From NCBI GenBank assembly GCA_009602725.1, contig WELB01000116.1:253021-304923 (forward strand): DNA of 51,903 bases, given 5' to 3'. The notes under the pieces are model-generated. The model was not told the origin of the DNA, did no database searches, and was given only the letters and a program-made list of their open reading frames with translations. Positions 1 through 51,903 of the stretch are shown piece after piece. Position 1 is the first letter of the stretch. Every line of letters begins with the position of its first letter. Both the position numbers and the translations under genes were made by a program. Origin of the DNA: Spirogloea muscicola. Lineage: Eukaryota > Streptophyta > Zygnematophyceae > Spirogloeales > Spirogloeaceae.

Positions 1-1
1 C

Positions 2-3000
2 CCCTTCCCTCCACCCCCTGTTCCACAGCTCAGCCCTCCTATGGCTGTCCCGCCTTCAAGCCCCCCTCCTCCTGCCTTGCCACCAAACCCACCTCCCATG
101 GTTGCCGCTCTCCTCCCCCCACCTCCAGCTCCTCCACTTCGGGCGGTCGGCAGCGCGCCGGCCCCCATCGGGTCGCAGGGCCCAGCCTTCAGCGTGCTCT
201 CGTTTGGGGCCGTTGGCGATGGCGCCACGGACGACTCGGCCGCGTTCAGCGCCGCCTTCTCGCAAGCGTGCAGGTGATATGCCCTGACTCAACGCAAGTT
301 GACAAGGGGCCTCAGCTAGGGGAGCGCTGTGGTGTGAGCAGCCCCTCACACGCGCTCCTCGTGCGCTTTTCACGTAACCTCTGGTTGCGCCACGCAATGC
401 ATGCACTAGCTCCAAATATGCGCCAGGCTGTGAGGATGATCCGGATGCTGCTGCAGAAGATTATCTTTGGCAAATATAAACCGACGCGAGAGACAGACAA
501 TAGGGAAGCCTCAAGCAGCTAGCAATGCCGTTCCAGCGGGGTCGAAGAATATACAGTGTCAAACAGATGATGGGGGCAGGGTTACTAGTCACAGAGTCAC
601 GTTGACTGGGAGGGCACAGCTGAGGTTGCACACCTGTATCGCTTCATGGAGGTCTACTTCGGACGTTCGGCATTGCATGTCTCATGTGCTCACAAAGGCC
701 CACACAAGTGGACCTTGACTGGCCACTGTTTGGCTCGCGGTTGTTCCTGCTCCTTGTTTTGTGCTGTCTCAGCTCCATCGGCGGAGGAACAGTGTATGTA
801 CCTCCTGGCCTCATCTTCGAGGTCAAGCCCATAATTGCGGCGGGGCCCTGCATGGGGCCCATCACCTTCTGGGTAGGTGCTGAGGTCCTGCCCAAATGAC
901 TACCAAGCTACTTAGCAGCTCCTTCTACAATTTGGCTGTGTCTGACCTTATCTTATCTGCACTTCATCGAGCATTGCAGGTCGACGGCGCTATTGTGGCC
1001 CCATCGACCATGTCGGGCTGGCCGTACCCGCTGACACAGTACTGGCTGCTGATCCAGAGCATCGAAAACTTGTCTATCAAGGTTGGCATGCATTGGGGTG
1101 CACAACTGCGCAGCTGACTATCGAGAACGCTGAACATGACCAATCAACAAGAGAGCTAAATGTTTTCGTCAAGGCACAGAGAGTACAGCAACTTCAACCG
1201 TAGGTCCCCATTCTGAGATTATCAGAAAATGCAAAGGCCTTCGGGTTTTCCTGTTTCAGTTCAATCTGATTACATTCGTTCCTGACAGCGAAAGCATAAG
1301 AGAAGAGTCAGTAGCCTGAACCTGGGCTGGTCCTATTGTCTCTGTTACCAATATTCTCCTTTATATGAACAGGGTGGCGGGGTGATCGACGGCAGAGGCT
1401 CCGTGTTTTGGGATGGCAGCGACCCAAGCAAGGGCCGGAAACTGGTCACGTGTGGGAAGAACCAGCTGGGGTACACACAGGATATCAAGGCAAGTGCCTG
1501 CTTTGTCAAGTTGCTATTCTGTAATTATCACCACATATGTCACAGATGTGTATAAGCTCAGAGAGTGGAGATTGGATGACCTCAGAAAGATCCAAAGCCC
1601 TGTCAAGTGAATGTCTGATGCAAGCCTGATCAATCACATCCTATGATGTTGGTTCCTCGTGTTGTGCCTCCTGATGCCACCAGCTCATCTACATCTATGG
1701 CTGCCGCAATGTGGAAGTGACGGGCGTGACTATACAAAATAGCCCACTCTTCCACCTCGTCATCGACCACTGCTCCGGGGTGCTTGTTGATGGCATTACG
1801 GTCCTTGCTCCAGCCGACAGGTACTGACAGAGCACGCTATTCAGCGCTTAAGTGCAGCTGATGGCCACATTGCCAACTCAGACTGCATCATGCAGGAAGG
1901 ACAACAACGACCAAAGAGCTTGAGGCTTGTGAAACAGACTTACAAAGCAGCCTCCCACAAGTACCTCATTGGGCTCGGAAGCACATGTACCACTCATCAC
2001 TAACCCCTCCTGGCACATTTTCCACCACAACACTGCAGCCCCAACACTGATGGTATACATCTCCAGAGGTCACAGAACGTAGTGATCCAGAACTGCAACA
2101 TTGGAGTTGGAGATGACTGTGTCTCTATCCAGAATGGCACAACTGGAGTGCTTGTGCAAGATTCACACTGTGGCCCTGGGCATGGCATCAGGTAAAGTGA
2201 GGCTCGACAATATGAAGCTTCATGGGCTACCAAGAGCAATATAGGCTTGAACTAGTAAGCCCCGTCCTATGTTGGAAGCTCGACCTGGTGGTGCGCTTAC
2301 AGCTGTAGTATGCACAATTGTGATGCAGTATTGGGAGTCTAGGCAGGGGCGGAGACTACTCCTGCGTTAGCAACATAACTGTGAAGGCAATCACATTCGT
2401 GGGCACCAGCAATGGTGCCCGAATCAAGAGCTGGCAGGTGAGGTTGCATCATTCCTGCCTCTTTCATCATATCTGTGATCACATCATTGCGGACAGGGGC
2501 CAGTGAGAGCATGATGTGCCTGGTCAGGAGATCCCAAGCGAGGAGGAAATGTAATATCGACATCTCATTTGACAGTCAGCATGGTAACTGTATGTCGAGC
2601 AGGGTGGGCAGGGCAGTGTCCATGACATCACCTTCAGTCAGCTGACAATGGTGGCCGTGGCTCTCCCAGTCGTTATTGACCAGTTCTACTGTGACAAAAT
2701 GTGCGACTTATCATGCAAAAATGCGACGGATGCAGTGCAGGTACCAATCTGCCAGTCTTAGAAGCTGCAATTCTTATTTAGCAGGTCAATCTTCAGCTTT
2801 AGTTAGTGCATGTTGCTGTAACCTGGGACTCCAGCATCAGTACCCCTTTCCAATGATGATAACACTTGGCTAGCTACTTGTGATAGTAATGGATTGTCAA
2901 GCAATCCCCCATATTATGCCGTCTGCAGGTCAGCAATATCGTGTTCCGGGACATCGTGGGCACGACCTCTACTGGCACAGCCGTCTCAATATTGTGCAGC

Positions 3001-3406
3001 GACACAAGTGAGTCCGTAGGCTGCAAGTGCTGATGGAAGCGTGCTTGCCTAGCATGCAAATCAGACGGTTTTACCTGTTGCAGATTGAGGAGTTACTGCT
3101 CGATTCTTCTCTACTTGAGATTGATCATCTGTTCAATTTCGCATCAGCAAGAAGATCTCTTGAGCAATTCAGCTTCCTCCATGCTTTTTGAGCCACTCTG
3201 GGTGGTTCACTGCAGACCCGTGTGTCAATGTGAGCATCATCGATGTAGACATCACGCTCGATACCACCAGCCATTACACATCTGTTACATCCAAGTGCTG
3301 GCAGGCCTATGGTGACAGCTCCTCCAGCAACAGCCCGCCCGGCTGCATCATGCCAGCGGCTTTGCTCAATCCGGCTGTCTACACACCTCTTGAGCCCCAG
3401 TGCTGA
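2..3406 (+). CDS. Polygalacturonase-like glycoside hydrolase (GH28), Pro-rich N-terminus, 5' partial
   Basis: Predicted secreted enzyme of the pectin-degrading GH28 family with a right-handed beta-helix fold; the true substrate in an alga is unknown. Ten exons can be read: 2-273, 773-872, 980-1081, 1373-1489, 1684-1820, 2039-2191, 2338-2437, 2603-2740, 2929-3007 and 3216-3406, all phases agreeing. The family's catalytic blocks are present: SPNTDGI, then GVGDDC in exon 6, GPGHGIS at its end, and GARIKSW in exon 7. The N-terminal [15 protein letters not shown] block is typical of the fold. The reading frame stays open and Pro-rich back to base 2, upstream of the ATG at 41, so the gene probably starts outside the window with a Pro-rich linker. 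The intron after exon 4 starts with GC (AAG/GCAAGT). From the ATG at 41 the product would be 449 residues. Family assignment is firm; the start is not. Confidence 0.94.
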
Positions 3407-3876
3407 GAGATGTACAGACCTGCGGCCGCTCCAACAACCCCTCTGATTACACAATCGCGCCCGGCTCATTGGCCTCCTGCGTTGCCAAAGCTGACAACCT
3501 CCATTCGGCAGGTCAAGGGAATTTGAGGGGACCTCAATGCTGCTTTGATCTTGAATTATTCACATGTATTCTTCTAGACTCCTTGAGTGCCCAACTGGCT
3601 AAATCAAATTGGCCACTTGGGCATGCTTAGTACAGCCTCACAACCCTTGCATGAAAACAACAACCACCATTCTTTCCAAGTGAAAGCTGCAAGCTGCGTG
3701 ATGACTTTCGTGGCTTTGCCCCAATACAGTGGCTCCGCTAACCCCCTTACCAGAATGCTCAAGACTCAGGTCAGACAGCGACGTAGCCTGCAGGTCGAAC
3801 TGATGCATCCAGACGCAGGCAAGGTAGAATGTCATTCTCAGGATGCATAAGGGAATATGTATATGTACAAATGCCG
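3407..3876. other. Tail-to-tail intergenic stretch (GH28 / FMO)
   Basis: This stretch separates the stop of the GH28 gene from the last FMO reading frame on the opposite strand. It should hold the two 3' UTRs. No further coding segment or repeat was recognised. Confidence 0.5.
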
Positions 3877-6800
3877 TCAGTGTTCTTTGGCTCCGCATAC
3901 TGGAGGCCCAGCTTGTCGGCTGCCCTTGCCTCTGAGGGCGCCCGCGACGATAGCCTCCAGCACAAGCCACCAACCGCAGACTTGCAGGAGCTTAACAGTG
4001 GCCCAATGGTGGAGGCACTGCATTGCAGAAGGTTCTTGTACAAGTGCTTGCTCTTTGCAAGCTGGGCTACTGAAGCTCACTCCAACATGCTCGTCGTCAG
4101 CCACTACTGCAGGGCTGCAGTAGTCCACGCTGGAGTGTGGGACGAATATGTTGGCTAAGAAACCCGGCTTCCTGCGGGGGTTCCAGCCCATGTCTTGGCA
4201 AAGAGTGGAGTAATGCCAAATGTGGACTGGAGCGATGCAGGACACCCGCCGGAAGAATGGAGTTTGCCTTTTCTTGTAGGCTCGCCAATGCTGCCTCTCC
4301 CTCTCCATGACTTCATCAGCTGCATCCAATCCGTGCTAAAGTTATTAGCTTGTGTATGCTAAGAGAAATTTTTTCATAAGTGCCAGGTCAGACATTGCGC
4401 AGCAAGGAGGCCATTCAGTTGTCTTGCGAGCAACAACTACTGCACCAACCTCCACTCCAGTATTGGATGGCTTCTGGAATAAGCTCAGGAGCATTCCCAA
4501 CAGGGCAGGGACTCACCAGGAAGTACTAGAGTGCCCGATATGACTTTCCCAAGCCACCGTGATCCCATCTCTGCACTTTGCACTGCTGAAAGCCCTTCGT
4601 GGTAACCAAGGAAGGCAACATCCGGTATTTCTGGGTGAAGCATGCCCCTGCTAAATCATCGACAACCAAAAGTAGAGGACCCAGGGCTCAGGGACAAAGA
4701 AGGAGGTGACTGCCTCTGGACCAAGATGCAGTTGCAAGGTGCGCACCATGCAGTAAAATTAGCTGCATATTTTATGCTGTAAGAGTGTCGTCAGCGTGCT
4801 ACGGAGGTCAAGGCTGCACCACTCACCGGTAAAGGTAGAGGCACTCCCCTGGAGTGCTTAGGCAATCCCTGTACTCACAGGGGAGTACGGATTTGAGCTT
4901 CGAGGCACCATTATAGCCAGTGCAGAGCAGAACCACGTCAGCCTCGATCTCCTTCTCTCCCATCAGGGCAACGCCCTTACGTGTGAAGTGCCACTGCGTG
5001 CTTTGCTGCAGGACGGCGCACATTTTGCAATCAACCATCTGACCTCAGGCTCTGGCAAGCAACTGAGGCGCAAATGAGATATGGCTGCATGCATGGAGGT
5101 TGGCGTCAGGCGCCCAGTACCCGAAGCTGGATGCTTCCCTGCTCAATGAGCGAGAAGAAGCTGTCGGGCAGCTGGGGAAGGATGCACGCAGAAAGGTCTT
5201 GAAAAAACGAGTGCTCTGGGACCAGCCCATACTTCCTGAGCGGAAAGTTGTAGAGCAAGTACATCTCAATGAGGCCAAAGTACAGGGACCTCTGGAGAGA
5301 ATAGGCAGCAAAGAGGCTTCTTCAGCAATATTAGATGCGTACAACGGCCAGCCTTGCACCAAGTCAGAAGCTCCCAGGTCTGCCTTGCTCTACGAAGACC
5401 ACATGGTCCTCGACCTCCTAATGACTGCCGATTGCGCAAGTTGCACAGCTAGTGAACTAATGCTGCAACATGCCATGGGCTTGATGGCGGAGATGCACCA
5501 GAGGGGACAGGACTGTTTGCTTAAGTGTCTCAAGTCCTGACTGGTCCGGCTTTGGAACCCAGAATTCCGCAAACCGCGACAATATCAGGTAACTTAAGGG
5601 TAAGCCATAGAGCAGCTGCGACCGAGGGAGGAGCCAGTGTGGCTTCCGAAAAAGGAGTGTGCAACTGGCCTGGGCGACATCTGCATGCAGAGAGGCCAGC
5701 GATGTTCAATATTGCTACCTTAGACAAATGTACTGTGGCCATTGTCAATGGAGCAACACATCACACATGGCACCTGCACAAGGACAGTGGCATGCAGGGG
5801 TCTAGTAGAAGTAGTGTGAACCTCTGTTTATCTCCGCGGCCTCGATGGCTACATCAATGCTGGTCTTCTGATAGCCAACAACCACAACCTTCTTGCCATG
5901 CAGGAGCTTCTCAGTGCCGGCCTTGTCCAGCTCAGAGTACTGGGCCGAGTGCAGAGTCGTCCCCTGAAATACCTGCGGCCCTTTGCCTGGCTCAAAGGAC
6001 GGCAGCTTCGGGACATCGCCAAAGCACCCACAGCACATCACAACGAAGTCGAACTGCTGTGCCACGCGCACAATCAGCAAATCAGCAGATAGTAGTCCTA
6101 AATTCAATGCAACTGCCACCGAGGCAACCCTGGTACAAAATATGCATGCAACCCAGGACTGGCAAGAGTCTAGCACACATCTCTTACAGTCGCACCTCTT
6201 GCACTGTTTCTTGAGGTTGCAAGCTAACGGGTATTCGCTCTTCCAGCATCAGGCTCCAACCTGCTTGACCTCCAGGTGCAACTGCAGATGCCCAGCGTGG
6301 TACATCAAGCACAGTAAGTGTCTGGGCTCCTGCTCTTCACAAGACCTGATCAGCCGCTACAAGTTCTTTCCCATGCTCCTTATCAGCATGCGTCTTAGGA
6401 AGAAGATTGTGCATTGACTGATGTTGGCCTCAACACATGGAGTGCGCAGATCCTGTTGACAAACTTCACCTGGAAGTCTGGTCATCTTCATCACACGGGT
6501 GTTCAGCCGGAACCTTGCCCTGATATTGAAGTGCCGGACGTAGGTGCTCAGGTAATCCATGACCTGCTCATGCGATGGGAACGTTGGCACCGACTCCGGC
6601 CACGGCCAGTCCGAGAACCTGCCACCACCCCAGGCTGCCGCTTCAATGACATCCAGGACATGAGCAGCTGGGTGCTCTCACCTATATCCTAATGGGAAAT
6701 TCGTGTGGCCAGCAAGAAGCCATTGTGCGTTTCACGGACGTTGTTAGTCAAGACCACTGGACGGCGGCCCTACAAGTACAGTCCCCTATGCACTACCTGT

Positions 6801-7784
6801 AAGCCTCTTTAGGAGTCTGGAGCGCCGTTGACGGGTATGTGTGGGACCAGATGCCACCAATGCTACCCCTGGCCTCGAAGACTGCGGGGCCGAGGCAGAG
6901 AACGAAGGGCCTTTCAGAACTGCTGCCGAGGTCTTGGAGGACACTGGCCTTCCTCCGCGCATGAACAAGCACCTGTTAGAGGCTCAAATTGATGACTTAC
7001 CTGTGACGTCGTGGCCGTCTTCACTCAGCACCTTGCAAGCTGCGATGCCACTGACACCGCCTCCAACTACAGCCACTCGCTTAGCAGGCGGAGTGCTGTC
7101 AGCAGATGGTGTCCTCCACTGGTCGGAGCTGACGCGACCGCAAGCGTCCTGAGCTGCCTCGTCGCTGACAGCCTGCTGGCACGGCAAAGAGCCGCCGCGC
7201 CGTTCGCTTGGCAGCCGAAGCACGCTGTCGCGCTCCGCGGAAGATGCAGAGAGGAGCCACCGGTGCTCGTCGCGAAGCGGGACATCCCCAGGCTCTCGCC
7301 CAAAGTGTGCCGTCTGAAACGCCATTCGCCCATCATCCGAGCTCAAGCAGACCGCTGCGGCGGCAAGCCGGGAAGCAGAACCTCCTGCGCCGCCACGGTC
7401 CGGCCACGCGCTCCCGGCGGGCGTCGCCAGGACGGCGGCGGCGGCGGCGCAGCTGTCGCCGTCAGCCGGCGCGTCGATCATCCCGGCGCCGAGCATGCTG
7501 CCACGGCCCGCCGAAGCGCCGCCACAAGGCACGACAGCGTGCGGAGCACTGCAGCGCTGGAGGACGGGACGAAGCCAGGCGGGAGGACGACGCGGAGAGC
7601 GCCACAGCAATGCCGCGGCACCGGCGGCGGACTGAGGACACCGGCGGCGCCTCGCCGGCCAAGGCGGGCGCCGCTGCGCGCGCTGATGGCGGCGGCGGCG
7701 CTGGCGGCGGCGACGGAAGAATGACGGAGGAGATATTTCTGCCCGCCCGGCTGGGTCCCACGCCTTTGGCCCCGTGGTGTCCAT
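3877..7784 (-). CDS. Flavin-containing monooxygenase (FMO)
   Basis: FAD- and NADPH-dependent monooxygenase that oxygenates nucleophilic N or S atoms; the substrate cannot be inferred. The first coding block (7784 or 7325 down to 7001) carries the FAD motif [10 protein letters not shown]. Next come 6881-6797 ([14 protein letters not shown]) and 6618-6470 ([18 protein letters not shown]), with phases agreeing. A block near 6090-5815 holds [18 protein letters not shown] and the family signature [11 protein letters not shown]. The second dinucleotide site there reads [14 protein letters not shown], departing from the usual GxGxSA. Further blocks lie at about 5320-5100, 5035-4828 ([12 protein letters not shown]) and 4325-3877 ([17 protein letters not shown]). 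Exons at about 6360-6100 and 4800-4440 are not resolved. An ATG at 7784 would add a long Arg/Ala-rich leader; 7325 is the alternative start. The true stop could lie earlier if the last block is spliced. Confidence 0.88.
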
Positions 7785-7909
7785 CTGGCATTCCGTGGAT
7801 TCTTTCTCCTTTGCTTGCAGCCCGTGCCGATCTGGGCCTGGTCGGTCGCTCCGCGAGCAGCCCGCCCGCTCTTGACGGTTAGTTAAATCTACGTGTTTCA
7901 GCGCTTTTC

Positions 7910-8432
7910 AGCCCCTTTCGGACCTTGTCCATTCTTTCGCAGGTGGCGGCGCACGTGGTGGCGCACGTTCCTCCGCTGTGCAAACCGCGGCGAACGGCTG
8001 CCCATGACCTCCTCAGGGATGCAACATTTGGGTCCAGGTCTTCCGCATGCGGCTGTCTGTCTCTCTCCAACGCTCCCTGGGTCACGCAGTCCACTTGCGG
8101 GCAGGCCGCGCTATGGATGGTGCTTCTGGGTCTCGGCGTGGATATTTCCCCACCTGCGAGCCACTCCGATTTGCTGCTGCTCACTCGTGGTTACCAAGCT
8201 TCCATTTGCGCCAGTCTCGTGCATTGCTGTGTGGCTTAGGCGCCTTTCGGCTCGTTGGACCTTGTTCATTCGTCTTGGGCTGGCCTTTCCCAGCCCCTAC
8301 CTTCCTTGGGTGAACATTTTCTTGCTGTAGTCTCGTGCATAGCTGTATGGGTTAGGCGCCTTTCGGCTCTTTGGACCTTGTCCATTCTTTTTGGGCAGGC
8401 CTTTCTCAGCCACCGTCATGATTGGGCGAGCT
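7910..8432 (+). mobile_element. Non-LTR retrotransposon fragment with two tandem 3' tails
   Basis: Broken remains of the C-terminal part of the non-LTR reverse transcriptase family in this window. The Cys/His segment (LCANRGER, then TAAHDLLRDATFG after a frameshift) is near 7970-8030. An internal deletion then joins it to MRLSVSLQRSLGHAVHLRAG (8047-8106), and the reading frame is lost near 8150. After it come two copies of a ~110-base 3' tail (about 8214-8320 and 8327-8432). The first has a perfect GGGCTGG/CCAGCCC hairpin at 8277-8296; the second, at 8391-8411, is eroded. A short upstream piece at 7913-7937 matches the tail motif TTCGGACCTTGTCCATTC. Confidence 0.75.
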
Positions 8433-8715
8433 TCTAAATGTTTGGCAGTTTCATCTCGCTTGGAGAAGGTCCCCGCATCATTGCGGGTGTGGTGACTACC
8501 GACTCCGTCAACTCCACCAATGCCGGCGTCGACAGCAGGGCACGCGGTCGGCACAGCGGGTCAGGGCAAGGAGCGCAGATATGCGGATTACCCGGGTGGA
8601 GATGCGCAGCACTCGCGATAGACGTGCAAGGGGCCTTCGGCAGTCGCTGGCTGGACCTTCTGTAGCGGCTTGCCCGGCAGGCCATCGAGCGTCGGCAGGG
8701 TTGTCGTGTGACATG
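8433..8715 (+). mobile_element. Non-LTR retrotransposon fragment, nuclease-like domain
   Basis: Fragment of the C-terminal domain joined directly to the tail of the preceding copy. PRIIAGVVTTDSVNSTNA (about 8470-8525) matches the ARIIADVVTTDVV segment of the copy at 34433-36590. After a frameshift, LAIDVQGAFGSRWLDLL matches its LAVDVHRALGSQWLDLL segment. It ends without the usual LLTRGY end or tail, so it is truncated at both ends. Confidence 0.7.
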
Positions 8716-9006
8716 GTGTCGGTTGCTAATTAACGTCGATAGGACAGATGTGTGTGAAATGCAGGTGACAAGATTGAGTCCACGTGACTGGCAACGCCAA
8801 ACATTTAAAATGGAGATAGAAAACGAGATGCATGTTGCTGGGTTTGAAATGAAATGGATAGTTTGGAGAGTGTAGCATTGGAGTGAGAAGGTAAGTGGAG
8901 CTTGTGATGGATGATTCCAGTTTATAGTCACGACGCAGCAGTAATAGTATCAGTGACAGTCTCGGTTTCTGGACAATTAAGATATATTCGATAGCGCCCA
9001 ATTAAA
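8716..9006. other. AT-richer spacer, no gene recognised
   Basis: Lower-GC DNA between a retroelement fragment and a 36-base tandem repeat. No homology to the other repeats in the window was seen and no convincing reading frame was found. Confidence 0.4.
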
Positions 9007-9124
9007 GGGACTTCGGACAGAACCAGTTTCACGCCCAAGTATGGGACTTCGGACATAGCCAGTTTCACGCCCAATCAAGGGACTTCGGACAGAACCACTT
9101 TCACGCCCAATGAAGGGTCTTAGA
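9007..9124. repeat. Tandem repeat, 36-base unit, three copies plus a partial
   Basis: Units at 9007-9042, 9043-9078 and 9079-9114 each begin GGGACTTCGGACA and contain TTTCACGCCCAA. They differ at only a few positions. A decayed fourth unit starts at 9115. The sequence just before (GCGCCCAATTAAA, to 9006) looks like the end of an earlier unit. Function unknown. Confidence 0.9.
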
Positions 9125-9327
9125 ACCAGTACAGAATGCTCACGAAGATGCAATCAATACAATGGATGGGGATTAAGCAAGATCACGTATGTCTAGCCAA
9201 AGCACCGGTTTACGTACCAATTGACGGAGTTCGCCGGTAGACGGCTCCTCAAGTAGACGACCTAACGCGCCAGCCGGTGCCTTCCTGGCACGTCCGGAAC
9301 GCTCACTCGATGTCCGCTGGTTGTTCA

Positions 9328-9434
9328 GCGGTGCGGCGGCGGAGACAGCGACGACGACAGCAGCGGCGACGACGGCAGCGACAACGGCAGCGACGACAAC
9401 AGCAGCGACGACGGCGGCGGCGGCGGCGGCGGCA
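9328..9434. repeat. Imperfect trinucleotide tract (CGA/GCA/CGG)
   Basis: About 100 bases of loosely alternating CGA, GCA, ACA and CGG triplets, ending in a pure GGC run. It translates to Ala/Thr-rich or Arg-rich strings depending on frame, with no sign of a real protein. It lies just before a retroelement tail and may be an expanded target or junction sequence. Confidence 0.8.
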
Positions 9435-9486
9435 AGTCGGCTCAAAGGAAGAAACTGGACCGAGTCGAACTACTCGATCCCAGATC

Positions 9487-9645
9487 CTCCCCCGTTCTGC
9501 CATAGCCTCTTCAGGCCCCGCAGTCGCTGCTTAGCTCGTAGTTTGGCCCCTTCGAACCTTGTCAATTCTTTTCGGGCTGGCTTCTCACAGCCCTTGCCCC
9601 CATTGGGAGAGCCACTTCCTTATTTCTTTAGCCCTCCGCTCGCTT
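9487..9645 (+). mobile_element. Isolated 3' tail of the hairpin-tailed non-LTR family
   Basis: Tail sequence only, without coding part. It runs from CCTCCCCCGTTCTGCCATAG through CCCCGCAGTCGCTGCTTAGC to the hairpin GGGCTGGCTTCTCACAGCCC at 9574-9593, then CCATTGGGAGAGCCACTTC. The same order is found at 13290-13515 and, reversed, at 32690-32815 and 36700-36830. It defines the longest form of the tail. Confidence 0.85.
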
Positions 9646-9784
9646 TTCTTTGGTCGGAAAGAATGGTTCTGTGGTTTTCTTTGGAGCAGGCTCTTTGGCC
9701 CATCTGGCTCCCCCTCCACCCTCGATCCCAAGGCCAGTGTAGCCTGAAACCGCGATTCCGACCTGCCCCTCTACCCGTCATCCC

Positions 9785-9900
9785 CAAGGGAGCAAGCGCG
9801 GCCCAGATTAACTGGTGGTTGGGAGAGGCCAGCCCAAAAGAATGGACAAGGTCTGAAGGAGTCGGAGTGCTAAGGACTGAGACAGCAGCAAGGCCAGTGT
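9785..9900 (-). mobile_element. Isolated 3' tail, reverse orientation
   Basis: Nearly identical over about 100 bases to the tail of the copy at 13965-14065, including AAGAATGGACAAGGTCTGAA and GCTAAGGACTGAGACAGCAG. Here no LLTRGY coding end is attached, so this is an extremely 5'-truncated copy. The hairpin is formed by GGTTGGGAGAGGCCAGCC, with a G-to-T change in one arm. Confidence 0.8.
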
Positions 9901-10261
9901 AGCCTGGGATTGCTATACCCTCACCCTTTCACATTTACCCGCCGCTAGCCTGGCCGGTACCCGCCTTCGCTCGTCAAGGTGGGTCATCCCCATCAGATTT
10001 TCGGCTTCTCTTCGGGCTTGCTTCTTCGGGCTTGTTGAGCGGTTTCGGGCGGTAGGATGGGGTTGGCCCGATGATGTGTAATCAACGGTTACAAAGGCAA
10101 ATCCGCACTCCGGAGTTGAGCTGGAGGTGCTGTGTTTGTGAAATATATTTTACAGTAATAGATAGGTGATGTGCCTCAGTTGTCCGCGTGTGGTGCCACC
10201 TCACCTGCCTTGTCAGACCGACATGAATAAGCCATCGACGGGATATTTCACGACAGGGTCC
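9901..10261. other. Spacer between retroelement pieces
   Basis: No gene, and no recognisable copy of the window's repeats apart from a few GCTTCTTCGGGCTTG echoes near 10018-10040. It may belong to older, unrecognisable tails. Confidence 0.35.
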
Positions 10262-11962
10262 GCAAAGGAAATTTCGTGTATTTGAAACAAACGAAGGCCA
10301 AATGGCCAAGTACAAAGGCAAGCACATCTTAAGACCTACATAACCTACAGTAGATTGACCCGCTCAGAAACCACGGGTCAAAACATAAAGGTCGCTAACC
10401 GATGCCTGGATACTAGATGGCAGATACGAAGCCCTTCTGCCACCAACTAGAGCTCGCCCAGCTTTCTGGTGCAAAGCCTGAGCACGCAAACATGCCGAAA
10501 CTCGTCGTCGCAACAACGACAGATAAGCAGCTGGCAAGCCCATCTCAGCCGGGAACACATCTGCATGTCGTGTGTAGCCTAGATTGGCTATGTTTTGAAG
10601 GAGAGTAAGGAAACGAGGACCTAAGCAGCCAAAGATGTCAATTGCCGCTGGCAAGAGTTGATCACACCGGGGGTAATCGGAGTAGTGCTGCAACTTTCTT
10701 TGTTCAGCACTGCCCACTGCGTGGCCAGCGATGTGTGTCGATGCTGGACCTTTATAGGCCTCCGTAACCACAGTATCGACCAAAGCTCTTGGTCCTCCAC
10801 CGGGTTGCACGCCCACAATGTCAAGTGTGCGGAGATGATGACGTCCCTGGGCATCCGTGGTGATAGGCATGATGTTGTTCACTTCCACGACCGCACGGTA
10901 CCCGGCGTCGCGCATCAAACCCGCCAGAGCATCACGGACGAGGTTGTGGATGCCCACCACTTCTGGTCCAATGGGGCATCGCAGCATGTGAGTGGCGAGC
11001 TCAGCACTCTCTGCACGGAAGCCGCACTCGCACCGGCGCACCCCAATCAGGCACTTAGGTGGGAGGCCGAGGAAGAGTTGAAGCAACGTCCGAAAGGCCT
11101 CGGAGCTGGCTGAAGGCGCTGGCCACAGCGTGTGAGGTGATCCAGTCTGTGGCTCCAGGTGTGGCGAGGGAAGTAAGTCTTGCCAGGCTCCTTGGATTGT
11201 TGTGAATCTCTGGCAGCCTCCTCAAGTTTCTGCGGCGCTCATCTTCCACTGCCGTAACCAGTCTGAATTGTGCCCCTCTATCCGAAGCTTGGGCGAGGGC
11301 GGAGAATGGCGTGAGTAGGGGTTGTATAGAGGGGAAAGAGCCGATTGCCGAGTCACGGATGCTCCTCAGATCCGCTTGGAAGGGTAAGGAGCCTTCCTCC
11401 ACGTTGCGTACGGGATCGTGGAGGCAAGGGAAGCGCATGGGAAGCATAGAGGCGATCTGGTGCCAGCAGCCCAGGAAGGCTGCTTGCGCCGTCTGCTCCA
11501 AAGACCGGCAGCCAAGGCCGCCCATGCGAGTGGGGAGGGAAGCCTGGAGGGCAGATGAAGCGGAGGGGAAAGAGGAAGATTGTAGAAGGGATGCCAGGGA
11601 CTGCAGCAGGGAGTTGTCGAATTCCTTGTAGAGCTCGCCCACCATGCCCATTGGGGGGACTGTCCGCTTGAGGATGGCCAGCCCATTGGCAGGGGTCTGG
11701 CAGCCGTGGGGGAGCTGAAGGTTGGCGGGGAGACCACGTGGGGACCATGCCACGCTCTTGGATGGGCAAACCCGCAGGCCCATCAGGTCCAGTTCGCGAA
11801 CAAGCAAGGGGTAAGCCGCCATGACTTCAGCTGGAGGTCCAATGATGCGTGTATCATCGGCGTAGGAGGGAAAGAGGAGGTCTGGGTGTTGCCTCTGGGT
11901 GCGCCGTACAGCCCGACAATGTGCCAAGGCAAACAGGATTGGGCTAAGGGGATCCCAAAAGG
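10262..11962 (-). mobile_element. Non-LTR retrotransposon copy, family A (RT C-terminus, nuclease-like domain, 3' tail)
   Basis: Truncated at its 5' end inside the reverse transcriptase: it starts at DPLSPILFALAH (about 11960) and continues to the catalytic SYADDTRIIG. The thumb region contains VAWSPRGLPANLQLPHGC. One frameshift near 11105 separates this from the downstream frame (about 11110-10364), which holds a Cys/His cluster (CECGF, then THMLRCPIG) and the HNLVRDALAGLMRDAGY helix. It also carries EVNN, LDIVGV and ALVDTVVT, where PD-(D/E)XK nucleases have acidic residues, and ends YVLTRGF. The 3' tail (10363-10262) lacks the hairpin; it contains TACTTGGCCATTTGGCC and TTTGTTTCAAATAC, shared with 36596-36655. 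The copy cannot make a full protein. Confidence 0.85.
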
Positions 11963-12270
11963 GGAGCTGCCCGGCCTTCAACGCTGCCGGGTCGCTTGCC
12001 CAGGTATTCTGCACGGGGCTCTCTTGTCTCCTTCCAACGCTCCCTGGCCCTACCCGTGCACTTGCAGGGAGGCCGCGCTAAGGCTGCTGCTTGTGGGTCT
12101 CGTGGGGACGCCTCTTTTCCAGCTGCAACTTGCTCCGACTTGCTGCTGCTGACCCGGGTTTACTAAGCAACTCTCCGCTGTAGTCTCGTGCATAGCTGTG
12201 TGGTCTAGGCGCCTTGCGGCTTTATGGACATTGTCCAGTTTCTTTGGGCTGGCCTCTCCTAGCTACCTTC
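11963..12270 (+). mobile_element. Non-LTR retrotransposon 3' fragment, head-to-head with the family A copy
   Basis: Opposite in orientation to the preceding copy and abutting it near 11960. It holds FNAAGSLAQVF, then after a small disruption FQRSLALPVHLQGGRA and the coding end DLLLLTRVY with stop at 12163-12165. The tail follows: GTGCATAGCTGTGTGG, GACATTGTCCAG and GGGCTGGCC. Its antisense supplies the first residues of the reading frame running into the family A copy, so that frame's apparent start is an artefact. Confidence 0.8.
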
Positions 12271-12344
12271 TTAAAGCAAAGTCAGCACAGATGGAATTAA
12301 GCAGCTATGAAACACTCACCGCCGTCCGCTGGAAGTGTCTTGCT

Positions 12345-12475
12345 CTCTTAAACTGGGCGAGCTTCTTCTCTTTTCTTTCTGTTTAAATTGCACTGATTCT
12401 GCCTGAACAATGTATTGGCTGGAATTGGCCTCCCTTCCACTTCATGCGCACCTCGCGCCTTCTCTCTTTCTCTTT
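12345..12475 (-). repeat. Dispersed repeat R3, copy 1
   Basis: In reverse orientation it reads GCGCGAGGTGCGCATGAAGT, then GGGAGGCC, then CATTGTTCAGGC. The same order of blocks occurs at 37468-37560 and 41530-41650. No coding potential. It is wedged between a retroelement tail and the next coding fragment. Confidence 0.7.
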
Positions 12476-12479
12476 TCCT

Positions 12480-13135
12480 GGAGGCAGGGTACACGGTGGA
12501 GATCGAGAAAACGGCCATCATGCCCATCCTGCAGATTTCACATGAGCAGAGGGCTGATGGACTCCATACTCGGCCGGTCGACCTGGTGGCCACCACGCCG
12601 GCCAGCAGCGCGAGAGTCATTGCCGACCTGGTCACCACAGGTGTTTGACACTTTAATGCGGGTGGTCTCGCTCCAGCGCTCTCAGGCTCATGCGGTCCAC
12701 ACGCGCGCTGGCCGTGCTATGGCTGCTGCCTCAGGGTCTCGGCAGAGTGCCGCTTTTCCTGCTTCGAGTTATTCTAATTTGCTGTTGCTCACTCGTGTTT
12801 ACTGAGCATCCATCTGCATCATTTCGTGTCTTGGTGTGTAGTTTTGTCTTCCTGGCACTGTTTTGTGGCCTTTGAGGCCTGCGGACAATGTCTGTTCTAT
12901 TCTGGGCTGGCTTTGCTAGCCCCTCTTTTACTGTGGGCGAGCCCTTCTCTCTCCATCCCTGCAGCGAGCTACTCTGATTGATATTACTCACTCGTGGGTA
13001 CTGAGCTTCCCTCTGCATCATGTAGTTGGTCCTTTTTTGGCACCTTAATCTTTCCCTGCAGCGAGCTACTCAGACCTGATGTTGCTCACTCGTGGGTACT
13101 GAGCTTCCCTCTGCATCGTTTCTGTGTTCTGCAGT
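12480..13135 (+). mobile_element. Non-LTR retrotransposon fragment with repeated coding ends
   Basis: EAGYTVEIEKTAIMPILQ through RVIADLVTTGV (12481-12648) is the nuclease-like domain. An internal deletion joins it to SLQRSQAHAVHTRAGRAMA and LLLLTRVY, stop at 12803-12805. The tail carries GGGCTGGCTTTGCTAGCCC at 12904-12922. A ~97-base unit is then tandemly repeated (12957-13053, 13054 onward). Each unit includes CCCTGCAGCGAGCTACTC and encodes a variant of the SYSDLMLLTRGY end, so the stop region itself has been duplicated. Confidence 0.8.
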
Positions 13136-13177
13136 GTTTTGTAGTGTAGTCCTTTCTCCGGCTCCTCTTTCTTCGGC

Positions 13178-13520
13178 TTTGGACATTGTCCATTCTTTTT
13201 TGGGCTGGCTTTCATCAGGGGGATAGTTTTACGGCAGCTAGTCTGTCGGATGTGAGGCTCCTCACTCGTAAGTACTGAGTGGTCCATCCTCCCCCGTTCT
13301 GCCATAGCCTCTTCAGGCTCCTCTTTGGACATTGTCCATTCTTTTTTGGGCTGGCTTTGCCAGCCCCTCTTCTCTATGGGCGCGCACTTCTCTCTTCAGG
13401 CCCCGCAGTCGCTGCTTAGCTCGTAGTTGGCCCCTTCGAACCTTGTCAATTCTTTTCGGGCTGGCTTCTCGCAGCCCTTGCCCCCATTGGGAGAGCCACT
13501 TCCTTCCTTTTTCCAGCCCC
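13178..13520 (+). mobile_element. Two stacked 3' tails with a minimal coding end
   Basis: A tail fragment at 13178-13220 runs into a short coding end (ASLSDVRLLTRKY, stop near 13278). A full tail follows, with the perfect 8-bp hairpin GGGCTGGC-TTT-GCCAGCCC at 13348-13366. A third tail (CCCCGCAGTCGCTGC to CCATTGGGAGAGCCACTTC) has its hairpin at 13458-13477. Orientation is set by the flanking GGACATTGTCCATTC on the left and GGGAGAGCC on the right. Confidence 0.8.
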
Positions 13521-13589
13521 TATCCTCAATGGGCGAGCCCTTCTCTCTGTATGGGCGCGCACTTCTCTCTTTGTCAGCTCCTCTTCTCT

Positions 13590-13885
13590 ATAGGCGAGCA
13601 CCGTCTCGCTGCAGAGGTCTATGGCCCGCGCGCTGCACCTGCGTGCAGGCAGAGCCCTCGCTGCTGCCTCTGGCTCTGGCCAGGGGACCCGCTTCCAGGA
13701 ACCCAGTCTCTCTGACCTGAGGCTGCTTAGCAGGGGTTACTGAGCTGCTTCGTTTCTTTTCTGTGCTTGTTGTTCTTCGTACTTCCCCTGGCCCCTTCTC
13801 GTCCTTTGTTCATTCTTTTCTGGGCTGGCTTTTTCCAGCCCCTATCCTCAATGTGCGAGCCCTTCTCTTTGAAAACTATCCCATC
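13590..13885 (+). mobile_element. Short non-LTR 3' fragment (about 47 codons plus tail)
   Basis: SLQRSMARALHLRAGRALAA begins immediately after a tail end (TATAGGCGAGCACCG) and runs in frame to LRLLSRGY, stop at 13740-13742. The tail then contains TGTGCTTGTTGTTCTTCGTA and a perfect hairpin GGGCTGG-CTTTTT-CCAGCCC at 13822-13841. The same tail version is repeated at 14905-15040 without coding part. Confidence 0.82.
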
Positions 13886-14895
13886 CCCCTGACGAAAAAG
13901 AAGTGGCTCTCCCAATGGGGGCAAGGGCTGTGAAGAAGAAGTGGCTCTCCCAATGGGGGCAAGGGCAAGCGCGGCCAGATTAACTGGTGGCTGGGAGAGG
14001 CCAGCCCAAAAGAATGGACAAGGTCTGAAGGAGTCGGAGTGCTAAGGACTGAGACAGCAGTAAGCGAACTCTCAGTAACCTCTCGTCAGCAGATGCAAGT
14101 CTGAGTAGCTAGCAGGCGGAAAGACGTCGCCCTGACGGAAGCCGGAGGCCGCCGCCAGAGCGCGGCCTGCGCGCAAGTGGACCGCAAAAGCTAGGGACCG
14201 CTGCAAAGAGACGGCCAGGCGCATCCGGTAAACTTGGGCGAGGGACCCGGCGACATGGAAGCCAGGCTGCTCGCCTTGCTGCCCGTCGCGGCGGGCCGCT
14301 GCTCGCCGCGCAAGGCGGTGAAGGAGGTCCAGCCATTTGGCGCCAAAGGCGCCGTGTACGTCGACGGCGAGTGGGATAAACTCGTCGCCTACCGGGTGAT
14401 CTGAGTACTTGCGCTCCTTTGCGGCGGCCGCTTGGCGGACGGCGTAGCCCGCCTCCTCCGCCGAGCGTGTTGCGCTCCTGGAATCCAAGGAGTCCGTTGT
14501 GACGACGTCGGCAATGAGCCGAGGCCCCCGCCCAGCGCGCTAGCGACGAGATCGGCGCGCCGGGTGTGGAGGCGGCCGTCCGCCCCAGCAGTCAGAGGCA
14601 TGATGCTGGAGTTCTCCAGCGCCACAGTGTAACCGGCTTCGACAAATATGCCAAACATCGCGTTCCGGAGCAGGTCGTGTGTGCCGGTCCGCTCCCCTCC
14701 CCGTGCGCATCGGAGCATGTGAGCTGCCAGTAACGCCGCGTCCGGGCTGCGCTCGCCGCACTCGCACTGTTGTACTCCACCTAGGCATGGTGGGTGGAGG
14801 CCGAGGAGGCGGTGCACCGCCGTTCGGAATGCGGCGTCCGGCATCCGGAGCGCGTCGTGGAGGGCTGTGAGAAGCCAGCCCGAAAAGCCAGAGGC
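13886..14895 (-). mobile_element. Non-LTR retrotransposon 3' half, nearly open reading frame
   Basis: Coding from about 14883 to 14072. It holds the segment before the zinc cluster (FRTAVHRLLGL), the Cys/His cluster (CECGERSPD, AAHMLRCARGGERTGTHDLL), the nuclease-like domain (ENSSIMPL, RRADLVAS) and the C-terminus VHLRAGRALAAASG to LHLLTRGY. One frameshift in a G-rich run near 14523 moves the frame just before LIADVVTTD; otherwise the frame is clean, so this copy is fairly young. The tail has its hairpin at 13989-14006 and ends near 13965; a second tail piece follows at 13925-13890. At its 5' end, hairpin sequence of an older tail joins straight to coding sequence near 14880. Confidence 0.85.
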
Positions 14896-14904
14896 GAATC
14901 CGCA

Positions 14905-15040
14905 CTTGCCTTGAGCTTTTCTGTGCTTGTTGTTCTTCGTACTTCCCCTGGCCCCTTCTCGTCCTTTTGTACATTCTTTTCTGGGCTGGCTTTTTCCAGC
15001 CCCTATTATCAATGGGCGAGCCCTTCTCTACTGGGAGGTA
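14905..15040 (+). mobile_element. Isolated 3' tail (hairpin type)
   Basis: Close match to the tail at 13750-13870: CTGTGCTTGTTGTTCTTCGT, CCCCTGGCCCCTTCTCGTCC and the perfect hairpin at 14983-15002 (GGGCTGG-CTTTTT-CCAGCCC). No coding part. It lies back to back with the minus-strand copy ending at 14895, forming an inverted arrangement just upstream of the TBCB gene. Confidence 0.8.
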
Positions 15041-15337
15041 TTTATTATCGGCAGAGCCCCCAGCTGCTTTTCCGCTCCCGCCCATATTCCGTCCCCGGAA
15101 CCTTACTTGCCGACATCGCCTCCATCACCTGCAATTCTCGCCCGCGTCAGGTGACGGCGGTAAGAAGAAGGTGAGTGCCCAGGGTCTAAGGTCCGGGTGT
15201 GAGCTCCGAGCTGCTGGCGCCGACGGCAATGGCTCGCCACAGCGCTCGGCGTTGCACGGCGCAGTCACTGGCACTGGCCGGAATGTAGGCGTCAGGGCAA
15301 ACGGGCTGAGCTGCGCTGCCAGCGACACTGTGCCAAC
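15041..15337. promoter_or_regulatory. Presumed promoter and 5' UTR of the TBCB gene
   Basis: About 300 bases between the last retroelement tail and the TBCB start codon. No TATA box or other named element could be identified. AAGAAGGTGAGTGCCC at 15170-15185 looks like a splice donor, so a 5' UTR intron is possible. Confidence 0.3.
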
Positions 15338-17567
15338 ATGTCTGCCACGGATCTGGACGCGCTGCGGGCGTACGTTTCGGCGCCGTCGGGCCAGAACCGC
15401 GCCACCGGCACCGTCCTCCTCCGCGTCTCGCACAGCAACCTGCACCAGCGCTTCATAGAGATCCGCTTCGACCTCCACGTGAGCGGGCTGCCCAGCTTAG
15501 AGGCCATGGCGATGCCTGCACCGTAGCCGCCGAGCTGTGGCCCAACTCCGCCTGATGTTAGAGCCTTGACGAGATAACGACTTCTCAGAACTAATTCAAG
15601 CACTGGTCATGGAATACAGTCCAGCATCGAGAGCGTCAAGGAACGTCTACAGAGGCAGACGGGCACACCCGTCGACGCCATGACGCTGCAGCTCTTCGAC
15701 TCAGGCGACGCGCTAGTCGCCGCGGACCTCGCTGGCCACCGGCCACTTGGGTTCTTTGGGCCTCGCGACAGGTGCTGCAGGCTGCCCTCTGCCTTGCATT
15801 CGCGCTTCTTGCCTCTTGCAGTCAGCAAGGCTGTGGGGTTGGAGGACTGAGCTTTGAAGTGTCGCATGAGCCTGCCTGCCCTTTTCGGTGGTCCAGGGCT
15901 GCGGACAAAAGCTTGCGTGCCTTAATGGCAGGTACCGCCTTCACGTGCTCGATCTGGACCCGGCGTCGCTTTCGGCTGGCGGCTGGCTGGAAGACACATC
16001 GCTTGTGAAGAAGTACGAGATTTCTGAGGAGGACTACAACAAGCGCGAGGGTAGGCGCCACAACTTGTTTGGAGACTAGGTTGGCCCCTGACATCAATAC
16101 TCGCCATGCTGTAGCTCTAGCGAGCTCCAGCTGAAAAGGTCTGGCAGGCTGACCAGGTCGCTGTCAGCTGCTAGCCTGACAGCACTTTTGCTGCCTGAGA
16201 TCTCTTAGGCAGAAACGTTGTGGAGGGAGGGGAAGAGGGAGACGCCCGTGGAGGGAAGGGGGGGAGAAGAGAGAGCGGGGGACAGGAAACTAAGGCTGAT
16301 CTGTCGATGCATCAGCCTGTAGATTCTCACCTCTACCAGGTCTGAGGACTTAGCTTCAGATCCTGGGAGCACAGGGCAAGCTGGGACAGCCAGAGTGCTG
16401 CTGGATGCCACCTTGACTTATGTGCCATGACCTACCTGACTTGTTGCCAGACACGGTGCGCAAGTACAAGGAGAAGCTCGCAGAGCAGCTGCATACCGGG
16501 CTGCCAGATGAGGTCAGAACCTGGGCTGCACGCCACTTTGCGATATAGTCAAGGACAGCCCCTCGGAGCTCTGCCATGCATCACGTCTCGTGCTTGGCGC
16601 AGCTTGCCTGGTCTACAAACGCAGACTTCACGTGTCCGTAGGATGCCAAAAATGCTTTACTAATCTGGTACAATCAGGTGTGCACATCAGATAGCTTCAC
16701 CAGACTACATGGCAGAGGCTGCAGCAGGCATCCGTGTATGACCCTCTTTTCACAAGCTTGGTTTGATGCATGTATCACCATCAGAAGCGTCATTCCTTGA
16801 AGATGGCCAACGGTCTGGTCCATGAGTCTGTCTGTGCTAAACAAAGGTAACTTGATGGTGTAAATCACCAGGTTGGGGCTCGCTGCGAGACAAATCCGGG
16901 AGCAAAGAGGGGCACTGTGGCATTTGTCGGTCGCGCCGAGTCCCTGATGCCGGGGTTTTGGGTGGGTGTTGCCTACGATGAGCCAGTTGGGAAGCACGAT
17001 GGCAGGTGCGCTGATAGCCCCTGCAACAATCTGTCTGGCGGCCAATAACTCAATTTCAGCATCACGCACGTCAACTTCCTAGTCAGAGTTGTATGCATCT
17101 TGGAAGCACACAGTTCACTTCGGACATTCAGTTATGCAGAGAAGTGAAGGTCCTTGAGGTGCTGTCAATAACCGTCAGAGTAAGCAGCCCAGGACAGTTG
17201 TGTATCCAGCGGGCTGCATTATCATTCATTCTTGGTCCAGTGGTGCTCTTGGAGGAGAGGCGCAGTGTGAAGGGAATGCGGTACTTCACATGCCCATCCA
17301 ACCACGGCGCCATGCTTCGGCCGAACAAAGTGCAGGTGCTCACATACAGCAAAGGGCTTTACAGTCTTGCCTAGAGGATCTACAGCTTTCCTGCTGCCAG
17401 CCAGCTCACCTCAACTGGGGCTCACCTCACTCAGCTCACCAATGAGGTGCTAGCTGTAGCCCTATCTCCTTATGCATGTAAGGTCGCTCAGCTACGCTAG
17501 CAAGAACGTGCAGGTGGGCGACTTTCCCGAGCGCGACCTATTCACTGAGGAAGTGGACGAAATTTGA
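15338..17567 (+). CDS. TBCB: Tubulin-folding cofactor B (CAP-Gly protein)
   Basis: Chaperone that works with cofactor E on alpha-tubulin during tubulin dimer folding and release, in the cytosol. Seven exons read cleanly: 15338-15478, 15620-15771, 15932-16050, 16451-16512, 16872-17005, 17266-17335 and 17514-17567. All boundaries are GT-AG and all phases agree. The product is 243 residues, close to the usual family length. Exons 1-3 form the ubiquitin-like domain, exon 4 a short coiled segment, and exons 5-6 the CAP-Gly domain. GKHDGR spans the exon 5/6 junction, which is then followed by [19 protein letters not shown]. The C-terminus [16 protein letters not shown] ends in the acidic tail typical of cofactor B. 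The ATG at 15338 is the only start giving the full ubiquitin-like domain. The gene converges on the methyltransferase gene. No damage seen. Confidence 0.97.
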
Positions 17568-17896
17568 AGCACAAAGCAGGTGGGCAGCACGCCCTTTTTA
17601 CTAAAGATTCATATTCTACTTCTCTGAGAATGTCACAGAACAGTAGTCTTGCTTGACAGCTGCCACTTAAGCGGCACCGTTGAATTGCTCCTATGGAGCC
17701 TCAAAAAATTGGTAAGAGCCAAATGTAAGGCGTGAGAGCTCTATGAAGGGGTTGCTCAGGCAAAGTTGATGCTAGGGGGCCATGTCAAAAGTGCGCATAT
17801 GCATTGCAGTGATGTTGTGGTCGGAAGATTATATGAGAGGCAGTTGTTAAACAAGTGCAATCTGCACCTCCACTGTGCGCAGGTCACAGACGGTTC
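17568..17896. other. Tail-to-tail intergenic stretch (TBCB / methyltransferase)
   Basis: Presumed overlapping 3' UTR territory of two convergent genes. Nothing else was recognised. It contains an AT-rich patch near 17600-17720. Confidence 0.5.
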
Positions 17897-20800
17897 TCAG
17901 CGGTCTGGACATGGTGCGGGCCAACTGACAGCAGGCGAGCTGGCGCGCTGAGGCTGGGCTGGCTTCAGCTGCGAGCGACGCACCAAAAGCCTTGGGTTGT
18001 CGTCATCATCCTCGTCCATGATGTTCACAAACCCACGGCAGTTTGCACAACCGCAGTTGCAAGTCAGCCTTTCATCACGGGAGTTGAACCTGCAACCCAC
18101 TTGACTTCTAAAAGATTAGATCTCAAGAGCTTTAGATTGGTAGATCTTCTAGCGAGCAGTTTGCAGAGCAACTCGTAGATGATCTTTAGTGACAGTGCTC
18201 CATAGGTGTCATGGTTGTCATCCGCAAGCTCAGCGTATCATCAGCAATAGTTCTGCAAGTACTTGCCTGTAGTCATAAGTAAGCTCAACCCCAGCTTCCA
18301 GATCTCGCTTCGCAAAGATGACTATCCGGTCATGGTGGAGAGCATTTACCACCCTGGAGTAGCAGTTTGGCTGCAGAGGAAGGAAAATATGTCCACATAA
18401 GTTGTAACCAGCAATGAATGTGATACTCAGAGCACAGCTTGAAATGATCAGGCAGACGGCGTACATTGACGAGCTGGAATGATGTCGCAAGGACAGACCT
18501 CGCAAGCATGGTTGATGAGATGAGCCATTGAACCCGTCTTGGTAGCATCCACGACTCTCTCATTGTCGATCCGGAACATGTACGTGCCAGCCCCCTGCGC
18601 ACTCGTCAGATAGTAACATTCAGCACACAGTCCCCTGCTTATTTCATCACGTACAGACGTGCACTCTACCAAACGCCATAAATGAAGTCACATATTCTCT
18701 GTGACTGAGACTCTATTGCTGATTGTTTCCAGTTCATGAGGTACTCTGAGTAGAGCTGTTGCTCCCTGCAGCCTGCAGCACACTTGGCCGTGGAAGCTCA
18801 TTGCAAGCACTTGTCCTTGTTCGTAAAGAAGGACTCACAACAAGGGAATCATAGCAACTTCGCTCCCGAATGTCTGCAATAATTGGCCGTACTATCTCCC
18901 CAGCATACTCAATCATCTGCATTGGACAAGAGGCACCAAGAAATTGAGTAGCTAGGACAAGTTTGTCTAGTATATCTTACAGCCTTCCTCAATTACAGGG
19001 ATCTGGCGCGAAGTTGATGCATTGAACCATCAGGAACGTGAAAAGGAAACAGACTGCCAATTAGCGCACGTACCATGTCACCAGCTTTATGCTTTCTCTT
19101 TGTGAAGAGTCCCCACCCATGGATGGCAGACTTGCCTGCATCATTGTGGAGCGTAGGCTTCAGTCAACGCACCGGCCAGCCCTTCAGACAGGCGCAAGTC
19201 AAGACTGGAGATGGTGCAAGCAGTTATTCGTGGCAGGCCAGCAGCCTCAGCCATGCTCTTGCGCCACACCAACCAAGGAAACCCAAGAAGGACACTGACC
19301 AAAAGTGAGGCGCCAGTGAAAGCTGGCACGCATCTGTCGGTAGCGCTCGGACATGGACAGTGGGTGCCTCTCACAGCCTTCTCGATGCGTGCTCTGGTCT
19401 GTGCACACCTGGCTTCCTTTCTGGTCCTCTGCCGGAAAGCTCCTCCTGCCCATATTCGCACTTAGCAGCTCTGTGGAACCCTCTGGCGAACTACGAGCGG
19501 CCGCTGTCGGAGGTGATCCTCCCTCACAAGCTCTGGCAGAGTCCTCAGGCTCCCTCCTGAGCTGCTCTGGGTCCCCAGCATGCCGCTCAAGGCTGGGCGC
19601 CAGCCTGCCTCCAACAAGGTATGGGACGTTCTGCACAAAGCTGCGCTTGCTGAGCGCCGCTGCCACCGCCTCTGGCTCCCGCCGGCCCCGCCTTGCCGCC
19701 ACATCAAATGGCTCTGCATAGATAGAGCAGCAGGCAAGCACTCAGATAAAAGGGCAATGGTCACATATAGCAAGCACGGCACGGCCTAAGCACGGCTTAC
19801 TAACGCTTCATTAGATGCACTGCTACCACATCTACACGTTTTCAAGGCCTGTGTACATTGCTTGATGACAGAAAGTCAGACTAGCATGATACTTGAGAGA
19901 CAGAACTAGGACTGGCATGATATTTGAGGCCCGCTTGAGCTCCTGCAGTGTGTACCCAGTCGAGCGCAGCTAGCTCTGCTCGAGGAGAGGGATGAAGCTG
20001 GGCCCTCTACTGGCGCGGTGAGAGGCCTTTCTTCTGCACGTGCTCCCTCGTCCCTGCAGCGACTGCCGTGCTTGCGGCAGTACGACAGCATCACGACACC
20101 GTCCGCTTCAGAAATTTGCGCGCCATTCATCTTGCGCGCCTGGCCAGATTTCTGGTACTCCCTGACCTGTTCCAGGGATGCTGATCACTGAGCCTTTCAC
20201 ACACGCCTTCCACATGCAAAACTAGAGTGCTGATCCCCAGCCAACCAGGTTAGAGCCTGCTCTTGCCTCCACTTGACTGTATATCATCTGCTCCAGTCCA
20301 AAGTGCTACACATGACATGTACCAAGACGTGCACCAAGATGATGTTGCCCATGATGAATTCAGGTCACACAGGTCATTGCATCGCGTGTATGGCCAAGGC
20401 TGCACAGCGCACCTCCATCTGAAGTCCTGCATACCGAGCACATAGGGGATGGTATGCAACCCTGCACCTTCTCTCGCAGCACTGTGCATCACAGCAGACT
20501 GGATGGAACTTAGCCAAGTCAACCGGACAGTCTGCACTGCAAGTCTGCAAATGCATGGCTTGCAGCAGCACTGTGCTGCCTTGAAGGCGTGCTTATCATC
20601 GTGTTTCATCTATAAGCTTTAGTCTTTGTGCTTGTCGCCAGTTGTATGTGCAGTGCGTGCAGAGTGGCCTCTCATACCTGGATGCATGCCCCATAAGGCA
20701 CCTTACAGATGAAGCACAGCAGGCTCCAGCGCTCCTGTCGGCACTTACATTCTGGGTCAAGATCTACAAACCTTAGCGGCTGGTCTAGTGGGCTCGGACA

Positions 20801-23800
20801 TTCTGTGATACAAGCATGCAGCAAACTGCACTTTCATGACATGTCAATATCTAGCAAATGCGTGTCACCTTGTGTATACCCTCCACATTGCCTATCCTTC
20901 CGCCCTTCACAACGAAGGTTTCTGCTCAACAACAAAGTCTCCAAAATGTCTTCAGAATGAGGTGCTGCGTGATCAAATGACAGGCATGTCACTTGCTGAG
21001 TAATCAGACAGTCACAGCAACAGCAGGTATAAGAATCACACCAGGTATCCACATTGCACAGGAAAGGTGCGCCCATTGCCCGTCCAGGCTCCGCTTCATC
21101 GCTCCGCCTGGAACATGAGACAGCCACAAATGACAACAACACATTCAAGTGATTTGTGTGTGGAACGATGCACTGAGGTCCGTGCTGACTGATATACAAA
21201 ATCACTTCCCAGTATTGCTAGGATGAAGGGCCTAGAAGAATGTGGACATACACCTACAGACTTGTCATTTTGTCAGTTGATTATAAATACAGTCAGATGG
21301 AGCAAGCTTCCACAAAGACGTATCAGGTATACAAACCTTTAACGGGGCAGAGGCAGCAGGGGGGGATAGCAGGTGGCGCATTAGGGCTGCACAGCACACA
21401 CAGCCAAAGAGTTCCATCTGGCGGCTTTTCGATGCCATAGCAATCCATGTGCACCTGCGAAAGAGAGAGTCTCATGAGTATGTAGTCTAACTCAAGCTCT
21501 CATCACTAGGCAACTAGCGATGCAAGGTGCGCTTCAAAAAGTGGGGCGTAAGAAATGATCCATTGGGGGGAGTCAAGCTTGCTGTGGCCTTCACTGTACT
21601 CAGCTGCCTGCACTGGCATGATGCCTCAACAATGGAAGCATGTGGATGCTTTGCACACCATTGTCCGACATTTGTCGCACTGGAGGAGCTGGTTCTCATC
21701 GTACTCCTGCAGTCCAACAAGCGCCCAATGGTTGGGCTGGCCACCAACATACAGACGGGGCTAGGGATCTGACCACGGAATGCCCCATCAAGCTCTTTGT
21801 GGCATCTTCCAGGATTAGTAAGTTCGGTAGCTATACAAGCAGGCAGGCTCAGCTCGGGATGCCCGAAGTCAATGCACTGCTCCTTGCCATAAGCGAAGGT
21901 TGTGCTTTGAGCCATTCAAGAGCCGAAGAGCACACCTCAATCTGGTAGCAGACGCTGCAGCGCTCGCCGTGCTGCCATGCATACTCCTGCATCACGGGGG
22001 GGGCGCTCTGTACAGCACCACCGGTGCGGTCGCTGCTCCAGCTGTTTGTCCTCAAAATGTCTCGCGCTTTTGGAAGGCTCTGCCATCCATGACATATCAG
22101 CCCACTCGCGCGCTTGTCAGTTGCCAAGTGGAATTGTAGTAAGTATAGAGTCTATATACAGCACCCTGTGCCCTGCTGCACAGCATGGACATAACAAGCT
22201 TGTGAAGCGCAGCCATCAAGGAACTGCTCTTGACCTGTGGAGCTATGACTTGGCACTATTGTAGCTGCAACAGTCTGTACTTGTACTCTGCGTTCTGCTA
22301 TGCTGACCCCCTCATCTCGGATTCAATGACTTTAGACAGTAGAGACTTGAGCCATAAACCCAAGTACATAACCAAGCACATAATACCCTCCCTCATTAGC
22401 AAGGTCAGGCCACGCAACCGTGCACAGGGCAAGGCTGAGAATTGAGGCCAACCCGAATGGCGAGCGCAACATTCGGCAGTGAGTAACCAAACATGTGGGG
22501 GCCAGACTTGAAGCCATGGCGCAGGCCCTGCAGGATGTTGGCCATGGCCTTGGCCTCGAAGACCTGTGCGCTGATGTGCGTCCAGCATGCGCCCGCACTT
22601 CGAGCCTCCACCTGTTGACTCCAGGCCCCACCTCGACGCAACACTTCAGAAGCGCAGCAGTCGAAGCAAGCACTGATGACCACGGCCAAGTCGCGGCTAC
22701 CTTCCTTTGCGACGCCATAAGCTCCCAGGATGCCAATACTGAGACTTAAAGACTGTGAGGTGAGAGGGTGCTGACCGGCTTGGCATCCTCAGGGGTGACA
22801 CGGAAAAGGGGGGCTGGTGCGCTCGGGGGCACTCGCAGGATCTCCATCTGGTACTCCACGAGCCGCTGGGGGTCTGCACAACCAAGGACAACGGCTGCCC
22901 CGCTTGAGACGTGGAGCTCACAGTGGCAGGACTCAAAGGCGCCTGTTCGCAGGCAAGGTCCGGCAGCCTTCGTGACAGCATCGAAGCGGGGGGCAGGTAC
23001 CCTTCATGGAGGGGAACTTGCGCACGGCCTTGTAGCCCACCGGCCAGATGTGCGAGTCGCTGCGAAAGTGCTCAGAGTCCGTCACCACCTCGCCTGCAGC
23101 CGTCAGCGGGCAAGCCATCAGCAGTATCAGAGCACCGGGGACAGTTTCTGTGTCCTACCATAAGTGGCATCATGCAAGGTGCGGCAGAGGCGCGCCGAAG
23201 GTAGCTGGAGGATGGGTAATGCTCAGTGCTCACCCAGGCTGAGGACAGTGAGCGGCCCAAGGTGTAGCGGCATGTCAGGGAGAGGCATGTTGGCCTCATC
23301 TGCTTCCAACCCAGACCCCTGCCCTGAGCCGCTGCTGCCTCCTTGTGCCGTGGCATCCCTGCCTTCCAGTGCGGCCACCGCGTCCTTGTCCGTCTTTTCG
23401 TGGACTGCGCTGAAGTATCCGTCGTGGATGCTGGCCTCAAGCGATGTGCGCATGGGACCCGGCAGCTTCCGGAACTTGAGATACCTGCCAAGAGGAGGTA
23501 CTCCTCACAGAGGAATTTAGTTATGTATGGATGTCTAGCAACTAGCTGGAGGTCAGGCACAATGCATTGGCCCGGTCACCAGCCATGTGGGGCCAAAGAC
23601 GCTGAGCTCCTGGAGGGCAGCAAACGCTCCTCAAGAAGCATAATGTTGCCAGAAGTAGCAAGACCCTGGCTGAACAATGTGATTACCAGACACAGCAGTA
23701 AACTTCGTGACTCGGGACGGCAATGAAATGTGGGGGGAGAACAATACTGTGAGCAAGTGGATGGATTAAGGAGTCAAGGACATCAATGGGGAGTGGAAGC

Positions 23801-25296
23801 AGAAAGGGCCAGAGGGGGGGGCGCGGAGAAGTTTTGGAGAGACGGGAGGGATCAGTAAAAGAGGCAGGAGGTCCGACGACAGAGAGCAAGAGAGAGGGAG
23901 GAGACGGACTGGAGCGAGGAGTCTCATGTGAGTCAGAGGAGTGAGAGGAAGCAGCGAGGGCAAGCGCAGGCGCACCGCTCTAGCTCCTGCATGCCCTGCA
24001 GGAACGCGGGCTTGGTGCACTTGCGGTGCAGCTTCTGGCGCACGCCCGGGATGAAGCCCTCCACGTCGCGCTGCCCCAGCCAGCTGTACTCGAATCCGCC
24101 GAAGAACTGCACCGCCACGGAGCTGGCGGCACTGCCGCCGGGCCCCCCCTCGCCGTCGTCCTCGTCGGCCGCGCCCATGCCCAGCGCCTCGGCGCACTGG
24201 CCGTCCAAGACCAGGCACGGCCACCAGGGGAAGCCTGGCGTCACCAGCAGAGGGGCCTCTGGTCAGCGAGAGGGGTAGAGGCCGGGGCTCAGCGGAGGCA
24301 GCGACGGCCGGTCGGCAGTCCTCACCCTTGATCTTGCCCCAGGCAACGTCGCCGTGGTCCAGCCCTCCTGGATCGCCTTCGCCGCCCAGCATTGCCGCAA
24401 CGGCCAGGAGGTCCTCCGCGTCGGCACGGCGCTTGAGCCCCCGGCTGCCAATCGCCCGTGCCAGAGGCGCGGCTTGGGCATCTGTTGATTTTACCGTCGC
24501 TGCTGCCATTGTCTCAAGGAGAGGGCCGCCCTCCCTGCCGATGGCAAGGAAATCCGAGGTGCGCTCGCCGGGCCGCAGCTGGACCTTCACGCGCTCCTCC
24601 TCGAGCACCAGCACCTCCTCGCCGCCGTCCTTGTACTCCACCTGCGCGATCGTGACACCATTGTGGTCATCACCAGGACGTCCGCGGCCTGGCAATCTTT
24701 GTCTCACAATTGCCGAGTAACAGAGGCAGCAGGGTAGGTTGCGCAAGACGGAGGGCCCTCACCTTGTACTTGCCTAGCGCCGGCAAGTACTCTGCGACGA
24801 GGCCCCGGTACCAGGCATTGTCGACAGGCCAGAACACCTGCCGTCATGCGCGCCACTCTCAAGAGCGGCATCAGCAGGGTATCTGGTGGGTCGTCGGCAC
24901 TGCGGTAGTGGCCAAAGGGTGCAGCGAGCTCCTCTGCTGCGGAGGTCGATAGTGGTGCGACCAGATGGGTGCACCTTGCAGACGCGCCCCACGAGCGCCC
25001 GCGGCGCGACGCCGGCCAGCTGCAGCCTGGTCGCGCGCTCGCAGGAGACAGCGAGAGTGGGCGCAGACTTTGCGGCTTCAGCAACTTTTCTAAGTGAAGT
25101 CTGAGCGGCTGTTTGGCAGGCTGTCAGAGAAGAGGAGAGGAAAGCGGGTGAAGAAAGACTAGGATAGAGAGAGAGGAGGGAGGCGATGGCAGCAAGGGGA
25201 GCGCACTCCTTCCAGCTCGCCAATGGGCGCTTGGGCGGCGCCGCAGCGGCTGCCGTGGGAGGCCCTCTGCCACCCTTCTTGCCGCCTCTATTCGAT

Positions 25297-25332
<36 letters not shown>

Positions 25333-25565
25333 TTCACAGCGGCCAACGCCGTCGGCCGGGCGTGCCTGTGGCTGGCGGCCAGAGCAGGCCCCGCGGCAGC
25401 CGCGCNNNNNNNNNNNNNNNNNNNNNNNNNNNNNNNNNNNNNNNNNNNNNNNNNNNNNNNNNNNNNNNNNNNNNNNNNNNNNNNCGCCGCCGCCGCCGCA
25501 GGCCACCGCAGCCTGCGGCGGCGGCGGCGCTGCAGGCTCCCGCGCACCTGGGCGATGTCCAACAC
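17897..25565 (-). CDS. Trithorax/ATX-type histone H3 lysine-4 methyltransferase
   Basis: Nuclear chromatin-modifying enzyme with the domain order of plant ATX1/ATX2. A Tudor-like block (VFWPVDNAWYRGLVAEYLP, about 24825) comes first. The PWWP domain follows (VAWGKIKG near 24340; FPWWPCLVLDG near 24230). Next are FYRN (LGPLTVLSLG, SDSHIWPVGYKAVRKF; 23260-23000) and FYRC (22930-22440). The PHD finger (CSVCYQIE, QCDKCRTM, MDCYGIEKPPDGTLWLCVLC; 21950-21360) precedes the extended PHD (CCLCPVKGGAM, LSCAMWIPGV, FICKVPYGACIQ, YHPLCARYAGLQME; 21370-20390). The SET domain (19400-18250) reads IHGWGLFTKRKHKAGDM, MIEYAGEIVRP, INHACE/PNCYSRV and LEAGVELTYDYR. The post-SET motif CNCGCANCRG ends the protein. 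Many introns. The 5' end is uncertain: no ATG is seen upstream of the Tudor block, and a 79-N gap interrupts the N-terminal reading frame. H3K4 specificity is inferred from family. Confidence 0.92.
25406..25484. other. Assembly gap (79 N) in a GC triplet-repeat region
   Basis: Unknown bases flanked by GCCGCC-type triplets (a CCG run lies at about 25300-25332). The gap falls in the presumed first exon or promoter of the methyltransferase gene, which is why its start cannot be fixed. Confidence 0.98.
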
Positions 25566-25639
25566 CCGGATCCCCCTTCCCTCCTCCCTCTTACCTGGGC
25601 GCCACTCGGCCCTTCATCACCCACAGCACACTCGATTTC

Positions 25640-26280
25640 TCGTCGTCGTCCTCCCCAGGACGGCGGTGCGCGTGTGGCCGCCCACATTCTCCTGTGCCCG
25701 GCCGTGCGCAGGGAGCGCACTGGCTCTCACGACCTGCGCCGCGTACGGTGTCGTGGAACACGGCGTGCCAAGTTGCTCCCCCAACAAGTCCCAGGGAGCG
25801 ACGCATGGATGCCCATGCGCCTGCAATAAGAATGCGGCTGCTGACACTGAAAGAACGGCTGTAAAAGCATACAGAGGGTGTTCACGACTGTGTTAGCGGA
25901 CCCACAGGCTACGCAGACAGTGCGCTCTCAGTTACGCCGTGTCAGCAATAGGAAGTCAGATGAGCTGAGGGGAGGAAGAGCAACCCCGAGAGCAACTGAC
26001 AGGAGCGTTTCTCAGCCACGGCAGAGTTGGTCTGGTGGCCAGCTCCTTCATAAGTGTGGCGGGCGCAGCTCCTCACAGACGTCGTCCTCTCTCCAACAGC
26101 TTCCTGGGGAAAGGGCCCCATCTTCTACTTCTGCCGTGCAAGCAAGGCGGCTGAGAAGAACAAGGCGACCAAGTGCCACGACCACTCTGCTGGCCACGCG
26201 CTCTCACCATCAGCCATGGACATCCACGAAAGCTACGGCGGCTGTAGGTGGTCAGCATGTGCGGACTGCAGCTGACTTGC
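25640..26280 (+). mobile_element. Strongly decayed non-LTR retrotransposon copy
   Basis: Recognisable only by comparison with the other copies. AAHILLCPAVRRERTGSHDL (25681-25740) matches the zinc-cluster segment AAHMLRCARGGERTGTHDLL. LLTDVVLS near 26070 matches the IADVVTTD segment. CHDHSAGHALSPSAMDIHES near 26176-26235 matches YKDHPAGDTFYPLAMDIHGC of the copy at 41700. Stops and frameshifts interrupt it throughout. It lies directly upstream of the methyltransferase gene. Confidence 0.65.
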
Positions 26281-26534
26281 TGAGTCGGCCTGCACACCGG
26301 CAGGGTGCGGCGTTTTCCTCCGTCCCGTTTTTTGGCGTCTGTCCAACTGATGCAGCTGACCATGTCCCTCCAGCACTTCCAAGCTCAATGACTTTGCGTT
26401 GTTGTGCTCGTCGAGCTACCTCGGCTTGCTTATTGGATTTCCGCCCCCCCTCTAAGCCCGCTTAAGTTCGAGTCCCTGCTGAGATGTTCCTGAGCAGTCC
26501 CTCCTCCTCTGAGGCTTCAGTGGTCTGGAAAGAC

Positions 26535-26585
26535 ATAGCTCTTCCAATGTAAGGCAATGGCTGCAAGAGGCCAGCCCCTTTGACT
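26535..26585 (-). mobile_element. Decayed hairpin-type 3' tail, reverse orientation
   Basis: AGCTCTTCCAATGTAAGGCA and ATGGCTGCAAGAGGCCAGCC correspond to the reversed consensus (GGCTCTCCCAATGGGGGCAA, GGGCTGTGAGAAGCCAGCCC). The GGCTG/CAGCC arms of the hairpin survive at 26559-26576 although the flanks have diverged. This may be the tail of a separate copy, since its orientation is opposite to the remnant at 25640-26280. Confidence 0.65.
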
Positions 26586-27420
26586 TCGTTGAAGCGCTTC
26601 TTGCTGGACGAGCTGGCCAAGCCAGCCACTGCTTCGTAGGAGCTCCCCTGATACTTGTACACACCTGACCAGCCTGCTGTCGACACCGAAAGCACCTCCT
26701 TTCCTCTACTTGTACCACTTCGCGCCAACTCTAGTGCATCTCTCTACCTTGCCTGCCCGGACATAGCCAGATTTGCTTGTACCTACTCGTCCTTGCTTCC
26801 TATTGGAAGAGCTCTATACATGACTGCCTGCAACTTTAACTTCCCTTGCCGGTTTTGTCTGGCCCTCTGTTATCTCAACACGCTGTGCTTTTTTCTCAGC
26901 TGCCCATTTACCAAGCTACTGGCACCTGAGCGTGGTTCGAATCTGTATCCTGCGCAGAAGTACATGCTTGCTGCCTTGCGGCTACTCGCTGTACGGCGCG
27001 TGACTTGAGGGTACACTTCTTCTTCACTCGGCCAGGGTGGACCAAACCACTTAGCAAGGCTCTGTCCCACGTTGAAGCGCAAAAGGTCTTCCTTGTGCCA
27101 GATTCTGGAGCTGCAATTGTGCCACACCTTTCAATGACCAGCTACGCGTCCTCCCTCGACCGCTCTCACCTTTTCCCTTTGCCTCTCTCTGTCTATTTTC
27201 TTCCAGACTAGCACTCCCATCTCCTGCCAGGAAAGACGTCCCTTTCCACTCCACGCTCCTCTAAGTTGCTCATTCTGTGACGATTGAAAGAATGCTGAAG
27301 TCAACAAGTATTGGCTGCAAACATAGGGGGAAATCCTGTATCAAGGAGGCAGCTAGCCCGACGTTTAGGTCGAGCTCCATACGGAGCCCAGCATTTTGCA
27401 CACATTTTGCATCCTCAGCT
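26586..27420. other. Spacer, no gene recognised
   Basis: Several short open frames exist on both strands, but none resembles a known family or shares the codon character of the neighbouring exons. CCTATTGGAAGAGCTC near 26799-26814 echoes the retroelement tail. The 3' UTR of the protease gene should occupy the right end. Confidence 0.35.
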
Positions 27421-30400
27421 TCAGATCAAAAGTGTGGCAGCTGCTGCCAAGAGCGTCAGCAGGCACACGGCCCTCGTTGTCCCAAGGGTGCCGACAGAGC
27501 CAGCTGAACTGGGAGCAGGCGGGACGGCAGGGACCAGTGCGAGCGGCGCACTTGTGGGAAACGGAGGAGGAGGCAAGGGGCTGGCTGGGCTGGCGGGGGC
27601 CAGTGTGGCCAACGCCGGTGGTGGCAGCGGCGACGGTGGCGGGCTGCTGGAGGACAACAGGGGTGCTGGTGAAGAGAGTGGCACCGAGGCTGGCGAGCGT
27701 GGCGGGGGGGCGGTGATGAGGAAGGGTGGTGGAGGCGACTGCATCTGCTGCGCCGTGGGCGGCGAAGAGAGCAGTAGAGGTGAAAGCAGGGGCCTGGGGG
27801 ATGGCAGAGGGAGGGGAGGGTGATGCAGCACGAGGAGGGAGGGTGGTGGGCGGAGCTGCACTAAATGTGGCGGTGGCGGCGAAGAGTTTGATAGCAGTGG
27901 GGCCGGAGATTGTGGCGGCATTGGCGGCGGCAAAAGCTGCGGTGATGGCAGCGATGGCAGCGGCGGCAGTATAGGTGGGGGGGTGCTTGCCTGCGGAGCG
28001 ACGGGGATAGGCCTTGGGGGGGATGGGGGCGCAGAGAATGGCACGGCTGCTGGAGAGTGGCTGCGAGGGAGAGGCGGGAATTGCAGCATTGGCGCAGGCG
28101 GAGCTCGCAGCTGTGGCGGCGGCGGCTGTAAAGTGGGTGAAGGGGGGGCCAGAAGGCTGCGAGGCGGAGGTGGGAACTGCAGCAACGTGGCCAACGGCGC
28201 AGGCGGAGCTCCCAACTGTGGCGGCGGCGGCTCAGTGGGCGTGGAGGGGGCCAGAAAAGATGCCGGTGGCCGGTGGCGAGGAGGGGTGGTGGTGGCGGCA
28301 GGAGCGCGAGGAGGCGGCCTGCGTGGAGCTGGAGAAGAGGGAGGCTGCTGCGGAGCTCCTTCCGCCTCCTTGGTAGGTGGGGGTGGCAGAAGGCCCGACA
28401 AAGACCGCGAAGGTGGAGGCGGCAGCAGTGGTGGTGGCAAGAGCTGCGGCGTCTGCAACGGAGCCAACAGCTGCAGTGGAGGTGGTGGCAGCAGTGTCAG
28501 CAGCAGCGGCGGTGGCGATGATGGCGGCTGTGGCAGCAACGGAGGAGGCGATGCTGCCTTGCCATGGCTGTGCTGGCCGTGTGGTCCCAGTCGCGGCGGT
28601 GATCCCCGTATCGCAGCGGCTGGTGGCGGCGAGGCTGGTGGCGGGGCTGGTTGAAGCGGCGAAGGCCTTACAATTGGCGGTGCCGGCGGCGACGGTGGGT
28701 GGAGGGAACCCCCCAGCTTGCCAACTGGGGAAGGTGACGGCAGTGGCGGCACTGGTGATAAAGGTTGAGGTGGTGGCCGATGCACTGGCCGCCGTCGAGG
28801 AGGGGCTGCGAGCAGCAGTGGCGGCGCCGATGCCGGCGTTGGCGGTGACGGCGGTGGATGTGCAACAGAAGGTGGGGCCCGAAGAGGAGAAGGCAAAGCG
28901 GCAGAGGGAGGAGGCAGGGGGGCTGACAGAGGTGGGGCTTGGGATGACGAGGAAGGTGGTGATGGGTTATGGAGAAGCGATGGAGGCTGCATGGCCGTCG
29001 GAACATGGCGAAGCGGGGTGGCGGGGGGGACGGAGTCTGGTGGCGGCGACGGCGGCGGTCGTAGCGGCGGCAAGGATGGCGGCGGCAAAGGCGGTGGTGG
29101 CAGATGCCCAGCCAGAGCGTCTGGGGACCTCTGATGGAGCGCAGGCCTCGGGGGCGCCGCGTCAAGAGGAGGGGGCACGGGCGCTGGTGCCTGGGGTGGC
29201 CACTGCAGCGACGACTGAGTGGGCGTTGGCGGCGAGCCCGCGGCTGGAGTCCGCGGCTGGCGCTCCCCGGGCGGAGGCCCCATGGTGGTGGAGAGAGGCG
29301 GGGGGGCAGGATGGAGCAGCAGTGGCGGCGGCGGCTCCAAAGGCGGCGCCATGTCGTGGTGGCCCCGACGTGCCGCAGGTACTGGCGGCGGCGCGTCAGA
29401 CGAGGGTGAGGGGACGAGGGGTGGCGCAGGAGGCAACGGCCCCAGAGGTCGATTTGCCACACCCAGCGGCCCTGCCATCGGCGGCAGCGGCTGCAGGACC
29501 AGAGGGGGAGGGGCCGCCGGCACGACCAGAGGAGGGGTTCCCGGCCTAGGAGGCGGCAGCAGCAGCGGCGCTGCCAGCGGCTGTTGTGCCAGTCCCGGCG
29601 CGCCCACGGCCGTCGGCGGCTGTGTAGGTGACAGTGTGGGGCTGCTGCCGCCACCAAGCCCACCGCCGCCGCCGCCGGCAGTGTTGGGAGAGCAATCGCA
29701 GTGGCCGCAAGAGAGGCCAACACCTGCGGCGCCGCTGCTGGCACAGCAGCTGGCACAGGGGCCACACGTGCCGGCAGTCGCGGCGCAAAATTGGAAAACT
29801 GGGCATTCGGCGTGGGCCGCACATGGAACGCCGCCACCGCCGCTCTGCGGCAGGCTGCAAAGGTCACCGCTCCACCCCTCCCTGCACCGTGTCGCCAAGC
29901 ACTGGTTATTCAACGTCAGGCTCAGCAAAGTAGAGGAGGTAGACGGGAGAGGTGGGGAAGGAAGGAGGGTGGAGGGAGTGGGAGAAATTAATGTAGTGAC
30001 GAAGGAGGCGGGAGGAGCGAGGCAGGAGGGCAAAGTCCGAGGACGCACCGACAGGTACAGCGATGGGGGCCGACGCACTCGCCGTGGCCATTGCACACGG
30101 CGGGCGAGCAGAGGAAGGAGCAGTCGGCCCCCGTCCAGTTGCCAACACAAGTGCACATGCCGTCGGCCTCGCATGCTCCGTGATCATTGCAGTCAGCATC
30201 GGACTTGCACGCGCCTGCCAGGAACGGAAGAAGCAGGGCTGCTGCAACCTCCACCTCGCCTGTGCAAGCAGGCGTCCACTCTGCAGCCGGCACTGGCGTA
30301 GCTGGGCTGGCGGGAGGAGCAATAGGAGAACGGAGAGAAGCTGTCAAGTGAGGAAGGGGAGAGCTGTGGGTGTTCAAGTTGGTCCGACCACCCTGGCAGG

Positions 30401-32045
30401 CCAAAGTGGAGCAAACACTGACCAGGAGTTGGGGATCCAGCACAGCTTGCCGCCGCCAGCCCCGTTTGTCACGCCGGGCGGCAGCGCCACCTGCTGGCTG
30501 TCGGTCGCACCGGCGATGTTGATGCCCGACACGCGGCCCGTGGCGGTGGCCAGAACAGGTGACCCGCTGTTGCCCGCAAACGTGTCCAGGCTTGCGCAGA
30601 AAAATTCGGGCAGCTGGCATTCGGCTGGTGTGCTGCCACTTCCTAAGACCTGGTGTGCCAGCAAAAGGTGACGATTGGCAAGACACGTTGGCTTGACCAG
30701 CCGATTACAAAGACATTGTGAGTTGGAGAGGAAGGAAAAGGGAGGAGGGATGGAGGAAGAGGATAAGTGGGGACATAAAGTGGAAATATTGCTCAAGACA
30801 GAAGCGGCGCCTAGTGATCACAGCAGATACCGAGGGAAGCAGATATCGACAAGGCTGGCCTCACCGCTCCGAGACTGTACTTGCGGGGCAGGCCGAGTGG
30901 GTATCCAATGGCGACCACGGCAGCATTGGGTGCCACCTTGGGGCCGCCGTCAATGATCAGTGGGTCAATGCCGCTGACCGCTCGATCAAGCCTGCGAGCA
31001 GTTATAGTGGGTAGGCCGCAAAGGTAAGCGTGGCTATCTGCACGGGGCCACGGCAAGGTCCAAAACACAGGGTATATCTGGAGCAGCGCTGAGGCAGCGG
31101 CAGCAATGGCAGCCCACCGTATGATGGCGTAGTCAATGGGCATGCGCGGGGACTGCCCGTTGGTGTCAGACACGCGCTGCACGACCTCGGCGCAGGCATA
31201 CACGTTGACAGCGGCAATGGTACCGACCGACCCATCGGCCTGTCCCGCCACCCTACCACGTATTGGCCCTCAGCATAGAGAATCTTTGTGGGGGCCATTA
31301 CGCCGGCTGGGCCCGTCCCACGAGCGGGAGTGCCATCGAGAGGCCGCCACTGCGTGGCCGTACCTCGAGAAGGTCGGTGGACGTGATGGCGAAGCCAAAG
31401 ACGATGAGGAAGGGGTCGGCAGAGGGGTGCAATGTGCAGTTGTTGGCAGCGTGCAGGCAGTGGCCGGCCGTGGCGACGAGGTCTGGTGCGACCAGGAAGC
31501 CGCTGCAGTCTGCCAGCGAGACCTGCAGGCGGCAGCAGTGGCCACGACAGCGGAGGACGCGTTTAAGCCAGGCTGCAGCTCCGCTCGTGAGCAATGCCAA
31601 GTGGTCAAAGGGGACACCGCTGCCGCCACTGAGACCACCATTGAAACCGCCTCAGACAGAGCAGCTCGTGCACCTGATCAGCAAAGCGCTGGTCCTGACA
31701 GTACTGGAAACGCGAGACGAGGTCCGTCGTGCGGTCGTAGATGTAAGGTCCGCCGGGCGTGGCGGGCGCCAGGCGGCTCTGCGGCACCAGCGCCACCGTG
31801 GCGGCGCCCCACGATGCCCACTCCGGGTTCTCGAAGCCCTCCTCGGTGCGGCCGTCCGAGCCGTAGACCACGAGCCGCCGGCGAGAGCCGTCGCGGCCAT
31901 CACCTAACCGGCCGATCCCGGCGCCGTCCTGTGAGCCATTCCTGGCGGCGGCCGCTGGAGCCGGGCCGCTGCCGGCCACGACGAGGAGGATTGCGGCGGC
32001 GGCGGCGACGACGGCAGCCCGGAGCGTGGGCTCCGCCGCGGCCAT
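27421..32045 (-). CDS. Secreted S1-type serine protease with EGF-like modules, Pro-rich stalk and probable GPI anchor
   Basis: The ATG at 32045 opens a signal peptide (Ala/Val/Leu-rich, AAVVAAAAAILLVVAG). The chymotrypsin-fold triad lies on separate exons: VATAGHCLHAANNC (His, near 31460), MPIDYAIIRW (Asp, near 31120) and FAGNSGSPVLATATG (Ser, near 30560). The GNSGSPV form recalls the V8-like S1B group. Two EGF-like modules follow at about 30210-30053 (CNDHGACEADGMCTC, CNGHGECVGPHRCTC), continued across a splice by REGWSGDLCSLP. A Cys-rich segment comes next (CAAHAECPVFQFCAATAGTC), then roughly 600 residues very rich in Pro, Ala, Leu and Ser. The C-terminus ([18 protein letters not shown], stop 27421-27423) is hydrophobic after a small-residue stretch, as in GPI-anchored proteins. 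Likely acts at the cell surface or in the wall; substrate unknown. Exact exon ends are approximate. Confidence 0.87.
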
Positions 32046-32087
32046 GGCCGCCGCTCCGAGGCCTCCGCAGCGGCTAGCGAGCTTGGC

Positions 32088-32110
32088 TTTTTTTTTTTTT
32101 TTTTTTTTTN
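32088..32110. other. Poly-T run ending in a single N
   Basis: Twenty-two T followed by one N, then abruptly GC-rich GGCGGCGG sequence. It looks like an assembly join or sequencing stall rather than biology, just upstream of the protease start codon. Promoter analysis of that gene should allow for missing sequence here. Confidence 0.85.
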
Positions 32111-32126
32111 GGCGGCGGCGCGCGGG

Positions 32127-32157
<31 letters not shown>

Positions 32158-32384
32158 GACGGGGGGCCCGGTTGGCGCCACTTGTGCGGGTCCCGCGCGG
32201 GAAAACCGCATTCGCGCCGTTGGCCCTCCTGGCGGCGGATCGCGTTCCCACTGAACGGGCCTATGCAGACGTGGCGTAGCGGCCGGTGCCACGTACGCTC
32301 GCTCGGGTTCCAGCTGCCCGCCAGCATGGCGTGGCTCCGAGTTGTGAAGCCTGCGGACACGTGGTGGACCCCGTCGCAGGCAGT

Positions 32385-32560
32385 CCCCTTCCCTACCGTC
32401 CCTCCCGTTCATTGGCCTGGCCTCTTACAGCCCTTCGCCCCACATGGATGTGCTTAATAGTCACAGCCCTTCTTGTCCCCTTCGGACCTTGATCACTCTC
32501 GTCGGGCTTGCTACTCACAGGCCTCCGCCCCTCACATTTTTCACAGCCATCAACCGCCTT
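32385..32560 (+). mobile_element. Eroded hairpin-type 3' tails
   Basis: CCCGTTCATTGGCCTGGCCT followed by CTTACAGCCCTTCGCCCC, then CCCTTCGGACCTTGATCACT and GGGCTTGCTACTCACAGG. These follow the order of the tail consensus (GGACCTTGTCCATTC, GGGCTGGCTTCTCACAGCCC) but have many changes. No coding part is attached. They mark the left edge of the second retroelement graveyard. Confidence 0.55.
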
Positions 32561-32689
32561 ATACAATCTCCTGGGGTTATTGAGCACCCTTTCGTAGTAG
32601 CCGCATAAGTGATTGTGTGCTGAAGAAGCTCTTCAGAAGACGGACAATGGCTGTGAAGAGTGTATATTCTGTGTAGGAAGGGGGCGAAG

Positions 32690-33110
32690 AAGTGGCTCAT
32701 CCAATGGGGGCAAGGGCTGTGAGAAGCGACGAGCTAAGCAGCGACTGCGGGGCCTGAAGAGGCAATGGCAGAACGGGGGAGGATGGAGCACTCAGAAGCT
32801 ACGAGGGAGGAGCCTCACATCCGACAGACTAGCAGCCGGAAAACTATCCCCCTGACGAAAGCCGGAGGCCGCAGCGAGAGCACGGCCAGCACGCAGATGC
32901 AAGGCGTGGGCCATGGACCGTTAGAGGGAGACCAGGCGAGGGCTGCAAACGAGAAGAAGGACGCTTCAGGAGAGGGTGGCTGTGAGAGGCCAGCCCAGAA
33001 GAAAGAAGAAGTGGCTCTCCCAACGGGGGGTAAGGGCTGTGAAAAGCCAGCCAAAAAAGAAGAAAACGAAGAAGAAAGAGCCAGCCCAGGATGACATTGA
33101 CAAGGTCCAA
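32690..33110 (-). mobile_element. Non-LTR retrotransposon 3' fragment with several tails
   Basis: A decayed coding end is read at 32950-32815: the antisense of GCCGGAGGCCGCAGCGAGAG encodes the RAGRALAAASG-type block, then a damaged LLTRSF end. Its tail (32815-32690) has the long form with CCCCGCAGTCGCTGC, but a deletion has removed the left arm of the hairpin. Upstream (33110-32975) are two more tails with intact GGCTG/CAGCC arms at 32978-32995 and 33035-33052. Confidence 0.7.
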
Positions 33111-33888
33111 AGGGCCGAATGGCGCTGGACTCAGCTGCTCGGTTTCCCGCATCATATCCAACCTACCCAAACCCCCCCTCCTTTGGGAAGCGGGAACCAG
33201 ACACCGGCAGTTCAGTATTTGGGCGGCGGTTAGCGACCTCGACATTTTGAGAGAGCTGCTGCTTCTTCTTCTACGTGCTGACCAGCAGCTATCCAGCAGC
33301 TTGGTACGGCTACAGGCGGCCCACATGTCCAGATGCGCCTGCTCTTAACACCTGGCTGCTCTAACCTGCTAGCGTCCCCTTGCGCTCCAGCGGCAAGCTC
33401 TGCTCTTGCCGAGACGCTGGCGGCCAGCAGCTGCGCCTCACGCTTCCTTTTTGTCGCCCCGCCTCACCCTCCCCACTCACTCGCTGACCCTCCCTGAGCT
33501 GCCCATTGCAGCCTCCTGCAAGAGCTTGATTTCTTTATTGCACCTACTGCCACCCCTCTCTGCCCTTACCAGCTGATGCCTCGGGACAGCAGCTGGCTCA
33601 AGGGTTTCTCTGGACCAACACTTGCATGCTGGAACCCGCATGCCCTTCTCAAGGCCCGCACCGAGGGCAGGCACACAGCCGTGACGCAAACAATCCCGCG
33701 CAGACGGACTGTGCCGCCAACAGACTGCGATTGGCAAGTGGCCCTCTGGCCACCCCATGGAATGGGTCGTTGGAATTTACGGCTGAACCCGACGATGCTC
33801 AGCCCAAACCAACGGGTTGACGAGATGACCAGTACGTGCTAGCCCGAATCTCTCTTTCTTATTCAACAACTTAGTACAAAGAGAGAAT
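33111..33888. other. Spacer, no gene recognised
   Basis: Short open frames on both strands show no family resemblance. No copy of the window's repeats was recognised between about 33130 and 33860. It may be old retroelement 5' sequence or ordinary intergenic DNA. Confidence 0.35.
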
Positions 33889-34300
33889 TGCTCGCCCTTA
33901 GAGAAGAGGGGCTGGCAAAGCCAGCCCAAAGAGAATGGACAATATCCAAAGGCCAAAAGGACGAAAGTAAAACTACACAACTAGACACGAGCCGATGCAG
34001 ATGGAAGCTCAGTACACGCAAGTGAGCAACATCAAGTCTAAGTAGCCCGCTGCAGGACGAGGAGCACTTCGGCGAGACCCTGAGGCAGCAGCCATAGCGT
34101 GGCCGGCACGCGTGTGAACCGCGTGAGCCAGAGAGCGCTGGAGAGAGACGGAGAGCTGCATGCGAAAGACCTGAGCGAGCGAGCCGGCAGCATCGAAGCC
34201 CGGCACCTCCCCTGGCGGACCCGCCCGCCGATCTATGGCCTGCCGGGCAAGCCGCTGCAGGAGGTCCAGCCAGCGACTGCCGGAGGCCCCGTGTACGAAG
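33889..34300 (-). mobile_element. Non-LTR retrotransposon 3' fragment, tandem with the next copy
   Basis: Coding from about 34297 (GASGSRWLDLLQRLARQAID) through AAGSLAQVFRMQLSVSLQRS to LMLLTCVY, stop near 34009. This is in one frame without interruption (about 95 codons). The tail (34008-33890) has the perfect 8-bp hairpin GGGCTGGC-AAA-GCCAGCCC at 33909-33927 on the plus strand. Its 5' end joins the tail of the copy at 34301-36590 at GTACAC/GGGGCCTCC near 34295. Confidence 0.83.
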
Positions 34301-36590
34301 GAAGGGAGTGGCTGTCCCAATGGGGGCAAGGGCTGTGAAAAGCCAGCCCGAGAAGAATTGACAAAGGTTCGAAGGGGCAAGATGACGCAGGGGCCTAAAA
34401 CGATGTGGCAGAATGGGTGGAGGATGGACCACTCAGAAGCTACGAGTGAGGAGCCTCAAATCCGACAGACTAGCTGCCGGAGAACAATCCCCCTGGCAAA
34501 AGCCAGAGGCTGCAGCGAGAGCTCGGCCAGCACGCAGATGCAAGGCGTGTGCCATGGACCACTCAAGGGAGACTGACAACCGCATGCGATAGACTTGAGC
34601 CCATGAGCCAGCGGCGTTGAAGTCGGCCGGCTCTCCTCGCCTCCGGGACACAGCGCGCCGCGCAAGCTTGGCCAGCAGGTCGAGCCACTGGGACCCAAGA
34701 GCCCTGTGTACATCCACGGCCAGGGATACGAACTCGTCCCCAGCCGGGTGATCAGCAGGTTTGGCCGCCTTGCAGCGAGCGGCTTTCGCCGCAGCGTGGC
34801 CAGCCCGCGAGGCAGGAAACCCCAGATTGGAGCGGTCGACCACATCAGTGGTGACCACATCAGCAATGATGCGCGCGCCGCCGCCCGGCGTGGATGCCAC
34901 CAGGTCGACGCGGCGCGTGTGGAGTCCGTCGGCTCGCTGGAGGATTGGCATGACAGAAGTATTCTCCATCGCCACCGTGTGTCCGGCCTCCTGGAAGATG
35001 CCGAACATTGCATTCCGGAGGAGGTCGTGAGCAGCTGTACGTTCACCTCCAGTGGCGCAGCGGAGGACATGCGCCGTCAGCTCCGCCGGGTCCACCAATC
35101 GATCCCCGCATTCACACTGCAGCACGCCTGGCAGACAGGGCAGGGGGAGACCTAACAGGCGGTGGACTGCCGTGCGGAAAAGTTCATACGGCATCCTGAA
35201 TGCATCGTAGAGGGGGAGCGCGGAGAGCCAGGCTCCCGCGCCAGGGGAGGAGGCCAACCGCAGCTGAGCGTGGCTGCGCACGTCCGTCGGAGGGAGGGGC
35301 CGCAGCGTGGCCACGAAGGCCGCCTTGTCGACCTCCGCCAAGTATCGCGCCTGCGCCCGCGAGTCGATGGAGTGGGCCAGGTGCGCAAACGGCACCACGC
35401 TCTCCGCGAGGGCCGGGTGCTCCACGAGCAACTCGTGTTGAGCAGAGCGGAGCGCCACCTGAAAAGGCAACGAGCCGGTCGCCACCTCCGCCACAGGCTG
35501 CTGCAGCATGGGCCGCCCATCCTGGAGGAATCGCTGAGCCACTGCCGTGGCGACCTGAGCCCAGCTGCCGAGGTACGGTGGCCTGCAGATGCGAGCGAGC
35601 GAGCGGCAGCCGAGGCCGCCGTGGCTGAGGAAAAGAGCAGCCTGGTGCACAGCGGCTGTCGAGTCGAGAAAGCCCGAGTGTCGTATGAGGACTGCCACGC
35701 TCTCCATGACGCCGGTGTCGAACATGGCGTAGGCCACCAGCACCGTGTGGCAGGGAGGTGTAGCCCGCGCAAGGTAGTGGGGCCGCTGGACGATGCTTCT
35801 GGTGAGCATGGCCAGGGCCAGCTGCATATCCTGCAGCTCTGGGAGGCGGGCAGCCAATCGAAAGTGCTCCTGGAGCCGGGCGCGCAGCTGTGCGTCCACG
35901 AAGGATGGCGTGCCGAGGGGAAACCCCAGGATGGTGAGGCCGCCCGGAGGGGTCTGGCATCCGGTGGGCAGAGGCAAGGGGGCAGGCAAGCCGCGAGGCG
36001 ACCACGCGACGCACTTCTCAGCCCGAATGGTCAAGCCGAGGGCGGCCAGCTGCTGCTGGAGGGTGGCGGTGGCTGTCAGCACATCCCCTGGGCTGCCGAC
36101 CAGTGTGGTGTCGTCGGCGTAGGTCGGCAGGAGGACGCTGGGGTGCGTCGCCGCGGTGGCCTTGAGAGCACGATTGTGCGCAGCGCGAAAAAACTCCTGC
36201 CAGAGGATTTCCCTGGCGTGTGCCCGTCCTCGACTGCAGCGTCTCCACCTCACCACTCCCTGTCCGCCACAGAAGGTCGCTGGGCCAGCCGTAGCCGCGG
36301 CGGAAGAAGGGAAGGAGGGAAGGGAAGGCCGCACGCAGCTCCTCGGCGATGGCGCTGCACTCCACGCTGTTGGATGCGATTTGGACATCAACAGCGAGGA
36401 CCATGCAGTCAGGGTGGGGATCCAGGGCCGCGCGGACGCCGTGGACGACAGCCTCCCCGCCGCTTCGTAGCCCAGCGCCGTATGGATGTGGGGCAAGGTG
36501 GGTCTGCGCCTGCCCAAGAAGGAAGGGGCTACGAAAGTCAGCAAGCGAAAGCAGCTACGAAAGCGAAGAAGGTTGGATGAGAGGAAAGTC
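34301..36590 (-). mobile_element. Longest non-LTR retrotransposon copy (RT, zinc cluster, nuclease-like domain, hairpin tail)
   Basis: Most complete copy of the hairpin-tailed family. It starts in the RT fingers (GGEAVVHGVRAALD near 36440), then MVLAVDVQIASNSVE, GTRQGNPLAGVF and the catalytic PTYADDTTLVG near 36115. It continues through VAWSPRGLPAPLPLPTGC to the Cys/His cluster (QCECGDRLVD, TAHVLRCATGGERTAAHDLL near 35060). The nuclease-like region (ENTSVMPI, RRVDLVAS, ARIIADVVTTD) and VHRALGSQWLDLL end in LRLLTRSF, stop at 34433-34435. Two frameshifts disable it: one near 36447, and one in a run of six A (36188-36193, plus strand) between the RT boxes. From about 36185 to the stop the frame is open. 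The tail (34432-34301) carries its hairpin at 34330-34349. No APE-type endonuclease or ORF1 is present; the copy is 5'-truncated. Confidence 0.88.
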
Positions 36591-36595
36591 GTGTG

Positions 36596-36655
36596 TTTGA
36601 AACAATCGAAGCCAATATGGCCAAGTACAAAGAGGCAAGTACATCTCATGACGTA
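36596..36655 (-). mobile_element. Family A 3' tail, about 60 bases
   Basis: TTGAAACAATCGAAGCC, ATGGCCAAGTACAAAG and GGCAAGTACATCT match the tail of the family A copy at 10262-10330 block by block. It lies just 5' of the copy at 34301-36590 and supplies the first residues of the reading frame that continues into that copy. It is evidently a separate, almost completely truncated insertion. Confidence 0.75.
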
Positions 36656-36699
36656 GCAGCTAGCATCTAGCAGCTGCTGGAGCTGCTAGAGAAGAAGAA

Positions 36700-36830
36700 G
36701 TGGCTCTCCCAATTGGGGAAAGGGCTGTGAGAAGCCAGCCCGAAAAGAATTGACAAGGTTCGAAGGGGCCAAACTACGAGCTAAGCAGCGACTGCGGGGC
36801 CTGAAGAGGCTATGGCAGAACGGGGGAGGA
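36700..36830 (-). mobile_element. Isolated hairpin-type 3' tail, long form
   Basis: GAAGTGGCTCTCCCAATTGG, hairpin GGGCTGTGAGAAGCCAGCCC at 36722-36741, GAATTGACAAGGTTCGAAGG and GCGACTGCGGGGCCTGAAG in the same order as the reverse of 9487-9645. No coding part. Short repeats of GCTGGAGCTGCTAGAG flank it at 36676 and 36950. Confidence 0.82.
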
Positions 36831-37467
36831 TGAGGAGCTGGGGCATGCTAGAGGAGTGGAGCGGCAGCAGTGGCAGTGGCAGGAGGAATGGAGGGGGGGG
36901 GGAAAGAGGGCCGGAAGTGCCAACTGCGGCCTTGTCGACCTGTCCTGCTGGAGCTGCTAGAGGAGTGGGGCAGCAGCAGTGGCAGGAGGCTGAGGTGAGG
37001 GGGGATCCCGGGAGGCCGGTGGACGACAATCTCTGCTCGTGCTAGGGTGCTACCAGCCAGAAAGTTGGGCAGTTCCAGTCGTCGGCGGCGGCCTGTGCTG
37101 ATTCCAGGGACGTGCCGGTTGACGTGGCCCGTGAGTCGGCGCCAGGAGCCACCCACGCGCTTGACGAGAGGGCGGGCGCGCCCGTCGGGTGCTGGGGGCG
37201 GCCGCCCCCGACTGGGCGGCTATCGCGCCGGCCGAGCCCACACTCGCCGTGTCCACCTGTTCCGGAAGAATATGTCGCAGTAGCTGATCATTTTCAGCCT
37301 GGCCATTCACAGCCTCGCCCCCTTTGGGAGATGCCACTTTCTGTCACGCCAGCCACACAAGTTGGCTTAGGCCGCATGGTTGCGACCGTCGCCCCACCAA
37401 TCGGCGACGGCGCCGTACGACGGTGCCGCACCCCCCTCCCCACGCGGCCACGCCCCGCCTCCCCTAC
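36831..37467. other. Repeat-rich spacer with a weak tail fragment
   Basis: Contains the duplicated phrase TGCTAGAGGAGTGG (about 36846 and 36957) amid CAGCAG/GGCAGG-rich DNA. A weak plus-strand tail lies near 37270-37340 (CAGCCTGGCCATTCACAGCC, CCCCCTTTGGGAGATGCCAC). No supported gene. Confidence 0.45.
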
Positions 37468-37560
37468 TTAGAGACGACGCGCCGTGCGCATGAAATGAAA
37501 GGGAGGCCAGATCAAGCCACTGCATTGTTCAGGCAATAGCTAGAGCAAAGGCTACATGAG
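37468..37560 (+). repeat. Dispersed repeat R3, copy 2
   Basis: GACGCGCCGTGCGCATGAAA, GGGAGGCC, GCATTGTTCAGGC, AGCTAGAGC and ACGAAGCCCTTGG follow the order seen at 41530-41650 and, reversed, at 12345-12475. No coding potential. Confidence 0.72.
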
Positions 37561-37639
37561 ACGAAGCCCTTGGTAAGGTGGATAAGGTGAGGTAAGGTGA
37601 GAGAAGGCGCGACAAGAAACGGGTCTTTCTATTGACGGC

Positions 37640-37690
37640 AATGGCTGTGTGAGAGGCCAGCCCAAAGGAGTGGACACGGTCTGAACCGTG
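37640..37690 (-). mobile_element. Hairpin-type 3' tail fragment
   Basis: ATGGCTGTGTGAGAGGCCAG and CCCAAAGGAGTGGACACGG match the reversed tail. The GGCTG/CAGCC arms are intact at 37643-37662. It is the last piece of the second graveyard, about 180 bases before the next gene's start codon. Confidence 0.7.
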
Positions 37691-37872
37691 TCGCAGGCGC
37701 CAACAAGAAAAACAATTCCCAGCGCCGCGGATATCCGGCTGGGCACTCCGCGTAGCTGGCGGCCACGGAGGCCGCAAGTCCGCCACACCCGCACTCCACG
37801 CTCTCCACGCCAGCTCCCTTCGCTCCCGCCTCGCTGCTCGGCATCCGCATTGCTGGGCTGCCTGCGAACGCC

Positions 37873-39539
37873 ATGGAGAGGGCGGCTGCCGCACGCCTGC
37901 TGGTTCTGGCTGTCCTGGCAGTGACGGCCATGCGGGGCGCCGGCAACGCCACTGCTATAGGCCTTGTCGTCTGTGACAATAACCAGAATGGCGTTGCAGA
38001 CTCGGAAGCATATCTACTGCTCTTAGCACTGTCACTTGATATGCCATTGCTTGCCTCTGGGTCACAGGTCTGTTTCTCTGCCTCGAACTCGCTAGGCATG
38101 GAGGCTGACTGGCCTGCGGACAAGCACAAGCACTGGGGCTGGCCACTCATGTTCTGTGCAGGCATACTACCGGCAGGGGCGTTAAGGTGAATCTTCAGGT
38201 CTGCCTGTAAGAGTAGGCTTCGCAAGCAGATGGACACAATGACAATGACTGCCACGGATGTGTTCTCAGGGGCGACACACCTGTGGAAGGAGCCCAGCTG
38301 CAGCTTCTCTCCTTATTATAAATATAAGGTGGAGATGCTCAGCTGCATCGTAGCTCACATGCAGCACATGCAACCACAATCCAAAGCATGGACTTCTCCG
38401 TAAGGAGAGTACTGAAGCTGTTAGCTGTCCAGCCTGATAAGGCAGGCATGGTGATTATATAGGTGTACGTCGCATTCTCGGACACAGACGGATTTTGCAG
38501 CTTTGACAACGACCTGCCCACTCGTGAAACGTGTCAATACGATAGCTTCGCATGCACCGTCACGCTGCTGTCCTCGAACGACACTAGTTGCCAAATTCCC
38601 GGTCCCTGTGGTGGAGGCAATGCGGGGTTCCTTGTAAAGAATCCCAGTGATGGTAAGGCCACAACTTTTGGCTTCCCGTCAGGTCAGTCAACCTGCTACA
38701 CACAAGCTACAAGCATCTCGTGGTCTTGGCACGTCAGTCCTGACTGCGACAAGCAGCCGTGGTGGTGTGACAGGTGGCTATCTCTTTGACGATGGGAAAC
38801 TATTGATCTGCCAGTCTTCTGCTTGGAGCCGTCCTCTTCACCACCACCTTCTTCCCAAGCGCCCCCGCCACTATCCCCGGCGGCTCCACCGCCTCGTTCT
38901 CCAGTGCCTCCGCCGCCTTCTTCTTACTCGCCTCCGCCACCTCCTTCTCCGACGCCTCCCCCGCCTCCTTCGCCTTCACCTCCGCCGCCACCTTCTCCAT
39001 CGCCTCCGCCGCCGCCTTCTCCGTCGCCTCCGCCGCCGCCTTCTCCGTCGCCTCCGCCGCCTCCTTCCCACTCGCCTCCACCACCTCCTTCCCCCTCGCC
39101 TCCGCCTCCTACCCTCAAATGCCCTCCTTATAACAAGCCCCGACCCAAGCACGGGGGGTATGGTCATGATGACGATGATGATGACGAATATCGTGATGAG
39201 GATGATCCACATTACAATTGCCCACCACCACCGCCACGCAATGCCTCGCCACCGCCGCCCCGCAAGGCCTCGCCGCCGCCGCCCGCTAAGGCCTCGCCGC
39301 CCCCGCCCTACAAGGCCACGCCGCCGATGCCGCCGCCGTCGACTCCACCCACGGCTTCTCCACCCCCTTCGCAGCCACCATTACCCAAGTCCTCACCACC
39401 TCCATCCTTCAGCCCACCCCCTCCTGACTATGTTATGTATGATTACTCGTCGGCGTCGAGCTCTCAACAGCTCGACGCTTACCAGCAATGTCAGCAGTGC
39501 TATGAACTGCAACATCTGTTCTATCAGAAGCATGTCTAG
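37873..39539 (+). CDS. Secreted Pro-rich (hydroxyproline-rich type) wall glycoprotein
   Basis: The ATG at 37873 opens a signal peptide (ARLLVLAVLAVTAMRGAGNA). VVCDNNQNGVADS follows, like the Asp-rich loop of SdrD_B/Cna-B beta-sandwich domains. Downstream pieces include DVFSGATHLWKEPSCSF (in frame to 38332) and the exon 38463-38652 (YVAFSDTDGFCSFDNDL, CQIPGPCGGGNAGF). The last exon, 38815-39539, joins in phase after a GTAAGG donor. It encodes long S-P(4-5) blocks typical of O-glycosylated extensin and pherophorin stalks, an acidic patch (about 39160-39210, mostly Asp with a few Glu), KASPPPP-type repeats and a Tyr/Gln/Cys C-terminus ending FYQKHV. No pherophorin domain was recognised. Exons between 37960 and 38330 are not fully resolved. 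Predicted location: cell wall or matrix. Confidence 0.8.
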
Positions 39540-41529
39540 CTATAGGTGGTCGCGACATAAGCAATGACCCTGTACTACGTACTACATACTTAACATCTAG
39601 TGAGCGCTTCCACGCCAGTATCATCTTGTTTAATTGTCTAATCCACATAGTATGTTATTCATAACATACATATATCTCAAGCAGTGGCAAGAGTCTATGC
39701 AGACAGATATGCTGGACACACGTAGTCTTGTACGAGGGCATGCAGTCGTTAACAGTTTTTCTATTTTACTTTCTGTTACAAGACACTTGGTGATGCTTAC
39801 TACAGCACCCACTACATCAACTAGAAGCAGCAGAACCATGAAATGATGGTGTGTACCAAGAAACACGTATCGTGAACAGCCGGCAGGTAAAACTTAACTG
39901 ATGATGCTCATGCTCAGGCAAAATATTGAATAGCTGTCTCTGCGATTGAATTGATCATGCGGAGCTTGTACCAGTATGGCGAGAAGATTCTGTTGCAGCC
40001 AACCCGTCACTACGATTTGAAACATCCGAACCAGGAGTGGCAGTGCGTACCAAGCAGCAATTAGATGCGAAGCCCGTAAGGATCTCATCCCATAATCTGC
40101 TATTGCTTGTAATTGTGTGTCGGTGCTATTGGAGGACAGGAAGCTGAACGTCCACTGACTCGATACCAGTGCTACTTTGAGCCGACATCAAGCTGCAGTC
40201 TTTAGCTTATGACATTTCCTTGACCAATACCTTCTGCATGGTGCTCGCCTCCCGGGACAGGGAAGGGAGTCTGCTGAGCTCCGCTGCAGCTCGTGCCAAT
40301 CAACTCACAATCACAGATGGGACAAACACGATCTTTGGTCTTGTGCAGTCTGCTTACCCTGACCATTTCCGTAGGGAAAGATGAAGGCCCTTCATATTTA
40401 CCGGTACGTTGTGATATTGCGTCGACCCTTCGAAGGAGCTGGTTGTCTTGCAGTTAGCGAGAGTTGTAAAGGCCAAGTACCCTCATGACACTGTTTTGCA
40501 TCAGCTCATTCTTTGATTTGTGCTTGTGATCAGCGCGTAAACATGGTGGCAACGAGGACGCGGCATGCGATGTTGCAGGCAGAGCTGGCCGCTAATTTAA
40601 GTGGGCTGTTAGGTCGTCTAAGTCAAGGGTCCATCCTGCCATTGGCTGGTATGAAATGACCCAGTACGATATGGGTGCTGTCAATCTGTAACGCTGTGTC
40701 ACTGATCATGGTCGTTATTGCAGGAAGCTCAACCTCCACTTTGTGGCAACGGCCAATCTGCTGGCTGTGATAGCACTGTGTAATATGCAACGTATCTCTA
40801 GAAACAATTGTGAATGTCAATTAAGATAGCACTAGTGCCAAGGCTCGGCTGTCTGCAGCCTGCAGCAGGTCGAAAGACAGGCTCCTATTCAAGCATGTGC
40901 TGTCCTGCCATCACCCACCTTCATATTGCTTGCGGCTGTTTGCATCACAGCTCGTCCAGTAACAGTACTAGCTGTTTTCGTCACCTGCAAACAAAGAGGA
41001 GCTTGCTACGTTGGGCTGTATCACATATGGATCAGATATAAATCACAGCATCCTCTTCAATGAGTCCACAACCATACTGTCACCCCAGCCAAGTCAGAGA
41101 AGCTATAGCAAGCCAGCAATGCAGAGCATTGCAGAGCAAAGCACATCTCCTTCCGCAAGCCCGCTTACAAGGGCAAGTCATGGAGCAACTCAGCTGCTCC
41201 AAGCGAAGAGACTAGGAGCCAAGCCTGGCCACGAGCATCCCTTAGAAGAGCATCTTGGAGATGCTCGATTGGTGTCTCATCTGCAGCACCGGTAAAACGG
41301 TAAAGGTAAAATGGTAAATGATGATTGTATCAGCAATGTGACCCCAGGTTGCATAGTCGACAGGCTCGTCTACCAAAAGGCGGGTAGGAGGCGATGAGGT
41401 CCTCTTTATGAGGTCCAGCTCAAGAATCACTCTGGATATGCAAACCTCCCTGGATAATGTAAGTGATTTGGGGCTCCAATCCCTGTTGGTACTCAAGGAG
41501 GAAGCGTCCCAAGCAAATCACCGGCTCGC
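39540..41529. other. Long gene-poor spacer
   Basis: Mostly lower-GC DNA without a recognised gene. An 84-codon minus-strand frame at 41496-41242 containing LLVDEPVDYATWGHIADT looks protein-like but matches no family I recognise. At 40542-40554 CATGGTGGCAACG could be the junction of an LTR end and a primer-binding site. Short A-rich iterations of GGTAAA lie at 41295-41320. Confidence 0.4.
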
Positions 41530-41650
41530 TCCCCGCCCGAGAGGAAAGGCGCGCGGTGCGCATGAAAAAGGGAGGGACAATTTTGCTATTACCACTGTTC
41601 AGGCGAAAGCTAGTGCGAAAGTGGGGCTCTATACAATGCGAAGCCCTGGG
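41530..41650 (+). repeat. Dispersed repeat R3, copy 3
   Basis: GGCGCGCGGTGCGCATGAAA, GGGAGG, CACTGTTCAGGCG, AAAGCTAGTGCG and GCGAAGCCCTGGG in the order of the 37468-37560 copy. It directly precedes a non-LTR fragment here, and also lies beside one at 12475, so it may be part of a related element. Confidence 0.72.
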
Positions 41651-41682
41651 CTAAGGGGCTAAGGGGGCCCCCCTTTGCTTTG

Positions 41683-42115
41683 TGGCCGAACAGAAGAAGT
41701 TGTACAAGTACAAAGACCACCCGGCGGGTGATACCTTTTACCCCCTGGCCATGGACATCCATGGGTGTTACGGGGGGTCGGTGGTCCTCGTTACTTTCGC
41801 TGCTGGCATCTCAAGCTGACCAGCGGCGCCGGGAACAGTGTGCAGCCCTCCCCGGTGGCTCGGTGCCTTTGGGTCTTGTGTCCTGCCACCGCATGCGTTT
41901 GTCTATGTCGCTACAGCGTTCCCAAGCGCTTGCTTTGCATCGCCGCGCTGGTCGTGCCCTTGCAGCAGCCTCTGGCTTGCGCAGCGGGGTTGCTCCTCCT
42001 CCCCTCAGCTCATCTGACTTCCTACTGCTGACACGGGGTTATTAAGAGCGCCCTGGCTGCCTAGCCTGTGGCTCCGTCATGAACACCTGTATGCATCTGG
42101 CTGGCTTTCACAGCC
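41683..42115 (+). mobile_element. Non-LTR retrotransposon 3' fragment
   Basis: KKLYKYKDHPAGDTFYPLAM and DIHGCYGG (41693-41776), then a frameshift, then MRLSMSLQRSQALALHRRAG through FLLLTRGY with stop near 42043. The tail holds GGCTG-GCTTTCA-CAGCC at 42099-42115. This fragment preserves the block between nuclease-like domain and C-terminus better than most, which allowed recognition of the decayed copy at 26170-26240. Confidence 0.82.
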
Positions 42116-42205
42116 GCTCTATTAATATCAGCAGCCGCATTCCTTCTTTTTTTTTTTGCTAAGGGGCGCTGAGGTAACAGTGTGAATGCAGGCTGAAAAG
42201 GGACG

Positions 42206-42412
42206 TCAGTACCCACAAGTGAGCACATACAAATCCGACAGGCTAACGTGAGGAGCCGGAGCACCACTACGGAAGCCTGTGGCCCGACTTAGAGCGCGCC
42301 CAGCACGCTGATGATTAGCCAGAGCTTGGGAGCGCTGCGAAGTAAGCGAGAGCCGCAATAACGAGCAAGAGGTCCAGGGCGGACAGGGTATCCCGCAGGG
42401 TGTAACACCCAC
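42206..42412 (-). mobile_element. Non-LTR retrotransposon 3' fragment abutting the copia element
   Basis: Coding end RLSLTSQRSQALANHQRAGR to DLYVLTCGY, stop at 42206-42208, in minus orientation. Its upstream side stops at the copia target duplication (42413-42417). A poly-T stretch (TTTTTTTTTTT, about 42149-42159) lies in the downstream tail region. The YVLTCGY ending resembles the family A end YVLTRGF more than the LLTRGY family. Confidence 0.75.
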
Positions 42413-42417
42413 CAGAT
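42413..42417. repeat. Target-site duplication, left copy (CAGAT)
   Basis: CAGAT directly precedes the left LTR, and an identical CAGAT directly follows the right LTR at 47433-47437. This is the 5-bp length typical of copia integrases and fixes the element's ends. Confidence 0.95.
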
Positions 42418-42842
42418 TGTTGAATTTCCTGGGCTGGCCGCTCCTGTATCTGCTCCTGTTCCTGTTCCTGTCTGTTGTAGTCAGTGTTCTCAGATTGTTC
42501 CTTCCGCCAGTCGAAGTCCTCCATCGGACGTTTGCCCTTGTCTATGGGCCCAGCAGACCGCCCTCGACGCGGCGGCACAGAAGCAGATGCGCTCATGGCG
42601 CCAGACAGATTCAGATCTCAGACAGTCAGTCAGTCTGACAGCACAGGCTCCGCCCTCACCCAAGGTGGGTGGCAGCCATGGCTAGGGCGCACGGGCGCAC
42701 CGCGTGGCCTCATATTTATGGGAGGTGTTCCGATGGGTGGCCGAGGCCTCCCTTATCCAGGGGAGACTCTCACGGCCCAATTAGACGGTTGGGATGGTCA
42801 CCCACCCCGACCCGCCGATTCACCATATTTCTATCTTCAACA
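42418..42842 (-). mobile_element. 3' LTR of the copia element (425 bp)
   Basis: Begins TGTTGAA and ends TTCAACA on the plus strand, a 7-base inverted terminal repeat with TG/CA ends. It differs from the other LTR (47008-47432) at about five positions, so insertion was recent. In the element's sense it is preceded by the polypurine tract TGGTGGGAG (42851-42843). It still contains the duplicated start of the gag frame (ATG at 42596), read here for about 60 codons before running into host DNA. Confidence 0.96.
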
Positions 42843-45800
42843 CTCCCACCAAATATGTGAATCAGCCAGACCTAGCAAACTTCTACATCTATCATACTTG
42901 GGCTTAGGCAAGCCCTTGGTCAGAATATGTGCAGTCATATCTGCTGTACTACAGTACTGCATCTCGATGACTCCCTCGTCTACCTTCTCTCGGATGAAAT
43001 GATGTTGTATCTCTATATGCTTAGTACGAGCATGATAGACAGGATTCTTAATCAAAGCAATGCTACCTTGACTATCACTGAACAAAGTGGTTGCACTCGA
43101 TGAAGAAAGGAATCCACATTCTTGTAGTAGTCTCCTCAGCCAGGTTGCTTCTTTTGCTGCTGCAGTCGTTGCCATGTACTCCGCTTCTACAGTTGAAGTC
43201 GCCACAGTCTGCTGTTTCCTACTACTCCAACTGACTGCTCCTGCTCCCAACTCAAAGGCATAACCTGTTACTGACCTTCTATCATCCAGACTGCCTGCCC
43301 AGTCGGCATCACAGAATCCTACCAGTTCATCAGATTTATCTCCTGAATTTCTAAACGTCAAGCACAGATTCTTGCTTCCCTGCAGATATCGCATGATCCT
43401 CTTGACAGCTTGCCAATGTTCACAACCAGGATCTTGCACAAACTGAGCAACCACTCCCACTGCTGCTGCTATGTCTGGACGTGCTGCCACAGCTATGTAC
43501 ATTAAACATCCCACTGCCTCCCTATAAGGCACCTGTGCCATCTTTTGTCTGTCTTGATTTGTCTTGGGTCCCTGATTTTTGCTCAAAGTCTGTTTTGTAT
43601 CCTGTGGAGTAGAGATAGGATTGCAGTCTTGCATACCAAATCTGTCCAAGACTTCAGTTATGTACTTTGATGAACTCAAGGTCAATATCTTCCTGCTTCT
43701 ATCTCTCTTGACCTGGATACCCAAAAAGTACTCCAAGGGCCCAAGATCCTTCATCTTGAATCTACTACTCAGCTCTTGCTTTACTCTTTTCACTTCAGTA
43801 GCTGAGTCTCCCAGTAAAATCAGATCATCAACATACAGTGCCAGAACCACTTTAGCAGGTTTCTTCCTCACATACACGCTGTGGTCAGCCTCAGATCTCT
43901 TGAAACCTTGGTTCACTAGAAAAGTATCAATCTGTGCATACCAGGCCCTGGGCGCCTGTTTAAGTCCATACAGTGCTTTCTTCAGCTTGCACACTTTACT
44001 CTCCTTGCCTTTGACCTCAAAACCTGCAGGCTGTTGCATGTAGATCTCTTCCTCAAGATCGCCATTCAAGAACGCTGTGGTGACGTCCATCTGTTCTACT
44101 TCTAAATCATGAATAGCTGCCATAGCCAGCAAACTTCTGACAGCACTATTTTTAACCACTGGAGCAAATGTCTCGTTGTAATCAATCCCTTCCTTCTGAG
44201 CACAACCTTTGGCCACAAGGCGTGCTTTATATCGATCTACAGACCCATCGCCCTTCAGTTTGATCTTGAACACCCATTTGCTGGGGATCGCTTTCCTGCC
44301 AGCAGGTAACTCTACCAAATCCCAAGTTTTGTTCTCCTTGATAGAATCTAGTTCTGCTTCTGCTGCTGCTTTCCACTTGAGTGCTGCATCGCTACTCATG
44401 GCCTCTTGCATTGTGAGAGGCTCATGTAACACTACAGCAGCAAAAGCACGAACATCTGTCCTGGATACTCCCAATGTAGCAGTAGTCTCTTCCAGATCGT
44501 CACCTCCTGTCCTTGCTTCCACTCCATCGCCAGATTCAGACCCTGCCTCCACAGTAGCCACAATGTCAGGCTCTTGAGATACAGGCCACCACTGCACTTC
44601 TCCCACTGTCTCAGATGGCCGTAACGGGAAAGCAGAATAGTCTGGACTTCTCTGTTCATCAAACATTACATCTCTGCTGAACACCATCCTCCTGTTCTCA
44701 AGATCAAACAACTTCCACGCTTTCACGTGTTCACCATATCCTACCATGACACACTGACGAGCCTTTGATTGCAACTTGTGTCTCATCTCAGTAGGAACAT
44801 GCATCCACGCAGTACAACCAAATACCCTAAGGTGGGCAACCGTAGGTCTCTTTCCAGTCCAGAACTCCTGTGGCGTCATGTCTTTTACTGCACTAGTAGG
44901 CATTCTATTCTTCAGATAAACAGCCGTTGCGACTGCTTCAGCCCAAAATTCTGATGGTGTATAAGAATGAAATAGTAAGCACCTTGCAATCTCCATGACG
45001 GATCTATTCCACCTTTCCGCCACACCATTCTGTTGAGGACGATAGGTTGCTGTCAATTGCCTGTGTATACCCTGTTGTTTACAGAACCGTTCAAACTCTT
45101 GAGAAGTATACTCTCCACCATTATCAGATCTAAGAGCCTTGAGCTTCTTCCCTGTCTGCAACTCCACTGCAGCTTTGAAACGCACGAACTTCTCCAGCAC
45201 CTCACTCTTGTTTTTCAGAAAATATACCTTGCTCCATCGGCTGGCATCATCAATGAAGGACAAAATATATCTGCTGCCCCCTAAAGAAGGTATTTGCATA
45301 GGACCACAGACATCCGAATGCACCAGCTCCAGAAGTGTAGAAGCTCTATAGTGCTCACCAGCAAGCGGTTGTTGAAGATGGAGTTTCCCTTGAGCACAGC
45401 TCCGACAAAATTCAGACTCAACATCTTGTGTAAGGGTATCTACTCCATGCACCATACTCTTCAGCTTCTTCATCCGCTGAACATTGGGATGTCCCAGTCG
45501 AGCATGCCATTGCTCAAACGTCTTTTTGTCAGACTCAGAAACATTTACCCTGCCCTGAACCTGCATCTGTTTCTGCACCTGCATCTGTTTCTGCACCTGA
45601 TTCTGTATTTCCACAGCCTGTACTTGCACCTGTCCGTTCAGAGTAAACAGATCTCCTGACCTGCGTCCTGTCAGAGTGGGAACACCAGATCGCGTGATAG
45701 TACAGATATCTCTGTCAAAAACAACTTGATAGCCCTGGTCTAAGAGCTGGGAAACAGACAGAAGATTTGACGCCAAACCAGGAGCATGATATACGTTTGT

Positions 45801-47186
45801 CAGATGTTGTGTCTCAGTGCCATGGAGGGTAGGCACTTGCAGCTGCACTTCTCCTTTTCCCACAGCAGGCTGCACACTATCATCACCCAGATAAATCTTG
45901 AAATCCGGAACAGATTGGTAATTGTGGAGCCAATCCCGCCTGTAAGTGAGATGGTGAGACGCTCCACTATCGATCAGCCAGCTATCACAATTCGACCTGT
46001 CAGATTGTCTAGACAGGTGAGCTTCTCCCTCAGCATAGCTGCCTCTACCTCTTCTACTATTGTTACCAGATCCCAGAGCCTTCTTCTTGGGACAGTCGTT
46101 GATCACATGACCAGGTTCACGGCAGTAGAAGCAAGTTCTAGGGTACAGAGGATTCTTATTCCATCCTGCAAACTGATCTTCACTCAGACGACTACTATCA
46201 CCAGTCCCGCTCCGAAGACTGCGAGCAACATTGTGCTGATGAAGCCTCGATTGATTCAAGTGGTGTCGAAGGTCTTGCTCAGATTGGCGTCTAGCCAGCA
46301 GCGCTGCTTGTGCACCTGTCAGAGAGCCTATCAGAGAACCTGTCAGCGAACCTGTGTTCAGAGAGCCTGTTGGAGGTCCTATCTGATATCCTGTCAGAGA
46401 ACCTGTCAGAAGTCGATGTTGCTCCTCCAATGCTCGCTCCTTATGAAGGAGGCGAGCCAGCACATATTCTACAGTCAGTTCGTCGGTGCTGACCATCTGC
46501 AATGTATCTCTGACAGTATCATATGCAGGCGGGAGCCCCATAAGTATGGCAAGAACTAAGAATCGGACCGGAACCTCCTCTCCAATGTCTTGCAGCTGAA
46601 GGGCCAATGATTCTACCCTGCTTACAAATGCTTGGATGGGCTCATCTTCCTCCTTTCTGCACTCGCGCAAGCGCATGCTGAGGTAGTAAGCCCTGTCAGT
46701 TCCTCGGTTCTCAAACTTGTTCTTGAGATACTCCCAGATGCCACTGGCCAGAGACAGGTTGACAACGCCTATCACCTCTTCATCAGCCAGATTTGCTGCA
46801 AGAATTGCTGAGGCTACAACATTCTCACGAGAGAAGGGCCGACAAAGCCCTCGATCAGCTGGAGGCTCTACAGCATCCCAGACATTTTGAAACTGAAGCA
46901 GCTTCTTCATTTTATACTTCCAGACTGACCAGTTGGTATCTCTGGCTAGCTTGGGAGTCAGAACAGGGAGCGAACCTAGGGAACCCCCAAGGGGTGGGCC
47001 CATAATCTGTTGAGTTTCCTGGGCTGGTCGCTCCTGTATCTGCTCCTGTACCTGTTCCTGTCTGTTGTAGTCAGTGTTCTCAGATTGTTCCTTCCGCCAG
47101 TCGAAGTCCTCCATCGGACGTTTGCCCTTGTCTATGGGCCCAGCAGACCGCCCTCGACGCGGCGGCACAGAAGCAGATGCGCTCAT
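42837..47186 (-). CDS. Copia gag-pol polyprotein, intact, 1449 codons
   Basis: Single uninterrupted frame of a Ty1/copia retrotransposon. Residues 1-60 lie in the 5' LTR. Gag-like region 85-255; zinc knuckle CFYCREPGHVINDCPKK at 352-368; aspartic protease WLIDSGASHHL at 403. A pre-integrase His/Cys zone (WHARLGHPN at 560, CRSC at 594) leads to the integrase triad: Asp in HSDVCGP (625), Asp in RSDNGGEY (688) and Glu in QNGVAERWN (724). Reverse transcriptase spans about 970-1160 with LYVDDL (1117-1122). RNase H lies near 1290-1400 (FCDADWAGS, VEAEYMA, FSDSQG). Order protease-integrase-RT-RNase H defines copia. A TGSL-repeat stretch (260-291) and a Gln/Val repeat stretch (519-546) are unusual inserts. 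The stop TGA (42839-42837) is inside the 3' LTR. All catalytic residues are present. Confidence 0.98.
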   Translation of the reverse strand: MSASASVPPRRGRSAGPIDKGKRPMEDFDWRKEQSENTDYNRQEQVQEQIQERPAQETQQIMGPPLGGSLGSLPVLTPKLARDTNWSVWKYKMKKLLQFQNVWDAVEPPADRGLCRPFSRENVVASAILAANLADEEVIGVVNLSLASGIWEYLKNKFENRGTDRAYYLSMRLRECRKEEDEPIQAFVSRVESLALQLQDIGEEVPVRFLVLAILMGLPPAYDTVRDTLQMVSTDELTVEYVLARLLHKERALEEQHRLLTGSLTGYQIGPPTGSLNTGSLTGSLIGSLTGAQAALLARRQSEQDLRHHLNQSRLHQHNVARSLRSGTGDSSRLSEDQFAGWNKNPLYPRTCFYCREPGHVINDCPKKKALGSGNNSRRGRGSYAEGEAHLSRQSDRSNCDSWLIDSGASHHLTYRRDWLHNYQSVPDFKIYLGDDSVQPAVGKGEVQLQVPTLHGTETQHLTNVYHAPGLASNLLSVSQLLDQGYQVVFDRDICTITRSGVPTLTGRRSGDLFTLNGQVQVQAVEIQNQVQKQMQVQKQMQVQGRVNVSESDKKTFEQWHARLGHPNVQRMKKLKSMVHGVDTLTQDVESEFCRSCAQGKLHLQQPLAGEHYRASTLLELVHSDVCGPMQIPSLGGSRYILSFIDDASRWSKVYFLKNKSEVLEKFVRFKAAVELQTGKKLKALRSDNGGEYTSQEFERFCKQQGIHRQLTATYRPQQNGVAERWNRSVMEIARCLLFHSYTPSEFWAEAVATAVYLKNRMPTSAVKDMTPQEFWTGKRPTVAHLRVFGCTAWMHVPTEMRHKLQSKARQCVMVGYGEHVKAWKLFDLENRRMVFSRDVMFDEQRSPDYSAFPLRPSETVGEVQWWPVSQEPDIVATVEAGSESGDGVEARTGGDDLEETTATLGVSRTDVRAFAAVVLHEPLTMQEAMSSDAALKWKAAAEAELDSIKENKTWDLVELPAGRKAIPSKWVFKIKLKGDGSVDRYKARLVAKGCAQKEGIDYNETFAPVVKNSAVRSLLAMAAIHDLEVEQMDVTTAFLNGDLEEEIYMQQPAGFEVKGKESKVCKLKKALYGLKQAPRAWYAQIDTFLVNQGFKRSEADHSVYVRKKPAKVVLALYVDDLILLGDSATEVKRVKQELSSRFKMKDLGPLEYFLGIQVKRDRSRKILTLSSSKYITEVLDRFGMQDCNPISTPQDTKQTLSKNQGPKTNQDRQKMAQVPYREAVGCLMYIAVAARPDIAAAVGVVAQFVQDPGCEHWQAVKRIMRYLQGSKNLCLTFRNSGDKSDELVGFCDADWAGSLDDRRSVTGYAFELGAGAVSWSSRKQQTVATSTVEAEYMATTAAAKEATWLRRLLQECGFLSSSSATTLFSDSQGSIALIKNPVYHARTKHIEIQHHFIREKVDEGVIEMQYCSTADMTAHILTKGLPKPKYDRCRSLLGLADSHIWWEC
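42843..42851 (-). promoter_or_regulatory. Polypurine tract of the copia element
   Basis: TGGTGGGAG in the element's sense, immediately before the 3' LTR start TGTTGAAG. This is the expected place and composition for the plus-strand DNA primer. It also codes for the last residues of the polyprotein (WWE, then C and stop in the LTR). Confidence 0.85.
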
Positions 47187-47432
47187 GGCGCCAGACAGAT
47201 TTAGATCTCAGACAGTCAGTCAGTCTGACAGCACAGGCTCCGCCCTCACCCAAGGTGGGTGGCAGCCATGGCTAGGGCGCACGGGCGCACCGCGTGGCCT
47301 CAGATTTATGGGAGGTGTTCCGATGGGTGGCCGAGGCCTCCCTTATCCAGGGGAGACTCTCACGGCCCAATTAGACGGTTGGGATGGTCACCCACCCCGA
47401 CCCGCCGATTCACCATATTTCTATCTTCAACA
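47008..47432 (-). mobile_element. 5' LTR of the copia element (425 bp), containing the gag start codon
   Basis: Same ends and length as the left LTR. The gag ATG lies at 47186-47184, 247 bases into the LTR in the element's sense. The coding frame runs through the LTR/internal boundary without a stop (residues about 60-62). Just inside the boundary, TGGGCCCACCCCTTGG (about 47002-46987) could be a primer-binding site because it begins TGG. No tRNA match can be asserted from sequence alone. Confidence 0.95.
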
Positions 47433-47437
47433 CAGAT
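47433..47437. repeat. Target-site duplication, right copy (CAGAT)
   Basis: Identical to 42413-42417 and directly after the TTCAACA end of the LTR. Confidence 0.95.
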
Positions 47438-47444
47438 TTCAGGT

Positions 47445-47812
47445 ATTGAGAGAACAGCGCTCTTAAATTGACTGGTGGCTATGAAAGGCCAGCCCAAAAA
47501 CTGAACAAGGGGCCGGATGGCACAAATAACGAGATACTAATTGCTAAGGCGGCAGCAAGGGGGCTCTCAGTAACCGCGAGTCAGTAAGTGCAATTCAGAG
47601 TAACTAGCAGGCGGATAGACGTCGCACTGACGGAAACCGGAGGCAGCAGCCAAGACGCGACCTGCACGCAAGTGGACAGCGAAGGCAAGGGACCTCTGCA
47701 AGGAAATGGCCAAGTGCATCCGGAACAATTGAGCAAAGGACCCGCGGCATTGAAGCCGGGCTTCTCGCCCTGCTGCCCTTGGCGGCGGGCCAGTATTAAG
47801 GTCATCCACCGT
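47445..47812 (-). mobile_element. Non-LTR retrotransposon 3' fragment
   Basis: Minus-strand coding end: CRGSFAQLFRMHLAISLQRS and VHLRAGRVLAAASGFRQ to LHLLTRGY, stop at 47567-47569. The tail (47566-47450) contains GGCTATGAAAGGCCAGCC at 47478-47495. One G-T (G-U in RNA) replaces a G-C pair there and one mismatch is present. The copia element inserted just beyond the tail's end. Confidence 0.83.
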
Positions 47813-49205
47813 TACCGTCCACTAAGCACTGGCTTGCTACCATCGGTCTAGCCCATTCCGCTACAGTATGCAAATAATGCCTGCGGAATGCTAGTGTGCC
47901 CCAAGCTGTCCCCCCCGACTGCGACGACGCGCGTCAATCAAATGGGCCAGTTGCTGGAGAGTGGAGGACCATACTTACCGTTGGAGAGCGCAAAGCTTTG
48001 ACTGTTGACCTCGGCTGCCTAAACCCAGTTGTTGGAACCTGATCCCGTGTCAGGTGGCCTTCGTGCCAAATACCGTAACTCAGGTAGGACTATGTTGACG
48101 TAGTTGTGGAGTCTACATCTAGACTGCCAGACGTTGCCACCATGCTGACGACCTTTCCCACTCTCCCAAGTGGCGACGCTCTAGAAGTCACAGACCTAGT
48201 GTTCGAGATAGATGCTGCAAAGGACCCGCGTAGACAGCTTTAGCTTGTCCGTGCCTCACAGCCTTCCATGTTGGAGGCTGCACAGCAGCCGGTTGTCCAT
48301 AAGGTTCTGCATCGAGCCAACACTCTAGCGCGGTGGGTGTCCCAGGCGCCCATGTGCCAGCCGGGGCTCTCCTAATAAGAAGAGTCGCCTTACATAGGAG
48401 GAGCCATCTCTATCAGAGGGGCCCTGCCTCAGCATACGACAGTCTCCCAGACAGCAGCACGCGCGGTTGTTTGCCAGACTCCGGCTGCAATCAACCATAG
48501 TCGTGAGATTTCGAGGTAACCCCCGCGCGAGATGGACGCCTGCAAGTGGAAATGAGGTCAGGACCGCTCCAACGAAGGGTGGGGACGAGATGTCCAAGAG
48601 CAGCCACTGGCACACAGATAAGGTCCCAGAAACAACAAGGCACAGGCAAGAGTGGCGCCTCATCTAGCGACGTTGTCTCAAGGAGCAGTGAGATGGCCAA
48701 TCTAGAATTCTTCAACAACTGTTGCCAGCCCCTTAAAACAGATTTGTAGCGGCAGCAGTGGGAGGCCGTGGGTGGTAGTGGCGATGGTGGCTGGAAGCCT
48801 TGCGAGGCAAAGGCAGCAAAGCCTTGCGGGGAGGTGGCAATCGGGCTTTGAGGTGCGGCGGCAGCGAGGCACCACGGGGCAGCGGCAGTGCGGCCTTGCG
48901 TGGAGGCAGCGGCGAGGCCTTGTGCGATGCTGCCGGCAAGCACTTGTTATCTTCGTCTTCCTTCTCACGGTCTTTGCCATGGTCTTGACCCCCGTCATGA
49001 CCATGGCAAAGTGGGTGGGGACTTGGGTGGGCACGTGGGGGAGGTGCGTGGGGGATTTGCTATCAACGTTTGGGGTTACCAGTCTAGGTCGGGCTCAGAA
49101 TAGCCTTTAGGGGAGCATGACTTGTGCCAGTGCCAACTATCTCCACTAAAAGGTATCTAAGGTAGAATGGAGGCATAAGCCATCGCGCACTCTTCAAATT
49201 GGTCC
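47813..49205. other. Spacer with repeat remnants, no gene recognised
   Basis: No supported gene. At 48132-48144 CGTTGCCACCATG is the reverse of the 13-base motif at 40542-40554. Antisense 48939-48733 reads as imperfect LPPPRKA-type repeats, like a decayed wall-protein stalk. A long inverted repeat lies at 48973-49010. The right end should hold the 3' UTR of the NIPA-like gene. Confidence 0.4.
48973..49010. repeat. Inverted repeat: two 17-base arms around CCCC
   Basis: TTTGCCATGGTCTTGAC and GTCATGACCATGGCAAA are complementary at 16 of 17 positions, separated by CCCC. It could form a strong cruciform or RNA hairpin. It lies about 200 bases beyond the stop codon of the NIPA-like gene on the other strand. 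Confidence 0.9.
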
Positions 49206-51688
49206 TCACTCGTTGTATTTAACAGGTGGCTTAAGAGCAGGGGGCGGGGATGGTGTCGCGATGAGGGAGGCAGACCTCGTCAGGGTCCGCCCTGTGCTTG
49301 CTCTCCGCCGCTTCAACATCCGGAGCATGCGGGGAATGGTGGGGCCAGCCTTGCCCTGCTGGAGGAGGAGCATCATGCCGACCAGGATACAGAACCTGTG
49401 CATGATAGAATATCTGTCAGCTGGACGCATACATGAGTCTGACATACATGGAGACTCACTTGCAGTGCGGTCGCCTCGCTAATTAGGAATGAGGGTATGC
49501 CCTACCAGCTGGCGAGCTGGAGCCCACGAGCCACAATGCCCTCTGGAAAGGATTCTCCAAGAGCAAAGAACCCAACAGTGACTCCCACAAGAATGGCCGC
49601 CGCAGCCGCTGATGTTGACACGACCACAGCTCTTCCTTCCTTGAAGCCTCGAGTCTGCCACACCAAAAGGGTGGCGGCCAGCTCAGCCTAGACACTCCTT
49701 GATGCGCATGCACAATCTGCTTTGACCAGCATAAGCACTCCAACACAGAAAGGAACTGCCAAAAGAGCACATGTAGCAAGCTCCCAAGCTGAACCTGCAC
49801 AACCACTAAGCCTCTGATTTCTCAGATACCTTTGACGGCCATGTCAACCAGTACCACAATCAAGCTTGCCTACCTGGCAAATGAAGCCCCCGCTGCTCAA
49901 GCCTATGCTCGTTGCTATGCCCAAAGGGGCCAAGAGCTTGGAGTGACCTTGCTGAACAAGCAGAAAGCCCGTCCTCGAAGCTGCTGCCGACAAGCTTTCA
50001 TTCAAAAAGGGCCACAATCTCAGCAGAAGGACACATGGCAGGATGGAAAGGCAAGGCTGCAAGAAATTTGATGTCCAGTTAGCAAATTGCAATACATGTT
50101 CGTTTGCATTTTGTATATACCAGCAAGCAGTAACGCCATTACCCAAAGCAAGCACCGGCTTGGAGGCCAGCAGCAACTTCCTCCAAGACGTCAGCTGAGT
50201 GAGCCTGCATTACACGTCACATTGCCAACACCTGCTAATTTAGCCGCTTCGCCTGTCCAGGACTTATATGCCACTGCACAGGTCCTGCCACGTTGGTCAT
50301 GCTTTTCTGAAGCTCGTATAGGAAGCATCTCGCCACTCAGGACCATGTTGAGCTGTACTTACCCCTATGGATGGAACAGGGGTTGGAAGCTCAAGCTGTC
50401 TCCTTTGAAGCTTGACCTGGTGAGCTCCCAATTCTACGAGCACCTACAGCAATGGCAGTGAGAGCGTCACCTGACAAGCTATTTCTGCTGATTGCCTTGT
50501 ATACTTCTTATGGCAGGTCACTGCAGCAGCCTCAGACATCTCAAGGTACTTTTCACTGACACTGAGCGGATTAGGCAATGAGTTGCTCCAAGCCATGCTT
50601 ACCAAAACAAGCAGCAGTCCAAAGACAAATATGAGCATCCGCAGCCAGCTGACGGCTTTGCTTCTCTGCTCCTCTGCGGTCAATCCAACACCTGTAAAGG
50701 TACAGAGGTAGGGGCATCTGACAGCTGAGGGCTGATAAAGCATGATACAAGGAGGTTTCTGACCGTCTCCCTGGTGACCCGAAAGAGGGACTTGCGCCCT
50801 TGTTAGCTTGGGCACATGGAAGGGCCCCATGTGATCTCCCGAAGAAGGAAGGAGGGACGCTAAGGCAAGCAGGGTGCACACAGTGCTGGGAGAACTTGAA
50901 AGGAAGCAGCCTCAGGCTAGAAGGGGCCACTCATACGGCCTCATAGAAGACAGGGTAATCGAGTAGAGCCATGGCACCTCACCAACTGTTCCCAAGGCAG
51001 CAGCAGTAATGCCAATCCAATCTCGAGGGTAGAGAGCCTCTTTGAGGTAGAAGTGTGAAAATATAGCCAGGATGGCTAGACCGCAACCAGACACTGGCTG
51101 GACGACAGAAACCTGGGACACACCTCCGGCGGCGTGCTTTGCTCAGCTGTTAGACCCCTGCGTTTAACAGCACACTGAACGGACCATCAAGGCAATTGCA
51201 CAATGCATCAGCGGCTGTTCACTCACCGGAGCTCGTGCCACGGCTTGGAGCATCAAGAGAGCGCCGCTGACATCAACAATGAGGCCGAGCACCCATGTGC
51301 GGCTGCTGAGATAAGTGTACAGTATCTGCACACAACTCCCCACTGCAACTTTGTCAGCTAACACTTTGAGACGACACAGCTGACGGTGCACAAGGCACGG
51401 AAGAAAGCACCGCTCAGTCACCTTGTTGAATATCAAGGGAGGACGTGAAGAGCAGACAGTGGCTGCGGAGCTTCAGGCGGCAGGCAACAGCGGTGCATTT
51501 GACCAGGGAGATGTACGTTTCAAGGCCTGGCTCTGGTACTGGACCACTGCGGCTGGCCTGGCTGGCGAGATGAGTACCTTGGAGTCGAGGGTGAGGCGGG
51601 GCAGGCCCTTGGTGCCCTTCTTCTGCAGCACCTTGCCGATGTTGTTGCCGGCGGCAGCCAGCAGCGTGAGCAGCACCGCCTCCCACAT
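49206..51688 (-). CDS. NIPA9-like magnesium transporter (DUF803 family)
   Basis: Multi-pass membrane protein of the drug/metabolite-transporter-like NIPA family, proposed to carry Mg2+. Exon 1 (51688-51578) encodes [20 protein letters not shown] and ends in phase 0. Exon 2 (51325-51227) encodes [16 protein letters not shown]. The next block, about 51110-50985, is [19 protein letters not shown] and [14 protein letters not shown]. Later blocks are [19 protein letters not shown] (about 50640), [20 protein letters not shown] (about 49980), [20 protein letters not shown] (about 49650) and [14 protein letters not shown] (about 49400). The stop is at 49206-49208. The opening block and the [11 protein letters not shown] motif are characteristic of plant NIPA9. 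The C-terminal tail is basic and Ser-rich. Exon ends in the middle are approximate. No damage seen. Confidence 0.9.
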
Positions 51689-51903
51689 GAGCGGCGCCGC
51701 CGCCGGCTCGCGGGAACGTGGCCGGGAGAAGCTCGCCGCGGCCCCCCAGCCTTCCTCAGCGGCGGCGAGGCCGGCCGCCCGCAGCGGCCATGGCGGTTAT
51801 GACCGCCGCGGGCCGGCGGCGCTGCGGCGACGGCCTGCCAGCGTCTCGAGGACGTCCGCCTCACAGCCGCGCCGATATGGATATGCCGCCGCCGCCGCCG
51901 CCG
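51689..51903. promoter_or_regulatory. Presumed promoter/5' UTR of the NIPA9-like gene
   Basis: Very GC-rich DNA upstream of the ATG at 51688, ending in a CCG-triplet run (51883-51903) at the window edge. Open frames here are compositional. No defined promoter element seen. Confidence 0.35.

What the first reader, a model, noticed from the sequence alone, without database searches (positions are those of the whole stretch)
7910..47812. Conserved RNA-like hairpin in the 3' tails of a non-LTR retrotransposon family
About twenty tails on both strands share the order GGACCTTGTCCATTC, a GGGCTGG/CCAGCCC hairpin, then CCATTGGGAGAGCCACTTC. Perfect 7-8 bp stems occur at 8277-8296, 13348-13366, 13822-13841, 14983-15002 and 33909-33927. 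Six-bp stems occur at 9574-9593, 13458-13477, 34330-34349 and 36722-36741. Loop sequence and length vary (TTT, CTTTTT, CCTTTC, GCTTCTCA) while the arms stay paired. At 12904-12922 a C-to-T change keeps pairing as G-U. In several families the RT recognises a 3' stem-loop of its own RNA; by inference this is the RT recognition element here.
Basis: partly seen in the sequence, partly recalled or inferred. Interest (0 to 1): 0.78.

Follow-up and report, generated by a model that had tools for sequence, protein, structure and literature searches.

The report
Conserved tail hairpin in algal retrotransposons
The far end of a very abundant group of jumping genes, probably from a green alga, carries a short self-complementary sequence kept almost unchanged while its surroundings vary, most likely the tag by which the element's own copying enzyme picks its RNA; this is a new example of a known kind of signal, and the RNA fold itself is not proven.

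Summary
The quoted hairpins exist at the stated coordinates. They lie in 3' tails of single-ORF retrotransposons with an R2-like reverse transcriptase and restriction-like-endonuclease motifs. GGGCTGG-N3..8-CAGCCC occurs 12,931 + 12,801 times in 153 Mb; the mirror pattern 6 + 7 times. In five lineages the arms start 40-46 nt before the 3' end. Arm positions deviate 1-7% from consensus (outermost 28%), loop positions up to 51%. The arms are conserved as sequence; pairing is plausible, unproven. Copies without arms are few: of 100 ORF-anchored loci, 72 have both arms exact. Best explanation: the last ~65-75 nt is the recognition tag for target-primed reverse transcription, as the last 67 nt is for R2Tg. 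Copies end precisely beside pyrimidine (CTTC-like) sites, some with 8-10 bp flanking repeats.

The parts
8254..8319 (+). tail of the type I label RT9, with hairpin 8277-8296 (7 bp)
   Evidence: profile hit E 6e-15; letters; best library match RT3 over 38 nt only
8369..8435 (+). RT9-like tail, tandem copy of the previous one (116-bp period), stem GGGCAGG/CTCAGCC with one A-A mismatch
9549..9617 (+). RT1c tail, hairpin 9574-9593 (6 bp); the 5'-truncated copy is about 134 nt long
9801..9858 (-). RT3 tail
   Evidence: E 1e-11
10364..12077 (-). RT2-lineage RT/C-terminal ORF remnants; 3' UTR after 10367 carries GGCCATTTGGCC instead of GGGCTGG/CCAGCCC
12224..12267 (+). RT9-like tail, 5' part, stem kept with G-U pairs, interrupted by an insertion; 3' part at about 12348-12366
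12879..12946 (+). tail of the type I label RT8, hairpin 12904-12922 with G-U pair; the same C-to-T state is in L086 (copy with ORF end at 3412)
13177..13214 (+). RT7 tail interrupted in the loop by another insertion
13319..13391 (+). 73-nt RT7 insertion (box A, hairpin 13348-13366 of 8 bp, box C) inside an RT1c 3' UTR
   Evidence: 10-bp direct repeat CTCTTCAGGC at 13309-13318 and 13392-13401
13433..13501 (+). RT1c tail, by position that of the ORF end at 13275, hairpin 13458-13477 (6 bp)
13508..13601 (+). three short 3'-end pieces of tails (13508-13542, 13536-13564, 13570-13601; the last two above E 0.01)
13799..13864 (+). RT6 tail, hairpin 13822-13841 (7 bp)
13968..15027 (-). RT3 C-terminal ORF pieces (14072-15027, in two frames) with tail 13968-14030
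14967..15025 (+). RT6 tail, hairpin 14983-15002 (7 bp)
32690..32932 (-). RT1c C-terminal fragment and partial tail (3' half of hairpin only)
33010..33113 (-). tail in two pieces (33077-33113 and 33010-33061, the latter RT1-like)
33886..33952 (-). RT7-like tail, hairpin 33909-33927 (8 bp)
34307..36685 (-). RT1 element: open RT/C-terminal reading frame 34433-36685 (750 aa) with its own tail 34307-34371, hairpin 34330-34349 (6 bp)
36698..36766 (-). RT1c tail, hairpin 36722-36741 (6 bp), truncated copy of about 136 nt
37631..37685 (-). RT3-like partial tail
   Evidence: E 4e-6
41685..42120 (+). RT4 C-terminal fragment and tail, stem GGCTG/CAGCC (tail hit weak, E 0.035)
47453..47770 (-). RT3-like C-terminal fragment and tail (outer end of the finding)

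Best explanation
The conserved block (box A, GGGCTGG-loop-CAGCC(C) inverted repeat, box C, pyrimidine end) is the 3'-terminal ~65-75 nt of a group of single-ORF, R2-like retrotransposons with a restriction-like endonuclease. In the element RNA the arms most likely fold into a 5-8 bp stem-loop. This stem-loop and the boxes around it form the tag that the element's own protein binds. The endonuclease nicks a pyrimidine-tract (CTTC-like) site, the exposed end anneals to the CUUC-type RNA end, and reverse transcription starts at the precise 3' end and often stops after tens to hundreds of bases. Since many tails end in CTTC, copies land in and beside each other, which builds the cluster seen here. 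Shown: a sharp 3' end motif, conservation of arms and boxes across lineages, pyrimidine-rich 3' junctions, an excess of short direct repeats, RT and endonuclease motifs. Inferred: folding in RNA, protein binding, annealing to the target.
For: Arms invariant or nearly so across 20 clade-I representatives. In 117 tails arm positions are 1-7% off consensus (the outermost 3' position 28%), loop positions 4-51%, flanking positions up to 59%. The same arms occur in RT4, whose RT region is 49-53% identical to those of RT1 and RT3 and whose 3' UTR I did not manage to align otherwise; in shuffled RT4 tails these arms appear in 33-67 of 20,000. The 5' arm lies 40-46 nt from the 3' end in RT1, RT3, RT4, RT6 and RT7. 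Ends: 109 of 140 ORF-anchored loci show the expected end motif, followed by about 6 pyrimidine-rich bases (T 0.73, 0.50, 0.53 at the first three; background T 0.21). Flank repeats: mean longest match 5.95 against 4.92 shuffled, above all 300 shuffles; 15 of 63 at least 8 bp, about five of these being tail words lying in the flanks. A 73-nt piece holding just box A, hairpin and box C lies between two copies of a 10-bp word (13319-13391). RT best matches R2 proteins; endonuclease motifs including KX2KY (compared with PMC5678591 passages). R2Tg needs only the last 65-67 nt of its 3' UTR, with two double-stranded regions (PMC12222951 passages).
Against: No covariation in the hairpin nor in an outer stem. 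Fold energy of the last 75 nt is unremarkable except in RT6, RT7 and one RT3 representative (mean z -1.10 over 28, against -0.60 in 27 flank controls, which themselves range from -4.38 to 2.45). RT2 has a different 4-bp hairpin (some such hairpin in 123-201 of 5,000 shuffles) and RT5 none by that definition; in shuffled RT4 tails some such hairpin is common (649-909 of 5,000). So the GGGCTGG hairpin is not universal. Three of 100 loci have small deletions in the arms. No partner SINE was found in the sample. No biochemical data. The CCHC spacing differs from the published one. The end motif was not found in 31 of 140 loci.
Confidence: 0.62

Rival explanations
1. The arms are a linear sequence signal (single- or double-stranded binding site for the element protein) that happens to be self-complementary; base pairing is not what is selected.
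For: No both-sides change in 8 pairs of 20 representatives or in 117 tails; in pairs 2-6 single changes that keep pairing (13) do not outnumber those that break it (19); box A and box C positions outside the hairpin are also nearly invariant.
Against: Two arms that are exact reverse complements over 5-8 bp with a loop variable in length (3-8 nt) and sequence are hard to explain without pairing; lineages differ in stem length at the loop end (RT7 8 bp, RT6 7 bp, RT1 6 bp).
Confidence: 0.2
2. The hairpin serves RNA 3'-end formation or stability (a transcript-end signal) rather than recognition by the RT.
For: It lies 40-46 nt from the 3' end in five lineages, and the RNA end must be defined somehow because the copies carry no poly(A) after the end motif.
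Against: No Rfam family reaches its gathering score in the window. Recognition and end formation are not exclusive; the protein is R2-like and R2 proteins read an element of their 3' UTR.
Confidence: 0.1
3. The similarity is only recent common descent of young copies; no constraint.
For: Many copies are very young: 41 places (the window's own included) match 135-157 bases of a 157-bp tail query at 96-100% (40 of 1,759 candidates scored), and 718 exact matches of one 3'-UTR pattern exist.
Against: Across lineages the arms stay while many neighbouring columns diverge by 20-59%; RT regions differ by about half.
Confidence: 0.03
4. The tag has a second helix beside the hairpin, as R2's P1/P2: either boxes A and C pair around the hairpin, or box C holds a small hairpin of its own.
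For: RT6 and RT7 tails fold with an A-C stem (z -1.75 to -4.26). RNAalifold also proposes a 3-bp helix within box C (columns 52-54 with 60-62): 96.7% of cells paired, reached by 3 of 500 shuffles, one pair with both-sides changes in 3 sequences.
Against: A-C stem: cognate lineage pairings are no better than permuted ones (-46.0 against mean -45.9; rank 2494 of 5040), 1 of 9 pairs with a both-sides change, equal to shuffles, not found by RNAalifold. Box C helix: picked from the same alignment, only 3 pairs, and its double changes sit in the three RT3 rows (one inherited event), where a different 4-bp register (CCAG/CTGG) looks more natural.
Confidence: 0.15

Closest known systems
R2 retrotransposons (R2Bm, R2Tg) and their 3' UTR recognition element
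   Same: RT closest among solved structures; zinc fingers, RT, CCHC-type knuckle and RLE motifs in one ORF; short part of the 3' UTR needed to start TPRT (R2Tg last 65-67 nt, R2Bm 40-nt core; passages of PMC12222951 and PMC10499050)
   Different: No 28S target seen: copies lie on many contigs, beside pyrimidine tracts; no Myb domain identified; CCHC spacing CX1CX11-12HX3C; hairpin sequence not compared with R2's
Stringent-type LINEs with 3' stem-loop (UnaL2, ZfL2-1, ZfL2-2)
   Same: Conserved stem-loop near a non-poly(A) 3' end; lineages with different loops (abstract and introduction of PMC4176376)
   Different: Zebrafish examples are L2-clade elements whose tail-binding region lies between endonuclease and RT domains; partner SINEs known for stringent LINEs, none seen here
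Dualen/RandI of green algae
   Same: Non-LTR elements present in core-Reinhardtinia algae (PMC8226300 passages) that encode an RLE (PMC4640811 passages)
   Different: Dualen encodes APE as well; no APE match in the three long ORFs here
Zepp/ZeppL of chlorophytes
   Same: Clustered LINE copies in green algae (PMC8226300 passages)
   Different: Zepp/ZeppL are L1-clade elements; these are R2-like with RLE motifs

Membership tests
RLE-encoding LINE group (R2/R4/NeSL/CRE/HERO type) | non-LTR reverse transcriptase | tested here: met
   RVT_1 E 1.2e-14 to 7e-18 in four elements; best solved relatives are R2 proteins
RLE-encoding LINE group (R2/R4/NeSL/CRE/HERO type) | C-terminal RLE: conserved H, D/E after strand 1, D, D, KX2KY, GXW | tested here: met
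   invariant H133, E154, D174, D189, K217 in A2, four sequences; KLHKY, KELKY, KLRHY, KATKH; GX2W or GX2F rather than GXW; motif list from PMC5678591 passages. By motif only: a profile of the C-terminus found 0 solved chains up to E 10, and a structure model was useless (pLDDT 37.6)
RLE-encoding LINE group (R2/R4/NeSL/CRE/HERO type) | CCHC knuckle CX2-3CX7-8HX4C before the RLE | tested here: not met
   a CCHC is present in 4 of 4 but spaced CX1CX11-12HX3C; so I say R2-like/RLE-type and do not assign a clade
[quoted passage not shown]
   three stop-to-stop frames of 1313-1521 aa with CX2C...HX4C fingers read by eye; Pfam gave only weak zinc-finger matches below cut-off, no Myb
R2 clade proper | insertion in 28S rRNA genes | tested here: not met
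   copies on many contigs, followed by pyrimidine-rich bases and often inside each other; no rRNA match in the window
Dualen/RandI | APE together with RLE | tested here: not met
   no endonuclease/exonuclease family listed up to E 1 in the three long ORFs (the fourth, 833 aa, lacks the N-terminal part)
Stringent-type LINE | precise non-poly(A) 3' end with conserved tail | tested here: met
   109 of 140 loci show the end motif
Stringent-type LINE | RNA stem-loop supported by covariation | tested here: not met
   0 of 8 pairs, 0 double changes in 117 tails
Stringent-type LINE | partner SINE with the same tail | tested here: not met
   of 89 tails 54 reach the RT ORF, 33 stop within the 3' UTR, 2 had no match; no common head seen by eye
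Stringent-type LINE | protein binds and needs the tail | not testable with these tools
   needs biochemistry

The most novel reading that the evidence does not exclude
A large R2-like, RLE-encoding LINE radiation in what is probably a green alga has escaped single-target specificity, uses short CTTC sites (including its own tails) as landing pads, and has reached more than ten thousand copies in at least seven lineages. Each lineage carries its own variant of a ~70-nt 3' tag, with the same rigid stem in clade I and RT4 and replaced stems in RT2 and RT5: a natural set of related and possibly orthogonal template tags for R2-type enzymes.
Probability: 0.35. Interest if true: 0.65.

Novelty: new member of a known kind. 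Interest (0 to 1): 0.45.

Why it matters
R2-type proteins are now used to write genes from RNA, and their 3' tags are a key specificity element (passages of PMC12222951). A genome with seven lineages of R2-like elements, many young copies and a tag only ~70 nt long would let one test directly which bases and which pairing the enzyme reads, and how a normally site-specific class became an abundant, dispersed one. If the stem is read as sequence and not as structure, that would itself be informative.

Tried and rejected
First box-A x box-C test on 49 representatives gave the wrong direction (p 0.9999), I think because the set was polluted by antisense and foreign tails; I replaced it by a cleaner 27-representative test, which was null. 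Structure prediction of the window's C-terminus was useless (pLDDT 37.6), so no fold search was run. C-terminal profile against solved structures: no hit up to E 10. Rfam: no hit at gathering scores in the window. SINE hypothesis: of the 100 listed (of 718) matches to a recurrent RT1c 3'-UTR start, 7 have a CTTC- or TTTCT-type upstream instead of the ordinary UTR, and three of these have a partner 110-112 bp away, so tandem tails rather than a SINE head. T-A to U-G to C-G series RT4-RT5-RT2 at pair 4: attractive, but MAFFT aligns the RT2 stem to the inner half of the GGCTGGC repeat instead, so I do not claim it. A 3-bp helix in box C: see rivals. RT stalling at the hairpin as the source of 28-38-nt 3' pieces: cannot be told from nested insertion into the loop (35 3'-half and 23 5'-half pieces). 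Tree of C-termini: 18 rows (one of 19 dropped as too short), midpoint root only, several long branches.
Full report
WHAT IS THERE. The window (G000:C116:253021-304923 of a 153.1-Mb, 471-contig assembly) is eukaryotic DNA. From the proline-rich SPPPP reading frames and base composition I take it for a green alga; this is inference, and no species name was available. A loose three-box scan gave 16 rows, which I read as 13 distinct sense tails (two doubles, one inside an RT frame), with none in the reversed or complemented controls. A sequence profile of 20 tails found 26 pieces at E<0.01 in the window and 91 in ten 10-kb neighbourhoods chosen around RT copies, and 0 hits at E<=10 in the reversed sequences. 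Genome-wide the exact pattern GGGCTGG-N3..8-CAGCCC occurs 12,931 times forward and 12,801 reverse; the mirror pattern, of equal composition and also a hairpin, 6 and 7 times. The 7-bp form is its own reverse complement and is counted on both strands.

WHAT CARRIES IT. The tails follow the ends of reading frames (mostly LLTRxY or LLSRGY before the stop) of non-LTR reverse transcriptases. Searches of the own genome with C-terminal protein pieces gave 11,580 to 21,061 rough first-look candidates per query, of which the best 150 were scored. I fetched 20 loci for each of seven lineages, 140 in all, chosen down each list and not at random, and three near-complete elements plus one 5'-degraded one. 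The three long stop-to-stop frames (1313-1521 aa) hold CX2C...HX4C fingers upstream of the RT (read by eye), RT (RVT_1 E 1.2e-14 to 7e-18 in all four) and no APE match up to E 1. The C-termini hold a CCHC of unusual spacing and RLE motifs with H, E, D, D, KX2KY and GX2W/F (motif list from passages of PMC5678591). Against solved structures the RT profile matches R2 proteins best (9nl3 4.6e-13, R2Tg 9dou 7.3e-13), then 8c8j and L1 ORF2p (1.5e-7, 3e-7). The RT regions of RT1, RT2 and RT3 are 49, 45 and 53% identical to that of RT4. A tree of 18 C-termini separates RT1, RT3, RT6, RT7, RT8 (clade I) from RT4, RT5, RT2; RT5 and RT2 join with 89/90 (midpoint root, several long branches).

ANATOMY OF THE TAIL. 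In 27 representatives, picked by me to span subfamilies, the inner stem starts 35-49 nt before the 3' end as set by the end motif; in the five lineages with the GGCTG/CAGCC arms, 40-46 nt. Stem length differs: RT7 8 bp (7 in some), RT6 7, RT3 6, RT1 6, RT4 5; loops are 3-8 nt. RT2 has GGCC-ATTT-GGCC; RT5 has GGCT...GGCC with a G-U pair. Shuffled RT4 tails show the GGCTG...CAGCC arms in 33-67 of 20,000 cases, though some 4-bp GC-rich hairpin at that distance in 649-909 of 5,000; shuffled RT2 tails show some such hairpin in 123-201 of 5,000; RT5 has none by that definition. The 3' end is sharp: in 109 of 140 loci the end motif was found, and the next six bases are pyrimidine-rich (T 0.73, 0.50, 0.53 at positions 1-3; background T 0.21, from the ten neighbourhoods). 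The motif sets where the end is taken to be, so in RT5-RT7 a few of these bases may still belong to the element. The other 31 loci were not scored: by eye many are cut by nested insertions, N runs or divergent ends. Direct repeats flank some copies: 63 of 64 complete tails had a 5' junction; the mean longest shared word of the flanks is 5.95 against 4.92 for shuffled flanks (largest of 300 shuffles 5.46); 15 of 63 are at least 8 bp, of which about five are tail words lying in the flanks. A clear case in the window: 73 nt of RT7 tail (13319-13391) lie inside an RT1c 3' UTR between two copies of CTCTTCAGGC.

IS THE ARM PAIRING SELECTED? Arm positions deviate 1-7% from consensus in 117 tails (the outermost 3' position 28%), loop columns 4-51%, flanking columns up to 59%; box A (GT..ATTC) and box C (TGG..G.GC) hold further nearly invariant columns. 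So there is constraint. But covariation is absent in the hairpin. In 20 clade-I representatives, which I picked, 0 of 8 pairs change on both sides, equal to shuffles. In 117 tails, pairs 2-6 show 0 double changes, 13 single changes that keep pairing and 19 that break it. Genome-wide, both sides of the T-A pair changed in a TTTTN context gives 5 + 3 matches (control 0 + 1), of which four look like tails, three of those complementary. An outer stem between boxes A and C, suggested by folding of RT6 and RT7 (z -1.75 to -4.26), fails as a general feature (rank 2494 of 5040 permutations; equal to shuffles); four of 27 flank controls also fold below z -2.8. RNAalifold keeps the 5-bp core and proposes a 3-bp helix inside box C. 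That helix is paired in 96.7% of cells (3 of 500 shuffles as high) with both-sides changes in 3 sequences at one pair; it was picked from the same alignment and the changes are one RT3 event, so I treat it as a lead only. Most copies are, I infer, dead on arrival, so variation within a lineage is close to neutral and cannot test the fold; only differences between lineages can, and there the arms do not differ.

INTEGRITY IN COPIES. Of 100 ORF-anchored loci of the five hairpin lineages, 72 have both arms exact within positions 30-190 after the ORF end, 13 at most one change per arm, 3 lie in N runs, 12 had no match. Of the 72, at least two (L054, L124) carry another lineage's tail. Of the 13, L059 and L140 are not sense tails of the element, and L058, L125 and L143 belong to another lineage's tail, which leaves 8. 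Of the 12, by my reading are interrupted by other sequence, 3 (L012, L120, L154) have small deletions in the arms and 1 (L056) has exact arms at position 14.

MECHANISM. The most economical reading is an R2-like TPRT system whose protein recognises the last ~65-75 nt of its RNA. For R2Tg the last 65-67 nt, with two double-stranded regions, suffice (passages of PMC12222951); for R2Bm a 40-nt core with two stems is bound by an N-terminal extension of the RT (passages of PMC10499050), and motifs before the RT are needed for RNA binding (abstract of PMC4117753). For zebrafish L2-clade LINEs the stem-loop is bound by the region between endonuclease and RT (abstract and introduction of PMC4176376). 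The CTTC end and CTTC-like target suggest annealing of the nicked strand to the RNA end. These last steps are inference.

NOVELTY. The capped title lists of searches of the paper library show no title that describes this family or a 3' hairpin in an RLE LINE of a green alga. I saw abstracts, one introduction and passages only, and Repbase was not available; so absence from print is not shown. Dualen (APE plus RLE) and ZeppL are algal LINEs named in passages of PMC8226300 and PMC4640811. I file this as a new member of a known kind: a stringent-type 3' tag in an R2-like element with RLE motifs, clade not assigned.

Noticed in passing
window 42418-47307 (-): Copia LTR retrotransposon with a 1456-aa open frame and two 300-bp terminal repeats 98% identical.
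   Followed up: no
window 13508-13601 and 13901-13966: Very short (28-38 nt) 3' pieces of tails, several in tandem and starting in or near the hairpin loop; origin by nested insertion, template switching or RT stalling not resolved.
   Followed up: partly
window 8213-8426; G000 pairs such as C3:173917/174029 and C10:1078136/1078248: Tandem tails at 110-116 bp spacing; the genome pairs are joined at CTTC and look like end-to-end template jumping as known for R2-type enzymes (low-level template jumping of R2Bm in a passage of PMC10499050).
   Followed up: partly
window 10364-12077 (-), loci L021-L040: RT2 lineage replaces the GGGCTGG hairpin by GGCCATTTGGCC; one divergent copy (L087, ORF end 7609) has the longer palindrome-like GTACTTGGCCAGTTTGGCGAAGTAC.
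   Followed up: partly
L087 about 878-918 (-): An RT3 insertion of about 48 nt starting at the hairpin, inside an RT1 tail, flanked by CAATGGGG on both sides; one of the shortest insertions seen.
   Followed up: partly
A4 columns 52-54 with 60-62 (tails downstream of the hairpin): A possible 3-bp helix inside box C with one RT3-wide double change; small and picked after the fact.
   Followed up: partly
window 27421-30704 (-) and 38790-39539 (+): Long proline-rich (SPPPP) open frames, one beside an EGF-like stretch (EGF_Teneurin 1.4e-05); hydroxyproline-rich-type proteins suggest a green alga.
   Followed up: no
window 8995-9121: 3.5 copies of a 36-bp tandem repeat (CGCCCAATTAAGGGACTTCGGACAGAACCAGTTTCA), not tail-like by eye.
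   Followed up: no
window 6984-7907 (-): Open frame ending in a weak NAD_binding_8 match at its C-terminal end (E 0.0097, below cut-off); perhaps a flavoprotein exon.
   Followed up: no
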